Source: Bacteroidaceae bacterium | GTDB lineage: Bacteria > Bacteroidota > Bacteroidia > Bacteroidales > Bacteroidaceae | Assembly (NCBI GenBank): GCA_017428785.1 | Contig: JAFRQD010000030.1 | Span: 1-64,000, forward strand | Reading direction: 5' to 3' | DNA length: 64,000 nt | In this document: in pieces, positions 1-64,000 of the stretch | Layout of the letters: every line of letters begins with the position of its first letter | How positions within the stretch are numbered: position 1 is the first letter of the stretch | Notes under the pieces: model-generated | Seen by the model: only the letters and a program-made list of their open reading frames with translations | Database searches by the model: none | Told to the model about the DNA's origin: nothing | Position numbers and translations under genes: made by a program

Positions 1-765
1 ATCAACCTCTCTAAGGAGAACGAGCCCGACATCTACAATGCCATCAAGCGCAACGCTCTCCTCGAGAACGTGACGGTGGACAAGGACGGCAAGATTGACT
101 TCGCCGACAAGAGCGTGACCGAGAACACCCGCGTAAGCTATCCTATCGACCACATCGAGAAGATCGCCCAGAAGGTGAACGGCAAGAGCGCAGGTCCCGA
201 CGCCAAGAACGTCATCTTCCTCAGCGCAGACGCATTCGGCGTACTGCCTCCCGTCAGCATCCTCACTCCCGAGCAGACGAAGTACTACTTCCTCTCTGGC
301 TTCACAGCAAAGCTGGCCGGCACAGAACGCGGCATCACCGAGCCCACTCCCACCTTCAGCGCTTGCTTCGGCCAGGCATTCCTCGAACTGCATCCCACAA
401 AGTATGCTGAGGAACTCGTCAAGAAGATGGAGAAGAGCGGCGCAAAGGCTTACCTCGTCAACACAGGTTGGAACGGCACCGGCAAGCGCATCTCTATCCC
501 CGACACACGCGGCATTATCGACGCCATCCTCGACGGCAGCATCCTGAAGGCCGAGACAAAGAAGATTCCTTTCTTCGACTTCGAAGTGCCCACAGCTCTG
601 CCCAACGTCAACCCCGCCATCCTCGATCCTCGCGACACATACGCTGACGCAAGCATCTGGGAAGAGAAGGCAAAGGACCTCGCCGCACGCTTCATCAAGA
701 ACTTCGGCAAGTACACAACAAACGAGGCTGGCAAGGCTCTCGTCGCCGCAGGTCCGAAGCTGTAA
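1..765 (+). CDS. pckA: Phosphoenolpyruvate carboxykinase (ATP), C-terminal part
   Basis: The open frame runs in from the window edge, so only the last 254 residues are present. They match the C-terminal half of ATP-dependent PEP carboxykinase, with segments such as [28 protein letters not shown] and [12 protein letters not shown], and [12 protein letters not shown]. The enzyme interconverts oxaloacetate and PEP; in gut Bacteroidales it commonly runs toward oxaloacetate in the fermentative succinate branch (family knowledge). The stop codon is followed by a 31-bp exact copy of the last codons plus stop (739-769 repeated at 805-835), then a strong hairpin. Nothing suggests the gene is damaged; the N-terminal half is simply outside the window. 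Confidence 0.95.
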
Positions 766-835
766 AGCAATAAGACCGAAAGGCAACGAGCTCTAAAAAG
801 AGAACTCGTCGCCGCAGGTCCGAAGCTGTAAAGCA
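739..835. repeat. 31-bp direct repeat duplicating the pckA 3' end
   Basis: Bases 739-769 (the last codons of pckA, its stop and four further bases) are repeated exactly at 805-835, 66 bp downstream. The second copy is outside the gene but carries the same stop codon. It looks like a short tandem duplication or a remnant of a recombination or conversion event at the gene end. Confidence 0.9.
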
Positions 836-857
836 TAGACTTCAGAATAATACAACT

Positions 858-888
858 AAAGGGTGCATCTTTTGAAGGTGCACCCTTT
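858..888. terminator. Hairpin terminator between convergent pckA and rsmD
   Basis: Perfect 10-bp stem (AAAGGGTGCA / TGCACCCTTT) with an 11-nt loop, followed on the plus strand by an AT-rich tract. It lies between two convergent genes and could serve both. Confidence 0.8.
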
Positions 889-941
889 ACATTTTATATA
901 TACGCGCGTATATAATATATATAGGTAAAGAAGCGAGTCGA

Positions 942-1475
942 TTACTGGAAGAAGGAGAAGTTGACGCTGCCGTAGCTGCGGTGCTCGACGAAGCGCGGAT
1001 GCTGTGAGAAGTCGTTAGTCTTGCCGTGCTCAAGCACAAAGAGGCCATCCTCCTTGAGAAGGTTGCGGCTCAGGATGATGTCGGGCAGCTCGGGAATCTG
1101 CGGCAGGACGTAAGGCGGGTCGGCAAAGATGAAGTCGAACTGCTCGCGACACTTTGCCACAAACTGCAGGGCGTCGCCTCGGACGGGCACTGCCGCTGTG
1201 TCCTGCAGCTTGTCGAGGAACTGCTTGATGAGGCGATGGTGGCGCATGTCAAGCTCAACGCTGATGACGCGTCCGCAACCTCGGCTCACAAGCTCGAGCG
1301 TGATGCTGCCCGTGCCGGAGAAGAGGTCGAGGGCAGTCGGCGCCTCGCTGAAGTCAATATAAGCCTGCAGGACATTGAAGAGGTTCTCCTTCGCGAAGTC
1401 CGTCGTCGGGCGTGCCGAGAAGCTGCGCGGCACCTCGAAATGCCTGCCTTTGTATTTGCCGGTTATGATTCTCAT
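942..1475 (-). CDS. rsmD: 16S rRNA (guanine(966)-N2)-methyltransferase RsmD
   Basis: 177 residues, normal for RsmD. The start MRIITGKYKGR is the family's typical N-terminus. The SAM-binding motif I (DLFSGTGSITLE, about residues 50-61) and the catalytic DPPY motif (about residue 118) of N2-guanine methyltransferases are both visible. It methylates G966 of 16S rRNA during 30S assembly. It faces pckA and is followed upstream by the leftward DUF3822 gene, with which it could be co-transcribed (84-bp gap containing short GTGAAAA repeats). Confidence 0.92.
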   Translation of the reverse strand: MRIITGKYKGRHFEVPRSFSARPTTDFAKENLFNVLQAYIDFSEAPTALDLFSGTGSITLELVSRGCGRVISVELDMRHHRLIKQFLDKLQDTAAVPVRGDALQFVAKCREQFDFIFADPPYVLPQIPELPDIILSRNLLKEDGLFVLEHGKTNDFSQHPRFVEHRSYGSVNFSFFQ

Positions 1476-1559
1476 TCCTTCGGAAGTGAATAGTGAAAAG
1501 TGAAAAGTGAAGAATAAGAGTTACATCCCATCTCGTTGGTTACTTTGATTTTTCACGCT

Positions 1560-2297
1560 TCACTCAATATTTAGGATATACTCTGCCAAGGTCTTCTTCA
1601 GGTCCTTTGATGCGCCTTCCAGATGAAGGGCGTCCTTCTGAGGATGGAGCTCAAGGGCTTTCCATATGCCGAGGAGCAGGAAGGTGCGGTCACTGTCGTT
1701 CGATGCCGTTTGCGATGCTGCATAGAGGAGCTTGCTGCGGCGGAAGACAGCGATGAAGAAGCGCTGGGGTTCGATGTGGAGATACACGTCGCATTGCTCA
1801 GCATCTTCAGGGACGGGACGCTTCTCCTGCTGTGCGGCAAAGTGCTCCAATTGCTGAGCATCGGTGCAGCAGACCTTCACATCGGGATAGCATTCCTCAG
1901 CGACGCGCAGGATGTCCTGGTCGAGACAGAACAGCATGACTGCTTCGAGCGAAGAGAGTATCTGGTACTGCATGTCGGCCACGCTGGCTTGTTCGCCAGG
2001 GAAGCATAGGCGATAATAGGCCAGCATGTCGCTCTTGTTGAAGTGCTCGAGAGGGACGATGGTGGCGGGGCCTTCGACGACGAACTCGGTGCTCTGGAAG
2101 CGATAGTCCATCAGGTAAGGCTTCCGCAGGGCCTGCCTCAAGACGTCCGCCCTTGCAGAAGGTGCAGAGACAGGGAAACGGTCTGTCTGCACAGTCGAAC
2201 CGTCGAGCGTGTTAAGTACAGAAAAAGAAAATCCATCCGCACAGAAGCGGATGGATAGTCTATAACCGGTAAATGCCTTATTCCCAGTTGCCAGCAT
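1560..2297 (-). CDS. DUF3822 family protein
   Basis: About 245 residues. The N-terminal block GYRLSIRFCADGFSFSVLN resembles DUF3822 proteins, a Bacteroidota family with an ASKHA-like (actin/hexokinase) fold and no established function. I chose the ATG at 2297, which leaves about a dozen residues before the conserved RLSIR and overlaps the upstream gene's stop by 20 nt; an in-frame ATG at 2321 would overlap by 44. DUF3822 genes commonly sit beside rsmD in Bacteroidales, as here, so a link with rRNA methylation is possible but unproven. Confidence 0.75.
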   Translation of the reverse strand: MLATGNKAFTGYRLSIRFCADGFSFSVLNTLDGSTVQTDRFPVSAPSARADVLRQALRKPYLMDYRFQSTEFVVEGPATIVPLEHFNKSDMLAYYRLCFPGEQASVADMQYQILSSLEAVMLFCLDQDILRVAEECYPDVKVCCTDAQQLEHFAAQQEKRPVPEDAEQCDVYLHIEPQRFFIAVFRRSKLLYAASQTASNDSDRTFLLLGIWKALELHPQKDALHLEGASKDLKKTLAEYILNIE

Positions 2298-2967
2298 TGT
2301 TGTTCCAATTGTTGCCGGCATCGCCGATCTTCAGGCCTGGGTATGCGCCCTTAGCATTGGCTTCTTCATTACGATTGTAGATGAGGCGCTTGCCTGCTCT
2401 GCCCATTCCTTTGAGGAAGCTGCTGTCTGGGGCGTTGCACTCCATCACCTGGATGATGGTGCCCGAGCGAGTAGTGTTGGGGCAAGCGATGATTTCGAAG
2501 GTGTCGCCCTGGGAGAATGGGATGTAGCGCAAGGAGTCGGCCACGAAGCCCTCATAGTTGTAGAGTGAGTCCTGCAGCGATACCCAGATGGTGTCGCGCT
2601 TGAAGTTCTGGAGGCCGTTGGCTGCGATGGCTGCCTGGTCGCCGCTGTTGACGATGGCTGCTGCCTTGTCTTCGGTCAGGCCTTTGTTCATCTGGTCTTC
2701 GGTAAGCACGCCTTGTTTCATGACAACGGGCAGTTTGCCTTCCTTCACGAACTTGATGAGCTCGGACCAGTCGGCACAATACACACCGTCGTGCTGGGCC
2801 TTGTAAGCTTCCTCTGCACTGCGTATCTCCATAAGACGCGCCTTTACTACGTTCTCTCTGGCTGCGACGGTTGCGTCGAAGTCTTCTGTGTCCTTAATGC
2901 TACGCCAGCAAATGAAGAGCAAACCGGCAACACAGATACCTAAAATAACATTTATTACCTTTTTCAT
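2278..2967 (-). CDS. Membrane-anchored hypothetical protein, upstream of DUF3822
   Basis: 229 residues from the ATG at 2967 (MKKVINVILGICVAG...). One N-terminal hydrophobic segment (about residues 4-21) is probably an uncleaved anchor, followed by a helical stretch rich in charged residues (ARENVVKARLMEIRSAEEAY) resembling a pilin-like stalk, then an extracytoplasmic region ending in Asn/Trp-rich GDAGNNWNNNAGNWE. I do not recognise a named family. A possible in-frame start 19 codons upstream has no signal-like sequence and lies beyond the -7 box at 3002-3009, so 2967 is preferred. It overlaps the DUF3822 gene and is likely in the same transcript. Confidence 0.7.
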   Translation of the reverse strand: MKKVINVILGICVAGLLFICWRSIKDTEDFDATVAARENVVKARLMEIRSAEEAYKAQHDGVYCADWSELIKFVKEGKLPVVMKQGVLTEDQMNKGLTEDKAAAIVNSGDQAAIAANGLQNFKRDTIWVSLQDSLYNYEGFVADSLRYIPFSQGDTFEIIACPNTTRSGTIIQVMECNAPDSSFLKGMGRAGKRLIYNRNEEANAKGAYPGLKIGDAGNNWNNNAGNWE

Positions 2968-3001
2968 TGTTATATGTGATTTATTTTGTAAATTCGCATC
3001 G

Positions 3002-3009
3002 CAAAAGTA
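3002..3009 (-). promoter_or_regulatory. -7 box for the leftward 2967 gene
   Basis: Reads TACTTTTG on the minus strand (TAnnTTTG consensus), 35 nt upstream of the ATG at 2967. No clear -33 TTTG at the usual spacing. Confidence 0.5.
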
Positions 3010-3058
3010 AAAAGAATTCTTCACATATCCGAAAAAAAGGGCTTTTTTTTATAAAAGA

Positions 3059-4573
3059 ATGGCAATAAGTGATGATTTAGGGGCTCTAATCAGGGAGAAC
3101 TTCGACCATAATCCGACGAAAGAGCAGGAAAAAGCCATCATTATGCTCTCCGACTTCTTGCTTTCAAGAGAGCGTGATTCTGTTTTCCTGCTTAAGGGGT
3201 ATGCCGGCACAGGCAAGACCTCGCTTCTGGCTGCTTTGGTACGCACTATGCAGCAGCTCTGCCAACGGGTCATGTTGCTTGCTCCGACGGGGCGCGCAGC
3301 GAAGGTCTTGTCGTCTTATGCAGGCGCACCGGCGTTTACCATACACAGGAAGATATACAGGCAGAAGTCCATCACGGACATGGATGTCTTTCAGAACGAT
3401 GTGAATCTTCGGCAGGACACGCTGTTCATTGTGGACGAGGCGTCGATGATAGCGAACGATGCCCACGACAGCACAGTCTTCGGAACGGGCCGCCTGCTCG
3501 ACGACCTGATGCACTATGTCTATTCCTGCGACGGGTGCCGGCTCGTGCTTGTGGGCGATACGGCCCAGCTTCCGCCGGTCGGAGAGGAAGAGAGTCCGGC
3601 CCTGAGCCGCACGATGCTCGAGGGGTATGGAATGGAGGTGACGGAGCTCTGTCTGACGCAAGTGGTGCGGCAGCTCGAGGAGTCGGGCATCCTCTGGAAC
3701 GCCACGATGCTCCGCAGCCTCATACAGAACGGCGACATGTTCGAGTTCCCAAAACTCAGGGGCAAGAGCTTCCCCGACATCAAAGCACTTCCGGGCGACG
3801 AGCTCATCGAGGCGCTCGAGCAGAGTTACCGCGAGTTCGGAACCGACGGGACGATAGTCGTGACCCGAAGCAACAAGCGTGCCAATATATATAATAATGG
3901 TATAAGGGCCCGCATCCTCGACCATGAAGAGGAGCTCTCCAGCGGCGACCTGATTATGGTGGCGAAGAACAACTACTATTGGACAGAAGCAGCCCAGTCC
4001 CCAACCCACCTCCAGACCCCCTCTAACTCCCCCTTAAAGGGGGAGGACTCAACTTCGCAAGTCTCCCCTTTAAGGGGAGATTTAGAGGGGTCTTCTTTCA
4101 TCGCCAATGGCGACACCGCGGTGGTCCGACGGCTTCGGAACGAACGGTCGTTCTACGGCTTCCGCTTCATCGACGCTACCATCGAGTTCCCCGACTACGA
4201 CAACAAGGAGATGGAGGTCACCGTCCTGCTCGACACGCTTCAGAGCGAAGCGCCTGCCCTCACCCGTCAGCAGCAGGAAGCACTCTTCCAGGGTGTCTGG
4301 GAAGACTATCCCGAACTGACAAACCGACGCGACCGAATGAAGAAACTGCGCCAGGACCCCTACTACAATGCCCTGCAAATCAAGTATGCCTATGCCGTCA
4401 CCTGTCACAAGGCTCAGGGCGGACAATGGGAGCACGTCTATATCGACCAGGGATACATCACCGAGGAGATGCTCACGCCCGACTATTTCCGATGGCTCTA
4501 CACCGCCATCACCCGCGCTACCCGGCAAGTCTATCTCGTCAACTGGCCCGACTCGGCACTCTCCGATGCCTGA
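3059..4573 (+). CDS. RecD-like ATP-dependent DNA helicase with palindrome insertion
   Basis: 504 residues, a superfamily 1B helicase of the RecD/UvrD-C type common in Bacteroidales. Visible motifs: Walker A GYAGTGKTS (about residues 48-56), motif II VDEASM (about 129-134), motif III VLVGDTAQLPPVG, and the C-terminal YAVTCHKAQGGQWEHV and YTAITRA. It unwinds DNA 5' to 3' in repair or recombination. Residues about 309-346 (TEAAQ... to ...DLEGSS) are the translation of a composite palindrome at 4014-4093 lying between NNYYW and FIANGD, which are normally close together. The frame is intact and the insert is outside the motifs, so the enzyme may be functional. Confidence 0.88.
   Translation: MAISDDLGALIRENFDHNPTKEQEKAIIMLSDFLLSRERDSVFLLKGYAGTGKTSLLAALVRTMQQLCQRVMLLAPTGRAAKVLSSYAGAPAFTIHRKIYRQKSITDMDVFQNDVNLRQDTLFIVDEASMIANDAHDSTVFGTGRLLDDLMHYVYSCDGCRLVLVGDTAQLPPVGEEESPALSRTMLEGYGMEVTELCLTQVVRQLEESGILWNATMLRSLIQNGDMFEFPKLRGKSFPDIKALPGDELIEALEQSYREFGTDGTIVVTRSNKRANIYNNGIRARILDHEEELSSGDLIMVAKNNYYWTEAAQSPTHLQTPSNSPLKGEDSTSQVSPLRGDLEGSSFIANGDTAVVRRLRNERSFYGFRFIDATIEFPDYDNKEMEVTVLLDTLQSEAPALTRQQQEALFQGVWEDYPELTNRRDRMKKLRQDPYYNALQIKYAYAVTCHKAQGGQWEHVYIDQGYITEEMLTPDYFRWLYTAITRATRQVYLVNWPDSALSDA
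4014..4093. repeat. Composite G/C-run palindrome inside the recD-like gene
   Basis: An inverted repeat of two arms, each itself self-complementary (CCCCCTTAAAGGGGG and CTCCCCTTTAAGGGGAG), separated by about 10 bases. The outer ends (AGACCCC...GGGGTCT) also pair. It is translated in frame as about 27 residues rich in Pro, Ser and Gly. It belongs to the same family as the elements at 5353-5446, 47983-48091 and 58737-58806. Confidence 0.9.
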
Positions 4574-4613
4574 CCAGACAGGCCTCGTTGCAAATCATCG
4601 CACGTTAAGTTCA

Positions 4614-4735
4614 TTGTTGCATCATGATGCAGCAATTGATTTATCATGATGCAGCAATTGAATCATCATGACCAATCAATGAACGCCGCACGCGGAAATG
4701 AGTAATTTGTCCTGCGGAGGCGAGCGTCGCGACAT
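4614..4735. repeat. 22-bp dyad array A (mixed CATCATGATG and CCGC-GCGG units)
   Basis: Three consecutive 22-bp units at 4614-4635, 4636-4657 and 4658-4679, all starting TTG and ending CAA, the first two around CATGATGCAG and the third around ATCATGAC. They are followed in the same 22-bp register by a GC-rich unit at 4680-4701 (core CCGCACGCGG) and degenerate sequence. The array fills most of the 326-bp gap between the recD-like gene and rfbD. Confidence 0.9.
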
Positions 4736-4864
4736 GAGGAAACAGGAAACGCCTTGTGTCCGCCGATTTCACCCGTCAAGCCGTAATCGCTCTCCTTTTC
4801 TCTCTTTTCACGCATTTTATGTAAAAAAAACTGCGCATTTAGGAGTATCTTTACATTTTTTTAC

Positions 4865-4872
4865 TATCTTTG
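4865..4872 (+). promoter_or_regulatory. -7 box for the rfbDCB operon
   Basis: TATCTTTG, 28 nt upstream of the rfbD start; a TTTA rather than TTTG lies near the -33 position. Confidence 0.65.
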
Positions 4873-4899
4873 TGCACGGAATATAGTATAAAAGGGGTA

Positions 4900-5880
4900 A
4901 TGACCATACTCGTCACAGGAGCAAACGGCCAGTTGGGCAACGAAATGCGCATCGTTGCAAAAGGCTCGGCCGACAAGTACATCTTCACGGATGTCACTGA
5001 GCAAGAGGGCGTGGAGACCACGTTTCTCGACATCACCGACCTCGAGGCCGTCCGAGCCATCGTCAAGGAGAACGGGGTGCGAGCCATCGTGAACTGTGCG
5101 GCGTGGACAAACGTCGATGCAGCCGAGGCTCCCGAGAACCGCGCTCTCGTCGAGAAACTCAATGCCACGGCCCCCGAGAACCTGGCCCGTGCGATGAAGG
5201 AAGTGGGCGGTTGGCTCGTGCAGATATCCACCGACTATGTATTCGGAAAGGAGCCCTACAACACGCCTTGCCGCCCCGACCAGCAGGGCACGCCGACCGG
5301 CGTCTATGGCGAAACGAAGAAAGAAGGAGAGGAGCGAATCAAGAAGGTATTCAGCCCCTTCCCCGTTCCCCCTTTGGGGGAGTGCTATCGAGGAACTGAA
5401 GGTGGGCAGCTTGGACACTCCCCCAAAGGGGGAGAAGGAGGGGGCTTCATCATCATCCGCACGGCCTGGCTCTACAGCGAATATGGCAAGAACTTCTGCA
5501 AGACGATGCTCAACCTCACGCAGACCAAGCCGCAGCTCAACGTTGTCTTCGACCAGTGCGGCACTCCGACGTACGCCCTCGACCTCGCAAAAGCAATACA
5601 AGTCATCCTCCTGAAGCCCGTGCAAGGCATCTACCACTTCTCCAACGAAGGCGTCTGCTCGTGGTACGACTTCACGCAGATGATTGCCCGCATCGCCGGA
5701 CACAAGGATTGCGACATCCGCCCCTGCTACTCCTCGGAATACCCAAGCCCCGTGAAGCGCCCCGCCTACTCCGTGCTCGACAAACGCAGCATCCGCGAGA
5801 CCTTCGGCATAGAGGTGCCGTATTGGGTCGACTCACTGGAAAAATGTATCGCCAACATTAAAAAGAACAGCTCGTTATAA
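4900..5880 (+). CDS. rfbD: dTDP-4-dehydrorhamnose reductase with palindrome insertion
   Basis: 326 residues from the ATG at 4900 (MTILVTGANGQLGNE), preceded by AAAGGGG; typical RfbD proteins are about 285-295 residues. It is an NAD(P)H-dependent short-chain reductase: Rossmann motif GANGQLG, the STDYVF segment and the YxxxK pair in VYGETKKEGE. It makes dTDP-L-rhamnose, the last step of the pathway. Residues about 150-182 are the translation of the composite palindrome at 5353-5446, lying between the RIKKV helix and the FIIIRTAWLYS strand, so the extra length is explained by the insertion and the frame is kept. First gene of the rfbD-rfbC-rfbB operon. Confidence 0.92.
   Translation: MTILVTGANGQLGNEMRIVAKGSADKYIFTDVTEQEGVETTFLDITDLEAVRAIVKENGVRAIVNCAAWTNVDAAEAPENRALVEKLNATAPENLARAMKEVGGWLVQISTDYVFGKEPYNTPCRPDQQGTPTGVYGETKKEGEERIKKVFSPFPVPPLGECYRGTEGGQLGHSPKGGEGGGFIIIRTAWLYSEYGKNFCKTMLNLTQTKPQLNVVFDQCGTPTYALDLAKAIQVILLKPVQGIYHFSNEGVCSWYDFTQMIARIAGHKDCDIRPCYSSEYPSPVKRPAYSVLDKRSIRETFGIEVPYWVDSLEKCIANIKKNSSL
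5353..5446. repeat. Composite G/C-run palindrome inside rfbD
   Basis: Two arms of about 32 bp (5353-5384 and 5416-5446) pair almost completely. Each arm contains the short palindrome CCCCCTTTGGGGG or CCCCCAAAGGGGG, and the arms are separated by about 31 bp. Translated in frame within rfbD. Confidence 0.9.
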
Positions 5881-5919
5881 CGATACCACGTCATAACGTC
5901 ATAACGAAAAAGACAAACC

Positions 5920-6480
5920 ATGCAAGTAATCAAGACCGCCATCGATGGCGTACTCATCATAGAACCACGCATCTTCAAGGATGCACGCGGGTACTTCTTC
6001 GAATCATTCTCGCAGAGAGAGTTCGAGGAGAAAGTCGGCCCCATCCGCTTCGTGCAGGACAACGAAAGCATGTCCTCCTACGGCGTGATGCGCGGCCTGC
6101 ATTTCCAGCGCCCGCCCCACACGCAAAGCAAGCTCGTCCGCTGCGTCAGAGGCGCCGTCCTCGATGTGGCCGTCGATATACGCAAAGGCTCACCCACCTA
6201 TGGGCAGCACGTCGCCGTCGAACTCACAGAAGAGAACCACAGGCAGTTCTTCGTGCCGAAAGGCTTCGCCCACGGTTTTGCCGTACTGAGCGAAACGGCT
6301 GTCTTCCAGTACAAGTGCGACGAGTTCTACCATCCCGAAGCCGACGACGGCATCAGCATCACAGACCAAAGCCTCGGCATCGACTGGCGAATACCCACCG
6401 AGAAGGCAATCCTCAGCGAAAAGGACACAAAGCATGTTAACCTCAAGGACTTCGAAAGTCCGTTTACATACCAAGTATAA
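5920..6480 (+). CDS. rfbC: dTDP-4-dehydrorhamnose 3,5-epimerase
   Basis: 186 residues, the normal RfbC length. The cupin signature is clear: EPRIFKDARGYFFESF, the catalytic-His block GVMRGLHFQRPPHTQSKLVRC, and FVPKGFAHGFAVLSE. It epimerises C3 and C5 of the 4-keto-6-deoxy sugar between the RfbB and RfbD steps. It lies 39 bp after rfbD and 2 bp before rfbB, so it sits mid-operon. Confidence 0.95.
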   Translation: MQVIKTAIDGVLIIEPRIFKDARGYFFESFSQREFEEKVGPIRFVQDNESMSSYGVMRGLHFQRPPHTQSKLVRCVRGAVLDVAVDIRKGSPTYGQHVAVELTEENHRQFFVPKGFAHGFAVLSETAVFQYKCDEFYHPEADDGISITDQSLGIDWRIPTEKAILSEKDTKHVNLKDFESPFTYQV

Positions 6481-6482
6481 CT

Positions 6483-7619
6483 ATGAAACTTAACATTGTC
6501 ATCACAGGCGGCGCCGGTTTCATCGGCAGTCACGTCGTTCGACTCTTCGTCAACAAGTACCCTGAGTATAAGATCATCAACCTCGACAAGTTGACCTACG
6601 CAGGCAACCTCGCGAACCTCAAGGACATCGAGGACAAGCCTAACTATAAGTTCGTGAAGATGGACATCTGCGACTTCGACGCATTCTACAAGCTGATGCA
6701 GGACGAGAAGATAGACGGCATCATCCACCTCGCAGCAGAGAGCCACGTGGACCGTAGCATAAAGGACCCCTTCACATTTGCTCGCACGAATGTGATGGGC
6801 ACGCTCTCCCTCCTGCAGGCTGCCAAGCTCTATTGGGAAAGCCTGCCCGAGAGGTACGAAGGCAAACGCTTCTACCACATCTCGACCGACGAGGTGTACG
6901 GGGCGCTCGAGATGACGAACCCCGAAGGCATCAAGCCGCCTTTCACCACGACTGCCAGCAGCTCCGAGCATCACTTGGCGTACGGCAAGGACTTCTTCTA
7001 CGAGACAACGAAGTACAATCCCCACAGCCCGTACTCTGCTTCGAAAGCCTCCAGCGACCACTTCGTCCGCGCTTTCCACGACACTTACGGCATGCCGACC
7101 ATCGTGACGAACTGCTCCAACAACTACGGCCCCTATCAGTTCCCCGAGAAACTGATACCGCTCTTCATCAACAACATACGCCATCGCAAGCCCCTCCCCG
7201 TCTATGGTAAGGGCGAGAACGTGCGCGACTGGCTCTATGTCGAGGACCACGCCCGGGCCATCGACACCATCTTCCACAAAGGCACCATCGCCGAGACCTA
7301 CAACATCGGCGGCTTCAACGAGTGGAAGAACATCGACATCATCAAGACGGTCATCAACACAGTTGACCGCCTGCTTGGCCGTCCCGAAGGCGCCGACATG
7401 GACCTCATCACCTACGTCACAGACCGCCTCGGCCACGACGCCCGCTATGCCATCGACTCCACCAAGCTGCAGAAGGAGCTGGGATGGGAGCCTTCGCTCC
7501 AGTTCGAAGAGGGCATCGAAAAGACCGTCAAGTGGTACCTCGAGAACGAACAGTGGATGGACAACATCACAAGCGGCGACTACGAGAAGTATTACGACGA
7601 CATGTACAAGAACAGATAA
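6483..7619 (+). CDS. rfbB: dTDP-glucose 4,6-dehydratase
   Basis: 378 residues. NAD-binding GGAGFIGSHVVR at the N-terminus, TYAGNLANL, the HISTDEVYGAL block and the YxxxK pair in PYSASKASSDH identify RfbB of the extended SDR family. It converts dTDP-glucose to the 4-keto-6-deoxy intermediate. Third gene of the rhamnose operon. The thymidylyltransferase gene rfbA, usually adjacent, is not in this cluster and must lie elsewhere. Confidence 0.95.
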   Translation: MKLNIVITGGAGFIGSHVVRLFVNKYPEYKIINLDKLTYAGNLANLKDIEDKPNYKFVKMDICDFDAFYKLMQDEKIDGIIHLAAESHVDRSIKDPFTFARTNVMGTLSLLQAAKLYWESLPERYEGKRFYHISTDEVYGALEMTNPEGIKPPFTTTASSSEHHLAYGKDFFYETTKYNPHSPYSASKASSDHFVRAFHDTYGMPTIVTNCSNNYGPYQFPEKLIPLFINNIRHRKPLPVYGKGENVRDWLYVEDHARAIDTIFHKGTIAETYNIGGFNEWKNIDIIKTVINTVDRLLGRPEGADMDLITYVTDRLGHDARYAIDSTKLQKELGWEPSLQFEEGIEKTVKWYLENEQWMDNITSGDYEKYYDDMYKNR

Positions 7620-7667
7620 GCAGAACAAACAGAACAAACATAATAAACCTAAATAAACAAAAGAACT

Positions 7668-8822
7668 ATGATGACTCGTATTCAAACAAGACTGAAAGCA
7701 CTGCTCACAGCAGCATTGCTCGCGACCGCTTTCTCCGCACATGCTCAGGAAGCTCCCTCAAACTATGTCTCTTATCCTTATGCCTTCATCGGCTTGCAAG
7801 GCGGGGTACAGGAAACTGCAACTCATTACTACAACAATTGGAAACTTTTCACGCCGACCGCAAGTGTCAGCTTTGGTGCGCACTTCACGCCAGTGTTCGG
7901 CGCCCGCCTGCATGTCAACGGCATCTGGAACAAGAGCGGCATCGACATGGATTACCGTAACCTTGACGAGACCTACAAGTACAAGTACATCACAACTGAC
8001 CTCGATGCAATGATCAACGTGGTCAACCTCTTCTCCAAGAACCAATACCGTCCCTGGAATGTTTACCTCATCGGAGGTATCGGCCTCAACTACGCTTGGG
8101 ACACGGAATATGCATCATCCCTGAAGCAATACATTTCGGAGAAGAAGGCTGAGAACCGCTTCAGCCACAACTTCCGCCTTGGTGGCATGTTGGATGTCAA
8201 GGTGGCACGCAACTGGAGCGTCAACATCGAAGTGGATGCCAACTGCCTCAACGACCGCTTCAACTGCAAGACCAGCCACAACGACGACTGGCAGTTCACT
8301 GCACAGCTGGGCGTGGCATACAAGTTCGGCCTTCCCCACAAGGCTAAGGGCGACCCGAGGTCGAACATTATCGTTGCCCCCGAAACTATCGGCGCAGACA
8401 CAGAGACGGCATCTGCCAACACGGGCGTATCAATCGACAAACCCGAACCGGCACCCACTACCGCTCCGACTGTTGTGACACCGGCTCCCGAAGTAAAGAA
8501 GGAAGAGATAACCCGCAACATCTTCTTCGAGATTCGTAAGACCGAGGTTACTGCGAAGGACCAGACGATAATTGCCGAGGTGGCAAAATGGCTCAAGGAT
8601 CATCCCGATGCTAAGGTCACCGTTACCGGATATGCCGACAAGGGAACGGGCAACGCCGCCAACAACGAGCGCTTTGCCAAGCAGCGTGCCGAGTCTGTGA
8701 CCAAGGCGCTGATAAAGAAGGGCGTGGAGAAGAGCCGCATCACCACCGACTCGAAGGGCGACCGTATGCAGCCATTCGCTGAGAATGACAAGAACCGCGT
8801 CACCATCATCGTCGGCAAATAA
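7668..8822 (+). CDS. OmpA-family outer-membrane protein (paralogue 1)
   Basis: 384 residues. Signal peptide MMTRIQTRLKALLTAALLATAFSAHA, then an N-terminal beta-barrel of about 200 residues with alternating aromatic strands (YKYKYITTDLDAMINVVNLF, WNVYLIGGIGLNYAWD), a Pro/Thr-rich linker (about 250-275) and a C-terminal OmpA peptidoglycan-binding domain (NIFFEIRKTEV ... VTGYADKGTGNA ... ERFAKQRAESV). It should tether the outer membrane to peptidoglycan. It is closely similar to the gene at 15407-16627; the two flank the CHASE2/CHAT genes. It lies 48 bp after rfbB and may be co-transcribed. Confidence 0.9.
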   Translation: MMTRIQTRLKALLTAALLATAFSAHAQEAPSNYVSYPYAFIGLQGGVQETATHYYNNWKLFTPTASVSFGAHFTPVFGARLHVNGIWNKSGIDMDYRNLDETYKYKYITTDLDAMINVVNLFSKNQYRPWNVYLIGGIGLNYAWDTEYASSLKQYISEKKAENRFSHNFRLGGMLDVKVARNWSVNIEVDANCLNDRFNCKTSHNDDWQFTAQLGVAYKFGLPHKAKGDPRSNIIVAPETIGADTETASANTGVSIDKPEPAPTTAPTVVTPAPEVKKEEITRNIFFEIRKTEVTAKDQTIIAEVAKWLKDHPDAKVTVTGYADKGTGNAANNERFAKQRAESVTKALIKKGVEKSRITTDSKGDRMQPFAENDKNRVTIIVGK

Positions 8823-8837
8823 TAACAAACCACTTTC

Positions 8838-8877
8838 GGGGTGTCGGAAAGAGGTGTCCCCTCTTTTCGGCATCCGC
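8838..8877. other. Hairpin between ompA-like gene and CHASE2 gene
   Basis: Arms of about 17 nt (CGGGGTGTCGGAAAGAGG with CCTCTTTTCGGCATCCG, some G-U pairs) around a 3-4 nt loop. There is no U-tract after it on the plus strand, so it may be a weak terminator, a processing site or an mRNA-stability structure. Confidence 0.5.
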
Positions 8878-8894
8878 ACTTCCTACGACAGACT

Positions 8895-10067
8895 ATGCGA
8901 CAGAAAGGCATTTTCCGCAAGATACTGAGAGTCTTCTTCCGGCCTAGGGAGATGGCCATCTTGGCTGTGGCATTCCTGATCATCGGCATGCTCCGCTATG
9001 TCACCTTCCACGTCGATGTCTTCAATCCTGTGGCGCAAGGCCTCAAGGGCTTCTCCACCACCGACGTGTTCTACGACATGATGCTGGCATCGCCTGCCGA
9101 CACCAGCAATATCATCGTCATCGTGGACATCACGCGACTGCACGACCGCGACTCCATAGCCACAGTCCTGGAAGAGGTCGATGCCCTCGAGCCTGCTGCT
9201 ATCGACATCGACGTCGTCTTCGAATACCCCAAGGAGCCGAACGGCGACATGCACCTCGTGAACGTTGCCGCCACGCTCTCCAACGCCGTCTTCTCTTTCA
9301 AGATGATGGACCCCGACCCCGAAAAGAACGAGTTCACCAGGCAGGTGCACTCTTTCTTCGCCGAGGAATTGGGTATCACGGAAGGCTTTGTCAATGTGGA
9401 CCGCCGCATGACACGCGACATCCCCCTCTGCCTCGAGATGAACGGGAAGTCCTATCCTTCCGTCATCGCACGCATGATGGAGGTGATTCAGGGCAAGCCC
9501 TTCGACTATAAGAGCCTCCGCAAGCACCCCATCAACTACGAGCCCACCGTGTTCCGCGTCATCCCGTACGACTCCGTACAGCACTATGCTCCCTACATCA
9601 CCGGACATGTCGTCATGTTCGGCGGAGCATACGAAAGCGTCGACGTGCTCTATACGCCTCTCGGGCAGAAGTATGGCATAGAGGTCCTGTGCTACGCCCT
9701 GAAGACCATCCTCGAGATGAAGCAGCAGATCGACTGCAAGGGCTGGCTCTTCTGGCTGCTGACCATACTCTTCTCCTATATCGGCGTATGCATCATCATG
9801 GCTTACAAGGACAAGGCACTCAGCATGCCGGCCGACGGACTGCTCGGCGACATCATGCGCACCATCTTCATCACGTCCTTCTTCATCTTCTTTGTCATGA
9901 TGGTCTACATGGCGGTCGGGTTCATACTCTTCCAGACATGGCGAATCAACTTCGACCTGACGCCCACTCTGGCAGCCATGGCATTCACCACGACGGCTGC
10001 AGACATCGTCCGAATCACCATTAAACACACAAACAAAAAGCTATATAAAATGATGTATCCGGCATAG
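8895..10067 (+). CDS. CHASE2-domain membrane protein without an output domain
   Basis: 390 residues from the ATG at 8895 (MRQKGIFRKILRVFF). One transmembrane segment near residues 19-38, an extracytoplasmic region with CHASE2 hallmarks (TTDVFYDMMLASPADTSN, IIVIVDITRLHDR, AAIDIDVVFEYPKEP, and a terminal HVVMFGGAYESVDVLYTPLG), then two or three hydrophobic segments (WLFWLLTILFSYIGVCIIM; IFITSFFIFFVMMVYMAV). CHASE2 domains usually sense an unknown signal and pass it to a fused kinase or cyclase; here the protein ends soon after the last hydrophobic stretch, so a partner must carry the output. The neighbouring FecR-like and TPR-CHAT genes are the obvious candidates. An upstream in-frame ATG at 8841 would add a non-signal-like tail. 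Confidence 0.85.
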   Translation: MRQKGIFRKILRVFFRPREMAILAVAFLIIGMLRYVTFHVDVFNPVAQGLKGFSTTDVFYDMMLASPADTSNIIVIVDITRLHDRDSIATVLEEVDALEPAAIDIDVVFEYPKEPNGDMHLVNVAATLSNAVFSFKMMDPDPEKNEFTRQVHSFFAEELGITEGFVNVDRRMTRDIPLCLEMNGKSYPSVIARMMEVIQGKPFDYKSLRKHPINYEPTVFRVIPYDSVQHYAPYITGHVVMFGGAYESVDVLYTPLGQKYGIEVLCYALKTILEMKQQIDCKGWLFWLLTILFSYIGVCIIMAYKDKALSMPADGLLGDIMRTIFITSFFIFFVMMVYMAVGFILFQTWRINFDLTPTLAAMAFTTTAADIVRITIKHTNKKLYKMMYPA

Positions 10068-10072
10068 GTGAA

Positions 10073-10160
10073 AAACGCCGCGTGCGGCGATGCCAATCCC
10101 CGCGTGCGGCGATGGCAATTTCCGCGTGCGGCGATGGCAATCCCCGCAGCCGGCGTTTGG
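10073..10160. repeat. 22-bp dyad array B (CCGC-GCGG units)
   Basis: Four contiguous 22-bp units at 10073, 10095, 10117 and 10139, with core CCGCGTGCGG (last unit CCGCAGCCGG), beginning 5 bp after the CHASE2 stop. A short G/C-run palindrome (CCCCCCTCCAGAGGGG) follows at about 10162-10178. Confidence 0.92.
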
Positions 10161-10243
10161 ACCCCCCTCCAGAGGGGCATTATCAAGGCCCCCGCAAGGC
10201 CGATGGAAACAACATAAAATAACACACTTTTAAACCATAAGCA

Positions 10244-10672
10244 ATGAAACATTTCAGTTTTCGCAGAATACTTCCCCTTCTGCTTCTCACCCTCGCTAAC
10301 GGCATGTTTGCCCAAGTACCTGCTCAGACATTCCTCGTAGGCGAAGTCAGCAAGTCTGTCATCCTCTACCAGGGCAACAAGAAACTGGCCGTCACCCCCG
10401 GCGACGAGCTTCCCCTCGGAGCCATGCTCACCATTCCCGAAAACGGACGGCTCGTTGTCTACAACGAAGGCAAGCTGCGTCAATACACAATAATGCAAGC
10501 CGGCACATTCACTCTGGCAGAGCTCCTCAACAGCAGCCGCAAGAAGAATGTGCCCGAGAAGACCCTGAAGGGCATCATCAAGCTCGTCACATCACGCGAC
10601 AAGCTGCCCGAAGGCGTCGCTACCATCGACCGCGAGATACACACCGACTCCGTAGCAGCACCAAAAGAATAA
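10244..10672 (+). CDS. Secreted FecR-like small protein
   Basis: 142 residues. A signal peptide (MKHFSFRRILPLLLLTLANGMFA) is followed by a domain resembling FecR: VSKSVILYQGNKKLAVTPGDELPLGAMLTIPENGRLVVYNEG pattern, i.e. a modification of the G-x-L-x-x-G and lpegs-l-v motifs, then QYTIMQAGTFTLAELL. FecR domains relay signals in the periplasm and also accompany CHAT/CHASE2 proteins in cyanobacteria (general knowledge). The stop is 3 nt before the TPR-CHAT start, so translation is probably coupled. The family call rests on pattern only. Confidence 0.6.
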   Translation: MKHFSFRRILPLLLLTLANGMFAQVPAQTFLVGEVSKSVILYQGNKKLAVTPGDELPLGAMLTIPENGRLVVYNEGKLRQYTIMQAGTFTLAELLNSSRKKNVPEKTLKGIIKLVTSRDKLPEGVATIDREIHTDSVAAPKE

Positions 10673-10675
10673 GCC

Positions 10676-13600
10676 ATGAAGCGATTCGCCTCTTTCCTGC
10701 TTCTTGTGCTCTCCTGTATGGTACTTCCAGCACAGGAAGTGACACACGAGATGGCTGACCTGGCGCACGACCTTATTGACGCCATCAACAAGGAGCGCCA
10801 GCAAGAGGCCGAGAAACTTGCGGACAGATACCTGGCACTCTGCACCGACGAGAAATACCAGTACGGAAGCTACTATGCCGAGGCAAAGCACGTCAAGGCC
10901 CGCGCCGCCGCAGCCATAAGCGACTACGTCCAGGCACAGCAACTCATGGACGAAGCCATCGCGGCACGCCTCGACAAGCGCGCCCCTCGCAACGACGACC
11001 GCCTGGGACTCTCATACTTCGACCGGAGCACATATCTCTTCCGACAGCAGAAAACCGACCAGGCCATAGCCGACCTGCAGGCAGCAGCCGATGCATATCA
11101 ACGCGCCAAAGAGCACGGCAAGTATGCCACGGCACTCTGCCAGATGGCCGTCTACTGCAAGTTCCGCGGAGCAGTAGGCGATGCGGATCGTGAAGCAGAA
11201 TGCTATGAGAAAGCCTTCCCCTGCGTAGAAAAAGGCACACCCGAATATCTCTCTGTTGCCACATGGATGATTGACGCATACAACGCGCAAGGCAAGTTCT
11301 CCAAGACAAGCAAACTCGCAAAGCAACTGCAGAAATCGGCAAAGAAGGTCGCCGAGAAATATCCCCTCCGCTATGCCGACTTCCTGCTCTCCGCATCAGT
11401 CGCAGACGCCAATACCGGCGAATATCAGCAAGCACTTGCCTACGCAGAAGAAGCCCTCGACATCTACGAAAAGTCAAACAGAGCGACAGACCACAACTAC
11501 GCCGTCCTCATGAAGAATGCTGCCGACTGCCACTACCATCTGCAGCACTATCAGGAAGCACTCACCTACTACGAGAAAGCCAGACCACTCCTCCTGCAGA
11601 CAGAAGGCGAAGGCGGAAAGGTGTATCAAGGCTGCTACCAGCAGCTCATAGCCACGAACGCCAGACTCGGACGCACCGAAGTGGCACAGGAATATTCCCA
11701 ACAGCAGCAAGAGCGACTCTTTGCCGGCATCAGCGACACCACCACCGTGAACTATGCCAATACCCTTGCCACACAAGCACACATGCAGGCAGAGATGGGC
11801 AGTTACGAAGAGGCAGCCCGCTGGGGAGAACGCGCCCTGCAACGCTACGAGGCGCGTGGCGACTCACTTCAACAGGCACTCATGCTCTACACTCTGAGCA
11901 ACTACTATACGCACCTCGGCCAGCAGCAGCGTGCCGACAGCCTGTCCGCCCTTTCCCTGCAAATCAGCCACAGACGAGGCTTCAGCCAGACAGAAGCAGA
12001 TGCCCTCAACCAACAGGCAATGGCACTCTACAGGAAAGGACAGTACAACCAGGCTGACGACATCTATCAGCAGTCGCTCTCTATACTCCGCGAGGCAAAC
12101 CTGTCTGCATCCACGGCATACGCCAGCATCCTCAGCAACCGCGCGCTCTGCCAAAGCGCCCTCAAGAATCCTGAGAATGCCGTCAGCCTCACACACGAAG
12201 CACTCGACCTGCAGGCAAGCATCCTGGGGCCTGAGCACGGCGACAACGTCATGCTGCTCTTCAATCTCGCCATGTACTACCATCATCTCGGACAGATGGA
12301 CAGCGTGGCTCTCTACTACCACAAGGCCATCACCCTGCAGACGCAGCAGGTGCGAAACAACTTCTCGTTCCAGTCCACCAGACAGCGCGAGCTCTTCTGG
12401 CAAGGAAAGAACTACCTCTATCAGGCAGCGCCTCTCTTTGCCACCACACCCGAGAAGGCTTCCTCCGGGCTGCTTTCCGACATCTACAATGCGCAGCTGT
12501 TCACAAAGGGCATCTTGCTCAACAGTGAGGTTGACTTCCGCCGGCTCCTACAGCAGTCTGCCGACAAGACGGTTCTCGACAAATACGACGAGCTTCAGGC
12601 CTTGCGGGCAGAGCTGCAGCAGTGTTACGAAGCGAAAGCCGGCGAAGGGCAGGAGCGCATTCCCAGCCTGCAGCATCGCATCAAGCAGCTTGAGTATGCC
12701 ATCGTGCGCCAGTGCAAGGAATATGGCGACTTCACGCAGAACCTCTCGCTGACTGCCGACTCCGTCCGCCGCTCCATGAAGCCAGGTGAGGCAGCAGTGG
12801 AGTTTCTGGAAGCCGACATCACCTACGGCGGACATCCCGACCGCATATATCTCGCCCTCATCCTGCGTCCTGAATGGGATGCGCCGCATGCCTGCCGCCT
12901 CTTCTTCCGCAGCGAGATGGAAGAACTGGGCTATCCTGCCGGCGTGTCGGTCAGCGAGCTGTTGAGCAAGGCCGAGTGGCAGAACAAGATATACAACGAC
13001 AGCAAGCTCGGGAAACTTGTGTGGGGCGAACTGCTCACACAGGTCAAGGGTGCCAAACACATCTACTTTGCCCCCACAGGCCTCTTCTATCAGTGGGGCA
13101 TCGAGTACATGCCCATCACGGACGACGGCACTCGCATCTCCGACACACTCAACGTTTCACGACTCTCCTCCACTAAGCTGCTGGCACAGCGCACTGCCAA
13201 ATCCCAGACTTTGGGCGACGGCGAAGCTGTCATCTTCGGCGGCCTGGAGTACGAAGACATGTCCATCGCACAGATGCGCGAATACCATAACATGACCGAC
13301 GACGAGGTGGAGGACGAGGAGGACTACACGCTTGCGCTTGCCATAGAGGAGCAGATAGCAGACTCTCTGGCCATAAACGATCTGGCAGAGCGCGGGGCGT
13401 CGGTGAAGAACCTGATTGGTGCGAAGGAAGAGGCTGATGCCATCGAGCGGCTCCTCTACGATGCCGGCAAGGAATACACCATCCGCGAAGGCTTCAGCGG
13501 CACGGAGGAAAGCTTCAAGAGACTCAGCGGAAAGAATGTCTCGCTGCTGCACATTGCCACACACGGCTTCTCATATCCCGTGGGCAAAAACAGCGGACAA

Positions 13601-14062
13601 GACTGGCTCAAGTCCTCCGCCACATCCAAGACAATGCCTACCGACCCTCTCTGCTACTCGGGACTCCTCTTCGCCGGCTGCAACAACAAGCTGCAGAACC
13701 CCCAGGACTTCCCGTCCGACATCGACGACGGCATCCTCACGGCACAGGAGATTTCCCAGCTCAACCTGCAGAACCTGCAGCTCACTGTGCTCTCTGCCTG
13801 CCAGACGGGTACGGGCACATTGCAAGAGGACGGCGTCTTCGGTGTGCAACGCGGTTTCAAGAAGGCCGGAGCACACACGCTTGTCATGAGCCTCTGGAGT
13901 GTCAACGATGCAGCCACAAGGCTGATGATGACATCCTTCTATGAGGCCTTGCTCGGCGGCCTACCCCGCCACCAGGCTTTCCTCAAGGCGCAAAAGACTG
14001 TCCGCGAGACATATCCCCAGCCGCACTACTGGGCGCCTTTCATCATGCTCGACGATATTTAA
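10676..14062 (+). CDS. Exported TPR-CHAT (caspase-like) protein
   Basis: 1128 residues. Signal peptide MKRFASFLLLVLSCMVLPAQ, then roughly 600 residues of tetratricopeptide repeats (for example YSYFDRSTYLFRQQ-type and HYQEALTYYEKARPLL helices), then a C-terminal CHAT domain from about residue 697. Both catalytic residues of the caspase/separase clan are present: His963 in LLHIATHGFSYP and Cys1042 in LTVLSACQTGTG. It is therefore predicted to be an active cysteine endopeptidase, exported to the periplasm or surface, with TPRs selecting the substrate. Cytoplasmic TPR-CHAT proteins act in immunity (Craspase), but an exported one beside CHASE2 and FecR-like genes suggests envelope signalling or stress proteolysis (inference). 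No gasdermin or CRISPR gene is nearby. Confidence 0.88.
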   Translation: MKRFASFLLLVLSCMVLPAQEVTHEMADLAHDLIDAINKERQQEAEKLADRYLALCTDEKYQYGSYYAEAKHVKARAAAAISDYVQAQQLMDEAIAARLDKRAPRNDDRLGLSYFDRSTYLFRQQKTDQAIADLQAAADAYQRAKEHGKYATALCQMAVYCKFRGAVGDADREAECYEKAFPCVEKGTPEYLSVATWMIDAYNAQGKFSKTSKLAKQLQKSAKKVAEKYPLRYADFLLSASVADANTGEYQQALAYAEEALDIYEKSNRATDHNYAVLMKNAADCHYHLQHYQEALTYYEKARPLLLQTEGEGGKVYQGCYQQLIATNARLGRTEVAQEYSQQQQERLFAGISDTTTVNYANTLATQAHMQAEMGSYEEAARWGERALQRYEARGDSLQQALMLYTLSNYYTHLGQQQRADSLSALSLQISHRRGFSQTEADALNQQAMALYRKGQYNQADDIYQQSLSILREANLSASTAYASILSNRALCQSALKNPENAVSLTHEALDLQASILGPEHGDNVMLLFNLAMYYHHLGQMDSVALYYHKAITLQTQQVRNNFSFQSTRQRELFWQGKNYLYQAAPLFATTPEKASSGLLSDIYNAQLFTKGILLNSEVDFRRLLQQSADKTVLDKYDELQALRAELQQCYEAKAGEGQERIPSLQHRIKQLEYAIVRQCKEYGDFTQNLSLTADSVRRSMKPGEAAVEFLEADITYGGHPDRIYLALILRPEWDAPHACRLFFRSEMEELGYPAGVSVSELLSKAEWQNKIYNDSKLGKLVWGELLTQVKGAKHIYFAPTGLFYQWGIEYMPITDDGTRISDTLNVSRLSSTKLLAQRTAKSQTLGDGEAVIFGGLEYEDMSIAQMREYHNMTDDEVEDEEDYTLALAIEEQIADSLAINDLAERGASVKNLIGAKEEADAIERLLYDAGKEYTIREGFSGTEESFKRLSGKNVSLLHIATHGFSYPVGKNSGQDWLKSSATSKTMPTDPLCYSGLLFAGCNNKLQNPQDFPSDIDDGILTAQEISQLNLQNLQLTVLSACQTGTGTLQEDGVFGVQRGFKKAGAHTLVMSLWSVNDAATRLMMTSFYEALLGGLPRHQAFLKAQKTVRETYPQPHYWAPFIMLDDI

Positions 14063-14089
14063 ACATCATCACATTAAACATTATCCATT

Positions 14090-14734
14090 ATGAAGAAGAC
14101 TTTATTATCCATGGTCATGCTGTTCGTTTGCATGACTGCATTCGCTCAGGATGAAGACGCACAAGACCGTGCCTCCTGGAAAGTGCCCACCACCTACCTG
14201 AACATCGGCTACGTCGAGTCCAAACTGAAACAGGACGACTTCGACCAGCTTAAGAGCGACTGGGGCGCATCCGTCACCATCGGCAAGACCTTCTTCCTCC
14301 ACAAAAAGCCTGTTGCAAACTTCATCCGCTTCGGCATCGACGCCACATGGTTCGACCTTTCCTATGCCAACTACAAGCTCAACGACTTCGGGCTCAAAGA
14401 GACATTCCATCACGCTGAGGCAGCGATGCATGTAGGTCCGTCCATTACGCTGACGCCCGTCAAGGGACTCAACATCAGCGGCTACTTCCGCTATGCCCCC
14501 ACATTCGCGGCTTTGTATTCCACAGCAAACGACAACTACAACCTCGGCTATGCCACAAGGTTCGTAGCAGGCGGATGTCTCTCATACAAATTCTTCGGCG
14601 TGGGCTTCGAGTCTCGCTTCGGCTTCAACAAATTCGACCCCTTCGAAGAGTTCGTCTTTGAGGACCACGAAGACATCGAGAAGATAAAGACAAACCTGAA
14701 GGGCTTCAGAGTGTATCTGAGCTTCAGGTTCTAA
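14090..14734 (+). CDS. Small outer-membrane beta-barrel protein
   Basis: 214 residues. Signal peptide MKKTLLSMVMLFVCMTAFAQ, then alternating-residue strands rich in Tyr/Phe/Gly (VANFIRFGIDATWFDLSYANY, GLNISGYFRYAPTFAALY) and a C-terminal phenylalanine (VYLSFRF), all typical of an outer-membrane barrel. No named family recognised. It lies 27 bp after the TPR-CHAT gene and before a strong terminator, so it is the last gene of that unit and a plausible partner or target of the CHAT peptidase. Confidence 0.75.
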   Translation: MKKTLLSMVMLFVCMTAFAQDEDAQDRASWKVPTTYLNIGYVESKLKQDDFDQLKSDWGASVTIGKTFFLHKKPVANFIRFGIDATWFDLSYANYKLNDFGLKETFHHAEAAMHVGPSITLTPVKGLNISGYFRYAPTFAALYSTANDNYNLGYATRFVAGGCLSYKFFGVGFESRFGFNKFDPFEEFVFEDHEDIEKIKTNLKGFRVYLSFRF

Positions 14735-14786
14735 AGCACTTCTCCTTTCCGGCAGCGACCACATACTGCGCCGCAGCCCAGGTTAC

Positions 14787-14817
14787 AAGCCGTCCCTCGC
14801 TGAGAGACGGCTTTTTC
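14787..14817 (+). terminator. Intrinsic terminator after the CHASE2/CHAT unit
   Basis: Stem AAGCCGTC / GACGGCTT with an 11-nt loop followed by TTTTT. It ends the transcript 50 bp after the small barrel gene. Confidence 0.85.
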
Positions 14818-15007
14818 GTGCCACCATTTGTAAACATTCTTTCCGGCGGGACGCTTTCTGACGGCTTATTTTTACATCGGTGGCACTTTTCTACCCCTAA
14901 TGCGAGAAACGCGCTTAGAACGCGTTTCCCTTTAAAATCGGGGGTTCCAGAAGAGGCATTCTGAGGCACAGGGCAAAGAAAGTACAAGTACAGCGATTCT
15001 AAATGTT

Positions 15008-15117
15008 AAATACCGCACGAAAAATCGTCAAATTTCGCGTGGAGCGTTGGGCAACTTCGCGTGGGGAAATTGCAAACGTCGCGTGTGGCGTTGGCCAACA
15101 TCGCAGGCGGCGTTTGG
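15008..15117. repeat. 22-bp dyad array J (degenerate GC-rich units)
   Basis: Five contiguous 22-bp units starting at 15008, 15030, 15052, 15074 and 15096, with cores such as TTCGCGTGGAGCG, TCGCGTGTGGCG and TCGCAGGCGGCG separated by AA/TTGGC linkers. It is a diverged member of the CCGC-GCGG family in a 672-bp gap that also holds the 14787 terminator and the 15363 promoter. Confidence 0.8.
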
Positions 15118-15362
15118 CTTTTCCCCATGCCTCGCCGACGAATTCCCCGTTTTTCGCCCTGCATTTTGTAAAGTTTTATTCACGCTTTTACCAGTACATT
15201 TTACTCATTTCCGCATAAAAATTGTAGGGATGCGACTCGAATGCATGCGTTATACAGTACAAAACGTCTCATTCCCTCGAAAGCCGCACAGGAAAAAACA
15301 CCTCGCTGTAAAGAAAAATACAATTTTGCGCCTCTATCGGCATGCAATTCGGATTTTTTCCT

Positions 15363-15370
15363 TATCTTTG
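15363..15370 (+). promoter_or_regulatory. -7 box for the second OmpA-family gene
   Basis: TATCTTTG, 37 nt upstream of the ATG at 15407; supports an independent transcript after the terminator at 14787. Confidence 0.65.
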
Positions 15371-15406
15371 CAAACAAAACATAAGAAAAAGAGCGTTAAC
15401 AGAGAT

Positions 15407-16627
15407 ATGAATACTACAGAATCTAACAAAAAGTACATGGAACCCACATCAAAATGCCTTTCGAAACGACTGGCAGCGGTGCTGACAGGTTTGCTTCTCA
15501 CAGCCATCTTCTCCGCTTCTTCCAGAGGAGAGGATAACAATGGCTATATATCTTACCCACACGCCTACATCGGCATACAAGGTGGAGGCCAGACAACCTT
15601 CACGGACTACAACAACCTTAAACTCATCACTCCAACGGCCAGTGTAAGCGTGGGCGTCCACTTCACTCCCATCATCGGCGCACGTGTGCATGTGAACGGT
15701 CGTTGGAACAAGAGCGGGATAAGCGATGAAGGCATTGATGTGAAATACAAATATAAATATACGGCCGCCGACATTGATGCCATGATTAACATGGTCAACC
15801 TTTTCGCGAAAGGGAACTACCATCCGCTGAATGTTTACCTCATCGGCGGCATAGGTTTCAACTACGCCTGGGACAATCAGAATGTTCCGGCCCTGACGGA
15901 ATATCTCGCCACCATCGACAGCAGAAACCGCATGAGCCACAACTACCGCGTTGGAACACAACTCGACGTAAAGGTCACGCCCAACCTGAGCGTCAACCTC
16001 GAAGTAGCAGCCAACAGCATTAGCGACCACTTCAACAGCAAACACAGCGGCTGCGACGACTGGCAACTCACAGCACAGGTCGGCCTGGCCTACAGATTTG
16101 GAAGGGCAAAAGGGATAAAGGGCTCGCCCAGTTCCGACATCTTCGTCAACCCATCGACCATCGGGACAAGCACAGAGACGGCACCGGCCAATACCGGTGT
16201 GGACATCGACAAGCCTCAGCCTGCACCCGAACCTAAGCCACAGCCTGCTCCCGAACCGAAACCCGAACCTAAGCCCCAGCCCGCACCCACTCCCGTCGCA
16301 AAGGACATCACCCGCAACATCTTCTTCGGCCTCTGCGAGACAACTGTCTCTCCTGCCGAACGACCAAAGATAACGGAGGTAGTCAATTGGCTCAAGGAAC
16401 ATCCCGCTGTAACAGTCACCGTCACAGGTTATGCCGACAAGGACACTGGCAATGCGACAGTCAATGCACGCTATGCCAAACAGCGAGCCGAGACGGTGAC
16501 GAAGGAACTCATCAGGAGAGGCATCCCCGCAAACCGCATCACCACCGATTCTAAGGGCGACACCGTACAGCCCTTCCCCTACGACAACGACATGAACCGC
16601 GTCACCGTCATCATCGGTAAAGAATAA
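15407..16627 (+). CDS. OmpA-family outer-membrane protein (paralogue 2)
   Basis: 406 residues from the ATG at 15407; an ATG at 15437 is an alternative and would place the hydrophobic signal segment (AAVLTGLLLTAIFSASS) closer to the N-terminus. The architecture equals the gene at 7668-8822: beta-barrel (YKYTAADIDAMINMVNLFAK, NVYLIGGIGFNYAWDN), a Pro-rich linker of repeated PEPKPQPA units, and an OmpA peptidoglycan-binding domain (NIFFGLCETTV ... VTGYADKDTGNA ... AKQRAETV). The long linker could span the periplasm. It has its own promoter and a strong terminator at 16670-16702. Confidence 0.9.
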   Translation: MNTTESNKKYMEPTSKCLSKRLAAVLTGLLLTAIFSASSRGEDNNGYISYPHAYIGIQGGGQTTFTDYNNLKLITPTASVSVGVHFTPIIGARVHVNGRWNKSGISDEGIDVKYKYKYTAADIDAMINMVNLFAKGNYHPLNVYLIGGIGFNYAWDNQNVPALTEYLATIDSRNRMSHNYRVGTQLDVKVTPNLSVNLEVAANSISDHFNSKHSGCDDWQLTAQVGLAYRFGRAKGIKGSPSSDIFVNPSTIGTSTETAPANTGVDIDKPQPAPEPKPQPAPEPKPEPKPQPAPTPVAKDITRNIFFGLCETTVSPAERPKITEVVNWLKEHPAVTVTVTGYADKDTGNATVNARYAKQRAETVTKELIRRGIPANRITTDSKGDTVQPFPYDNDMNRVTVIIGKE

Positions 16628-16669
16628 CGGGGCACGCCCACACCGCATTGCGTTCCCCCGAGAACACAA

Positions 16670-16702
16670 ATAGCCATCTTCCTATCCGAGGAAGATGGCT
16701 AT
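16670..16702. terminator. Bidirectional terminator between ompA-like gene and alaS
   Basis: Perfect 14-bp stem (ATAGCCATCTTCCT / AGGAAGATGGCTAT) with a 5-nt loop, between convergent genes. Confidence 0.8.
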
Positions 16703-16747
16703 CGTTGTTGGAGCGATAAAGCTCACCAGCACACATTTGGTAGTTTC

Positions 16748-19378
16748 CTATGCCGTGAGGAGCTCCACAAGCTTCTCTACTGCAGAATGGAGCCCGTCGG
16801 GGTTCTTGCCGCCAGCCGTGGCGAAATGGGGCTGTCCGCCGCCGCCGCCCTGCATCAGCTGGGCAGCCTCGCGGATGTTCTTGCCGACATTCACGCCTGC
16901 AGCGACAGCGCCGTCCGAGGCTGCTGCCGTGAGCAGAGGCTTGCCGCCTGCCATGGAACCTATCACGACGATGCTGTTCTCCACCTCGGCCCTGAGCTGG
17001 AAGGCGATGTCCTTCACGAACTCGGCACCCAGAGGCGTGATGGCCTTCAGGACCTTCAGGCCGTTTATCTCCTTTTGCTCTGCGAGCATCTGCTTCTTGA
17101 GGTCGGCCGCACGCTCGCGCATCACGTCTTCCACCTGCTTCTTCAGCTCGGCGTTGTCGGCGATGGCCTTTTGGATGGTGCCAATCAGGTCGGGGGCGTT
17201 GTTGAAGAGGCCGCGCAGGCCTGTCACCATGTCCTGCAGCTTGTCCATCTGCTCCTCGACGGCCTTGCCGGTGATGGCTTCGATGCGACGCACTCCGGCT
17301 GCAATGCTGCTCTCCGACATGATGCGAACCATGCCGATGCAGCCTGTGCTGCTTGCGTGGCAACCGCCGCAGAACTCTATGCTCGAACCGAACTGGATGA
17401 CGCGCACCTTGTCGCCGTACTTCTCTCCGAAGAGGGCGATGGCGCCCAGCTTCTTGGCTTCCTCAATCGGCGTATCGCGATATTCCTGAAGAGGCAGGTT
17501 CTGACGGATGCGCTCATTCACGATGTGCTCCACCTCACGCAGCTGTTCGGGCGTCACCTTCTCGAAGTGAGAGAAGTCGAAGCGCAGGTAGTCGGGCGTC
17601 ACAAGCGAGCCTTTCTGCTCCACATGGTCGCCGAGAACCTCCTTGAGGGCTTGGTCGAGGAGGTGCGTACAAGTGTGGTTGGCCTCGATAGCACGGCGGC
17701 GTTCCACATCCACGCAGGCCATGAACTCGGCCTCGGGATTGCTGGGGATGCGCTCCAGAAGGTGGACGCTCACGCCATTCTCTTTCTTGGTGTCAATCAC
17801 CTTGATGGTCTCCTGCTCGTTCACGATGACGCCTGAGTCGCCTACCTCGCCGCCCATCTCTCCGTAGAAGGGAGTCTGGTCGAAGATAGCCTCATAGACG
17901 ACGCCCTTCTTCTGCTTCACCTCGCGATACTTCACGATGTGGCAGGTGTATTCGGTGTAGTCGTAGCCCACGAACTGCTGCTCTGTTGCCTGCTCGCTGA
18001 CGATGTGCCAGTCGCCTGCCTCTACTTGGGCGGCATTGCGGGCACGCTCCTTCTGCTTCTGCATCTCGACGTTGAAGCCGGCCTCGTCGACGGTGAGACC
18101 ATTCTCGCGACAGATGAGTTCCGTGAGGTCCAGGGGGAAGCCGTAGGTGTCGAAGAGCGTGAAAGCCTTCTCGCCGGCAATCTCTGTCTGGCCCGCAGCC
18201 TTTGCCTCCTTCATCACGCCGTCCAGCAGCTTGATGCCCGTGTCGAGCGTGCGGAGGAAGCTCTCCTCCTCTTCCTTCATCACCTTCGTAATGAGTCCCT
18301 TCTGGCCTTCGAGTTCGGGATAAGTGGCGCCCATCTCCTGAATCAGGACAGGCAGCAAGCGATAGATGAAAGCCTGCTTCTGTCCGAGGAACGTGTAGGC
18401 GTAGCGGACGGCGCGGCGCAGGATGCGTCGGATGACGTAGCCGGCTTTCGCATTGCCCGGCAGCTGACCGTCGGCAATGCTGAAGGCGATGGTGCGGAGA
18501 TGGTCGGTAACCACTCGCATCGCCACGTCCGTCTCCTCTTTCTCGCCGTAACGGTAGCCGCTGAGGTCGCCGATGGCGCGAATGATGGGCTGGAAGACAT
18601 CCGTATCATAGTTGGACTGTTTGCCTTGTATGGCGCGGACGAGGCGCTCGAAGCCCATGCCGGTGTCGATGACGTTCATGCCGAGCGGCTCGAGGTGGCC
18701 GTCGGCTTTGCGTTCGTACTGCATGAAGACGATGTTCCATATCTCGATGACCTGGGGGTCGTCCTTGTTGACGAGTTCCCTGCCGGGCACCTTCGCCTTC
18801 TCCTCAGCATTACGGCTGTCGAGATGTATCTCGGAGCAAGGTCCGCAAGGGCCTGTGTCGCCCATTTCCCAGAAGTTGTCGTGCTTGTTGCCGTTGATGA
18901 TATGGTCGGCCGGCACGTGTTTCAACCAGTAGCCCACTGCCTCATCATCGCGCTTGAGGCCTTCTTCGGGACTGCCCTCGAACACGGTGACATAAAGGTC
19001 CTTGGGGTCGAGCTTCAGCACGTCCACGAGGTATTCCCAAGCCATGTCGATGGCGCCCTCCTTGAAGTAGTCGCCGAACGACCAGTTGCCAAGCATCTCG
19101 AACATCGTGTGGTGGTACGTATCATGTCCCACCTCTTCGAGGTCGTTGTGCTTGCCGCTTACACGCAGACACTTCTGACTGTCTGCACGGCGTCGAGGCT
19201 CCGGGTCGCGCGTACCCAGGATGATGTCCTTCCACTGGTTCATGCCGGCGTTGGTGAACATCAGAGTCGGGTCGTCTTTCACAACCATCGGAGCCGACGG
19301 CACTATCTTGTGTCCCTTAGACTCGAAGTACTTCAGGAACGAATCGCGTATCTCATTAGCTGTCATCATATCATTCAC
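16748..19378 (-). CDS. alaS: Alanyl-tRNA synthetase
   Basis: 876 residues, the usual AlaS length in Bacteroidales. The N-terminal class II catalytic core is visible ([57 protein letters not shown]), then the editing domain with zinc-binding [11 protein letters not shown] and [10 protein letters not shown], then the C-terminal DHHA1 domain ending in a Gly-rich [16 protein letters not shown]. It charges tRNA-Ala. The start could be the ATG at 19378 or the one at 19369 (MMTANEIR). Confidence 0.97.
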
Positions 19379-19433
19379 TGTTATTAGACTGTTTACTGTT
19401 TATTATATACTGACTTGTGCTGTAAAATGCGTG

Positions 19434-19441
19434 CAAATGTA
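19434..19441 (-). promoter_or_regulatory. -7 box for alaS
   Basis: TACATTTG on the minus strand, 56 nt upstream of the alaS start. It lies back to back with the merR promoter. Confidence 0.5.
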
Positions 19442-19471
19442 CGAAATATTTATGAATTATGTGTTATGTGC

Positions 19472-19502
19472 TTTGTTTTTTGACATTAATTTTATACTTT
19501 TG
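19472..19502 (+). promoter_or_regulatory. Promoter of the merR-type gene
   Basis: TTTG at 19472-19475, 19-nt spacer, TACTTTTG at 19495-19502. This matches the Bacteroidetes -33/-7 consensus and spacing. Confidence 0.75.
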
Positions 19503-19569
19503 CAACGAAATTATGCATTCTGAATTGTGAATAAATTGTAAATTGTAAATCGTCAAATTGTAAATTGAC

Positions 19570-19914
19570 ATGGCATACAATCCAAATAAAGAGCTCAAGA
19601 AATACTACGGCATTGCCGAAGTGGCAGAACAATTCAATGTGGCAGAGTCGTTGTTGCGCTTTTGGGAGAAGGAGTTCCCCAACATCAAGCCCCAGAAGAG
19701 CGGCCGGGGTGTGCGCATGTACACAAAGGAAGACATCGAGGAGGTGCGCCTCGTCTATAATCTGGTCAAGATTCGCGGCATGAAACTTGCAGCTGCGAAG
19801 CAAGTCTTGAGCAAGAATCGCAAGGCAGCCAGCGACACATCCGAAATCATCGAGCGCCTGCAATCCATCAAGGCTGAATTACAGGAGATTAGCCGCGAGC
19901 TGAAGGAGTTGTAA
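19570..19914 (+). CDS. MerR-family transcriptional regulator
   Basis: 114 residues. The N-terminal winged helix-turn-helix reads KKYYGIAEVAEQFNVAESLLRFWEKEFPNIKP with the MerR-type wing GRGVRMYTKEDIEEV, followed by a short dimerisation helix (AKQVLSKNRK, then SIKAELQEISRELKEL). There are no cysteines for metal binding and no effector domain, so it belongs to the short MerR proteins common in Bacteroidota, of unknown target. It is divergent from alaS and its stop codon overlaps the first base of a 22-bp repeat array. Confidence 0.88.
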   Translation: MAYNPNKELKKYYGIAEVAEQFNVAESLLRFWEKEFPNIKPQKSGRGVRMYTKEDIEEVRLVYNLVKIRGMKLAAAKQVLSKNRKAASDTSEIIERLQSIKAELQEISRELKEL

Positions 19915-20000
19915 ACGCCGGCTGCGGCGATTGCCAACGCCGCACGCGGAAATGCCCATCGCCGCACGCGGGGATTGCCAACGCCGCACGCGGCGTTTTT
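19914..20000. repeat. 22-bp dyad array C (CCGC-GCGG units)
   Basis: Four units starting at 19914, 19936, 19958 and 19980, cores CCGGCTGCGG and CCGCACGCGG. The array begins at the last base of the merR stop codon and ends with a T-run (GGCGTTTTT), so the last unit could also act as a terminator. Confidence 0.92.
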
Positions 20001-20049
20001 CAGCCCCCCTGCAAGGCCTTCTGAACACACCTCCCTATCGTCACAAAAA

Positions 20050-20080
20050 CAAGAAGCGAAGCCTCTCGACTTCGCTTTCT
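20050..20080 (-). terminator. Terminator downstream of tRNA-Val
   Basis: On the minus strand AAGCGAAG, an 8-nt loop and CTTCGCTT are followed by CTTGTTTTT, just after the tRNA 3' end. Confidence 0.7.
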
Positions 20081-20084
20081 TTTG

Positions 20085-20159
20085 TGGGCGCTGAGGGATT
20101 CGAACCCCCGACCCTCTGCTTGTAAGGCAGACGCTCTGAACCAGCTGAGCTAAGCGCCC
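20085..20159 (-). tRNA. tRNA-Val (anticodon TAC)
   Basis: 75 nt. Acceptor stem GGGCGCT/AGCGCCC pairs fully; D-stem GCTC/GAGC; anticodon stem TCTGC/GCAGA with loop CTTACAA, so the anticodon is TAC (valine); T-arm GGGGG-TTCGAAT-CCCTC. The discriminator base is A and CCA is not encoded. It stands alone, with a TACCTTTG box 30 nt upstream and a terminator downstream. Confidence 0.97.
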
Positions 20160-20188
20160 AAAAGGACTGTCCTTTTGTTTTTGCGCTG

Positions 20189-20196
20189 CAAAGGTA
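20189..20196 (-). promoter_or_regulatory. -7 box for tRNA-Val
   Basis: TACCTTTG on the minus strand, 30 nt upstream of the tRNA 5' end. Confidence 0.65.
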
Positions 20197-20336
20197 CAAC
20201 TTTCCGCCGACTCCTGCAAGCATTTCTCCAAAAAAAATCAAAAAGAACCCTCATTGGCGCTCATGTTTTCTTTGATGAAGATTTTTTCGTACCTTAGCAG
20301 TCGGAAACCTATACATTATATATAATAATAAAGCAA

Positions 20337-22718
20337 ATGATGAGAAAATACTCGTTTTTCCAGTTCATGGCAACAATCTGCCTGCTGGCTTCGCACAATC
20401 TTACCCTAACGGCTGCCCAGAAACCCTTCGTGAAAGAGGCTGGCGGAACGAAGGTGCAGATAGAGTTCTACACGCCCTCCATCGCGAGAGTCCTCAAGAC
20501 GCCCGTCGGCACAGAGAGCCACAAGAAAAGTCTGGTTGTGATAGCCAAGCCGGAAGACATGCAGGTCAGCACATCCTCGAGTTCCGTGTCGAGCAAAGAG
20601 CTGACGATAAGAGTGAACCCCATCACCGGTGCGCTGACCTTCCTCACGGCGAAAGGCAAGGTGCTTCTGCGGGAGAAGGACAACGGGCAACCGGCGACCG
20701 ACAACCGGCGGCATCAGGCCCGTCAGACCTTCACGCTCGAAAAGGACGAGGCCATCTATGGCTTGGGCACCATCCAGAACGGAAAGATGAACCGCCGAGG
20801 TGAGCACAAACGCATGGAGCAGTCGAACCTCGAGGACTTCCAGAATGTCCTGCAAAGCATCAAAGGCTGGGGCATCTATTGGGACAACTACGCTCCCACT
20901 CTCTTCGAGGACAATGCCGAGGGCATGACCTTCGAATCTGAAAGCGGCGAAGGCGTCGATTACTATTTCATGTATGGCGGGAGCGCCGACGGCGTCATAG
21001 CACAGATTCGCCACCTGACGGGAGATGTGCCGATGTTCCCGATGTGGACTTATGGCTACTGGCAATCGAAGGAACGCTACAAGACGGCTGCCGAGACGGA
21101 GAGCGTCGTGGACAAGTACCGCGAACTCGGGGTGCCTCTCGACGGCATCATCCAGGATTGGCAGTACTGGGGGAGCAACTACATGTGGAACTCGATGGAC
21201 TTCACCGGCGAGGACTTCGCCAACGGAAAGCAGCTCATCGACAATGTCCACAAGAAGCATGCGCACTTCATGATCAGCATCTGGGCGAGCTTCGGCCCCA
21301 TGACAAAGCAGTTCCGCGAGCTGGATGCGAAGGGCCTTTTGCTTCCCTTCGAGACCTGGCCGCAAAGCGGGCTCTCGCATATCTGGCCGCCCAGGATGGA
21401 CTATCCTTCAGGCGTAAGAGTCTACGACGCCTTCAGCCCCGAGGCTCGCGACATCTATTGGAAGTACCTGAAGACGCTCTTCGACTATGGTACCGACGCC
21501 TGGTGGATGGACTCCACCGACCCGGACTTCTTCAATCCTCGGGAGAGCGACTACAATCACAAGGTCTATGGCGGCACCTGGCGCTCTCAGAGAAACGCCT
21601 TCCCTCTGGAGACGGTTCGCGGCGTCTATGAGAAGCAGCGGAATGTGGGGCAGGAGAAGCGTGTCTTCATCATGACGCGAAGCGCTTTTGCAGGGCAGCA
21701 ACACTACGGCTCGAACATGTGGAGCGGCGATGTCAACTCGTCGTGGGACATGCTTCGCAAGCAAGTGCCTGCAGGCCTGAGCTTCTCCCTGACCGGCAAC
21801 CCCAACTTCAACTCCGACATCGGCGGCTTCTTCTGCGGTTCGTACAACAGAAGGGGGCCGGCCTCCGCTCCCCGCAATCCGCAGTTCCAGGAGCTCTATG
21901 TGCGCTGGATGCAGTACGGCTTCTTCTGTCCCGTCTTCCGAAGCCACGGGGCCGATGCGCCTCGCGAGATATGGCAGTTCGGCAAGAAGGGCGAGCCCGT
22001 CTATGACGCCATTGAGGAGACCATACGCCTCCGATACCGCTTCCTGCCCTACCTATACAGCACCGCATGGCAAGTCACCTCAAACAACGAGAGCTACATG
22101 CGTCCCCTCTTCAGCGACTTCGCCTCGGACAAGGCCGTGTGGGACATAGCCGACGAGTTCATGTTCGGCCGCTGCATCCTGGCCGCGCCCATCCTCGAGG
22201 CGCAATATACCGAGGAGGACAACAGGCAAGGGACTGCCGAGAGCGGGAACTGGACTGAGGCCAGGACGGCCAGCAAATACCTGCCGAAGGGCGCGAAATG
22301 GTACGACTTCTGGACAAACAAGCTCTACAGCGGCGGACAGAAAGTGACGCTTCAGACCTCGCTCGACCGCGTGCCGATGTTCGTCCGCGCCGGCAGCATC
22401 CTGCCCCTCGGCCCCGAGATGCAGTATGTGGGCGAGAAAGCTTGGGACAACCTGGAGCTGCGCATCTACCCGGGTGCCGACGGCGAATTCACGCTATACG
22501 AGGACGAGGGCGACAACTACAACTACGAGAAAGGTCAGTACGCCACCATCACTTTCCGGTGGCACGACACATCCCGCACGCTCACGCTTGGCGAGCGCAA
22601 AGGCAACTTCCCAGGCATGCTCCAGAGGCGGCAGTTCCGCGTCGTCCTGCCTGGCGGCCAGTCCAAACAGATTGAATACGACGGCTCGGAGCAGAAGGTA
22701 GCCCTTCCCCGGACCTGA
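20337..22718 (+). CDS. Secreted GH31 glycosidase (alpha-xylosidase/alpha-glucosidase type)
   Basis: 793 residues with a signal peptide (MMRKYSFFQFMATICLLASHNLTLTAAQ). N-terminal beta-sandwich, then the GH31 barrel: GIIQDWQYWGSNYMWNSMDF, nucleophile Asp392 in WWMDSTDPD, probable acid/base Asp465 in NMWSGDVNSSW, and LTGNPNFNSDIGGFF; C-terminal beta-domains follow. The QDWQYWG...WN block is like the alpha-xylosidase subgroup acting on xyloglucan side chains, but alpha-glucosidase activity cannot be excluded. It stands alone (no SusC/D pair nearby), ends at a strong terminator, and is preceded by a weak TACCTTAG. Confidence 0.88.
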   Translation: MMRKYSFFQFMATICLLASHNLTLTAAQKPFVKEAGGTKVQIEFYTPSIARVLKTPVGTESHKKSLVVIAKPEDMQVSTSSSSVSSKELTIRVNPITGALTFLTAKGKVLLREKDNGQPATDNRRHQARQTFTLEKDEAIYGLGTIQNGKMNRRGEHKRMEQSNLEDFQNVLQSIKGWGIYWDNYAPTLFEDNAEGMTFESESGEGVDYYFMYGGSADGVIAQIRHLTGDVPMFPMWTYGYWQSKERYKTAAETESVVDKYRELGVPLDGIIQDWQYWGSNYMWNSMDFTGEDFANGKQLIDNVHKKHAHFMISIWASFGPMTKQFRELDAKGLLLPFETWPQSGLSHIWPPRMDYPSGVRVYDAFSPEARDIYWKYLKTLFDYGTDAWWMDSTDPDFFNPRESDYNHKVYGGTWRSQRNAFPLETVRGVYEKQRNVGQEKRVFIMTRSAFAGQQHYGSNMWSGDVNSSWDMLRKQVPAGLSFSLTGNPNFNSDIGGFFCGSYNRRGPASAPRNPQFQELYVRWMQYGFFCPVFRSHGADAPREIWQFGKKGEPVYDAIEETIRLRYRFLPYLYSTAWQVTSNNESYMRPLFSDFASDKAVWDIADEFMFGRCILAAPILEAQYTEEDNRQGTAESGNWTEARTASKYLPKGAKWYDFWTNKLYSGGQKVTLQTSLDRVPMFVRAGSILPLGPEMQYVGEKAWDNLELRIYPGADGEFTLYEDEGDNYNYEKGQYATITFRWHDTSRTLTLGERKGNFPGMLQRRQFRVVLPGGQSKQIEYDGSEQKVALPRT

Positions 22719-22739
22719 GACATTAAGGACATAAAAACA

Positions 22740-22775
22740 ATCAGCCCAAGGCATCACCTTGGGCTGATGTGTTTT
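22740..22775. terminator. Terminator after the GH31 gene
   Basis: Perfect 12-bp stem (ATCAGCCCAAGG / CCTTGGGCTGAT), 5-nt loop, followed by GTGTTTT. Confidence 0.85.
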
Positions 22776-22843
22776 CCTATGTTCAGGGCAGGATGTCGTG
22801 CATCGCCGCACAGAGGATTACTCCTTTCGGCGAAGGGTGTCAC

Positions 22844-22975
22844 AAAACGCCGCAGGCGGAGTTCGTTGATTCATCATGATGCAGCAATTGATTATTCATG
22901 ATGCAGCAATTGAATCATCATGATGAATCAACGAACACAGCATGCTGCGTTTGCCAATCAGGCGTGCTCCGATGG
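22844..22975. repeat. 22-bp dyad array F (mixed families)
   Basis: Six consecutive 22-bp units start at 22844 (core CCGCAGGCGG), 22866, 22888 and 22910 (TTG...CAA units around CATGATG), 22932 (core CAGCATGCTG) and 22954 (degenerate). The array mixes the GC-rich and CATCATGATG families in one register and ends 22 bp before the stop of the convergent ACT gene. Confidence 0.9.
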
Positions 22976-22997
22976 GCAACGGAGCACAGGGATCCGC

Positions 22998-23426
22998 TTA
23001 TGCCTGCTGCGAGAGCGCGTCTTCCGCAATGAAGGGAAGGTTGTTCTCGGCAATCGTCTGGCGAGCCAGCTCTGTGTTGTCGGTACGGAACACGAGGATG
23101 CCCTTGCCACTATACAGGAAGGTATAGATGTAGGTGATGCTGATGCCGACCTTGCTGAAGAGCTCGATGACATCGGCTGCACAGCCGGGTCTGTTGTCGA
23201 GCTGAAGGGCGAAGACGTCGGAGATGGCGACGGCTATGCCTGCCTTCTTCAGTTCGTCGCAGGCACGAAGGGGCTCTGCACAGACAATGCGGAGGATTCC
23301 GTACTCGGCCGTATCGGCAATGGTGGAGGCTATAATCTGGATGTTTGCCTCCTTCAGGGCTTGGAGAACCTTGACGAGTGTGCCGGAGCGGTTCTCGATG
23401 AAGATGGAAAGTTGATGGATGGTCAT
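22998..23426 (-). CDS. Tandem ACT-domain protein
   Basis: 142 residues made of two ACT-like modules: HQLSIFIENRSGTLVKVLQAL (about 4-24), then VFALQLDNRPGCAADVIELFSKVGISITYIYTF (about 71-103). ACT domains bind amino acids or similar small ligands and regulate enzymes. It is 48 bp downstream of a phenylacetate-CoA ligase on the same strand, an arrangement seen in other anaerobes, so it may bind an aromatic amino acid or aryl acid to tune that enzyme (inference). Confidence 0.85.
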   Translation of the reverse strand: MTIHQLSIFIENRSGTLVKVLQALKEANIQIIASTIADTAEYGILRIVCAEPLRACDELKKAGIAVAISDVFALQLDNRPGCAADVIELFSKVGISITYIYTFLYSGKGILVFRTDNTELARQTIAENNLPFIAEDALSQQA

Positions 23427-23474
23427 AACTCTATAATGATTATTGGTTATAGTTTGTTTTCTTATTGACAGGGA

Positions 23475-24782
23475 TTACTGATAGACCTTGCGTTTGTCGA
23501 CGACTCGGACGGCCTTGCCTTCGCTGACGGGCAGGGCGCCGAGCGGTACCAGCTTCACGATGGGGGTGAGCAGGATTTCGTCCTTCAGCCGGCGGCGTAT
23601 CTCCTTCTCCAGCGTCTGCAGCTTGGTGTAGTCGTCGGTGGAGTGTGCCAGCTCGACCTCGACGGTCATGTTGTCGTTCTCCTCGTCGGTGGTGAGCGTG
23701 ATGAGGTAGTTGTTGGCGAGTTCGCTGAACTGCATGAGAATCTTCTCAATCTGTATGGGGAAGATGTTCACGCCACGCAGCACCATCATGTCGTCGCTGC
23801 GGCCTTTCATGCGGTCGAGGCGGATATGGTTGCGTCCGCAAGGACAGGTGCGACCCAGGACACGGGTGAGGTCACGCGTGCGATAGCGCAGCAGCGGCAT
23901 CGCCTCGCGGCAAAGCGTGGTAAGCACAAGCTCGCCTATCTCGCCGTCGGCTACAGGCTCCAACGTCTCGGGGTTCACAATCTCCACGATGTAGTAATCT
24001 TCCCAGAAGTGCATGCCGTTCTGCTCAGGACACTCAAAGCCAACGCCAGGGCCGCACATCTCGCTCATGCCGAACGAGTTGTAGGCCTTCACGCCCATCA
24101 TGTCCTCGATGCGTTTCCGCTGCTCCTCGCTGTGAGGCTCGGCACCGATGGCCAGCACCTTCAGCTTCGTGTCGCGACGCGGGTCAACGCCCTGTTCCTT
24201 CATCACCTCATAGAGGCGTGTGATGTACGAAGGAACGGCATGGATGGCTGTCGTGCCGAAATCCTTGATGAACTTGATTTGGCGAAGCGAGTTGCCAGCA
24301 GCGGCCGGAACAGTCAGCATGCCCAACTTCTCGGCTCCGTACTGGAAACCCAGACCGCCCGTGAACATGCCATAGCCACTTGAGTTCTGGAAAACATCGT
24401 CGGGACGAAGCCCGACCATCCAGAGGTTACGCGCCACCTGGTTTGCCCATTCGTCCAAATCCCTCTTCGTGTGCAGAATGACAGTAGGATTGCCCGTCGT
24501 ACCGCTGGACGAGTGCAGACGAACACAGTCGCGCAACGGCACGCAGGACATGCCGAAGGGATAGGTCTCGCGCAAATCCTGCTTGGTTGTGAACGGCAGC
24601 TTGCGCACATCTGCCAGTGTCTTGATGTCATCCGGCGTGATGCCTGCTTCTGCAAACTTCTTGCGATAGAACTCATTGTTCATGCAGTGACGCACCGTCT
24701 TCTGCAGCCTCTCGAGTTGGAGCGCTTCGAGCTGCTCCCTCGACATGGTTTCGATCTCTTGGTTAAAATAAGCTGTATCCAT
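23475..24782 (-). CDS. paaK: Phenylacetate-CoA ligase (copy 2)
   Basis: 435 residues from the ATG at 24782 (MDTAYFNQEIETMSREQLEALQ). The AMP-forming motif LHSSSGTTGNPTV, YNSFGMSEMCGPGVGFEC, YRTRDLTRVL and the C-terminal DMMVLRGVNIFPIQIEKIL are those of PaaK-type ligases, which activate phenylacetate or other aryl acids to CoA thioesters. In anaerobic gut Bacteroidales they often work with indolepyruvate:ferredoxin oxidoreductase in reverse or forward aryl-acid metabolism; no such oxidoreductase is in the window. It is 92 bp downstream of a second copy. Confidence 0.93.
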   Translation of the reverse strand: MDTAYFNQEIETMSREQLEALQLERLQKTVRHCMNNEFYRKKFAEAGITPDDIKTLADVRKLPFTTKQDLRETYPFGMSCVPLRDCVRLHSSSGTTGNPTVILHTKRDLDEWANQVARNLWMVGLRPDDVFQNSSGYGMFTGGLGFQYGAEKLGMLTVPAAAGNSLRQIKFIKDFGTTAIHAVPSYITRLYEVMKEQGVDPRRDTKLKVLAIGAEPHSEEQRKRIEDMMGVKAYNSFGMSEMCGPGVGFECPEQNGMHFWEDYYIVEIVNPETLEPVADGEIGELVLTTLCREAMPLLRYRTRDLTRVLGRTCPCGRNHIRLDRMKGRSDDMMVLRGVNIFPIQIEKILMQFSELANNYLITLTTDEENDNMTVEVELAHSTDDYTKLQTLEKEIRRRLKDEILLTPIVKLVPLGALPVSEGKAVRVVDKRKVYQ

Positions 24783-24874
24783 TATTAGTTTCTTTTTCTG
24801 AGACCGCCGACAACCGGCCACAGGCCTGAAGCCTTCCTGTGCCCGCCGTCTGTTGCCGATTGTCAGCCGTCCGT

Positions 24875-26182
24875 TTATAATTTTCTCTTGTCGATGATGT
24901 GAGCACTCTTGCCCTGGCTTCGCTCGATGGTGTTGGGGGCCTTGAGCTGGACCTTGGCGGCAATGCTGAGCACACTCTTGAGCTTGGCAGCCAGCTTCTT
25001 CTCGAGTTCATCGATGGCAGCCGGCGTGTCGAAGGTAGCCGTGAAGTATTCCTGACGGAGCTCTACCTGAACCTGCAACGTGTCGAGGTTGTTGACGCGA
25101 TCCACCACAAGCAGATAACGGGGAGCGAACTCGGGCATGGAAAGTACCACGCTCTCCACCTGAGAGGGGAAGACGTTGATGCCGCGAATGATGAGCATGT
25201 CGTCCGAACGGCCCTCGATGCGGCTCATGCGGATGCTTGTGCGGCCACAATTGCATTGCCCTGTCATGAGAGAACACAGGTCACGCGTGCGGTAACGAAG
25301 CAGAGGCATGCCCTCCTTGGTAAGGGTAGTGAAAACCAATTCTCCCGTCTGCCCGTTTGGCAAGGGCTCCAAGGTGACAGGATTGATAATCTCAGGATAG
25401 AAGTGGTCTTCGCAGATGTGAGAGCCATGCTGCTCCTGGCATTCATAGCTAACGCAAGGCCCCATAATCTCGGACAGGCCATAGAGGTTATAGCCCTTCA
25501 AGCCCAGGCGTTCTTCGATTTCCTTGCGCATGTTCTCTGTCCAAGGCTCTGCGCCAAAAGCTCCCGAACGCAGCCTCAGGTCTTCCTTCTTGATGCCCAG
25601 CTTCTCCATTGTCTCTGCAAGATACAAGGCATAGGAAGGCGTACAGGCTATGGCAGTGATGCCCAAGTCGCGGATAAGCTTGAGATGCTTCTCCGTGTTG
25701 CCTGTGCCGGCAGGAATACAAGCAGCGCCAAGGTGCTCCACACCATAGTGTGCACCCAGGCCGCCCGTAAAGAGCCCGTAGCCGTACGCTACAGAGAAAA
25801 TGTCGTCGCGAGTAATGCCGTATGCCGTCAAGCATCGCGCCATACATTCGCTCCAGACACCAATATCCTTGCGTGTGTAGCCTACAATTGTCGGGTTCCC
25901 CGTCGTACCGCTGCTGGCATGGACACGGATAATCTCGCTTTGAGGAGCAGCCTGCAGCCCGAAAGGATAGTTGTCGCGCAGGTCTTTCTTCGTGGTGAAA
26001 GGCAGCTTCCTGATATCCTCGATGGACTGGATGTCATCGGGCCGGATGTCCATCTCCTGAAGTTTATTGCGGTAGAAGGGTACGTTATGATAGACGTATT
26101 CTACAATCTTGTGGAGCCGCTTGCCCTGAAGGGCACTCATCTCATCGCGACTCATGCATTCTTTGTTAGGATTCCAAATCAT
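24875..26182 (-). CDS. paaK: Phenylacetate-CoA ligase (copy 1)
   Basis: 435 residues. Same architecture as the next gene: VHASSGTTGNPTIVGYTRKD (adenylation motif), YNLYGLSEIMGPCVSYEC, YRTRDLCSLM and DMLIIRGINVFPSQVESVV. The two copies are clearly diverged in sequence, which suggests different aryl-acid substrates (for example phenylacetate versus indoleacetate) rather than a recent duplication. It lies 8 bp after the symporter gene, so transport and activation are probably one transcript. Confidence 0.93.
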   Translation of the reverse strand: MIWNPNKECMSRDEMSALQGKRLHKIVEYVYHNVPFYRNKLQEMDIRPDDIQSIEDIRKLPFTTKKDLRDNYPFGLQAAPQSEIIRVHASSGTTGNPTIVGYTRKDIGVWSECMARCLTAYGITRDDIFSVAYGYGLFTGGLGAHYGVEHLGAACIPAGTGNTEKHLKLIRDLGITAIACTPSYALYLAETMEKLGIKKEDLRLRSGAFGAEPWTENMRKEIEERLGLKGYNLYGLSEIMGPCVSYECQEQHGSHICEDHFYPEIINPVTLEPLPNGQTGELVFTTLTKEGMPLLRYRTRDLCSLMTGQCNCGRTSIRMSRIEGRSDDMLIIRGINVFPSQVESVVLSMPEFAPRYLLVVDRVNNLDTLQVQVELRQEYFTATFDTPAAIDELEKKLAAKLKSVLSIAAKVQLKAPNTIERSQGKSAHIIDKRKL

Positions 26183-26190
26183 AGTATTAT

Positions 26191-27717
26191 CTACTTCTTA
26201 TAACATTCAAACATCTTTTCTACTGCGGTCTGCGGCATCTTCTTTGTAAAGAGGCTTACGAGCCACACGACAGGGAAGCCGCCCAACATGGCAATGGCTC
26301 CGCAGTTGATGGGGTTGATGGGATTGCCTGCCAGCATATTCACGACGGTGAGGCCTACGCCCCAAACAAAGCAAGCCCAGACGGCTGCAGGCGTGACGCC
26401 TTTCCAATAGAGACCCAACATGAAGGGAGCGAGGAACGCTCCAGCCAATGCGCCCCAAGAGATGCCCATGAGTTGGGCGATGAAGGTCGGGGGATTGAGC
26501 GCTATTAGCAGGGAGATGACAATGAAGAAGACGATGAGGACGCGCATGATGACTACCTTTCTGCGTTCTATCTTCTCGGCAATTGTGTCGTCGATAGTGC
26601 CTTCCTCCACTTCTCCCGGCAGGGATTTCTTGTCGCGATAGATGAGGTCGAGTGTCATCGTCGAGCTGGAGGTCAGCACCAACGAGGCGAGCGTTGACAT
26701 AGATGCCGAGAGCACAAGCAACACGACGAGGGCGATGAGGATGTTCGGCAGGGTGACAAGCATTGCAGGCACGATGGAGTCGAAGGCAATCTTGCCTGTT
26801 GCCTCGTTTATGACGGGCTCGTAGAGACGGCCGAAGCCTCCGAGGAAGTAGCAACCGCCGGCCACGATGAAGGCGAAGATGGTAGAGATGATTGTGCCAC
26901 GCTTTATGGCGCTCTCGTCGGTAATGGAGTAGAACTTGCCCACCATCTGCGGCAAGCCCATCGTGCCTAAAGAGGTAAGTATCACTACGCCCAGCAGTCC
27001 CCAGGGATCGGGGCCAAACCACGATGCAAAGCCGCCGTTCTGAGTCGGGTCGGCATCGGAGGGCAATTGAGACAGCTTATCGACTGCGGTCACCAATCCG
27101 CCTTGCGCATTCAGCACAGCCACAATGACGGCCACGATGCCGAAGAGCATGATGATGCCCTGAATGAAGTCGTTCATCGCCGTTGCCTTGTAGCCGCCTA
27201 TAATCACATAGACGGCAGTGAGGACGGACATGATGATGACGCAATACTCGTAGGGAATCTCGAAACCCATCTCAAAGAGGCGCGAGATGCCGCTATAGAC
27301 GCCGGCGGTATAGGGTATCAGGAAGACGAAAGCTATGACGGATGCCACCACTCGCAGCCCTTGGTCGGCAAAGCGGGTGCCGAAGAAGTCGGGCATTGTG
27401 CGGCTCTCGATGTGTTGTGTCATCAGCTTGGTGCGACGTCCTAAGAGAATCCACGCCAAAAGCGAACCGATGACGGCGTTGCCTATTCCTATCCAAGCAC
27501 TCGAGAGGCCGTACTTCCAGCCGAACTGTCCTGCATAGCCTACGAAGACGACTGCCGAGAAGTAACTTGTTCCAAAGGCAAATGCGGTGAGCCAGGGACC
27601 TACGGCTCGGCCACCTAAAACAAAGCCTTCCACACTACTGGCCTGTTTGCGGGAGTATATTCCCACGCCTACCATCACGACCAGAAAGATGATGGTCAGG
27701 AGAACCTTAATAAACAC
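26191..27717 (-). CDS. Sodium:solute symporter (SSS family)
   Basis: 508 residues with about 13 hydrophobic segments. The N-terminus MFIKVLLTIIFLVVMVGVGIYSR, the GGRAVGPWLTAFAFGTSYFSAVVFVGYAG block and the YNDFIQG-like AMNDFIQGIIM region match PutP-like SSS transporters. The start is GTG at 27717. Substrate is not readable from sequence; its position between a porin and two phenylacetate-CoA ligases suggests an aryl acid or related carboxylate. Confidence 0.88.
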   Translation of the reverse strand: MFIKVLLTIIFLVVMVGVGIYSRKQASSVEGFVLGGRAVGPWLTAFAFGTSYFSAVVFVGYAGQFGWKYGLSSAWIGIGNAVIGSLLAWILLGRRTKLMTQHIESRTMPDFFGTRFADQGLRVVASVIAFVFLIPYTAGVYSGISRLFEMGFEIPYEYCVIIMSVLTAVYVIIGGYKATAMNDFIQGIIMLFGIVAVIVAVLNAQGGLVTAVDKLSQLPSDADPTQNGGFASWFGPDPWGLLGVVILTSLGTMGLPQMVGKFYSITDESAIKRGTIISTIFAFIVAGGCYFLGGFGRLYEPVINEATGKIAFDSIVPAMLVTLPNILIALVVLLVLSASMSTLASLVLTSSSTMTLDLIYRDKKSLPGEVEEGTIDDTIAEKIERRKVVIMRVLIVFFIVISLLIALNPPTFIAQLMGISWGALAGAFLAPFMLGLYWKGVTPAAVWACFVWGVGLTVVNMLAGNPINPINCGAIAMLGGFPVVWLVSLFTKKMPQTAVEKMFECYKK

Positions 27718-27765
27718 GGTCTATATTTTTACTGTTTGACAATCTTTCTATTTGACAATCTCCGC

Positions 27766-27799
27766 CTCACCCTTTGGGGCGGGGAGATTGGGAGGGGAC
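27766..27799. repeat. Composite G/C-run palindrome at the porin stop
   Basis: On the minus strand, immediately after the porin stop, CCCCTCCCAATCTCCCC is followed by GCCCCAAAGGGTGAGGCGG. It is a gene-end member of the family that is found inside three reading frames elsewhere in the window. Confidence 0.65.
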
Positions 27800-28915
27800 T
27801 CAGTTGAACCTCACTTGCAGCTGGCACTGGATGCCATGATTGGCGCCGTGGATGAACTGGTTGTCGGCCGTATAGGCGCTCTTATATACATACTGCACCT
27901 GCAGGCGGCACTTCTTGTAGAACCAGTACTGCAGGCCTGCAATTGCTTTGTGCTGGTCCATGCCGAGGTCTGTATTGAAGTTGAAGAAGTCGTAAGAGCC
28001 CACGAACTCCACTTTGGGGGTGCCGAGGGGTACGGCTCCCGTCACGTATGCGCCCCAACTATGGGCGTCGCCATCCCATCCGTTCAGGTATTCGCCGTGA
28101 ACCTTGAAAGCCTTCGACTTGTAGTCTGCGCCTATTGTGCAGCGGTGGCGCTTGTAGTCCTGACCAATCGCGATAGTGGGATTATATAAAGATGTATTGA
28201 TGGCATGTCCTCTGCCGAGTTGTCCGGAGGCGACGACACTCAGACCCAAGACGGGCCGATACACAAAGCGTGTGATGATGTCCTTGAAGTTGTTGCCATC
28301 CTTCTTGTTGATGCCCTGACCGTTCAGGACGTCCAGTTCGTAGTGGTACTTGCCGTCGTTTGTCTCGCCATAGAGTGCAAGGCCGAGGTCACGGCCGTAC
28401 TGGACGCCCAGCAAAGGGTCGCTGCCGCAACCCGTAAGGAAGGTGACGGCCTCGCTATACACGTCGATGGCCTCCATTGCGGTGGGGGAAAGGGGGTTCT
28501 CGAGCGAGAGACCGTTCTTGAACTGGCCGAAGCGAACGGTCAGCGCCTTGTTCCTGGTGAGGCGATAGTCTGTGTAGTACTCCTGAACGACGCTCGAGAA
28601 GTCGTGCATGAAGAGGAACGACCAGCGGTCGGTTATCTTGGCTTCTGCCCAGAAGAGGACGCGCTTGAGGTCGAAAGTGTTTTTGTTCTGGCCGCCCTGA
28701 TGGGAATAGGTGTATCCCGCCTGGGCGTAGCCGTGGAGGACGATGCGGTTCGAAAGGTCTTGGAACCATTTCTTGTCGGTGATGCCTTTCAATTCAAACC
28801 GGCCATGCTTGTCCGTGTTGAAGTAGATGGAGTCGGATTGCCCCATCGCTGCTGTGCTGCTGAAGATAGCCAGCGACACAGCCAGCGTCGTCTTGATGAA
28901 AAATGTTTTTCTCAT
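27800..28915 (-). CDS. OprO/OprP-type outer-membrane porin
   Basis: 371 residues from the ATG at 28915 with signal peptide MRKTFFIKTTLAVSLAIFSSTAAMGQ. The mature part is a porin barrel (FELKGITDKKWFQDLSNRIVLHGYAQAGY, VLFWAEAKITDRWSFLFMHDFSS, LTRNKALTVRFGQFKNGLSLENP) ending in QCQLQVRFN. Such proteins pass anions or small solutes across the outer membrane. It is 82 bp upstream of the symporter, making a two-membrane uptake route. An in-frame ATG at 29005 gives no signal peptide. Confidence 0.8.
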   Translation of the reverse strand: MRKTFFIKTTLAVSLAIFSSTAAMGQSDSIYFNTDKHGRFELKGITDKKWFQDLSNRIVLHGYAQAGYTYSHQGGQNKNTFDLKRVLFWAEAKITDRWSFLFMHDFSSVVQEYYTDYRLTRNKALTVRFGQFKNGLSLENPLSPTAMEAIDVYSEAVTFLTGCGSDPLLGVQYGRDLGLALYGETNDGKYHYELDVLNGQGINKKDGNNFKDIITRFVYRPVLGLSVVASGQLGRGHAINTSLYNPTIAIGQDYKRHRCTIGADYKSKAFKVHGEYLNGWDGDAHSWGAYVTGAVPLGTPKVEFVGSYDFFNFNTDLGMDQHKAIAGLQYWFYKKCRLQVQYVYKSAYTADNQFIHGANHGIQCQLQVRFN

Positions 28916-29019
28916 TGTTTTGAAAGTTTTATTATTACTATGGTTATACCTGATAATTTCCTTTGTGTGTTGAGCCCTCTCGGTAACTGCCTGATACAGA
29001 GCCACGTGCAGTCAGCCAA

Positions 29020-29107
29020 AACGCCGCCTGCGGGGATTGCCAACGCCGCACGCGGGGATGGGCATCGCCGCACGCGGGGATTGCAATCGCCGCACGCGGC
29101 GTTTGCG
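29020..29107. repeat. 22-bp dyad array D (CCGC-GCGG units)
   Basis: Four contiguous 22-bp units start at 29020, 29042, 29064 and 29086, cores CCGCCTGCGG and CCGCACGCGG, alternating AAC/ATC leaders. A short CCCCCCTGCTGGGGGG palindrome follows at 29108-29124. It sits between the clcA and porin genes, both leftward. Confidence 0.93.
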
Positions 29108-29197
29108 CCCCCCTGCTGGGGGGATTTCTGCTTCCTGCAAAATTATGGTCCGAGCGCTCATTCTGATGCTGGTTTTATGATGTTCTGCGATGTGTTT

Positions 29198-30985
29198 TCA
29201 GTCGTTCGAGAAGTCGGCGAGCATTTGGCGATAGACGGAGAAGACGGTGCTCTTGCGGATGAAGCCCACGAAGAGGCCTTCGTCGTCGACCACGGGGAGC
29301 GTCCAGGCGCCGGTCCTGTCGAACACGCCCACCACCACGTCCATCGTATCGTTCACGGAGAGAAGGGCTTCGGGCTGCTTCATGAGTCCGGAGACGGCGA
29401 AGTCCCTGTAGAGTTCGGTGCGGAAGACGAGGTGGCGTATGTCGTCCAGATAGACGGCTCCCACGAACTGCATCTGCTTGTTGACGACGGGGAAGACGTG
29501 GTTCTTGCTGTTCGAGACTTGTGTGGCCACATCGCCCAGGTTCATGTCCGGGTAGAGGACTTGGTCGTAATGCTGTATGACGCTGTCCATACTCATCAGG
29601 GTGAGGATGGATTTGTCTGTATGGTGGGTGAGGAGCTCGCCTCGCTGTGCAAGCCTCATCGCATAGATGCTGTGGGGTTCGAAGTACTTGATGGTGAGGT
29701 AGGAGCATGTGGCCACTATCATCAGGGGCATGAAGAGGGCATAGCCTCCCGTCAGTTCGGCAATGAGGAAGATGCCTGTGAGGGGCGCGTGCATCACGCC
29801 GCTCATCAGTCCGCACATGCCAAGCATGGCGAAGTTCCTTTCCGGAATGTCGATGCCCAGCACGTCGTACATATTCCAAAGCCGGCAGAAGATGAATCCG
29901 CAGATGCAGCCCAGGAACAGGCTGGGTGCGAAGATACCGCCACAGCCGCCGCCGCCGTTGGTCGCCGTTGAGGCAAAGACCTTGAAGACCACAATGAGAA
30001 AGAGATAGACGAGCAAGTGGTTAGAGCCGTAGAAGAGCGAACGGTCCATCGCCGTGTCCCAGTCGCTCTGTCCGTTGCCGTTGAGCAAGAGGGTGATGAG
30101 GTCGTAGCCTTCGCCGTAGAGCGAGGGGAAGAGGTAGATGAGCAGGCTCAGCATGGCGGCTCCCAGGAGGAACTTCCTGTAGCGGCCTTTCAGACGGCGG
30201 AAGATGCCCTCCAGGAAGTTCATGGTCCGCGTGAAGTAGAGCGCCACCAGTCCGCAGACAATGCCGAGGGCCAGATAGGCGGGGATGCGATTGACCGTAA
30301 AGGCGTCCTGCAGGTGGAACTCGAAGATGGGATTGGTGCCTGAAACGGCGAAGGTGAGTCCGGCAGCCGTAACGCTCGTCACAAGCAAGGGCAGAAGGCT
30401 GGTCATCGTCAGGTCTATCATCAGCACCTCAAGGACAAAGACCAGTCCTGCGATGGGTGCCTTGAAGATGCCAGCCACGGCTCCGGCGGCACCGCAGCCC
30501 ACAAGAAGCATCATGTACTTGTTGGAGAGTCGGCAAAGCTGGCCGAGGCTGCTGCCTATCGCACTGCCAGTCAGGACAATGGGCGCCTCGGCTCCCACAC
30601 TACCGCCAAAGCCGATGGTGATGGCAGAGGCGGCCACAGACGTCCATGTGTTGTGCGGCTTAATGCGGCTCTGCTTGCGGGCGATGGCGAAGAGAATCTT
30701 GGTGACGCCGTGGCCGATGTCGTCCCTCACCACATACTTGATGAAGAGCATCGTCAGCCAAATGCCGACAACGGGATAGACGAGGTAGAGCCAGTTGGCA
30801 CCGGTCTCGACGAACTCATGCGTCAGCAAGTCCTCTATCTGCCCGATAAGCCACTTCAGGAGCAAGCCCGCACAAGCAGTGAAGATACCGACCAGGAAAC
30901 TGATGAGCAGCACGAAGTTGTTGTCGGAGAAGTGTCTGCGACGCCAACGGATAAGCCACGCTATGAAGTTCCTCGCATTTACCAT
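29198..30985 (-). CDS. clcA: ClC-type chloride channel/antiporter with CBS domains
   Basis: 595 residues. About ten membrane segments carry the ClC signature pieces: GSVGAEAPIVLTG (GxxGxE filter), GCGAAGAVAGIFKAPIAGLVFVLE and GGGGCGGIFAPSLFLG. Residues about 450-595 contain two CBS domains (ALILTLMSMDSVIQH... and LMKQPEALLSVNDTMDVVV... ) that usually bind adenosine ligands and regulate gating. The neighbouring tsaC on the same strand is the common Bacteroidales arrangement. Confidence 0.92.
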   Translation of the reverse strand: MVNARNFIAWLIRWRRRHFSDNNFVLLISFLVGIFTACAGLLLKWLIGQIEDLLTHEFVETGANWLYLVYPVVGIWLTMLFIKYVVRDDIGHGVTKILFAIARKQSRIKPHNTWTSVAASAITIGFGGSVGAEAPIVLTGSAIGSSLGQLCRLSNKYMMLLVGCGAAGAVAGIFKAPIAGLVFVLEVLMIDLTMTSLLPLLVTSVTAAGLTFAVSGTNPIFEFHLQDAFTVNRIPAYLALGIVCGLVALYFTRTMNFLEGIFRRLKGRYRKFLLGAAMLSLLIYLFPSLYGEGYDLITLLLNGNGQSDWDTAMDRSLFYGSNHLLVYLFLIVVFKVFASTATNGGGGCGGIFAPSLFLGCICGFIFCRLWNMYDVLGIDIPERNFAMLGMCGLMSGVMHAPLTGIFLIAELTGGYALFMPLMIVATCSYLTIKYFEPHSIYAMRLAQRGELLTHHTDKSILTLMSMDSVIQHYDQVLYPDMNLGDVATQVSNSKNHVFPVVNKQMQFVGAVYLDDIRHLVFRTELYRDFAVSGLMKQPEALLSVNDTMDVVVGVFDRTGAWTLPVVDDEGLFVGFIRKSTVFSVYRQMLADFSND

Positions 30986-31004
30986 TCAATCATTTTCCAT
31001 TTAT

Positions 31005-31058
31005 TCTCCCTAAAGGGGGTTCTTCGGCTGTCGCCTCAGGCGCAGGCGGAGAGGGGGT
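31005..31058. repeat. Composite G/C-run palindrome between clcA and tsaC
   Basis: CTCCCTAAAGGGGG, then TCGCCTCAGGCG and GGCGGAGAGGGGG. It is a degenerate member of the gene-end palindrome family and starts right at the tsaC stop. Confidence 0.55.
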
Positions 31059-31637
31059 CTATTTCCTTATTATTTGTATGCGGCCGTCAAGGCTCAGCTT
31101 GATGATTTGGCTGGGCTTCGACTTGCTGGCATCGTTCTGGCGGGACTGCATGATGTAGTCCACGCCCTGCTTTATCTCGTCTGTTATCTCATTGAAACAC
31201 GCCGGGGAAGGCTCGCCGCTGATGTTGGCGCTTGTGCTCACGATGGCCTTCTGGAAGCGATAGCAAAGCTCGTGGCTGATGGCTTCCTTGGTGACACGAA
31301 GTCCGATGCTGCCGTCCTCGGCAATGAGGCTCGGCGCAAGACCGGTGGCGCCGTCGAGGATGAGGGTGAGCGGCTTCTCGGCAAACTCCACGAGGTCCCA
31401 AGCCACATCCGGCACGCGCCGAAGGTATCGCTGCATCCTGTCGGCACTATCCACCAGGCAAATCATCGCCTTGCTGTCCTCACGCCTTTTGAGTTGGAAT
31501 ATGCGGCGAACCGCCTCCTCGTTGCTCGCATCACATCCGATTCCCCAAATCGTGTCCGTAGGATAAAGGATGAGCCCGCCCTGCCTCAACGTCTGCACAG
31601 CAGTCTGTATGTCTTCTGCTATTTGTTTCTGCGTCAT
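31059..31637 (-). CDS. tsaC: Threonylcarbamoyl-AMP synthase (TsaC/Sua5/YrdC)
   Basis: 192 residues, the short TsaC form. The YrdC fold motifs LRQGGLILYPTDTIWGIGCDA, LKRREDSKAMICLV and IVSTSANISGEPSP are visible. It makes threonylcarbamoyl-AMP from threonine, bicarbonate and ATP for the t6A modification of ANN-decoding tRNAs. Promoter-like TATCTTTG lies just upstream. Confidence 0.93.
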   Translation of the reverse strand: MTQKQIAEDIQTAVQTLRQGGLILYPTDTIWGIGCDASNEEAVRRIFQLKRREDSKAMICLVDSADRMQRYLRRVPDVAWDLVEFAEKPLTLILDGATGLAPSLIAEDGSIGLRVTKEAISHELCYRFQKAIVSTSANISGEPSPACFNEITDEIKQGVDYIMQSRQNDASKSKPSQIIKLSLDGRIQIIRK

Positions 31638-31660
31638 GTGTCTCTTTTAAATCCGCGCCA

Positions 31661-31668
31661 CAAAGATA
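31661..31668 (-). promoter_or_regulatory. -7 box for tsaC-clcA
   Basis: TATCTTTG on the minus strand, 24 nt upstream of the tsaC start. Confidence 0.6.
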
Positions 31669-31785
31669 CATCTTTTTTAATGAATACAGCCAGATAAGGA
31701 CACATTTATTGAATAAAAGTGAAGAAAAGCAGGAAGGAAGAAACGAATTATCTGCAAGAGTGATGCACATTCCACAAAAACTTTA

Positions 31786-31793
31786 TACCTTTG
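31786..31793 (+). promoter_or_regulatory. -7 box for the serine dehydratase gene
   Basis: TACCTTTG, 28 nt upstream of the ATG at 31821. Confidence 0.65.
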
Positions 31794-31820
31794 CCCACAG
31801 ATAACAACAAACAGACAAGC

Positions 31821-33014
31821 ATGGAATCACTACGTCATCTTTTCAGAATAGGTATCGGCCCGTCCAGCAGTCACACGATGGGGCCGCAGTCGGCTGCAAA
31901 AATGTATGTAAAGCGGCATCCCGAGGCCACGAAGTTCGATGTCGTCCTCTATGGCTCGCTGGCAGCGACAGGCAAAGGACACATGACCGACGTTGCCATC
32001 CTTCGCGTCTTGGAGGAGCAAGGCTCGGCAGTCATCCATTGGGAGCCGCAGACACGCCTGCCCTTCCATCCCAATGCTATGCGCTTTGCCGTCCAAGAGG
32101 CTGATGGCAGCCTGAGCGACGAATGGGTGGTATATAGTATCGGTGGCGGAGCACTCTCCGAAGGCCCCAACGACACGGTGGAATACAAGCATGTCTATCC
32201 GCTGACCACGATGGACGACATCATGCATTGGTGCAACGAGACGGGATGCTCTCTCTGGGAATATGTCGAACGGAACGAAGGTCCTGAGATATGGGACTAT
32301 CTTGGGAAAGTGTGGCAGGTGATGTGCGAGAGCGTGGAGCGAGGCATCAACCACGAAGGCGTATTGCCAGGTCCGCTGGGTCTGCAGCGTAAGGCTCCCA
32401 TCTACTATACGAAAGCAAAGGGCTACAAGGCCAACCTGCAGAGCTCAGGACTTGTCTATGCCTACGCGCTGGCCGTCAGCGAAGAGAATGCTTCGGGCGG
32501 CGTCATCGCCACAGCACCAACCTGCGGCTCGTGCGGCGTGCTGCCTGCTGTGCTCTACCATCTGGGGCACAACCACGCCTTTTCCGATGAACGCATCTTG
32601 CATGCGCTGGCCACTGCGGGGCTTATCGGTAATCTGGCAAAGCACAATGCCAGCATCTCCGGTGCTGATGTAGGCTGTCAGGGCGAGGTGGGCGTAGCCA
32701 GCGCTATGGCCGCCGCCGCTGCCTGTCAGTTGTTCGGGGGCAGCGTGAATCAAATCGAGTATGCCGCCGAGATGGGACTCGAGCACCACTTGGGCATGAC
32801 ATGCGACCCTGTCTGTGGTCTCGTGCAGATTCCCTGCATCGAGCGCAACGCCTTTGCTGCTGCACGAGCTCTGGATGCCAACTTCTATGCCTCCCTCTCC
32901 GACGGACGTCACCGTGTCTCCTTCGACCGCGTCCTGCGTGTCATGAAACAAACAGGCCACGACCTTCCCTCGCTCTACAAAGAGACATCAGAGGGAGGAT
33001 TGGCTAAGTTGTAA
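31821..33014 (+). CDS. sdaA: L-serine dehydratase, iron-sulfur, single chain
   Basis: 397 residues from the ATG at 31821 (MESLRHLFRIGIGPSSSHTMGP). The N-terminal beta domain carries GPSSSHTMGP; the C-terminal alpha domain has TAPTCGSCGVLPAVLYH and MTCDPVCGLVQIPCIERNA, whose cysteines hold the catalytic [4Fe-4S] cluster. It deaminates L-serine to pyruvate and is oxygen-sensitive, fitting an anaerobe. It stands alone between leftward tsaC and leftward prfC. Confidence 0.93.
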   Translation: MESLRHLFRIGIGPSSSHTMGPQSAAKMYVKRHPEATKFDVVLYGSLAATGKGHMTDVAILRVLEEQGSAVIHWEPQTRLPFHPNAMRFAVQEADGSLSDEWVVYSIGGGALSEGPNDTVEYKHVYPLTTMDDIMHWCNETGCSLWEYVERNEGPEIWDYLGKVWQVMCESVERGINHEGVLPGPLGLQRKAPIYYTKAKGYKANLQSSGLVYAYALAVSEENASGGVIATAPTCGSCGVLPAVLYHLGHNHAFSDERILHALATAGLIGNLAKHNASISGADVGCQGEVGVASAMAAAAACQLFGGSVNQIEYAAEMGLEHHLGMTCDPVCGLVQIPCIERNAFAAARALDANFYASLSDGRHRVSFDRVLRVMKQTGHDLPSLYKETSEGGLAKL

Positions 33015-33025
33015 AGTTTCCCGCC

Positions 33026-34624
33026 TTAGAACTCGCTGGTGAAGTGGAAGCGGATGTGCTCGAAGTCTTGCTGGGCCATTTGCAGGACGTAGCCTGAGTC
33101 GGCGAGGAAGACGTCGCGGCCTTCGCGGTCTCGGGCCATATACTGGTGCTTGCGCTTCTTGAAGGCATCGAGTTCGGCTTCGTAGCCCGGCATGGCTTCC
33201 ACCCAGCAGGCTTTGTAGAGGCTGACAGGTTCCCAGCGGCACTTGGCGCCATATTCATTTTCGAGGCGATACTGGATGACTTCGAACTGCAACTGCCCAA
33301 CGGTGCCGATGACTTTGCGATTGTTGAACTGGTTGATGAAGAGCTGTGCTACGCCTTCGTCCATAAGCTGGTTGATGCCTTTCTCCAGCTGCTTGGTCTT
33401 CATGGGGTCGGCATTCTCGATGTACTTGAACATCTCGGGCGAGAAGGACGGCAAGCCGCGATAGTGCAGCAGCTCGCCTTCCGTCAGGGTGTCGCCAATC
33501 TTGAAGATGCCGTTATCGGGCAAGCCAACAATGTCGCCCGGCCAAGCCTCGTCGATGGTCTCCTTGCGCTGCGCCATGAATTGCGTGGGACTGGAGAAAC
33601 GGAGCGTCTTGCCTTGACGGACATGAAGATAAGGTGCGTTGCGGACGAACTTGCCGGAGCAGACTTTGCAGAAAGCGATGCAGGAGCGATGGTTCGGGTC
33701 GATGTTGGCCGTTATCTTGAAGATGAAGCCGGTGAACTTGGGTTCGTCGGGCGTGACGGTTCGCTCCTCGGCTTTTGTCGGACGCGGACAAGGGGCAATC
33801 TGAACGAAGCAGTCGAGCAGTTCCTGTACGCCGAAGTTGTTCAAGGCTGAGCCAAAGAAGACAGGGGCCACATCTGCATCAAGATAGGTCTGCACATCGA
33901 ACTCGGGATAAACACCATCAACGAGTTCGAGGTCCTCGCGAAGCTTGGCTGCATCGCGCTCCCCAACCCGCTCGTCGAGTTCCTGACTGTTGATGTCAAC
34001 CTCCACCTTCTCCGTCACTTTCTGCTTGTCGGGCGTAAAGAGGTTGAGGTTCTGTTCGTAGATGTTATAGACGCCCTTAAACTTGGCGCCCTGATTGATG
34101 GGCCAAGAGAGAGGACGCACGCTGATTTGCAGCTCTTCCTCCAGTTCGTCGAGCAGGTCGAAGGGGTCTTTGCCCTCGCGGTCCATCTTGTTGATGAAGA
34201 TGATGACGGGCGTCTTCCTCATGCGGCAGACTTCCATCAGCTTGCGCGTCTGAGCCTCGACACCTTTCGCGCTATCGACCACGATGATGGCGCTATCGAC
34301 GGCCGTAAGGGTGCGGAACGTGTCCTCAGCAAAGTCCTGATGGCCCGGCGTGTCGAGGATGTTGACCTTGTATGCCGTGCCCTCGGCTTCTCCCGAGGGA
34401 GTATAGTCGAACTCCATTACGGAGGTTGTTACCGAGATGCCGCGTTGCTTCTCGATTTCCATCCAGTCGCTGGTGGCTGTCTTGCGTATCTTGTTGCTCT
34501 TCACGGCACCAGCCACCTGAATCTGTCCACCGAAGAGGAGCAGTTTCTCGGTCAGCGTTGTCTTGCCGGCATCGGGGTGCGAGATGATGGCAAAGGTGCG
34601 ACGACGCGTTATTTCATTTTCCAT
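33026..34624 (-). CDS. prfC: Peptide chain release factor 3
   Basis: 532 residues. G-domain motifs [27 protein letters not shown] and [12 protein letters not shown], the RF3 signature [10 protein letters not shown]-like [17 protein letters not shown], and domain III ending [22 protein letters not shown]. It recycles RF1/RF2 after termination using GTP. It lies 15 bp downstream of the DUF4924 gene, so it is co-transcribed with it and the LysE-type exporter. Confidence 0.95.
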
Positions 34625-34639
34625 TTAAAATGTTACCAT

Positions 34640-35158
34640 TTACGATTTATTACTTTCTTCACCGAGACGGAGGAGTTCGCTGATGGGCTTTAGGGCATTC
34701 AACGTTCCTGCGGAGAGTTCTTTGCCCTGCATGCGGAGCAAGGTTGCGCCGTAGAGGGCATCGATGCAGTTCTCCATCTCGTGCTTCTCCTTGTTGTTGC
34801 CTTGGGCACGAAGAGCCACGATGTGAGGCAACGCCTTGTAGTAGGCCGCTCTATACTCCTGCTCGTCCGAGTCGGCGAGGAGTTCCTGGTGATGGTCTTC
34901 GAGGAGTTCGAGGGTGTTCTGCACCACCTGAACATGTCCCGAGGCTTCCTTGCCCTCTTCCTTCATCATGCGTGCAAGGGACTCGTACCATTCCCTGGCC
35001 TCCTTCATCTGCGCCTCGTCGTATCCGAAGCGCGGCAGATACTCGGTGGCGATGCGCTCGGCATCAAGGCCGTAGGCACGAATCAAGTCCTCCACCTGAT
35101 ACATATATATAAGGTAGGCGCTGACGCTTTGGCTTCTGAGTTTCTGGGCTATATACAC
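34640..35158 (-). CDS. DUF4924 family protein
   Basis: 172 residues from a GTG start at 35158 (MYIAQKLRSQSVSAYLIYMYQVEDLIRA), an opening typical of DUF4924 in Bacteroidota. The rest is helical (LEDHHQELLADSDEQEYRAAYYKALPHIV). Function unknown. It is soluble, without signal or membrane segments, and is wedged between lysE-type and prfC genes. Confidence 0.8.
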   Translation of the reverse strand: MYIAQKLRSQSVSAYLIYMYQVEDLIRAYGLDAERIATEYLPRFGYDEAQMKEAREWYESLARMMKEEGKEASGHVQVVQNTLELLEDHHQELLADSDEQEYRAAYYKALPHIVALRAQGNNKEKHEMENCIDALYGATLLRMQGKELSAGTLNALKPISELLRLGEESNKS

Positions 35159-35194
35159 CTTGTTTATTTACTATTTAATCATTTACCATTTATT

Positions 35195-35220
35195 TCCCCC
35201 TTAAGGGGGCTAGGGGGTCC
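35195..35220. repeat. Composite G/C-run palindrome at the lysE-type stop
   Basis: CCCCCTTAAGGGGG followed by CTAGGGGG, ending at the exporter's stop codon (35221). Gene-end member of the palindrome family. Confidence 0.65.
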
Positions 35221-35868
35221 TTACCTGAACAGCGTATAGAAGAGACCTACGACAGATGCCACCATGACCAAGAGGCCGAGCAGTCGGTTGAGGAGGCTGA
35301 TGGTGCTCATGTCGAAGCGCGAGCCCAGGCGGTTGAGGGCTGTCGTGAGGCAGAGCCACCAGACGATTGCGCCACTCAGCACGCCCACATACCCGATGGC
35401 CTGCTCTATAGGATGGTCGGGCACAACGAAGCCGACACGGGCGAAGAGCGCCAGGAAGAGGAAGACGATGAGCGGATTGCTGACCGTGATGGCAAAGCCC
35501 GTGAAGGCATTGTGCCAGAGCGTTCCGCGATTGCCGCTCGGCTTGTGCGGCTCGGCAGGTTTGGTGTAGTAGGTGTATGCACCGAAGAAAAAGAGCAGGA
35601 TGCTGCCAAGCACTTTTATGTAGAGAATCGTGGTGGGCCGCTCGATGAAGTCCATCACGAAGCTCATGCCCAGACCGGTTATCACAGCATAGATGAGGTC
35701 GCTCAGTGCAGCCCCGCATCCTGTGGCAAAGCCATACCAGCGTCCCTTGTTGAAGGTACGCTGCACGGTCAGCACCCCGACGGGACCCATCGGCGCACTT
35801 GCCACTATTCCCACTACCATCCCTCGCACCACAAGGTCAATAGCGTTGACAGAGTCAATCCACAACAA
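35221..35868 (-). CDS. LysE/RhtB-type amino-acid exporter
   Basis: 215 residues with six hydrophobic segments. The diagnostic first helix contains VGIVASAPMGPVGVLTVQRTFNKGRWYGFATGCGAALSDLIYA, the LysE family glycine/proline pattern. Substrates in this family are amino acids or derivatives; here unknown. First gene of the leftward unit lysE-DUF4924-prfC, with a TACCTTTG box at 35921-35928. Confidence 0.87.
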   Translation of the reverse strand: MLWIDSVNAIDLVVRGMVVGIVASAPMGPVGVLTVQRTFNKGRWYGFATGCGAALSDLIYAVITGLGMSFVMDFIERPTTILYIKVLGSILLFFFGAYTYYTKPAEPHKPSGNRGTLWHNAFTGFAITVSNPLIVFLFLALFARVGFVVPDHPIEQAIGYVGVLSGAIVWWLCLTTALNRLGSRFDMSTISLLNRLLGLLVMVASVVGLFYTLFR

Positions 35869-35920
35869 ACCTAATTACGATTTAACGGTTTACTATTTGC
35901 TTTCTACTATTTTGCGGGTG

Positions 35921-35928
35921 CAAAGGTA
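35921..35928 (-). promoter_or_regulatory. -7 box for the lysE-DUF4924-prfC unit
   Basis: TACCTTTG on the minus strand, 53 nt upstream of the exporter start. Confidence 0.55.
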
Positions 35929-35937
35929 CGAAAAAAA

Positions 35938-36026
35938 GTGAAAAGGTGAAAAGGTGAAAAGGTGAAAAGGTGAAAGAATTAAGGAATAAGGAATAATTTT
36001 CAATGTTCAATGTTCAATGTTCAATT
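35938..36026. repeat. Micro-repeats upstream of glucokinase
   Basis: 8-bp GTGAAAAG repeated about 4.5 times (35938-35976), then 7-bp TTCAATG repeated four times (35999-36026). Slippage-prone; the second tract abuts the -7 box at 36035. Confidence 0.85.
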
Positions 36027-36034
36027 ATTTTTCC

Positions 36035-36042
36035 TATCTTTG
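36035..36042 (+). promoter_or_regulatory. -7 box for glucokinase
   Basis: TATCTTTG, 54 nt upstream of the ATG at 36096; the expected -33 region lies inside the TTCAATG tract. Confidence 0.6.
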
Positions 36043-36095
36043 TGCAGAAAATAACATATTTACTCTTAATTCTTAACTTATAATTATTGCATGTC

Positions 36096-37067
36096 ATGGA
36101 CAAAGTGAAACCTTATGTGATTGGTGTGGACCTAGGCGGTACCAACACCGTTTTCGGAGTCGTTAACGCACGCGGCGAGGTCGTTGCGGAAAATAGCATC
36201 AAGACGCAGCAATACAAGACCGCCGAGGCTTTCGTGGAGGCTGGCGTGACTTGCATGAAGCCCTTGCTGGCACAGATTGGCGGAGCCGACCAAGTTCAGG
36301 GAATGGGCATCGGGGCTCCCAACGGCAACTACTACAACGGCACCATCGAGTTTGCCCCCAACCTGCCTTGGGCCCACGAGGGCATCATCCCTCTGGCAGA
36401 CATGTTCAACAAGGCTACAGGCATTCCCGTGAAGCTCACCAACGACGCCAACGCCGCTGCTATGGGCGAGATGGCTTACGGCGCAGCACGCGGCATGAAG
36501 AACTTCATCGTCATCACCCTCGGAACGGGCGTTGGCAGCGGTATCGTGGTCAACGGACAGATTGTCTATGGCAGCGACGGTTTTGCAGGCGAGTTGGGAC
36601 ACGTCATCATGGACCGCACGGACAAAGGCCGTAGCTGCGGCTGCGGACGTACCGGCTGCCTGGAGGCCTATTGCTCCGCTACCGGTGTGGCTCGCACTGC
36701 CCGCGAGATTCTTGCAAACACCAAGCGCCCCTCTCTGCTGCGCGACAAGCCGGCAGAGGAAATCGAGAGCCTCGACGTCAGCATCGCAGCAGGCAAGGGC
36801 GACAAGGTGGCCAACGAAATCTTCCAGTTCACAGGCAAGATGCTGGGCGAGGCCTGCGCCGACTTCGCTGCCTTCTCCAGCCCCGAGGCATTCATCTTCT
36901 TCGGCGGACTCTGCAAGGCTGGCGACCTCATCATGAAGCCCATCGAGGAAGCCTACAACAAATCCGTGCTCAAGATCTTCCAGGGCAAGGCCAAGTTCCT
37001 CGTATCCGGCCTGATGAACGCCAATGCAGCCGTCCTCGGAGCAAGCGCCCTGGGATGGGAAGAATAA
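36096..37067 (+). CDS. ROK-family glucokinase
   Basis: 323 residues from the ATG at 36096 (MDKVKPYVIGVDLGGTNTVFGVV). ATP-binding DLGGTN, the sugar-binding APNGNYYNGTIEFAPNL block, LTNDANAAAMGE, and the ROK zinc motif GELGHVIMD...CGCGRTGCLEAY identify a ROK glucokinase. It phosphorylates glucose or a related hexose. A GTC between two ATGs makes the second ATG the right frame. It stands alone. Confidence 0.93.
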   Translation: MDKVKPYVIGVDLGGTNTVFGVVNARGEVVAENSIKTQQYKTAEAFVEAGVTCMKPLLAQIGGADQVQGMGIGAPNGNYYNGTIEFAPNLPWAHEGIIPLADMFNKATGIPVKLTNDANAAAMGEMAYGAARGMKNFIVITLGTGVGSGIVVNGQIVYGSDGFAGELGHVIMDRTDKGRSCGCGRTGCLEAYCSATGVARTAREILANTKRPSLLRDKPAEEIESLDVSIAAGKGDKVANEIFQFTGKMLGEACADFAAFSSPEAFIFFGGLCKAGDLIMKPIEEAYNKSVLKIFQGKAKFLVSGLMNANAAVLGASALGWEE

Positions 37068-37085
37068 AAAACAGACTGCTACACT

Positions 37086-37270
37086 GCTGAATAACGGCAG
37101 TCTGAATCTTAAGCCTGGAAGGCTATATTACTGAGTAGCGTCAGCCCGCATCCCAAGCCTGGAAGGCTATATTACTGAGTAGCATCAGTCTGAATCCCAA
37201 GCCTGGAAGGCTATATTACTGAGTAGCGTCAGCCCGCATCCCAAGCCTGGAAGGCTATACTTTGAGTAAC
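37086..37270. repeat. 44-bp tandem repeats (2 x 22 bp)
   Basis: Units start at 37111, 37155, 37199 and 37243, exactly 44 bp apart. Each has an AGCCTGGAAGGCT dyad and a CTGAGTAGC-TCAG dyad, so a unit looks like two 22-bp half-units. A degenerate half copy precedes it from about 37086, right after the glucokinase stop. Confidence 0.9.
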
Positions 37271-37436
37271 CGATGGGCGAAGCCCTCGGGCAGGACGAGG
37301 AGACCACCTCACCACTCCTGCCTGGAAGGCAGTACCTCGCACCTCATAGTATTGCCCTCCAGGCAGCAGGGAGCAATCCATCCGCTGATACCGAGGGCTT
37401 CGCCCCCGGTTACTCATAGTAAAGCCCTCCAGGCTT
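37243..37436. repeat. Large nested inverted repeat
   Basis: About 46-bp outer arms (37243-37289 and 37391-37436) pair nearly completely, containing GAGTAACCG and GGGCGAAGCCCTCGG. Inside, CTGCCTGGAAGGCAGTAC pairs with GTATTGCCCTCCAGGCAG. The structure ends in TTTTTT (about 37435-37441), so it can act as an extended terminator or be a small non-autonomous element. Confidence 0.85.
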
Positions 37437-37479
37437 TTTTTCGTCGGGGCGAGCATGCACCTTGCCTCCTTTGTCGCTA

Positions 37480-37522
37480 CCCCACCCCTGCCCCTCCCCT
37501 TAAATGGGAGGGGAGTTGGGGA
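37480..37522. repeat. Composite G/C-run palindrome
   Basis: CCCCACCCCTGCCCCTCCCC, TTAAAT, then GGGAGGGGAGTTGGGGA. Free-standing intergenic member of the family, in the 963-bp gap between glucokinase and the GH43-like gene. Confidence 0.75.
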
Positions 37523-37658
37523 TGCTGGGCGCTCTGCCTCCGGGGCGATGACTTGGGCTTTTTCTTTTGGAAAAACTCTTTACAATATCCGTTGTTTCCG
37601 GAGGCTGAAAAAGTCATGCTCTGTGGGGCGTCTGCCGAGACAGGCAGCGGAGATTGCC

Positions 37659-37746
37659 GACGCCGGCTGCGGCGATGGCAAACGCCGCATGCGGAAATGA
37701 CCAACGCCGCACGCGGGGATTGCCATCGCCGCAGGCGGCGTTTTCC
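37659..37746. repeat. 22-bp dyad array E (CCGC-GCGG units)
   Basis: Four contiguous 22-bp units at 37659, 37681, 37703 and 37725, cores CCGGCTGCGG, CCGCATGCGG, CCGCACGCGG and CCGCAGGCGG. Apart from this array, the repeats above and the promoter below, I see nothing else in 37068-38030. Confidence 0.92.
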
Positions 37747-37995
37747 AGTTTTGCAAGCGGCTGTGGTTAAGGAGGTTGCAAAAGCCTCGAAAGGCCCCTT
37801 CCAAAGTCTTCCGTCCGGAACGGGCCAGAAACAGTCTCCCAAGATGGCACCACAAACAGTCGCATCCAAAATCTTTACATTTTCAGCGGAATATTTCATG
37901 TCGAAACACAGGGGAACGGAAATCGGAAAACTTAAAAAATCTCATTTCTCAATCTTTAATTTTCAATTCTTAGCCCTTAATTCCCATTTTTTTCG

Positions 37996-38003
37996 TATCT
38001 TTG
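37996..38003 (+). promoter_or_regulatory. -7 box for the GH43-like gene
   Basis: TATCTTTG, 28 nt upstream of the ATG at 38031. Confidence 0.6.
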
Positions 38004-38030
38004 TGGCAGATTTTTACCTTCAAAACAACT

Positions 38031-39014
38031 ATGAGAACTAAGCAACTATTGATGCTCGTGGCGCTCGTGTCACTGGCAGCCGCCCCGATGGAGGGCAAGA
38101 AGAAGGCGCCGGAAAAGATGGTGGCCTACCTCTTTACTTATTTCAACAGCAACGCTCCCGAGGATGAGCAAGTGTGCTATGCGCTGAGCGACGACGGCTA
38201 CAACTACACGCCGCTCAACGACGGCAAACCCGTCATAGAGAGCGACACCATCGCTCTGACGCAGTGCGTGCGCGACCCCCACATCCTGCGCTGCGAGGAC
38301 GGCAAGACATTCTACATGGTCTGCACCGATATGCGCTCCTCGCTCGGCTGGGCAAGCAACAGAGGCATGGTGATGCTGAAATCCACCGACCTCATCCATT
38401 GGCAGCACTCCACCGTCAACTTCCCCACCCGCTACACGAAGACATGGAAGAACGTCATCCGCGTCTGGGCTCCCGAAACCATCTACGACCGCAAGGCGGG
38501 CAAGTACATGGTGTTCTACTCACTGAGAACGAGCGACCAGGACTCCTTCGACCGCATCTACTACCAGTACGCGAACAAGGACTTCACCGACCTGGAGGGC
38601 GAACCGAAGTGGCTCTTCGATGCCGGCAATGCCACCATCGACGGCGACATCGTCTTCAACGAGGCCGACCAGCTCTACCACCTCTTCTACAAGCAGGAGT
38701 CGGGACGCGGCATCTATCAGGCCGTTGCCAAGCAACTGACCGACAAGTGGCAGATGCTGGAGGGCAATGTGGAGCAGACAAAGGAGGCTGTGGAGGGAGT
38801 CGGCGTTTGCAAGGCCATCGACGGAAAGAGCTGGATCATCATGTACGACTGCTACGGCAACCATCACTACCAGTTCTGCAGCTCGCAAGACCTGAAGACC
38901 TTCCAATTTGTGCAGAACACAGAGACAAAGGGCACGTTCACGCCCCGACACGGCACCATCATCCCCATCACTCAGGCCGAGAAGGACAGACTGCTGAAGG
39001 CATTCGGCAAATAG
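38031..39014 (+). CDS. Secreted GH43-like glycosidase
   Basis: 327 residues from the ATG at 38031 with signal-like MRTKQLLMLVALVSLAAAPMEG. Five-bladed-propeller features of GH43: LTQCVRDPHILRCEDGKTFYM with the base-type Asp, TDLIHWQHS, and VWAPETIYDRKAGKYMVFYS with conserved Glu. The C-terminal MYDCYGNHHYQFCSSQDLKTF fits the family. Probable arabinofuranosidase or xylosidase role is inferred from the adjacent arabinose genes. It has its own promoter. Confidence 0.82.
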   Translation: MRTKQLLMLVALVSLAAAPMEGKKKAPEKMVAYLFTYFNSNAPEDEQVCYALSDDGYNYTPLNDGKPVIESDTIALTQCVRDPHILRCEDGKTFYMVCTDMRSSLGWASNRGMVMLKSTDLIHWQHSTVNFPTRYTKTWKNVIRVWAPETIYDRKAGKYMVFYSLRTSDQDSFDRIYYQYANKDFTDLEGEPKWLFDAGNATIDGDIVFNEADQLYHLFYKQESGRGIYQAVAKQLTDKWQMLEGNVEQTKEAVEGVGVCKAIDGKSWIIMYDCYGNHHYQFCSSQDLKTFQFVQNTETKGTFTPRHGTIIPITQAEKDRLLKAFGK

Positions 39015-39070
39015 AAGCCCCCTTCCCGATTATTTTTCCTCAAAAAGAGGAAAGATAACGGAAAAAACAC

Positions 39071-39078
39071 TATATTTG
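39071..39078 (+). promoter_or_regulatory. -7 box for araD-araA-araB
   Basis: TATATTTG, 45 nt upstream of araD; a small TTTCCTC/GAGGAAA hairpin precedes it at about 39030-39055. Confidence 0.55.
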
Positions 39079-39122
39079 CAGTTGCTCTGCATTGAAAAAC
39101 CAAACAATTAACCTTTCAAACC

Positions 39123-39827
39123 ATGTTAGAAGAACTCAAGCAAAAAGTATTCCAAGCAAACCTCGACCTCGTCAGGCAAGGACTGGTCATCTTCACCTGG
39201 GGCAACGTCTCGGGCATCGACCGCGAGAAAGGACTCGTCGTCATCAAACCCTCAGGCGTCAGCTACGACGAGATGAAGGCCGAAGATATGGTAGTGGTTG
39301 ACCTGCAAACGGGAAAAACCGTCGAGGGCGACCTCAATCCAAGCAGCGACACTCCCACTCACCTCGAACTCTACAAGGCGTTCCCAAACATCCAGGGCGT
39401 CGTACATACACACTCCACATACGCCACAGCATTTGCCCAGGCAGGAAAGGACATCCCCAACATCGGCACCACACACGCCGACTACTTCTATCAGGACATC
39501 CCCTGTACGCGCGACATGACCAAGGAAGAGGTGGAAGGCAGCTACGAGCTGGAGACAGGCAAAGTCATCGTCGATGAATTCCTCAACATCCGCAAGATAA
39601 ACCCCGACCACACGCCGGGAGTCTTGGTGAAGAACCACGGGCCGTTCTCCTGGGGCACAAGCCCGGACAATGCCGTCTACAACGCGAAAGTGATGGAGCA
39701 ATGTGCCAAGATGGCCTTCGTGGCACTCTCCGTCAACCCGAACCTCACGATGAACCCCCTGCTCATCGAGAAGCATTACATGAGGAAGCACGGACCAAAC
39801 GCCTATTACGGTCAGAAGAAAAGATAA
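39123..39827 (+). CDS. araD: L-ribulose-5-phosphate 4-epimerase
   Basis: 234 residues. The class II aldolase family metal site is present: [14 protein letters not shown] and the C-terminal [28 protein letters not shown], with [10 protein letters not shown] near the N-terminus. It converts L-ribulose-5-phosphate to D-xylulose-5-phosphate, the last step of L-arabinose catabolism. First of three arabinose genes; araA follows after a 135-bp gap with a partial G/C palindrome. Confidence 0.95.
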
Positions 39828-39911
39828 CAGCCCACTCCCGACTTCCCGGGACGGAAGCAGGAATCACAATACAGACAATACTTAATCATCAACAATAACT
39901 AACAAAAAGAC

Positions 39912-39958
39912 CCATCCCCCTGCATGGTCTTCCCCCTCGGGGGACAAGAGAGGGGCCA
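39912..39958. repeat. Composite G/C-run palindrome upstream of araA
   Basis: CCCATCCCCCTGCATGG and TTCCCCCTCGGGGGA followed by AGAGGGGCC, directly before the araA ribosome-binding region. It could fold over the araA start and tune its expression. Confidence 0.6.
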
Positions 39959-39962
39959 CATT

Positions 39963-41495
39963 ATGTTTCAAGATTTAGAGATTTGGTGGGTGACTGGTGC
40001 ACAGTTACTCTACGGAGGCGACGCAGTCGTTGCAGTCGACGGACACAGCAAGGAAATGGTAGCAGGCCTCAACGCTACAGGCAACATCCCTGTCAAGATT
40101 GTATATAAAGGCACAGCCAACAGTTCGAAGGAAGTGGAGGCTGTGATGCAAGCCGCCAACAACGACGGGAAGTGCGTGGGCATCATCACATGGATGCACA
40201 CCTTCTCGCCGGCGAAGATGTGGATCAAAGGCCTGCAGGCTCTTCAGAAACCCCTGCTCCACTTCCACACGCAGTACAATGCCGAGATTCCCTGGGACAG
40301 CATCGACATGGACTTCATGAACCTGAACCAAAGCGCCCACGGCGACATCGAGTTCGGGCACATCTGCACCAGGATGCGCATCGCCCGCAAAGTGGTTTGC
40401 GGCTACTGGAAAGACGAAGAGGCACAGAAGAAGATAGCCGTTTGGGCACGTGTGGCTGCCGGCGTGGCCGACGCAAAGAACGTGCGCTGCCTGATGTTCG
40501 GCATGAACATGAACAATGTGGCTGTCACCGACGGCGACCGCGTTGAGTTCGAACAGCGCCTCGGCTACCATGTCGACTACTATCCGGTCTCCTCTTTGAT
40601 GGAGTACTACAAGAAGGTCACCGACAAGGAAGCCGACGACCTCGTGGAGGAATACAAGAAACTCTACACCATAAAGATAGACGAGAGCGGCGAAGATGTA
40701 TATTGGGAAAAGGTGAAGAACTCAGCAAAGGCAGAGATAGCACTTCGCCGCGTACTCAAGGACGAAGGCGCAACAGCCTTCACCACCAACTTCGACGACC
40801 TGGGCGATGCCGACGTCAACGCTCCGGACTTCTGCGGCTTCGACCAGATTCCCGGTCTCGCCTCGCAGCGTCTCATGGAAGAGGGCTATGGCTTTGGTGC
40901 CGAAGGCGACTGGAAGACCGCCTGCCTCTACCGCACGCTATGGGTCATGCAGCAGGGAATGCCGACGGGCTGCTCCTTCCTCGAGGACTACACGCTGAAC
41001 TTCGCCGGCAATCGCAGCTCTTGCCTGCAAAGCCACATGCTCGAAATCTGTCCGCTCATTGCAAGCGACAAGCCAAAGCTCGAGGTGCATTTCCTCGGCA
41101 TCGGCATCCGCAAGCAACAGACCGCACGCCTCGTCTTCACCTCGAAGACAGGCCGTGGCATCAAGGCGACCGTCGTGGACCTCGGCAACCGCTTCCGCCT
41201 CATCTCTCAGGAGGTGGAGTGCATCGAGCCAAAGCCAATGCCCCATCTGCCCGTAGCAAGCGCGCTTTGGGTTCCGCAGCCGACATTCGAGATTGGCGCG
41301 GGTGCATGGATTCTTGCCGGCGGCACCCATCACAGCGCTTTCTCCTACGACATCACCGAGGAGTACTGGGAGGACTTTGCTGAGATGGTCGGCGTAGAAT
41401 ACGTCAAGATAAACAAAGAGACGAACACCTACGACTTCAAGCAGACACTCCGCAACAATGAGATGTACTTTATGTTGAACAAAGCGCTTAAATAA
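39963..41495 (+). CDS. araA: L-arabinose isomerase
   Basis: 510 residues from the ATG at 39963 (MFQDLEIWWVTGAQLLYGGDAV). The family blocks THTFSPAKMWIKGL-like WMHTFSPAKMWIKG, HFHTQYNAEIPWDSIDMDFMNLNQSAHGD, GFGAEGDWKTACLYRT and the C-terminal AGGTHHSAFSYDI, holding the metal-binding Glu and His residues, are all present. It converts L-arabinose to L-ribulose. An in-frame start 13 codons upstream would use translated palindrome, so 39963 is chosen. Confidence 0.95.
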   Translation: MFQDLEIWWVTGAQLLYGGDAVVAVDGHSKEMVAGLNATGNIPVKIVYKGTANSSKEVEAVMQAANNDGKCVGIITWMHTFSPAKMWIKGLQALQKPLLHFHTQYNAEIPWDSIDMDFMNLNQSAHGDIEFGHICTRMRIARKVVCGYWKDEEAQKKIAVWARVAAGVADAKNVRCLMFGMNMNNVAVTDGDRVEFEQRLGYHVDYYPVSSLMEYYKKVTDKEADDLVEEYKKLYTIKIDESGEDVYWEKVKNSAKAEIALRRVLKDEGATAFTTNFDDLGDADVNAPDFCGFDQIPGLASQRLMEEGYGFGAEGDWKTACLYRTLWVMQQGMPTGCSFLEDYTLNFAGNRSSCLQSHMLEICPLIASDKPKLEVHFLGIGIRKQQTARLVFTSKTGRGIKATVVDLGNRFRLISQEVECIEPKPMPHLPVASALWVPQPTFEIGAGAWILAGGTHHSAFSYDITEEYWEDFAEMVGVEYVKINKETNTYDFKQTLRNNEMYFMLNKALK

Positions 41496-41498
41496 CAC

Positions 41499-43085
41499 AT
41501 GAAGGCAAAGCAAACTATTGAGGCTGGCAAAGCCATACTGGGCATCGAGTTTGGCTCGACACGCATCAAGGCCGTCCTCATCGACCAGGAGAACAAGCCC
41601 ATTGCCCAGGGGGCTTTCGAGTGGGAGAACCAGTTGGTCGACGGGCTTTGGACGTATAGCATCGACCTTATCTGGAAAGGATTGCAAGACTGCTATGCCG
41701 ACCTCCGGAAGGATGTCAGGCAGCAGTATGACTGCGAGATAGAGAGCCTTGCCGCCATCGGCTTCTCGGCCATGATGCACGGCTACATGGCTTTCAACGA
41801 GAGGCAGGAGATCCTGGTGCCCTTCCGCACCTGGCGCAACACCAACACGGGCAAGGCTGCTGCCGAACTGAGCAAGCTCTTCAACTACAACATACCTCTC
41901 CGCTGGAGCATCTCGCACCTCTATCAATGCATCCTTGAAGACTGCGGCCACGTGAGGGACATCAAGTATCTTACCACACTCGCCGGCTATGTCCACTGGC
42001 AACTGACGGGCGAGTTCGTGCTGGGTGTGGGCGATGCCTCGGGCATGATTCCCGTCGACCCTGCCACCAAGACCTACGATGCCGCGATGGTCGAGAAGTT
42101 CGACAAGCTCGTCGCTCCGAAAGGCTATCCCTGGAAGCTTCTCGACATCCTGCCGAAGAGCCTGAATGCAGGCGAGAGTGCAGGCCTTCTGACCGCAGAA
42201 GGAGCCAAGAGGCTCGACGCCTCCGGCCACTTGAAGCCAGGCTGTCCTCTGTGTCCTCCCGAAGGCGACGCAGGCACGGGAATGGTGGCGACAAATGCCG
42301 TGAAGCAGTGCACGGGCAATGTTTCCGCAGGCACATCCTCGTTCTCCATGATAGTGCTCGAGAAGCCGCTCAGCAAGCCCTACGAAGCCATCGACCTCGT
42401 GACCACTCCCGACGGCTCGCTCGTGGCAATGGTGCATTGCAACAACTGCACCAGCGACATCAACGCCTGGGTAGGCCTCTTCAAGGAATACCAGCAGATG
42501 CTCGGCATTCCCGTCGATATGGGCGAGCTCTACAACAAGCTCTTCAGCAAGGCGCTCGAAGGCAGCCCCGATTGCGGCGGCCTGATGGCCTTCAACTATG
42601 TCAGTGGCGAGCCTATAACGGGACTGGCAGAGGGGCGTCCGCTGTTTGTCCGCTCTGCCGGCGACAGCTTCAACCTCGCTAACTTCATGCGGGCCCAGCT
42701 CTACGGAGCCATCGGCGTGCTGAAGATAGGCAACGACATCCTCTTCAAGGAGGAGAAGGTCAAGGTGGAGCGCATCACAGGTCACGGCGGCTATTTCAAG
42801 ACTCCCGGCGTAGGCCAGCGCATGCTCGCCGCCGCTCTGGGCACGCCCATCTCCGTCATGGAGACCGCGGGCGAAGGAGGAGCCTGGGGCATAGCCCTGC
42901 TGGCGGGCTATCTTGTCAACGGCAACGGCCAGAACCTCGCCGACTATCTCGAGACACAGGTCTTTGCGGGCAACACAGGCACCAGTGTCTCACCCACTGC
43001 CGAGGATGTGGCCGGATTCGAGAAATACATCGCGAACTACAGGAAGTGCCTGCCCATAGAGCAAGCCGCGGTCTGCCACAAATAA
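41499..43085 (+). CDS. araB: L-ribulokinase (FGGY family)
   Basis: 528 residues, starting 3 nt after araA. GIEFGSTRIKAVLID and the GFSAMMHGYMAFN block are those of FGGY kinases of the Bacteroides ribulokinase type, with GHGGYFKTPGVGQRMLAAALG near the C-terminus. It phosphorylates L-ribulose for AraD. No araR regulator or transporter is adjacent. Confidence 0.92.
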   Translation: MKAKQTIEAGKAILGIEFGSTRIKAVLIDQENKPIAQGAFEWENQLVDGLWTYSIDLIWKGLQDCYADLRKDVRQQYDCEIESLAAIGFSAMMHGYMAFNERQEILVPFRTWRNTNTGKAAAELSKLFNYNIPLRWSISHLYQCILEDCGHVRDIKYLTTLAGYVHWQLTGEFVLGVGDASGMIPVDPATKTYDAAMVEKFDKLVAPKGYPWKLLDILPKSLNAGESAGLLTAEGAKRLDASGHLKPGCPLCPPEGDAGTGMVATNAVKQCTGNVSAGTSSFSMIVLEKPLSKPYEAIDLVTTPDGSLVAMVHCNNCTSDINAWVGLFKEYQQMLGIPVDMGELYNKLFSKALEGSPDCGGLMAFNYVSGEPITGLAEGRPLFVRSAGDSFNLANFMRAQLYGAIGVLKIGNDILFKEEKVKVERITGHGGYFKTPGVGQRMLAAALGTPISVMETAGEGGAWGIALLAGYLVNGNGQNLADYLETQVFAGNTGTSVSPTAEDVAGFEKYIANYRKCLPIEQAAVCHK

Positions 43086-43154
43086 GAGGCCAGCACGCCC
43101 CCTTCCCTACCGCCGCGTGCCGGCTTCCCGGTCACGGCACGGATAATGTTAGAA

Positions 43155-43238
43155 ACGCAACCTGCGTCTTTCGGTACGCAGGTTGCGTTTCCACATTTAC
43201 AGCCTGCGTTTCTTGAGACGCAAGCTGCGTAGCAAGAA
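43155..43238. repeat. 21-bp dyad array G (ACGCAAGCTGCGT type)
   Basis: Four units exactly 21 bp apart: 13-bp cores ending at 43167, 43188, 43209 and 43230 (ACGCAACCTGCGT, ACGCAGGTTGCGT, a shortened third, ACGCAAGCTGCGT) plus 8-bp spacers; degenerate units continue to about 43280. It lies in the 365-bp gap between araB and the DUF2723 gene. Confidence 0.92.
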
Positions 43239-43383
43239 TCCAGTGCGCCGGAAGTGCTGATTCCGGCAAAGGAAACTGCATTTGCCCCGTTCCGCATGTC
43301 CTTTTTCCGGTCTCTCTCTCCCCTCCCCGAGCCGCAAGAAAGTACTTCCGCTCGACAATAAAAAGAAAAACTTTGGTTTTCCT

Positions 43384-43414
43384 TTTGTATTGTGCTCGCT
43401 TATTCGTACCTTTG
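43384..43414 (+). promoter_or_regulatory. Promoter of the DUF2723 gene
   Basis: TTTG at 43384-43387, 19-nt spacer, TACCTTTG at 43407-43414; full Bacteroidetes consensus. Confidence 0.75.
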
Positions 43415-43450
43415 CACCCAATTATACATATTATACCTCTTAAATAAGGC

Positions 43451-46400
43451 ATGAAACATTTCAGACTTGTGGACAACCTGATGGGTTGGCTTACTTTCGC
43501 CATCGCGGCTTTCGTGTATTGCAGCACGGTAGAGCCTACGGCAAGTTTTTGGGACTGCCCCGAGTTCATCACGACGGGCTATAAACTGGAGGTCGGGCAC
43601 CCGCCTGGGGCACCCTTCTTCATGCTCACGGCCAATCTCTTCACGCAATTCGTGAGCGACCCCACAAAGGTTGCGCTTATGGTCAACATGATGAGCGCAC
43701 TCTTCAGCGCCGCCTGCATCATGTTCCTCTTCTGGAGCATCAGCCATCTGGCAAGAAAGCTGATTGGCGAGAACGGCAGGCTGCAGAACCTTGCCCAGCT
43801 CATTACGGTGGAGGCAAGTGCCCTGACCGGCGCCTTGGTCTATACGTTCAGCGATACATTCTGGTTCAGCGCCGTAGAAGGCGAGGTGTATGCCTACAGC
43901 AGCCTCTTCACGGCTGTCGTCTTCTGGTTGATGCTCAAGTGGGAAGACCATGCCGACGAGCCGGGCAGCGACCGTTGGCTTATCTTCATCGCCTACCTGA
44001 CCGGCCTTAGCATCGGCGTGCACTTGCTGAACCTGCTCTGCCTGCCTGCCCTCGTGCTCATCTTCTACTACAGGAAGGTCAAGGACGCCACGTTTAAAGG
44101 GGCGCTCTTGTGGCTGGCGGGAAGCGGATTGCTCATCGCAGCCGTGCTCTACGGCATCGTGCCGGGCATCGTAAAGGTAGGCGGCTGGTTCGAGCTCCTG
44201 TTTGTCAACACGCTCAGCATGCCCTTCAACACGGGCGTCATCGTATATATCGCCCTGCTGGTCGGCATCGTGCTTTGGAGCATATATGAAACCATCAAGC
44301 AGAAAAGCCGCATCCGCATGACGCTCTCCTACCTGCTGAGCGTAGGCATGCTGGGCATTCCCTTCTACGGCTACGGCTGGAAGAGCATCGTCTGTGGCGT
44401 AGTGGTGCTGGCTCTGCTCTATGTCGCACTCGAGTGGAAACGCGACGGGAAGAACGTCATTTCCGCCCGCCTCATGAACACCTCGCTGCTCTGCATGCTC
44501 ATGATAATGATAGGCTACAGCTCGTATGCAGTCATCGTCATCCGCAGCTCCGCCAACACACCGATGGACCAGAACTCTCCGGAGGACATCTTCACTTTGG
44601 GAACATACCTGAGCCGCGAACAGTACGGCGACCGTCCGCTTTTCTACGGGCCTGCCTACACGAGCCAAGTGCTGCTCAAGCCCGACGGCAACTACTGCGT
44701 GCCCGTCAGCGAACAGGGCGCTCCCGTCTATCAGCGCAAGGAGAAGCAGACGCCCGACGAGCCCGACCGCTACGAGATACAGCGCTACAAGACAGACTAC
44801 ATATATCAGCAGAACATGTTCTTCCCCCGCATGTATAGCGAGGCACATGCCAGCGCCTATGAGAGCTGGATGGGCGGCGTGAAGGGAAACGTCAAGAGCT
44901 ATGAGCGCTGCGGCGAGATGGTGCAGATCAAGACGCCGACACAGCTCGAGAACCTGCGATTCTTCCTAAGCTATCAGGTGAACTTCATGTACTGGCGCTA
45001 CTTCATGTGGAACTTTGCCGGCCGGCAGAACGACCTGCAGGGCAACGGAGAATGGGAGCACGGCAACTGGATAACAGGCATCCCCTTCCTCGACAACATG
45101 CGCCTCGGCGACCAAAGCAAACTGCCCAGCGAACTCCGCGAGAACAAGGGACACAACGTCTTCTACTGCCTGCCCCTGCTGCTCGGCCTCATCGGCTTGC
45201 TGTGGCAACTCTTCAAGAACGACGACAAGACACGCAACGGCGAGGGTGAGAAACAATTCGGCATCGTGTTCTTCCTCTTCTTCATGACCGGCCTCGCCAT
45301 CGTGCTGTACCTCAACCAGACGCCGATGCAGCCGCGTGAACGCGACTATGCCTACGCCGGTTCGTTCTACGCCTTCGCCATTTGGGTGGGGCTCGGAGTG
45401 GCTGGCATCGCCTACTACCTCCAGAAGCTGTTCCGCAGCGAGATGGCAGCGGCGCTGCTCAGCTGCATCTGCATCCTCGTGCCCATCCAGATGGCAGGAC
45501 AGACGTGGGACGACCACGACCGCAGTGGCAGATATACCTGCCGCGACTTCGGCAGAAACTATCTCGAGTCGCTGTCAAAAGGAGACTTCCCCATCATCTA
45601 TACCAACGGCGACAACGACACCTTCCCTCTCTGGTATGCACAAGAGACGGAAGGCTTCCGCACGGATGCCCGCGTCTGCAACCTCTCTTACCTGCAGACC
45701 GACTGGTATATCGACCAGATGAAGCGTCCGGCATACGACTCGCCAGCCGTTCCCATCCATTGGAGCAGGCTGCAATATGTGGCTGGCACAAGAGAGGGCA
45801 TCACCGTCCGACCAGGCACTTTGGAACGCCTTGTGGAGTCCTATAAAGACGACCCCGAGACGCTTCGCAACATCCTGGGCGACAACCCCTTCGAGCTCAA
45901 GAGCATCATCGACAACTGGGTGCTGAGCGACAATCCCGAGCTGCGTTTCATCCCGACCGACAGCATCGTGGTGACCATAGATAAGGAGGCGGTACGCCGA
46001 AGCGGCATGATGATAGCAGGCGACAGCATACCCGACAGGATGGTCATCCGCCTGAAGGGCAAGCGCGCCGTCTATAAGAGTGAGATGATGATGTATGAGA
46101 TGATTGACAGGTGCAACTGGGAGCGTCCCATATACATGGCCATGACGGTAGGTCCCGAGAACAAGGGCACCGTGCAGGACTTCTTCGTGCAGGAAGGTCT
46201 CGCATATCGCATAACGCCCTTCAACACAGCCAAGAGCGGCAAGAACATCGATACGGAGAGGATGTACGAGAACCTGATGACACGCTTTACCTTTGGCGGC
46301 ATCGACAAGCCCGGCATCTATCTCGACGAAACCGTCATGCGAATGTGCAGCACTCACCGTCGCATCTTTGCGCAGCTGGCTACGCGGCTCATTCAGGAAG

Positions 46401-46828
46401 GCAAGCGCGAAAAGGCCGCCAAGGTGCTGGAAAAGGTAGAGCAGGCCATTCCGCCTACTACCGTCCCACACAGCTTCAACAGCGGCTCGCTGGAATTGGC
46501 TCGTGCCTGGAACACTTTGGACAAGAAGGAGGAAGCCATCAGCATCGCCTATCCCGTGGCTCTTCAGGAGAAGGAGTACCTCGAATGGTACATCAGCCTG
46601 CCCGACAAGATGCTTCTCATGAACGAGAAGGAGTGCTTCTACCGTCTTTACCAGATGCGTTCGGCAGTGGGCATCCTGGAGAGTGCCGGCAGCGACAAGA
46701 CTCCGGAGCTTTCCAAGCAGCTCGACCTCTGCCTCCAGCTCCTCCAGAAACGCCTGTATGGCAGTGTAGGCTTGGATGCCGAGGATGAATCTGTCGAATA
46801 CGAAGCTGACGAAGAAGACACGCTGTAA
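43451..46828 (+). CDS. DUF2723 multi-pass membrane protein, probable glycosyltransferase
   Basis: 1125 residues. The N-terminal block LTFAIAAFVYCSTVEPTASFWDCPEFITTGYKLEVGHPPGAPFF is the signature of DUF2723 (TMEM260-like GT-C) proteins, followed by about 12 membrane helices to residue 700 and a large soluble C-terminal part (residues about 740-1125) with TPR-like helices (LATRLIQEGKREKAAKVLEKVEQ). The DCPEF and GHPPG motifs are placed where GT-C enzymes have catalytic acids. It probably transfers a sugar from a polyprenyl carrier to exported proteins (inference from eukaryotic TMEM260). The ATG at 43451 follows a consensus promoter. Confidence 0.85.
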   Translation: MKHFRLVDNLMGWLTFAIAAFVYCSTVEPTASFWDCPEFITTGYKLEVGHPPGAPFFMLTANLFTQFVSDPTKVALMVNMMSALFSAACIMFLFWSISHLARKLIGENGRLQNLAQLITVEASALTGALVYTFSDTFWFSAVEGEVYAYSSLFTAVVFWLMLKWEDHADEPGSDRWLIFIAYLTGLSIGVHLLNLLCLPALVLIFYYRKVKDATFKGALLWLAGSGLLIAAVLYGIVPGIVKVGGWFELLFVNTLSMPFNTGVIVYIALLVGIVLWSIYETIKQKSRIRMTLSYLLSVGMLGIPFYGYGWKSIVCGVVVLALLYVALEWKRDGKNVISARLMNTSLLCMLMIMIGYSSYAVIVIRSSANTPMDQNSPEDIFTLGTYLSREQYGDRPLFYGPAYTSQVLLKPDGNYCVPVSEQGAPVYQRKEKQTPDEPDRYEIQRYKTDYIYQQNMFFPRMYSEAHASAYESWMGGVKGNVKSYERCGEMVQIKTPTQLENLRFFLSYQVNFMYWRYFMWNFAGRQNDLQGNGEWEHGNWITGIPFLDNMRLGDQSKLPSELRENKGHNVFYCLPLLLGLIGLLWQLFKNDDKTRNGEGEKQFGIVFFLFFMTGLAIVLYLNQTPMQPRERDYAYAGSFYAFAIWVGLGVAGIAYYLQKLFRSEMAAALLSCICILVPIQMAGQTWDDHDRSGRYTCRDFGRNYLESLSKGDFPIIYTNGDNDTFPLWYAQETEGFRTDARVCNLSYLQTDWYIDQMKRPAYDSPAVPIHWSRLQYVAGTREGITVRPGTLERLVESYKDDPETLRNILGDNPFELKSIIDNWVLSDNPELRFIPTDSIVVTIDKEAVRRSGMMIAGDSIPDRMVIRLKGKRAVYKSEMMMYEMIDRCNWERPIYMAMTVGPENKGTVQDFFVQEGLAYRITPFNTAKSGKNIDTERMYENLMTRFTFGGIDKPGIYLDETVMRMCSTHRRIFAQLATRLIQEGKREKAAKVLEKVEQAIPPTTVPHSFNSGSLELARAWNTLDKKEEAISIAYPVALQEKEYLEWYISLPDKMLLMNEKECFYRLYQMRSAVGILESAGSDKTPELSKQLDLCLQLLQKRLYGSVGLDAEDESVEYEADEEDTL

Positions 46829-46858
46829 GGGCGTACACCGCTAATCGCACATAGAATC

Positions 46859-47473
46859 GTGTTCATCGAGCAGCCGCCCCGAATCTTCCGATGGTTCTAT
46901 CCCCACGCTTTGTGGAGGATAAACCCCGACAGAAAGGCTGTCTATCTGACCTTCGACGACGGCCCTATCCCCGAGGCGACGCCGTTCATCCTCGACACGC
47001 TGGACCGCTTCGGCGCAAAGGCGACGTTCTTCATGGTGGGCGACAACGCAGAGAAGTACCCGCATCTGCTCGAAGAGGTACGCCTGAGGGGACACGGCAT
47101 CGGCAACCACACCTACAACCACATCTCGGGAGCCCGTCACCGTCCGTGGACTTACCTGGCCAACATCAAGCGGGCCAACGACATCCTCCACACCAACCTC
47201 TTCCGACCGCCGCACGGATGGATAGGGATGGTGCAGTACAGAGTCCTGCGTTATGTGGGCATAAAAGTGGTGATGTGGGATGTGGTGACGCGCGACTACA
47301 GCCGTCTGCTTACGGCAGAAGACGTGGTGAACAACGTGAAGCGCTACACCCGAAACGGCAGCATCATCACGCTCCACGACTCGCTCAAGAGCATCGACAA
47401 GCTCAAGCACGCACTTCCCGAGATACTTGCATGGCTGAAGCAAGAAGGATATGAGTTCGGCATCATTGAATAG
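46859..47473 (+). CDS. Polysaccharide deacetylase family protein (CE4)
   Basis: 204 residues from a GTG start at 46859. NodB-homology motifs: TFDDGP (about 29-34), HTYNH in GHGIGNHTYNHIS (zinc His pair), RPPHGW, WDVVTRDY and ITLHDS. It removes acetyl groups from a sugar polymer or acts on peptidoglycan. No clear signal peptide, so it may act in the cytoplasm or be exported otherwise. It follows the DUF2723 gene by 30 bp and overlaps the QueG-like gene by 23 bp. Confidence 0.88.
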   Translation: MFIEQPPRIFRWFYPHALWRINPDRKAVYLTFDDGPIPEATPFILDTLDRFGAKATFFMVGDNAEKYPHLLEEVRLRGHGIGNHTYNHISGARHRPWTYLANIKRANDILHTNLFRPPHGWIGMVQYRVLRYVGIKVVMWDVVTRDYSRLLTAEDVVNNVKRYTRNGSIITLHDSLKSIDKLKHALPEILAWLKQEGYEFGIIE

Positions 47474-48452
47474 CCAAGACATCAAAGCCCAGGCCCAGCG
47501 CTTGGGCTTTGTTGCATGCGGGCTGGCGAAGGCAGAGCCCGTCGACGAGAGCTTTGCCGCACGCTTCCGCAGATGGCTGGAGCTCGACTACTGTGGTGAG
47601 ATGGACTACATGCGCCGCAACGTCGAGATGCGCCTGAAGCCCGACCTCCTCGTGCCCGGCGTGAAGACCATCGTCAGCCTCGCCATGAACTTCATGCCTT
47701 CGGAGCAGCAGCCCGGCATCAGCCTTTATGCACAAGGCCGCGACTACCATGATGTCCTGCGGGAGCGGATGCAAGAACTCATGACGGCCTGCGGGCTCGA
47801 AGGCCGCTGCTTTGTCGATACGGCTCCCGTGCTGGAGCGCTACTGGGCCTGGCGGAGCGGCATCGGCACCATCACCTCGGGCGGCTTCATCAGCGTGCCC
47901 GGCTACGGCCCGACGGTGTTCCTCGGAGAACTCTTCCTCACCGCAGAGGCCGACCAGTACGGTGAGCCACGACCGCCACAGCCCGGACCCACCCCCAACC
48001 CCTCCCTTGTAGGGAGGGGAGTAGTTACTTCTCAAGTAGAAAAACAACATGCCCCCCTCCCTACAAGGGAGGGGAATGGGGGTGGGTCCGGCACTTTCTT
48101 CTGCCCCGCCCTCACACCCGAAGGACTCGATGCCCGCCTTTGCATCAGCTACCAGACCATCGAGCATCGCGGCCCTCTGCCCGAGGAGATACAGCTCAGA
48201 CGCACCTTCTACGGCTGCGACCGCTGCCTCAGAGCCACACCGCAGTTCGCCGAGTCGCATCCCACCGCTGAGCCCGCCTTCCAACCCTCCGAGGCACTCC
48301 TGCAGATGACGCCCGACGACTGGCAAAACCTCACCGAGGAGCAGTACCGCCAGCTCTTCAAGGGTTCCGCCGTCAAACGCGCCAAGTACGACGGCCTCAA
48401 GCGCAACATCGAGCGATGGCTCGAGCAGAAAAAAACCTCTCCCTCAAGATAA
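47451..48452 (+). CDS. queG: QueG-like epoxyqueuosine reductase with disrupted iron-sulfur ligands
   Basis: 333 residues, ATG overlapping the previous gene. The N-terminal half is a normal QueG cobalamin-binding domain (AQAQRLGFVACGLAKAE, GEMDYMRRNVEMRL, PVLERYWAWRSGIGTITSGGFISVPGYGPTVFLGEL) and the C-terminal part keeps LDARLCISYQTIEHRG and GSAVKRAKYDGLKRNI. Residues about 178-214 are the translated composite palindrome (47983-48091), exactly where the first CxxCxxxCP cluster motif belongs; only Cys218 and Cys231 remain there. The second motif reads CDRCLRATP (Cys256, Cys259), with the third Cys missing. QueG makes queuosine from epoxyqueuosine in tRNA; this copy probably cannot hold both [4Fe-4S] clusters and may be inactive. 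Confidence 0.8.
   Translation: MSSASLNSQDIKAQAQRLGFVACGLAKAEPVDESFAARFRRWLELDYCGEMDYMRRNVEMRLKPDLLVPGVKTIVSLAMNFMPSEQQPGISLYAQGRDYHDVLRERMQELMTACGLEGRCFVDTAPVLERYWAWRSGIGTITSGGFISVPGYGPTVFLGELFLTAEADQYGEPRPPQPGPTPNPSLVGRGVVTSQVEKQHAPLPTREGNGGGSGTFFCPALTPEGLDARLCISYQTIEHRGPLPEEIQLRRTFYGCDRCLRATPQFAESHPTAEPAFQPSEALLQMTPDDWQNLTEEQYRQLFKGSAVKRAKYDGLKRNIERWLEQKKTSPSR
47983..48091. repeat. Composite G/C-run palindrome inside queG
   Basis: Outer arms of about 37 bp (47983-48019 and 48054-48091) pair almost perfectly, starting CCGGACCCACCCCCA. Each arm ends in its own palindrome (CCTCCCTTGTAGGGAGGGG and its counterpart). The best preserved copy in the window, translated in frame. Confidence 0.93.
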
Positions 48453-48482
48453 TACCCCCACAACCAACGCTATATTCTTCGT

Positions 48483-48558
48483 ACGCAACCTGTGTATGTT
48501 GATTCGCAGCTTGCGTACGAAGATTCGCAGCCTGCGTACATACATACGCAACTTGCCC
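48483..48558. repeat. 21-bp dyad array H (ACGCAAGCTGCGT type)
   Basis: Four cores start at 48483, 48504, 48525 and 48546, exactly 21 bp apart (ACGCAACCTGTGT, TCGCAGCTTGCGT, TCGCAGCCTGCGT, ACGCAACTTGCCC). Same family as array G, 5.3 kb away. Confidence 0.92.
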
Positions 48559-48654
48559 ACCAAGAACTTTGTGTGGCGGACAGACTATTTCTCCTGCATC
48601 CGTAAGGTTTTCCTGCAAGCGAAACAAAGAACACCTTCCAGCAGTGGCGGAGTA

Positions 48655-48720
48655 CTCTGCTCCTCAGCTCCCCTCCCATTCCTTGAAGGGGAGGGGAAGA
48701 GCGAAGCGAGGGGTGGGGGC
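48655..48720. repeat. Composite G/C-run palindrome
   Basis: CTCCCCTCCCATTCCTTGA then GGGGAGGGGAAG and AGCGAGGGGTGGGGG, intergenic. Incomplete member of the palindrome family. Confidence 0.7.
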
Positions 48721-48750
48721 TGTATAGCGGCTTTTTAATGCACGGAGCAG

Positions 48751-49089
48751 GCCGCATATACCGGACATCCACAAAGAAAATTATTGCTGTCCGGTAAAAA
48801 TTTTTCATCATTACCTGCACCCTCCTAACCATCGGCATTTAGAGCAACATGTGATTGGCAGGGGCTTGGGACGCCCCAAAGGGGCAGAAAGATGTCAGCC
48901 CAGGGCAGCGCCCTGGGTGTTGGAATGCCGCGGCAAACGACGCTCTGTAAGAGCAAAAGCACTAAAACACAAGGCTTTTGCCCCTTTAGGGCGAAATCTA
49001 CTTCTGCGTCATAAACCCAGGGCGATGCCCTGGGCTGACATCTTAATGGCCTTTCAGGCCGCATTCACCGGACATCCACAAGGAAAATC
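48751..49089. repeat. Palindromic element flanked by 31-bp direct repeats
   Basis: Near-identical 31-bp segments (48751-48781 and 49059-49089, GCCGCAT..ACCGGACATCCACAA) bracket a nested inverted repeat whose main arms are about 48873-48922 and 49014-49059 (AGATGTCAGCCCAGGGC paired with GCCCTGGGCTGACATCT). The 851-bp gap between queG and the next gene otherwise holds only array H, the 48655 palindrome and a promoter. Confidence 0.85.
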
Positions 49090-49108
49090 AAAAAATGCTG
49101 CCTTTTAT

Positions 49109-49139
49109 TTTGCTTTTTCATAATTAAATCATATCTTTG
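49109..49139 (+). promoter_or_regulatory. Promoter of the beta-helix/repeat protein pair
   Basis: TTTG at 49109-49112, 19-nt spacer, TATCTTTG at 49132-49139. The leader to the start at 49304 is long (about 160 nt). Confidence 0.75.
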
Positions 49140-49303
49140 CAGCGTCGCTCTGCCCTATTTGGGCGACAAGCGGACTCAACTACAGGCAAGACGCTTTCGA
49201 AAGCGAAACAGACACCTGCGCCTTTCCTGTATGCAGGCAAACCATACAGACTAAAACCCAACCGCCGATTTCGTGGTGTCTGCAGGCACAAACCTTATTG
49301 AAC

Positions 49304-50269
49304 ATGAGAAAACTCTTCATTCTGATCACAGCCTTAACCTGCAATCTGTGTGCTATGGCACAGGACAATCTCGTAGCCACCCTGCAGCGTGGCGGCAACA
49401 TCCAGGCTTTCTATGGCGAGGACGCACTCTCCGCTGCGCACCAAGCCGCTGCAAATGGCGATATCATCACCCTTTCTGCAGGCGAGTTCAACGGCTGCGA
49501 AGTCACAAAGGCCATTACCCTGAGAGGCGAAGGCATGGACAAGACTCACATCAAGAGCCAGATGACCTTTACAATCCCCGAGAAAAGCACCCGCACGCTC
49601 CACCTTGAGGGATTGAACATATCATATTCAGGTGGTGGCTATAGCGGCTGTGTGAAATTCTCTGGCTCTGACGGCTCAGAGAAAGTCATCATCTCGAAAT
49701 GCTACATCGACCCCTATGAAGCCAACGACAAAGTGGCTTTCGACAAGTGCAACGGCACCATCATCCAATCACACATCAATGGCCCGATAGGCGCCTACGA
49801 AGGTTCGCATGTGACTTGCCTGAACAGCATCTTCGACTTCCCGCGGTGCGAAGGAAACGGAAAGTTTGATGTGGAGAACTGTCATCTGACTCCCCATTAT
49901 GCTTTTCAGCTTGAATACGTACATTATTCAACAATCAAGAACACCATCATCCAAAGAGCCAATCCCTCCTTCGACAGCACCAACACATATAGCCATTGCC
50001 TGACGGCAGGCCTCTCCACCATTCCTGTTTCCGACTTCGGCTGGTCTTTGCCCGATACCTGGGACGTGTGGCAAAGCATTGTAGGTGACAATTACCACCT
50101 GACCGAAGAGGCCGCAGCAACCTACCTCGGCACAGACGGCACACAGATAGGCATCTACGGCGGCATGTACCCCTACGACCCCACGCCAAGCTACCCTCTG
50201 GTGAAGAAGCTCGACGTGATAGGCTCTCACAAGAACGGCAAACTGAATGTGAAGATTAACGTAGAATAA
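49304..50269 (+). CDS. Secreted right-handed beta-helix protein
   Basis: 321 residues from the ATG at 49304 with signal peptide MRKLFILITALTCNLCAMAQ. The body shows the periodic Ile/Val and Asn pattern of a parallel beta-helix (AITLRGEGMDKTHIKSQMTF, TLHLEGLNISYSGGGYSGC, VIISKCYIDPYE, IIQSHINGPIG, VTCLNSIFDFPRCEGNG, STIKNTIIQRANPS), the fold of pectate lyases and many surface adhesins. No lyase active-site set is evident. Exact role unknown. It is followed 7 bp later by the sandwich-repeat gene, probably co-transcribed. Confidence 0.75.
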   Translation: MRKLFILITALTCNLCAMAQDNLVATLQRGGNIQAFYGEDALSAAHQAAANGDIITLSAGEFNGCEVTKAITLRGEGMDKTHIKSQMTFTIPEKSTRTLHLEGLNISYSGGGYSGCVKFSGSDGSEKVIISKCYIDPYEANDKVAFDKCNGTIIQSHINGPIGAYEGSHVTCLNSIFDFPRCEGNGKFDVENCHLTPHYAFQLEYVHYSTIKNTIIQRANPSFDSTNTYSHCLTAGLSTIPVSDFGWSLPDTWDVWQSIVGDNYHLTEEAAATYLGTDGTQIGIYGGMYPYDPTPSYPLVKKLDVIGSHKNGKLNVKINVE

Positions 50270-50276
50270 AGGCCTT

Positions 50277-51704
50277 ATGCGTAGATTAGCATGGTTTATC
50301 GCGCTCCTTGCCCTGACAGGCTCGGCAAGGGGACAGACAGACTTCAGCTATCGCTACTGGTTCGACAACACGCCTGCCACCTTGCAGACGGGTACGGCCG
50401 ACGGCGAGACTGAGATAGAGATAGATGTCAGCCTGCTGGCAAAAGGCTCGGTTCATGCCTTGCACCTGCAAGGGCTCGACGCCAGGAACCAATGGAGCCC
50501 GGTTCGGACCACCTACTTCTTCCTCGCTAAAACAATCAGCCCCGGAGGCGTCGTTTCCCGATACTGGTACGACAACGACTTGACCACCCTGAAGATGACT
50601 TCCCCCATAAACGGCCTCATCGACCTCGACATCAGCAGCCTGGCGGTCGGCATTCATGCCGTACACTATCAGATGTTCAATACCGTAGGAGAGGCCTCGC
50701 CAGTGCAGACAGCCTACTTCTTTCTCGCAAAAGAGAGCGACACCGAAAGCGTCACCGCACGCTACTGGTACGACAACGACGAGGCCACTCTGCAGACGGC
50801 TCCCACCACGAACGGCCTCTTCGACCTCGACATCAGCCACATGGACATCGGCATACATGCCGTACACTACCAGACGTTCAATGCCGCAGGAGATGCCTCG
50901 CCAGTTCGCACAACATTCTTCTATATGGACGAGCTGCAGCTGGCCACCCTGTCGTGCAGGATATGGATCGACGACGAGGCAGACGAGGCGCAGACCTTCG
51001 ACCTGACCGGCGAAGACATCGAGATAGAGGCAGAAGACCTCTCGGTCGGCATGCACGACCTGCATGTGATACTGCTCGATGAATACGGGCTGCAACTGGC
51101 CGAGGCAACGGCAACATTCGAGGTGAAAGAGCCTACAGTGGTCATCTCGCTGAACTCCCTGATAGAAACCTTCTGCAGCGGGAAAGACCTCGACTTCAGC
51201 AGAGTGCCTGAACTCCGAGCCTATACGGCAACAGGCTTCCGCAAGCAGAATGGCGATGTGATGCTGAGCCGCATCTATGACGCACCTGCCGGCGAAGGAC
51301 TGGTGCTGAAGGGCGAACCGGGAACCTACGAGGTGCCTGTGCGCAAGTCCTACTCCTACTATGCCAACCTGCTGGTGGGCACAACGGAGTCTATCGTGCT
51401 GACGCATACCTCCGACGGCTACGACAACTATCTGCTCTCGCTCCGCGATGGAGATTATGGCTTTTTCCTTGCAGAAGACGGCAACACGCTGGAAGCAGGC
51501 AAGGCCTATCTGCATATCCCCAGCGAGAAAGTGGCTGGCGCACAAAGCTTGCGGATAGCATTCGACGAAGCACCGGACGGCGTAGAGTCTCCCCTCGAGG
51601 AAACAGAAGAGAAAGGCGCAATCTATAACCTCGCCGGTCAGCGCCTAAGCAAGATGCAGAGAGGCATCAACATCGTCAACGGCAAGAAGGTCGCTGTCAA
51701 ATGA
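50277..51704 (+). CDS. Secreted protein with four 65-residue repeats
   Basis: 475 residues with signal peptide MRRLAWFIALLALTGSARG. Four repeats follow, starting near residues 21, 92, 160 and 225 (SYRYWFDNTPATLQT, SRYWYDNDLTTLKM, ARYWYDNDEATLQT, and a diverged CRIWIDDEAD), each ending with a HALHLQG- or HAVHYQ-like strand and PVRTTYFF. The C-terminal ends with GAIYNLAGQRLSKMQRGINIVNGKKVAVK-type segment, common at the ends of exported Prevotella proteins. The fold is probably a beta-sandwich series. No enzyme motif seen; a surface or binding role is likely. Confidence 0.72.
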   Translation: MRRLAWFIALLALTGSARGQTDFSYRYWFDNTPATLQTGTADGETEIEIDVSLLAKGSVHALHLQGLDARNQWSPVRTTYFFLAKTISPGGVVSRYWYDNDLTTLKMTSPINGLIDLDISSLAVGIHAVHYQMFNTVGEASPVQTAYFFLAKESDTESVTARYWYDNDEATLQTAPTTNGLFDLDISHMDIGIHAVHYQTFNAAGDASPVRTTFFYMDELQLATLSCRIWIDDEADEAQTFDLTGEDIEIEAEDLSVGMHDLHVILLDEYGLQLAEATATFEVKEPTVVISLNSLIETFCSGKDLDFSRVPELRAYTATGFRKQNGDVMLSRIYDAPAGEGLVLKGEPGTYEVPVRKSYSYYANLLVGTTESIVLTHTSDGYDNYLLSLRDGDYGFFLAEDGNTLEAGKAYLHIPSEKVAGAQSLRIAFDEAPDGVESPLEETEEKGAIYNLAGQRLSKMQRGINIVNGKKVAVK

Positions 51705-51779
51705 GGCTGCAAGCTGAACCTGCTCATGCCTCATCAAGTATGGGCAGGCTCAGCAGACAGCATCGCATCCGCCTTGCCT

Positions 51780-52493
51780 TTACATTATATATTTTAGGAA
51801 GCGGTCCGTATCGTAGTTCATGATGAGCTCGTCGGGGAACTCTGTCTCCTGAAGCAACGGCCAGATGAAGCTGTAATTGGCTATGTCGTAACTGATATGC
51901 GCATCGCTGCTCAGCACGACAGGCACTTCATACTTCTTGCACAGACGCAGTATCTCGAGGTTGTTCTCATGGGCCGTTTCCTTGTGGCGCTGCGGATTGA
52001 GGCTGCTGTTATTGATTTCGAGAAGCGTCTTCGTCTCCTTCGCTGCCAGGACAATCGGCTCGAAAAGGAGCTCAGCGGTGCCGTCGCCGGGATGCGAGAT
52101 GATTTGCGTCCAGGGATTCCTTATGGCAGCAATCATGCCGTCGGTGTTCTCCTCGATTGTCCCCCCTTGCCAACAGAGCAGATGTATGCCGGCAATGCGG
52201 ATATCGAGCCGTTTGTAGTAGAACTCATCAAGGTCGAGCGTCCCCTTGGTATCCAGTATGTTAAGTTCCGCGCCAAGCATGAGGCGAAGGTTTCCCATCT
52301 GCCGGGGCACCACATGAAGGTTGCGGAAATAGATGGGATGGCATGTCCCGGGAATGCCTGGAGCATGCTCCGTGATGCCAAGGATGTCGAGGCCTTTCTG
52401 CTGAGCGGCTGCCACCATCTCCTGCAAAGTGCTGTAGGCGTGGCCGCTCATCACAGTATGAGTGTGGACGTCAAGTTTCAATTCATGATTCAT
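51780..52493 (-). CDS. PHP-domain phosphoesterase
   Basis: 237 residues from the ATG at 52493 (MNHELKLDVHTHTVMSGHAYSTL), overlapping the upstream gene's stop (ATGA). PHP metal-site motifs: DVHTHT, GITEHAPG, AELNI, ISHPGDG and VLSSDAHISYD. YcdX-type phosphatases of this family use three metal ions. Substrate unknown. Last gene of the leftward dapB operon. Confidence 0.87.
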   Translation of the reverse strand: MNHELKLDVHTHTVMSGHAYSTLQEMVAAAQQKGLDILGITEHAPGIPGTCHPIYFRNLHVVPRQMGNLRLMLGAELNILDTKGTLDLDEFYYKRLDIRIAGIHLLCWQGGTIEENTDGMIAAIRNPWTQIISHPGDGTAELLFEPIVLAAKETKTLLEINNSSLNPQRHKETAHENNLEILRLCKKYEVPVVLSSDAHISYDIANYSFIWPLLQETEFPDELIMNYDTDRFLKYIM

Positions 52494-54082
52494 AATACAC
52501 AATTCATTGTATCAGTAAAGGAGTGGTCTTCAAACGTAATAGCATAAGCGTGGAGCATCAGCCTTCCGGCAGGCCTACCATAAAGGCGGTCGCCGACAAT
52601 CGGATTGTTTAGGCCGAGCGGATGGGCGCAATGGACACGGAGCTGATGGGTGCGGCCAGTTATCGGTCGCAGCTCCAGCAAAGCATGACCATCCCTATTG
52701 TCAAGCACACGGTAATGTGTCTCGGCAGGCTTCCCATGCTGCTTATCGACCATCTGCCGAGGGCGGTCGTCGAAGTCGGGACGCAGAGGAAGGCTGATGG
52801 TTCCCTCTTGTCCTTTGGGCATTTCGCGTTCGAGGAGAGCATGATAGACCTTCCTGATGCGCCGATGCAGGAAGAGGTCTTGCAGCTCGTGGTACTTCTG
52901 CTCGGTCAACGCAATGAGCATCAATCCACTTGTCTCCATGTCCAGGCGATGCACAATGAGTGGCCCTTTTGCCGATGGAATGGCACTTTTTAGCGCATCC
53001 CGCGCGTTAGGTTGGTCGTCCTTGCCAGGCACGGAAAGCAGTCCCGCAGGCTTGCTCACGACAGCCAGCTCGCCATCGTTGTATATAATGTATAGTTGGG
53101 AAAGCAACTTCTCGCGGTCGGCAAGCAAGGGATTCGGCTCAACATCGAGCCCCTTCAACATGTGGCGAAGTATCGGACGGCACTTACTGTTGCAAGCAGG
53201 GTAGTAGTGTCCGTCGATGCGCAACTCGTCGGAAGGCGATACTCCCACCCAAAACTCTGCCATGCAAAGGGGCTGCAAGCCATTCCGATAGGCTGCTTGA
53301 AGGAGTCTTGGCGCACAACATTCTCCTGCCCCCGATGGAGGAATGGCCGGACGGAACAGGTCGGGCAAGGCTTTCTCGTCGCCCAAAGCATTGAGGAACA
53401 CGAACTGCTGGAAGAGCCACTGCTGGAGGGCGATGCTCCTCTCATGGCGCTCCTGCTGCAACAGCTCTATTTGATGCTGAGCCTCACGAAGCGAAACTTC
53501 ATCCGCCGCAATACGTTCTTCCCAAGACAACTTGAGGCGACGATATTCCGCCTTCTCGAACTGACTCTGTCGAACAAGCTGCTCTTCCCTCCCTTCCTCC
53601 TTCAAGTGGGAGGCGTTTTGTCGGAGGACATCTCTCTCTGCCTTATGCTGCCGCATTTGCTCCCTGTAAGCAGACAATTCCTCGCTCATCTTTTCACGCA
53701 ACGGACTTGGCTGCAATGTGCTCTGCAGCGCCGCAATCTGTCGGTTGATGCATGAGATGGCCGCCTCTTCTTCTTGGAAATAACATCCCGGAGCCATAAG
53801 GTCGAAGACAGGCGGCACGAAGTATTCATGCTGCGTCTTGCCATCGAGCGTGCCGGAGAAGGCGGCGAGGAAACCCAATTCATTGGCCATTTTCACGATT
53901 AGCACGCCGAACATCTTGCCGCGCTGCAGTTCGTCGTGCCATTCAGGATGCTGGGCAAGATAACGCCGCACCTCGTCTGCCGCAGCAACACAGAGGGGAT
54001 GTGGCTCATAGCAGAAAGGATATGTGAATTGCTTAGGCACAGAGACCTCCTTAACAGAGAGGGGATGAACAGTTACAGCCAT
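52490..54082 (-). CDS. RluA-family pseudouridine synthase with long N-terminal extension
   Basis: 530 residues. The synthase core sits in the C-terminal half: LYIIYNDGELAVVSKPAGLLSVPG, the catalytic-Asp motif VHRLDMETSGLML and RPITGRTHQLRVHCAH. About 300 residues precede it, including a long charged coiled coil (about 115-215: HKAERDVLRQNASHLKEEGREEQLV) and a short domain ending AEFWVGVSPSDELRIDG. RluA enzymes modify uridines in rRNA or tRNA; this large RluA architecture occurs in Bacteroidales. It overlaps both neighbours. Confidence 0.85.
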   Translation of the reverse strand: MAVTVHPLSVKEVSVPKQFTYPFCYEPHPLCVAAADEVRRYLAQHPEWHDELQRGKMFGVLIVKMANELGFLAAFSGTLDGKTQHEYFVPPVFDLMAPGCYFQEEEAAISCINRQIAALQSTLQPSPLREKMSEELSAYREQMRQHKAERDVLRQNASHLKEEGREEQLVRQSQFEKAEYRRLKLSWEERIAADEVSLREAQHQIELLQQERHERSIALQQWLFQQFVFLNALGDEKALPDLFRPAIPPSGAGECCAPRLLQAAYRNGLQPLCMAEFWVGVSPSDELRIDGHYYPACNSKCRPILRHMLKGLDVEPNPLLADREKLLSQLYIIYNDGELAVVSKPAGLLSVPGKDDQPNARDALKSAIPSAKGPLIVHRLDMETSGLMLIALTEQKYHELQDLFLHRRIRKVYHALLEREMPKGQEGTISLPLRPDFDDRPRQMVDKQHGKPAETHYRVLDNRDGHALLELRPITGRTHQLRVHCAHPLGLNNPIVGDRLYGRPAGRLMLHAYAITFEDHSFTDTMNCVL

Positions 54083-54630
54083 AGCACACCCTCCGGTCCA
54101 AGGTTAAAGAGCAAATCGACGATGCTGAGGTCGGGCAGAAAACCGTGTCGCGAGGCAAACATCTGATAGTAAGGTCGGCCATCAAAGGCTGGCAACTGAG
54201 CAAACGCATCGCTCTCATACAATGTTGTCCTTGTGACAGGTTTGCTGAGGTCGAGCAGCGAGGCAACCAACATCATGAGTTCCTCGTTGTAGTCCGCCAG
54301 GTACTCCCACTTCTTTTCGTAGAAAGGAGCGAAGTCGTCGGCGTAGTATTCAAAGAAAGGCGACTGCCTGTAGCTGCTCTCGAGGGCAATCCAATGCTGA
54401 TGCCGCCAATTGCCGTGGTCGCTGATGCGTATGTCGCGCATCAATGTCTTGCCTTCTGTCTTTACTACCGGAACAGTGAGGGCGAGCGCTCCACTGGGGC
54501 TGTCTATCCAGCAGCGGTTGCGAAGTGTCTGCTTCGAGAAGTGGTCGCACACCTCAAGCTGCACCTCCTCGGCACGATAGAAAGCGCTATAATGGGAAAC
54601 CGGGGCGAGATAACAGCAAGGCAGAACCAT
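54073..54630 (-). CDS. WbqC family protein
   Basis: 185 residues. The opening LPCCYLAPVSHYSAFYRAEEVQLEVCDHFSKQTLRNRCWIDSPSGALALTVPV and the WRHQHWIALESSYRQSPFFEYY block are WbqC-like. WbqC proteins are linked to lipopolysaccharide or glycan modification in some species, and to amino-sugar transfer by inference. Translation is coupled with lepB (TAATG overlap) and overlaps the RluA gene by 10 bp. Confidence 0.85.
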   Translation of the reverse strand: MVLPCCYLAPVSHYSAFYRAEEVQLEVCDHFSKQTLRNRCWIDSPSGALALTVPVVKTEGKTLMRDIRISDHGNWRHQHWIALESSYRQSPFFEYYADDFAPFYEKKWEYLADYNEELMMLVASLLDLSKPVTRTTLYESDAFAQLPAFDGRPYYQMFASRHGFLPDLSIVDLLFNLGPEGVLWL

Positions 54631-56081
54631 TACCTGATGTTATCTACCAGCGAAAACAGGCGATTCCATCGTATGTGGTGGCCGCTGAACCAAGGCCGGT
54701 CGGCATCGGTGCTCAGCCAGATGAAGATGGGTTTGCCCACGATGTGGTCTTCCGGAACGAAGCCCCAATAGCGAGAGTCTGCGGAGCAATGGCGGTTGTC
54801 GCCTTGCATCCAGTAGTAGTCCATCTGGAAGGTATATTCCGTTGCCTTGTTGCCATTGATGAGGATGTCGCCTTCGGGAGTTATCTTCAGGTCGTTGCCT
54901 TCATAGTTGCGGATGGGGCGCTCATAGATGGCGATGTTGTCCAGAGTCAACTTGATGCTCTCGCCCTTCTTGGGAATCCAGATGGGACCGTAGTTGTCGC
55001 ACGTCCAACCGGTATAGGCATTCTGCGGATAGAGGTTCTCCGTGTCGTGATTTATGAAGGGAGTCACGCTTGCGATGTATTCCGTATGCTGCTCCAGTGC
55101 CTTCTTTGCCTCGAAGGTCAAGGGCATGCAACCTGTCTGATACATATCCTGAACGTCCTTCATGCTGAGACCCAGCTCGTAAACAAGGTTCTCGGGCAAG
55201 TAGCTTGCGTTCATCTCCACATGGTAATTGAACTGCACGTTCTTGGGTGCAGGGTTCTCCTTGCCGTCGAGATAGACCACACAATCCCTGATTTCCAGGG
55301 TCTGGCCGGGCAGTCCGATGCAACGCTTCACATAGTTCTCGCGTCTGTCCACAGGCCTCCAACCCACTTCGCCAAAGTCGTGGGCGTTTAGGCGGACGTA
55401 TTGTTTGCCAAGCTCATACACAGCGCTGTAGTACTGACGCTGCTCTAAAGGAGTCATCTCATCAGGCTGCGGCACCATTCCGCTCTGCTGCTGATAGAGC
55501 TGGGCGCCTATTCCGTAGCAAAGCGCATAGTACTCCGTCTGGTATTTCGGGTTGCTGACGATGCTGTCGCCTGCCGGATAGTTGAAGACCACGATGTCGT
55601 TGAGTGTGATGGGCTTGGGTGTCACACGCTTGTACTTCCACTGCGGCCACTCGATATAGCTCTTGCCACCAAAGGGAAGCGTGTGTTGGCAGAGCGGCAT
55701 GTGGAGAGGCGTCTGCGGCACGCGGGGCCCGTAGCTCATCTTGCTTACAAGCAGGTAGTCGCCCACCAGAAGGCTCTTCTCGAGCGAGCTCGACGGGATG
55801 GTGTAGTTCTGGAAGAAGTAGATGTTGACGAAGTAAACAGCCACGAGTGCAAAGACAATCGCGTCGACCCAGCTCATAAGGGTGCGGACGACGGGATTCT
55901 CGGCATCCTTCCACCAAGTCCAGGGGATGAAGCGTGTCACATAAGCATCAAAGATGAAGGGAACTGCGATGAGCCCCCACCAAGCATCCACCCAGTAGAG
56001 GAACGCGATAAACAGGGCGATGGCGATGATGGCCTTTGCCCAATCACTTTTTGTGGCTTTGTATCTTTTCTTTTTTGTCAT
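54630..56081 (-). CDS. lepB: Signal peptidase I
   Basis: 483 residues, larger than the E. coli enzyme because of a long insertion. Two or three N-terminal hydrophobic segments, the catalytic Ser99 in TIPSSSLEKSLLVGDYLLVSK, the catalytic Lys in RRENYVKRCIGLPGQ and the QGDNRHCSADSRYWGFVPEDH box. It cleaves Sec/Tat signal peptides on the outer face of the inner membrane. It sits in the conserved dapB-lepB-wbqC order. Confidence 0.93.
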   Translation of the reverse strand: MTKKKRYKATKSDWAKAIIAIALFIAFLYWVDAWWGLIAVPFIFDAYVTRFIPWTWWKDAENPVVRTLMSWVDAIVFALVAVYFVNIYFFQNYTIPSSSLEKSLLVGDYLLVSKMSYGPRVPQTPLHMPLCQHTLPFGGKSYIEWPQWKYKRVTPKPITLNDIVVFNYPAGDSIVSNPKYQTEYYALCYGIGAQLYQQQSGMVPQPDEMTPLEQRQYYSAVYELGKQYVRLNAHDFGEVGWRPVDRRENYVKRCIGLPGQTLEIRDCVVYLDGKENPAPKNVQFNYHVEMNASYLPENLVYELGLSMKDVQDMYQTGCMPLTFEAKKALEQHTEYIASVTPFINHDTENLYPQNAYTGWTCDNYGPIWIPKKGESIKLTLDNIAIYERPIRNYEGNDLKITPEGDILINGNKATEYTFQMDYYWMQGDNRHCSADSRYWGFVPEDHIVGKPIFIWLSTDADRPWFSGHHIRWNRLFSLVDNIR

Positions 56082-56132
56082 AGTGTTTTATGGAAGTTAT
56101 TGAGGTTTATGAGAATTCCAGGGATAATAGGA

Positions 56133-56849
56133 TTAGAATTTAAACAGGTCTTTCATCGTGAGCAGGCCTGTGTGCTCCTTGGTATATTCAGCCGCCAGGA
56201 CCGCTCCCATCGCGAAGCCGCGGCGGTTGTGGGCATCGTGGGTGATGGTTATCATGTCCTCCGGAGAGTCGTAGGTGATGGTGTGGATGCCGGGCACCTC
56301 TTTCTGACGGATGTCGTCGATGCGGAGCACCTCGGGTTTTGTCTCGTGCAGTCCCCAACGCTCCTTGCGGTCGAGGTTCTCCACAATCTGCTCCGCCAGC
56401 GTGATGGCTGTGCCGGATGGGGCATCGAGCTTGTGGACGTGATGCGTCTCCACGAGGTTGACGTCGTACTGCTCGAAGCCGTTCATAATCTTGGCCAAGT
56501 ATTTGTTGACTGCCGAGAAGATGGCCACGCCCACACTGAAGTTGCTGGCCCAGAAGAGTGTCTTGCCCTCGTCGGCACAGGCCTTGCGCACTTCCGCCTC
56601 ATGCTCCTTCATCCATCCGGTACTGCCGCTGACGACCTTCACGCCTGCCTTCCAGGCCTTCAGGTAGTTCTCGTAGGCTGTCCAGGGCGTGGTGAACTCG
56701 ATGGCGACATCCGCACTTGCGAAAGCGGCCGACTCAAACTCTTCCTGATTGTCGATATCGATAATGCTGACAATCTCATGACCACGCGAAAGCGCTATTT
56801 CCTCTATCATACGGCCCATCTTGCCGTACCCTATGAGTGCTATTTTCAT
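56133..56849 (-). CDS. dapB: 4-hydroxy-tetrahydrodipicolinate reductase
   Basis: 238 residues. Rossmann GYGKMGRMIEEIA at the start and the ETHHVHKLDAPSGTAITLAEQI substrate block with the catalytic His and Lys. It makes tetrahydrodipicolinate for lysine and meso-diaminopimelate synthesis. First gene of the leftward dapB-lepB-wbqC-rluA-php unit. Confidence 0.95.
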   Translation of the reverse strand: MKIALIGYGKMGRMIEEIALSRGHEIVSIIDIDNQEEFESAAFASADVAIEFTTPWTAYENYLKAWKAGVKVVSGSTGWMKEHEAEVRKACADEGKTLFWASNFSVGVAIFSAVNKYLAKIMNGFEQYDVNLVETHHVHKLDAPSGTAITLAEQIVENLDRKERWGLHETKPEVLRIDDIRQKEVPGIHTITYDSPEDMITITHDAHNRRGFAMGAVLAAEYTKEHTGLLTMKDLFKF

Positions 56850-56871
56850 ACCTTATCTAATAATTTCCGTG

Positions 56872-56879
56872 CAAAAGTA
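56872..56879 (-). promoter_or_regulatory. -7 box for the dapB operon
   Basis: TACTTTTG on the minus strand, 23 nt upstream of dapB. Confidence 0.5.
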
Positions 56880-56901
56880 CTGCTTTTCGGCCAATTTTGC
56901 G

Positions 56902-56909
56902 TACTTTTG
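56902..56909 (+). promoter_or_regulatory. -7 box for the DUF2851 gene
   Basis: TACTTTTG, 35 nt upstream of the ATG at 56944, divergent from the dapB box. Confidence 0.5.
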
Positions 56910-56943
56910 TTTCACAAAATAAGTTAACAGAGCCAAAATAAGG

Positions 56944-58170
56944 ATGGAAAGGCTGCTGCACTATGTCTGGAAACACAAGATATTGCCTCTGAAGCCGCTC
57001 ACCACAGAGGACGGGCAGACGGTGGAGGTCATCGACCCGGGTTTGCACAACCACAATCAGGGTCCCGACTTCTTCAATGCCAAGATTCGGCTGGACGGGA
57101 CGGTATGGGCAGGCAATGTCGAGGTGCATCTGCGTTCGTCGGACTGGTACAGGCACAGTCACAACTCCGACCCCGCCTACAACAGCGTCATCCTGCATGT
57201 CGTGGGGGAGATAGACGGAGAGGTCAGGACGCAGGACGGAAAGGCGTTGCCGCAGGTCAGGCTCGACATCCCGGAAAGCATCAGGCTGCGTTACGAGGAG
57301 CTCTGCCGAACAGAGGATTACCCGCGATGCCACCGCATCATCCCGTCTGTGCCGCCCATGAAAGCGCATCAGTGGATGGACGCCCTGATAGTGGAAAGGC
57401 TGAAGGAACGGTCGGAACTGGTGGCCGAGCGAGCCGAACGAACAGGCGGCGACTGGGAACGGGCCACGTTCGTTACGCTGAGCCGGAGTTTCGGATTCGG
57501 CCTCAACGGCGATGCCTTCGAGCGTTGGGCCATGCGAATCCCGCTCTCGGCGGCTGGAAAGCATCGCGACGACCTGTTCCAGATAGAGGCACTCTTCCTC
57601 GGAATGGCTGGACTCATCGCTGAGGTTCAGGCAGTTAGGAGCAGCCAGGAGGTACAGCTCCTGCAACAGGAGTTCGACTTCCTGAAGCACAAATTCAGCC
57701 TGGGCGACACGATGGAAAGGGCAGACTGGCGTTTCCTCCGCACTCGCCCCAAGAACTTCCCCTCGATGCGCATCCTGCAGATTGCGGAACTCTATCACTC
57801 CGGCCGGGCACAGATGAGCAGGCTCATGGAGGCGAAGAGCGTGGAGGAATTGCAGGAATGCCTGGCGATAAAGGGAATGACGGCAGCCAGCCGTCGCCTT
57901 CTCATTATAAATACAGTAGTCCCGCTGCTGTTCGCCTACGGGCGCCACATCAGCGACGAGGACATCTGCCAGCGAGCCATCCGGCTGCTCGAAGCGCTGC
58001 CTGCCGAGAACAACTACATCCTGCGGCAGTGGAAAGAATGCGGTCTGGAGGTCAGTACGGCTGCCGACAGTCAGGCGCTCATCCAACTGAAACGCCAGTA
58101 TTGCGACAGGACGGACTGCCTCAGATGCCGTTTCGGATACGAATACCTCAGGCGAAGTGAACAAACATAA
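56944..58170 (+). CDS. DUF2851 family protein
   Basis: 408 residues from the ATG at 56944 (MERLLHYVWKHKILPLKPL). The block IDPGLHNHNQGPDFFNAKIRLDGTVWAGNVEVHLRSSDWYRHSH is diagnostic of DUF2851, a Bacteroidota family of unknown function. The region around HRIIPSVPPMKAHQWMDALIVERL and a C-terminal CRFGYEYLR, with three clustered cysteines, complete it. It is divergent from dapB. Confidence 0.87.
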   Translation: MERLLHYVWKHKILPLKPLTTEDGQTVEVIDPGLHNHNQGPDFFNAKIRLDGTVWAGNVEVHLRSSDWYRHSHNSDPAYNSVILHVVGEIDGEVRTQDGKALPQVRLDIPESIRLRYEELCRTEDYPRCHRIIPSVPPMKAHQWMDALIVERLKERSELVAERAERTGGDWERATFVTLSRSFGFGLNGDAFERWAMRIPLSAAGKHRDDLFQIEALFLGMAGLIAEVQAVRSSQEVQLLQQEFDFLKHKFSLGDTMERADWRFLRTRPKNFPSMRILQIAELYHSGRAQMSRLMEAKSVEELQECLAIKGMTAASRRLLIINTVVPLLFAYGRHISDEDICQRAIRLLEALPAENNYILRQWKECGLEVSTAADSQALIQLKRQYCDRTDCLRCRFGYEYLRRSEQT

Positions 58171-58205
58171 GATGGGAAACAATCAAACACAGCACGCTGA
58201 GTTCT

Positions 58206-58271
58206 TTGCACATTCATGTACTTGCAATTGCACATACATGTACTTGCAATTGCATCTACATGTACGTGCAA
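58206..58271. repeat. 22-bp dyad array I (ACATGT type)
   Basis: Three contiguous 22-bp units at 58206, 58228 and 58250, each TTGCA-(N)-ACATGTAC-TTGCAA-like, so each unit pairs with itself at 16 to 18 of 22 positions. A degenerate continuation (TCAACGCAACTC) follows. Confidence 0.9.
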
Positions 58272-58349
58272 TCAACGCAACTCGCCTCGTGTGGCAACAT
58301 AGCCGATGAAAAGGGGTAAAATGGAAGGTGGAATCTATTATTACGAAAT

Positions 58350-58760
58350 ATGAAAGAATACGCATACGAACTAAAGATGAAGGTTCGCGACTATGAGTGC
58401 GACCTCGAGGGAATCGTAAACAATGCTAATTATCAGCACTATATGGAGCACACTCGGCACGAGTTCCTGCTCCAGGCGGGCATCAGCTTTGCCGAGATGC
58501 TTGAGCAGGACATCGTGTCTGTCGTGGCACGCATCGAGATTGCCTACAAGACACCGCTCCGCAGCCGCGACGAATTCCTCTCCTGCCTCAATGTGAAACA
58601 GGAGGGCATCCGCTATGTCTTTCACCAGGACATATACCGGGCGAGCGACATGAAGCTGGCAGCTCGGGGGAAAGTGGATGTCGTGTGCCTCGTCGGCGGT
58701 AAGCTCAGCCGCTGCCCCGAACTGGAAGAGAAACTTGGCCTCCCCCCAACCCTCCCCTAA
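58350..58760 (+). CDS. 4-hydroxybenzoyl-CoA thioesterase-like (hotdog) protein
   Basis: 136 residues. The hotdog motif RDYECDLEGIVNNANYQHYMEHTRHEFLL with the active-site Asp of the YbgC/4HBT family is clear. Such enzymes hydrolyse acyl-CoA or acyl-ACP. The last six residues (LPPTLP) and the stop are read from a composite palindrome, so the natural C-terminus was probably altered by its arrival. It lies 61 bp upstream of dprA on the same strand. Confidence 0.87.
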   Translation: MKEYAYELKMKVRDYECDLEGIVNNANYQHYMEHTRHEFLLQAGISFAEMLEQDIVSVVARIEIAYKTPLRSRDEFLSCLNVKQEGIRYVFHQDIYRASDMKLAARGKVDVVCLVGGKLSRCPELEEKLGLPPTLP

Positions 58761-58806
58761 AGGGAAGGGCTTAAATCTTTCCCTTCAGGGGGAGATTTAG
58801 AGGATC
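58737..58806. repeat. Composite G/C-run palindrome supplying the thioesterase stop
   Basis: CCCTCCCCTAAAGGGAAGGG with CTTTCCCTTCAGGGGGAGATTTAGAGG counterpart; the TAA in CCCCTAAAG is the gene's stop codon. Confidence 0.8.
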
Positions 58807-58821
58807 CTTTAATAGAATGAT

Positions 58822-59952
58822 ATGACCGACCAAGAGACTTTATACATGATGGCACTCACGCAAGTGCCTGCGCTCAGCCTCACCAACCTGCATCTGCTTA
58901 TCGATGAACTGGGTTCGGCTACTGCCATCTACGAGAACCGCAAGGATCTGAAGCAGGTTCTGCCGTCTGCATCCAAGAAATTTCTCGATGGAATGGGCGA
59001 TTTTTGCAACTTCCTGGGTCGAGCCGAGCAAGAGCTCGAGTTCTGCCGGAAGGGCAAAATCAAGTGCATGGGCTTGAACGACGATGACTATCCTGAGCGG
59101 CTGCGAGGCTGTTCGGATGCCCCGATTCTCCTCTACTATCGCGGCACAGCCAAACTCAACGCGAAACACATCGTCAGCATGGTGGGAACGAGGCAGATCA
59201 CAAGCTATGGCAAAGACCTCTGCCGCTCGTTTGTCCGCGACCTGAAGCAGATTTGCCCGGATGCCCTCGTCGTGAGCGGACTGGCTTACGGCGTGGATGT
59301 GCATGGTCATCGGGCAGCTTTGGAAGAGGGCTTGGAGACCGTCGGCGTCCTTGCCCACGGCCTCGACCAGATATATCCGCGTCTGCACCGCGACACCGCC
59401 ATACAGATGATCGGGCAAGGCGGGCTGCTGACCGAGTTCATGTCGGGCACAGCGATAGACAAGCGGAACTTCGTGCAGCGCAACCGCATCGTGGCAGGCA
59501 TCTCGGACGCGGTCGTCGTGGTGGAGAGCGCCACCAAAGGCGGCTCACTCATTACCGCGGACATCGCACTCAGCTACGACAGACAGGTCTGGGCTTTCCC
59601 TGGCCGCGTCTTCGACAATTACTCGTCGGGATGCAACAAACTCATCTTCTCGAATGCCGCCACGCTGTTGACCGGTGCCGAGGATTTCTGCCTGGCAATG
59701 GGATGGACGGACGATGTGATGCATCAGAAGCAACTCGCCGACGGCATTCAGCAAGAGCTCTTCGCCGACAGCTTCACAGCCGAGGAACAGGTTGTCCTAC
59801 AGGCACTTGCAAAGGACGACAGCAAGCAAATCAACATCCTCGCAGTAGAGACAAACATTCCGATTGGCGAACTCTCCAGCCTCCTCTTTTCGCTCGAGAT
59901 GAAAGGCGCTGTGCAAATGCTCGTCGGGGGCAAGTACAAATTGCGTCGATAA
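58822..59952 (+). CDS. dprA: DNA-processing protein DprA
   Basis: 376 residues. The Rossmann-like core shows SMVGTRQITSYGKDLCRSFV, VVSGLAYGVDVHGHRAAL, GVLAHGLDQIYP, TEFMSGTAIDKRNFVQRNRIVAGISDAVVVVESATKGGSLITADIAL and an AFPGRVFDNYSSGCNKLI end, with a C-terminal winged-helix tail. It loads RecA on incoming single-stranded DNA in natural transformation. The order thioesterase-dprA is conserved in Bacteroidales. Confidence 0.95.
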   Translation: MTDQETLYMMALTQVPALSLTNLHLLIDELGSATAIYENRKDLKQVLPSASKKFLDGMGDFCNFLGRAEQELEFCRKGKIKCMGLNDDDYPERLRGCSDAPILLYYRGTAKLNAKHIVSMVGTRQITSYGKDLCRSFVRDLKQICPDALVVSGLAYGVDVHGHRAALEEGLETVGVLAHGLDQIYPRLHRDTAIQMIGQGGLLTEFMSGTAIDKRNFVQRNRIVAGISDAVVVVESATKGGSLITADIALSYDRQVWAFPGRVFDNYSSGCNKLIFSNAATLLTGAEDFCLAMGWTDDVMHQKQLADGIQQELFADSFTAEEQVVLQALAKDDSKQINILAVETNIPIGELSSLLFSLEMKGAVQMLVGGKYKLRR

Positions 59953-60048
59953 ACGCAGCCCTATACGACATATAGAGCAGAAAAAGGACTTTTAGCACAT
60001 CAGGGGAAGAGGGAAATAGTGTTCGGTGATGAAATTTCTTGCAAAAAA

Positions 60049-60080
60049 TTTGCATTGAAAGGAAATAATCCCTACCTTTG
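60049..60080 (+). promoter_or_regulatory. Promoter of the greA-upstream transcript
   Basis: TTTG at 60049-60052, 20-nt spacer, TACCTTTG at 60073-60080. Consensus, but a terminator follows only about 32 nt later. Confidence 0.75.
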
Positions 60081-60086
60081 CAAACG

Positions 60087-60151
60087 GCTAACATAAAAAA
60101 GGGAAAAGGACAAGGGTTCCGACTTCGACGGTCGGGATTCTTCTTTTTTTT
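60087..60151 (+). ncRNA. Candidate small RNA or terminated greA leader
   Basis: From the predicted start near 60087 the transcript would be about 65 nt and end in the 12-bp hairpin 60112-60142 with a U-tract. No reading frame is evident. It may be an attenuated leader for greA or an independent small RNA. Confidence 0.5.
60112..60151 (+). terminator. Intrinsic terminator upstream of greA
   Basis: 12-bp stem (AAGGGTTCCGAC / GTCGGGATTCTT, with G-U pairs), 7-nt loop, followed by CTTTTTTTT. It lies between dprA and greA. Confidence 0.8.
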
Positions 60152-60237
60152 CGTGCTTTCGCCGAATAAAGAGCAGGCCCTCGCTCCTCGTCCCAAGCCC
60201 TATATATAGATAATGTATAACTAAAAAATAATTATTA

Positions 60238-60705
60238 ATGGCTTACATGACACAAAAGGGCTACGACGAGCTCGTAGCAAAGCTGCAGCACATGGAAAGC
60301 ATCGACCGACCGGCCGCAAGCGCCGCCATCGCTGAGGCTCGCGACAAAGGCGATCTGTCGGAGAATGCCGAGTATGATGCTGCAAAAGAATGGCAGGGCA
60401 AACTCGAGACGGAGATAGCTATGCTCAAGAAGACTATTATCGAGGCTAAGATTATCGACACCACGCACCTCGACACCAGCACAGTGCAAATCCTCTCTAC
60501 CGTGGAGCTCCGCAATGTGAAGAACAAGATGACGATGAAGTACACCATCGTCAGCGCCACAGAAGCTGACCTGCGAAGCGGCAAGATCAGCGTGGAGACA
60601 CCGATAGCAAAGGGACTGCTCGGCAAGAAGGTGGGCGACATCGCAGAGATTAAAGTGCCGCAGGGCACCATCCAGCTCGAGGTGGTCAGCATCGCGTTTG
60701 ACTAA
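60238..60705 (+). CDS. greA: Transcription elongation factor GreA
   Basis: 155 residues. N-terminal coiled coil (YMTQKGYDELVAKLQHMES... ARDKGDLSENAEYDAAKEWQGKLE) with the conserved acidic tip DLSENAEYD, then the FKBP-like C-terminal domain (ISVETPIAKGLLGKKVGDIAEIKVPQGTI). It stimulates RNA cleavage by stalled RNA polymerase. Followed by the HIT gene, a common Bacteroidales pair. Confidence 0.95.
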   Translation: MAYMTQKGYDELVAKLQHMESIDRPAASAAIAEARDKGDLSENAEYDAAKEWQGKLETEIAMLKKTIIEAKIIDTTHLDTSTVQILSTVELRNVKNKMTMKYTIVSATEADLRSGKISVETPIAKGLLGKKVGDIAEIKVPQGTIQLEVVSIAFD

Positions 60706-60779
60706 AAGAAGGGATTCGACAAACCGGAATTAAAATTTCCACAAACCGTAAACAGTAAATCCTCAAACCGTATATAATT

Positions 60780-61172
60780 ATGGCTAGCATCTTTTCACGT
60801 ATCGTGGCAGGCGAAATTCCCAGCTACAAGATTGCAGAGGACGAGCATTACTATGCTTTCCTCGACATCAGCCCTCTCCAGAAAGGGCATACCCTCGTGA
60901 TTCCCAAGCGAGAAGTGGACTATATCTTCGACCTCGAGGACGACGAACTTGCAGGACTCCAAGTGTTTGCAAAGAAGGTGGCAAAGGCGATAAAGAAAGC
61001 CATTCCCTGCGTGAAGGTCGGACAGTGCGTGCTCGGCCTGGAGGTACCTCATGCCCACATCCACCTCGTTCCCATGCAAACCGAGGCAGACATGCGCTTT
61101 ACCAACCCGCACCTCAAGCTCACACCGGAAGAGTTCGAACAGATTGCCGATAGCATCCGCAAGGCTTTCTGA
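60780..61172 (+). CDS. HIT family protein
   Basis: 130 residues. The start SIFSRIVAGEIPSYKIAED and the histidine triad in VPHAHIHLVPM identify an HIT nucleotide hydrolase/transferase. It probably hydrolyses AMP-linked compounds. 74 bp after greA, probably the same transcript. Confidence 0.93.
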   Translation: MASIFSRIVAGEIPSYKIAEDEHYYAFLDISPLQKGHTLVIPKREVDYIFDLEDDELAGLQVFAKKVAKAIKKAIPCVKVGQCVLGLEVPHAHIHLVPMQTEADMRFTNPHLKLTPEEFEQIADSIRKAF

Positions 61173-61219
61173 GTCACTCCAAACGCTTTAGACACATTTA
61201 ACCCCTAAAACCCATAATC

Positions 61220-61912
61220 ATGAAAACAAGAATGATTGCAGCCATTGCCTTGCTCAGCATCGCTCTCGGCACTCAAGCACAGAAACATGAATTCGCTAAC
61301 TGGAAGCGCTACGCTAACGCAAACCGCGAACTCGGCACTCCTGCCAAGAAGGACAAGCGCGTCGTACTGATGGGCAACTCCATTACCGACGGCTGGCCAG
61401 GCAAGCGCCCCGACTTCTTCAAGGACAACAGACTTATCGGCCGCGGCATCGGCGGTCAGACTTCCTACCAGTTCCTCCTCCGTTTCCGTGAGGATGTCAT
61501 CAACCTCCAACCCAAGGTCGTTGTCATCAACTACGGCACAAACGATATCGCAGAGAACACTGGCCCATACAACGAAGAACTCACTTATGGCAATGTCCTC
61601 TCGATGGTCGAGCTGGCTCGCTACCACAAGTGCAAGGTCATCCTGACCAGCTGTCTCCCTGCCGGCGGCTTCAGTTGGCGCCCAGCCATCAACGACAGCA
61701 TGGACAAGATACGCAAACTCAATGCTCGCGTGCAGGAGTATGCCAAGAAGAACAAGATTCCATATGTCGATTACTTCAGCGCGATGGTTAATGCCGAAGG
61801 GACTGGAATGCGCTCCGACTTGGCACAAGACAATCCCGGTGTGCATCCCAATGAAAAGGGCTACGAGATCATGGAGAGCCTCCTGCTGCCTGTCATTAAG
61901 AAAGTGCGCTAA
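61220..61912 (+). CDS. Secreted SGNH/GDSL hydrolase
   Basis: 230 residues with signal peptide MKTRMIAAIALLSIALGTQAQ. The SGNH blocks are present: Ser in VVLMGNSITDGW, Gly in RGIGGQTS, Asn in NYGTNDIAEN, and the DxxH-like DNPGVHPNEKGY. Probably an acetylesterase acting on cell-wall or dietary glycan acetyl groups. 5 bp before manC. Confidence 0.9.
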   Translation: MKTRMIAAIALLSIALGTQAQKHEFANWKRYANANRELGTPAKKDKRVVLMGNSITDGWPGKRPDFFKDNRLIGRGIGGQTSYQFLLRFREDVINLQPKVVVINYGTNDIAENTGPYNEELTYGNVLSMVELARYHKCKVILTSCLPAGGFSWRPAINDSMDKIRKLNARVQEYAKKNKIPYVDYFSAMVNAEGTGMRSDLAQDNPGVHPNEKGYEIMESLLLPVIKKVR

Positions 61913-61917
61913 ATCTC

Positions 61918-62994
61918 ATGGCCGACAACAAGTATTGTCTTATTTTGGCAGGCGGCAACGGGACTCGCCTCTGGCCAATCAGCCGAACGGTGAAGCCTAA
62001 GCAGTTCCTCGACCTCTTCGGCACAGGACGCACCTTGCTGCAGCAAACCTACGACAGGGTTGCGCAGTTCATCGACCCCTCACACATCTACGTCAGCACA
62101 AACGTGGCGTATCTGCCGCTCGTCTATGAGCAGTTGCCCGAGGTGGACGACATGCATATCCTGGAAGAGCCGCTTCGCAGAGGGACGTTGGCTGCTGTGG
62201 CTTGGGGTTCCGTGTTCATCGCAAAGCAGAACCCGCAGTCAACGCTGTTCGTCACGCCTTCCGACCAGATTATCCTCAAAGAGGAGCAGTACCGGCAGGA
62301 CGTGCTCGACGGACTCGATTTCGTCAGCGAGAACGACGGGCTCCTCGTGATGGGCATCACGCCGTCGCGACCCGAGACGGGCTACGGCTACATCCAGATG
62401 AACGATGACCAGCCGCTCAGCCACGACATCTTCCCCGTGAAGTCGTTCACCGAGAAACCCGACGCCGAGTTTGCCGGCATCTTCCTTCAGGAAGGCAACT
62501 TCCTTTGGAACACCGGTTTGCTGTGCTTCAACACTCGCGTCATGCTCGACAATCTCTTCATGCTTGTGCCAGAGTATCGCATCGAGATACCCAAGATGAT
62601 GGCAGAAGCCGAGAGCGAAGACCCGAAGCTGGTGCCCGAGAGCTTCAACGTGCTGCCCAACTATAACATGGACGTCAGCATCCTGGAGCGAAGCGAGCAC
62701 GTCTTTGTGCAACGCGGGCACTTCGGCTGGGCCGACCTCGGCACGTGGGCAAGCATCGGGCAGGACGCTCCGAGCGACAACGATGGCAATGTCCTGATGG
62801 GCACCAACGCGTATCTCTACGAATGCCAGGGCAACATCATACGCCTGCCCGAAGGTCACACGGCCGTCATAAAAGGCTTGAAAGACTATGTGGTGGCAGA
62901 GGAAGGAGAGTTCCTCATGATATGTCCGCGCCAGGATGATGCAGCGATGCGCCGCATGCACACCGACACTAAGTTTGGCGACCCGAAGAGCTAA
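61918..62994 (+). CDS. manC: Mannose-1-phosphate guanylyltransferase
   Basis: 358 residues, the short (GMP-only) form. Nucleotide-binding AGGNGTRLWPISRTVKPKQFL, FVTPSDQIILKEE, and GYGYIQMN, FTEKPDAEFAG, ending in a beta-helix-like tail. It makes GDP-mannose for surface glycans. 3' end overlaps the convergent DUF2027 gene by 26 bp. Confidence 0.92.
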   Translation: MADNKYCLILAGGNGTRLWPISRTVKPKQFLDLFGTGRTLLQQTYDRVAQFIDPSHIYVSTNVAYLPLVYEQLPEVDDMHILEEPLRRGTLAAVAWGSVFIAKQNPQSTLFVTPSDQIILKEEQYRQDVLDGLDFVSENDGLLVMGITPSRPETGYGYIQMNDDQPLSHDIFPVKSFTEKPDAEFAGIFLQEGNFLWNTGLLCFNTRVMLDNLFMLVPEYRIEIPKMMAEAESEDPKLVPESFNVLPNYNMDVSILERSEHVFVQRGHFGWADLGTWASIGQDAPSDNDGNVLMGTNAYLYECQGNIIRLPEGHTAVIKGLKDYVVAEEGEFLMICPRQDDAAMRRMHTDTKFGDPKS

Positions 62995-63724
62995 GCGCTT
63001 CCTTCACCTGTTCGGCATCCACAAAGACGCCCCGGACAGGTTTGTCGTCACGGATAACATCTTCCGTCCAGTTGGGTTCATTAAAGAACTCATTCGGGCG
63101 GAAGATGTGTAGTTTATAGAACTTTGTCAGATTGAGGCGAAGCTCAGTTGTTATGGCAGGCTTCAAGGCAAACGGCTTGTCCTGCTTCCAGGCGATTGCC
63201 TGCACGCAGAGGCGTTCCAGGTCGTTGACCTGCGAGCGGTCGAAGGCCTCGACAAAAAGTTTGCTGTTGGGCTCTATGATGCCGCAGAAGCGCAAACGCC
63301 AGCTGGCGCCTTCCGCACTCATCAGCGAGACCTGCATGAAGTAGTTGCTGTCGTTCACGAGATAGGACTCGAAGCCTGTGCTGGAGATTTCCTTCACTTC
63401 GTCGGGCAGGAAGGACAGATAGAGGTTGAGCCGTTCGCCTTCCCTGCGTTCGAGGGGCTTCGGCTTGAACGTGACGGGTTTCTCCTCAGGCTCTTCCGAT
63501 TCCCTTGCCTTCAAGGAAGAGCTGGGCAGAGGCTTGTCCCTCTCTATCGTTTTCACCTTCCCGATGTCGTAGTCATCGTTGCCGACCACCACGACGTCTT
63601 GTTTCATCATCGGTATCTCGAAACCGTCCTCATCCTCCACGAGGACGATGTTCTTCCCTTGGAAGCCACTCACTCTGCCGCCTCCCACTTCGGAGAGGAA
63701 GCGCACCTGGTCGCCTATCTTCAT
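62969..63724 (-). CDS. Short DUF2027 protein lacking the Smr domain
   Basis: 251 residues. The N-terminal MKIGDQVRFLSEVGGGRVSGFQGKNIVLVEDEDGFEIPMM and later FNLYLSFLPDE-like LNLYLSFLPDEVKEISSTGFESYLVNDSNYFMQV are typical of Bacteroidota DUF2027 proteins, which usually continue into a C-terminal Smr (MutS2-type) nuclease domain. Here the protein stops after VRGVFVDAEQVKEAL, where that domain would begin, and its end overlaps manC. Probably a truncated form; function unknown. Confidence 0.82.
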   Translation of the reverse strand: MKIGDQVRFLSEVGGGRVSGFQGKNIVLVEDEDGFEIPMMKQDVVVVGNDDYDIGKVKTIERDKPLPSSSLKARESEEPEEKPVTFKPKPLERREGERLNLYLSFLPDEVKEISSTGFESYLVNDSNYFMQVSLMSAEGASWRLRFCGIIEPNSKLFVEAFDRSQVNDLERLCVQAIAWKQDKPFALKPAITTELRLNLTKFYKLHIFRPNEFFNEPNWTEDVIRDDKPVRGVFVDAEQVKEALSSSGRQT

Positions 63725-63752
63725 AGCATCTGTGTATTACTGTTTGCGGCCA

Positions 63753-63760
63753 CAAAGGTA
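63753..63760 (-). promoter_or_regulatory. -7 box for the DUF2027 gene
   Basis: TACCTTTG on the minus strand, 29 nt upstream of the ATG. Confidence 0.55.
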
Positions 63761-63980
63761 CGAAAAAAAGCGAGAAGGACAAAGCGTGGGGCGAGGAAAA
63801 ATGCATCATCGCTCCCCTATTTCTCATCCGCCGCCATGCTCCATCTTTTCTCTTTCGCCTGCAAAAATACAAATAAAAAGCGAAAAAGCCCATTTCATCG
63901 CGTTTCAATGTGTTTCACAGCCTGCAGAATCCGCATTTTCCGCATGGCGAATACACACTTTCAGGCTTCGGACTGCTTCA

Positions 63981-63996
63981 TACGCAGGCTGCGAAT
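63981..63996. repeat. Single ACGCAGGCTGCG dyad at the window end
   Basis: 16-bp exact reverse complement of 48523-48538 in array H. Probably the first unit of another 21-bp array continuing beyond the window. The rest of 63761-63980 shows no gene. Confidence 0.6.
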
Positions 63997-64000
63997 ACAG

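What the first reader, a model, noticed from the sequence alone, without database searches (positions are those of the whole stretch)
4014..48091. A palindrome family inserted in frame in three coding genes
Composite G/C-run palindromes sit inside the recD-like gene (4014-4093), rfbD (5353-5446) and queG (47983-48091). Each has two arms that are themselves palindromes, and each reads through as 27-36 extra residues without breaking the frame. Similar elements lie at gene ends (27766, 31005, 35195, 39912, 58737) and free in gaps (37480, 48655). In-frame palindromic elements are known from Rickettsia (RPE); I know of no described counterpart in Bacteroidota with this structure, and several copies per 64 kb is dense.
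Basis: partly seen in the sequence, partly recalled or inferred. Interest (0 to 1): 0.82.

Follow-up and report, generated by a model that had tools for sequence, protein, structure and literature searches.

The report
Palindromic mobile inserts linked to nucleases
Short palindromic DNA inserts that lengthen ordinary bacterial proteins without breaking their reading frame look like miniature copies of a mobile element whose full-length form carries a DNA-cutting enzyme gene between the same palindromes.

Summary
Three composite palindromes lie in frame in recD2, rfbD and queG; matching arms recur genome-wide (44 and 25 pattern sites in G000, control 0). They are not one family: the window holds at least four (alpha, beta, gamma, delta), and sister species carry nothing, or a different insert, in the same loop.

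Full-length relatives exist for all four: arms of the same family flank a DUF559 nuclease gene (PF04480). A matching C/G hairpin lies on both sides of DUF559 in 54 of 70 same-genus loci, 20 of 30 phylum-wide and 7 of 10 plasmid loci of other phyla, against 0 of 600 random windows. Genomes with DUF559 hold more arms (median 26.5 against 3; n = 100 and 39). DUF559 domains also sit in frame in MetH, MiaB, HsdR, LeuRS and Gmk.

Best reading: MITE-like miniatures of a DUF559-encoding element, kept where a protein tolerates them. That DUF559 moves them is inferred. Against: G000 itself shows no DUF559, six viral DUF559 relatives lack arms, and no movement was observed.

The parts
4014..4093 (.). Two-arm delta element in frame in recD2 (gene 3059-4573 +)
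   Evidence: Sequence and translation; 48-nt loop in L218, L219, L221; left arm matches DUF559 element L373, score 20 against 12 for the best of 50 shuffled arms; right arm only weakly, 12 against 10
5353..5446 (.). Two-arm alpha element in frame in rfbD (gene 4900-5880 +)
   Evidence: arms match DUF559 elements L192, L145, L109; Pfam RmlD domain in two stretches
47983..48091 (.). Two-arm gamma element in frame in queG (gene 47451-48452 +)
   Evidence: left arm matches DUF559 element L354, right arm L324 and L389
58739..58811 (.). Two-arm element at a gene end; ORF 58350-58760 ends inside it
   Evidence: Absent at the same place in G005, G008, G012, G051, G067; not found by the hairpin detector
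37480..37525 (.). Single beta arm in a gap
   Evidence: matches arms of DUF559 loci L344 (score 26) and L334 (21), shuffled best 12
35195..35220 (.). Single arm, hairpin plus G tail
39917..39956 (.). Single hairpin with tails
27766..27806 (.). Degenerate arm at a gene end
   Evidence: By eye; not found by the detector
31005..31058 (.). Degenerate arm at a gene end
   Evidence: By eye; not found by the detector
48668..48721 (.). Degenerate arm in a gap
   Evidence: By eye; not found by the detector

Best explanation
The palindromes are miniature, non-autonomous copies of a mobile element. Its full-length form (about 400-730 nt between outer ends) is one gene for a DUF559 nuclease, of the Vsr/EDxHD-like PD-(D/E)XK kind, between two inverted composite palindromes, each a C/G-run tail plus a hairpin. 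Most likely mechanism: the nuclease recognises its own hairpin-tail ends, cuts or nicks DNA, and the element is copied into a new place during repair, leaving no target duplication; miniatures with the same ends move in trans. Insertion is probably indifferent to genes; in-frame, stop-free copies in loops and at protein ends are what selection leaves, so the same permissive loops are refilled by different families. Shown: the pairing of ends with DUF559, arm sequence tracking nuclease sequence, arm number tracking DUF559 presence, filled and empty orthologous sites, open frames, no detectable target duplication. Inferred: that DUF559 is the mobilising enzyme, that it reads hairpins, the repair step, and that the host proteins still work.
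For: Alpha arms 250-3000 nt apart in the loci then held: 6 cases, 4 of them enclose the same 129-aa gene, Pfam DUF559 E 2e-30. Same-family C/G hairpins on both sides of DUF559: 54 of 70 same-genus loci, 20 of 30 phylum-wide, 7 of 10 plasmid loci of Cyanobacteriota, Deinococcota and Pseudomonadota; controls 0 of 600 and 0 of 56. Flanking inverted repeat of 38 bits or more: 23 of 30 against 2 of 134 random windows; 60 of 84 in the wider set. Arm similarity follows DUF559 protein similarity: Mantel r 0.51, p 1e-4, 60 loci. Arms of all four window families match arms around DUF559 genes beyond shuffled arms. Arm counts rise with DUF559 in 139 genomes: Mann-Whitney p 4e-9, Spearman 0.62. DUF559 profile matches 3hrl 'Endonuclease-Like Protein' (4e-24) and 3r3p 'Mobile intron protein' (2e-5). 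No target duplication in 60 DUF559 and 64 alpha elements.
Against: G000 has 71 arm sites (pattern) but no DUF559 match; its assembly is 84% complete. 16 of 70 genus loci, 10 of 30 phylum loci and 3 of 10 plasmid loci fail the two-sided test, the LeuRS inserts L411 and L414 among them, and 6 of 6 viral-contig DUF559 relatives have no arms. By the 38-bit criterion only 7 of 30 phylum loci pass. The loci tested were the best-scoring DUF559 matches, not a random sample. Own-arm miniatures in limited stretches of three DUF559 genomes: 0, 0 and 1. The Mantel and copy-number correlations are not corrected for relatedness and would also arise if the gene merely rides along. Heptamer-array inserts without DUF559 occupy the same loops. 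Movement was not observed.
Confidence: 0.65

Rival explanations
1. DUF559 is a passenger: another enzyme or a host replication or repair process spreads palindromes, and the nuclease gene rides between two of them as a homing-type hitchhiker.
For: DUF559-type nucleases are related to homing endonucleases (PMC9403480 passage). G000 has many arms and no DUF559. Heptamer-array inserts of another kind use the same sites. Single arms outnumber two-arm elements in the G000 stretches, 38 to 17, and in one gene two unrelated arms flank host residues (L045, by eye).
Against: DUF559 is the only gene I found repeatedly between such arms (4 of 6 spans) and keeps company with family-specific arms in several phyla.
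Confidence: 0.2
2. These are REP/REPIN elements moved by a RAYT (Y1 transposase).
For: Hairpin units in inverted pairs at high copy resemble REPINs; G000 has one Y1_Tnp gene.
Against: That gene is flanked by a different palindrome. None of the 30 Y1_Tnp-search loci examined (L001, L070-L098, some of them weak matches) has alpha to delta arms; 4 of 21 testable ones have C/G hairpins of their own on both sides.
Confidence: 0.06
3. A host process such as template switching at replication forks makes palindromic and tandem inserts of many sequences, and loops merely tolerate them; no dedicated element is involved.
For: Inserts of unrelated sequence, including heptamer arrays, at the same sites; no target duplication.
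Against: Near-identical arms in dozens of copies per genome and in at least 114 contig stretches of other genomes; fixed pairing with DUF559.
Confidence: 0.06
4. They are functional RNA or terminator structures, and the in-gene copies are neutral accidents.
For: Several copies lie at gene ends; the hairpins are strong.
Against: No Rfam match to any palindrome, only one tRNA in the window; many in-gene copies; arms tied to a nuclease gene.
Confidence: 0.03

Closest known systems
Rickettsia palindromic elements (RPE)
   Same: Several families of short palindromic elements inserted in frame in unrelated genes (PMC10969869 passages: about 150 bp, ten families, 44 insertions in R. conorii, nearly half in genes)
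   Different: Different phylum; composite C/G-run arms; here a coding parent element with a nuclease is found. Sequence homology to RPEs not tested
MITEs (miniature inverted-repeat elements)
   Same: Non-autonomous, 50-500 bp, inverted ends shared with a coding element, more copies than the parent (PMC10969869 passages)
   Different: Candidate enzyme is a DUF559 nuclease rather than an IS transposase; no target duplication detected
REP/REPIN with RAYT
   Same: Hairpin units, often paired in inverted orientation; some REPs lie inside genes (PMC3733652 passages)
   Different: No RAYT found with these arms
EDxHD/Vsr-type homing endonucleases (I-Bth0305I), also found in inteins
   Same: DUF559 profile matches solved 'Mobile intron protein' 3r3p (that 3r3p is I-Bth0305I is recalled); PMC9403480 passage assigns a DUF559 gene to the EDxHD family in its intein section
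   Different: Here no intron and no splicing domain; palindromic ends; many ectopic sites and miniatures
Double-hairpin elements of fungal mitochondria (recalled)
   Same: Two-hairpin mobile units, some inside genes (recalled, not looked up)
   Different: Organellar; no comparison made here

Membership tests
Rickettsia palindromic elements | Palindromic insert read in frame inside protein genes | tested here: met
   Three window genes; 13 of 17 two-arm elements in the G000 stretches have an open frame with at least 60 codons on each side, two of the 13 probably antisense
Rickettsia palindromic elements | Sequence homology to an RPE family | not tested
   No RPE sequence was fetched or compared
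MITE | Inverted ends shared with an autonomous coding element | tested here: met
   Arms of all four window families match arms around DUF559 genes; right delta arm only weakly. Autonomy of the DUF559 element itself is not shown
MITE | Target site duplication | tested here: not met
   60 DUF559 elements, z between -0.8 and 1.2; 64 alpha elements, z between -0.3 and 1.5; borders uncertain by a few bases
REP/REPIN-RAYT | Y1 transposase gene flanked by the same repeat | tested here: not met
   0 of 30 Y1_Tnp-search loci have alpha to delta arms; G000's own has another REP
EDxHD/Vsr-type homing endonuclease | Sequence relationship to I-Bth0305I | tested here: met
   3r3p_A E 1.6e-5 by profile search; identity of 3r3p recalled
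EDxHD/Vsr-type homing endonuclease | Cleaves the empty allele and is copied into it | not testable with these tools
   Needs an assay
Intein | Splicing (Hint) domain around the nuclease | tested here: not met
   Nine host proteins with DUF559 in frame scanned with Pfam; none reported at E 0.001

The most novel reading that the evidence does not exclude
A new class of bacterial mobile element: a Vsr/EDxHD-type nuclease gene with composite palindromic ends that inserts at many unrelated sites without a known transposase and without target duplication, spawns tens to hundreds of miniature palindromes per genome, and is carried as extra residues or as a whole nuclease domain inside housekeeping proteins in several phyla. 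Much of the unexplained C-run/G-run palindrome load of bacterial genomes would be its debris.
Probability: 0.45. Interest if true: 0.93.

Novelty: new variant of a known kind. Interest (0 to 1): 0.84.

Why it matters
It would give a large, unnamed class of bacterial palindromic repeats a parent element and a candidate enzyme, and give DUF559, still 'protein of unknown function' in Pfam, a role in mobility. It would show a route by which proteins, tRNA synthetases included, gain loops and whole domains through in-frame DNA insertion. The open question of what moves short palindromes becomes a single-gene experiment.

Tried and rejected
RAYT as mobiliser: not supported for these arms. Rfam: no match to any palindrome in the window. 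Target duplication: none found. Intein reading of the in-frame DUF559 domains: no splicing domain in nine proteins. Size classes: net insert lengths between species seemed to gather near 66, 87 and 110 nt; not tested statistically, left open. Exact borders: relatives are about 79-83% identical to the window where they align and the loops align poorly, so the precise ends, and whether host residues were lost, stay uncertain. Own-arm miniatures near DUF559 in three genomes: 0, 0 and 1 in 60, 20 and 20 kb, uninformative or slightly against.

Literature: nine full-text searches of the held open-access library. 14 papers hold the word DUF559 (listing). Passages only were read in PMC10969869, PMC3733652, PMC12907096, PMC9403480 and PMC3943268; none of those passages links DUF559 to palindromic repeats. 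No whole paper was read, and subscription papers and preprints are not held, so 'undescribed' means only not found there.

The spread of alpha is therefore a lower bound.
Full report
CHECK. The three in-gene palindromes exist as described and the hosts read through them. In each, one half is an outer C-run tail plus an inner hairpin and the other half its inverted counterpart. As DNA, each folds better than all of 200 shuffles. The detector finds 11 units in the window and 0 or 1 in each of 20 shuffles. The names alpha, beta, gamma and delta below are mine.

GENOME. In G000 (2.98 Mb, 71 contigs, 84% complete) two arm patterns have 44 and 25 sites, control 0. Stretches around these sites show several families of one architecture: alpha (rfbD), beta (mostly single arms), gamma (queG), delta (recD2). 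In the window and the G000 stretches that I scanned there are 17 two-arm elements and 38 single arms; 13 of the 17 have an open frame with at least 60 codons on both sides, and two of the 13 (L032, L047) look like antisense frames. Pfam on 7 of the hosts finds a domain spanning the insert or domains on both sides in 5 (recD2, rfbD, a phosphomethylpyrimidine kinase, an aminotransferase, a DEAD helicase); in queG and a PPDK-type protein only the side before the insert matched.

SISTER SPECIES. Orthologues were sought in 61 same-genus genomes (a match in 61 for recD2, 53 for rfbD, 37 for queG) and the loops read, by eye, in the 30 loci fetched for each (two recD2, eight rfbD and two queG loci gave no anchor). 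recD2, the 12 closest loci (L213-L224): 8 carry an inverted-repeat insert of several unrelated sequences, 1 (L224) tandem heptamer arrays, 3 a 48-nt loop; more distant loci have 45-114 nt of mostly other sequence. rfbD: L243-L245 alpha, L247 delta, L246 and L248 tandem heptamer arrays, L249-L253 33-54 nt. queG: L273 gamma, L274 alpha, L275 delta-like, L276 an inverted heptamer array, L277-L282 96-99 nt. Comparison of syntenic stretches of nine genomes shows more such sites, among them one site with different inserts in two species in a gene that I read as queA, and another in a gene that I read as alaS (names by eye). The loops are permissive and repeatedly refilled.

THE PARENT. Alpha arms 250-3000 nt apart, in all loci then held, gave 6 cases; 4 hold the same 129-aa gene, Pfam DUF559. 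Three more loci of the same scan encode close relatives of that protein (L111, L150, L181). G000 has no DUF559 at E 0.001, but 100 of 139 genomes of the genus do, with 1 to 8 matches each. Of the 30 best such loci 23 have a flanking inverted repeat of at least 38 bits, against 2 of 134 random windows, both of those in loci from the Y1_Tnp search. In a wider set of 84 loci, 60 reach 38 bits. A uniform two-sided test (a C/G hairpin within 330 nt on each side, sharing a 7-mer): 54 of 70 genus loci, 20 of 30 phylum-wide, 7 of 10 plasmid loci of other phyla, 0 of 6 viral-contig relatives; controls 0 of 600 random same-genus windows, 0 of 56 off-centre windows, 4 of 21 Y1_Tnp-search loci. By the 38-bit criterion only 7 of the 30 phylum-wide loci pass. 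The loci were best-scoring matches, not a random draw.

ARMS AND NUCLEASE GO TOGETHER. Among the 60 loci with clear arms, arm similarity correlates with DUF559 protein similarity (Mantel r 0.51, p 1e-4 in 9999 permutations; r 0.43 for pairs below 80% identity, 0.30 below 70%). Window arms match arms around DUF559 genes: alpha L192, L145, L109; beta L344, L334; gamma L354; delta L373, the right delta arm only weakly. Arm counts per genome rise with DUF559: median 26.5 in 100 genomes with it, 3 in 39 without; Spearman 0.62, not corrected for relatedness. The delta pattern occurs in 59 of 139 genomes; G125, which has the delta-type DUF559 element L373, has 13 matches, fewer than several others. 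Against: own-arm miniatures were 0, 0 and 1 in limited stretches of three DUF559 genomes, and G000, with 71 sites, lacks the gene.

WHOLE DOMAINS IN FRAME. DUF559 lies in frame between the UPF0004 and TRAM domains of MiaB, apparently splitting the radical-SAM domain (L372), near the end of an NAD epimerase (L337), ahead of guanylate kinase (L348), behind a phosphoglycerate mutase (L347) and IspG/GcpE (L388), and in a Pseudanabaena methylase annotated as one protein (L400). It also lies in leucyl-tRNA synthetase (L411), methionine synthase (L419) and HsdR (L418). No splicing domain was reported in these nine. Arms are not equally clear in all: L411, L337 and L372 fail the two-sided test, although L337 and L372 show short C/G hairpins.

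ENZYME. The profile of ten DUF559 proteins hits 3hrl 'Endonuclease-Like Protein' (E 4e-24), 3r3p 'Mobile intron protein' (2e-5; recalled to be I-Bth0305I) and PvuRts1I (2e-3). A passage of PMC9403480 assigns a DUF559 gene to the EDxHD homing endonucleases; passages of PMC12907096 describe a Vsr-like DUF559 protein of Caulobacter linked to DNA damage responses. These support a DNA-cutting enzyme.

MECHANISM. No target duplication was detected; alpha ends are usually A|GCCCC..GGGGC|T (53 and 54 of 64). This does not fit a usual duplicating transposase, and the arms do not go with RAYT genes. I favour nuclease plus repair, with the passenger reading as the main rival. Selection rather than design is the simplest account of the frames: of 64 alpha elements, 10 have a length divisible by three, or 32 if the flanking A and T are counted (genic and intergenic copies not separated).

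CLASS. By behaviour this is a MITE-and-parent pair that resembles RPEs and homing nucleases; by membership it fails the target-duplication test for ordinary MITEs, the RAYT test for REPINs and the splicing test for inteins. If DUF559 is the mover, it is a new class; that remains to be shown at the bench.

Noticed in passing
window 1478-1569; also stretches of G005, G051, G020, G013 (L303-L308, L321, L322): A second kind of species-specific insert: heptamer tandem arrays, often in inverted pairs such as (ATTGACC)n..(GGTCAAT)n, at some of the same protein loops as the C/G palindromes. I found no gene associated with them.
   Followed up: partly
comparison of nine genomes: Net insert lengths seem to gather near 66, 87 and 110 nt whatever the sequence family, and rfbD inserts of three kinds all make a 120-nt loop. 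Not tested statistically.
   Followed up: no
window 48872-49061; L001 1301-1350 and 1905-1935: A different REP-like palindrome (CCCAGGGC..GCCCTGGG) that flanks the only Y1_Tnp (RAYT-like) gene found in G000.
   Followed up: partly
window 10075-10163, 15032-15120, 19893-20025, 28977-29131, 37616-37770: GC-rich repeats with a 22-nt period (ACGCCGCACGCGGGGATTGCCA type) between genes; similar repeats occur in G067 stretches.
   Followed up: no
window 37078-37297: Tandem array with a 44-nt period.
   Followed up: no
window 47451-48452 (queG) and L273-L282, L284, L286, L287: QueG of this subclade lacks the CGxCxRC iron-sulphur motif that L283, L285 and most of L288-L302 keep near the insertion site (by eye).
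   Followed up: no
L045 2876-3006: A gene that reads like queE in which two arms of different families flank what looks like native host sequence, so arms may also insert singly.
   Followed up: no
L416, L418, L422, L431, L409, L412, L430, L400: DUF559 domains appear repeatedly inside restriction-modification proteins (HsdR, N6 methylases) in other Bacteroidota and in Pseudanabaena (Pfam run on L418 and L400 only).
   Followed up: partly
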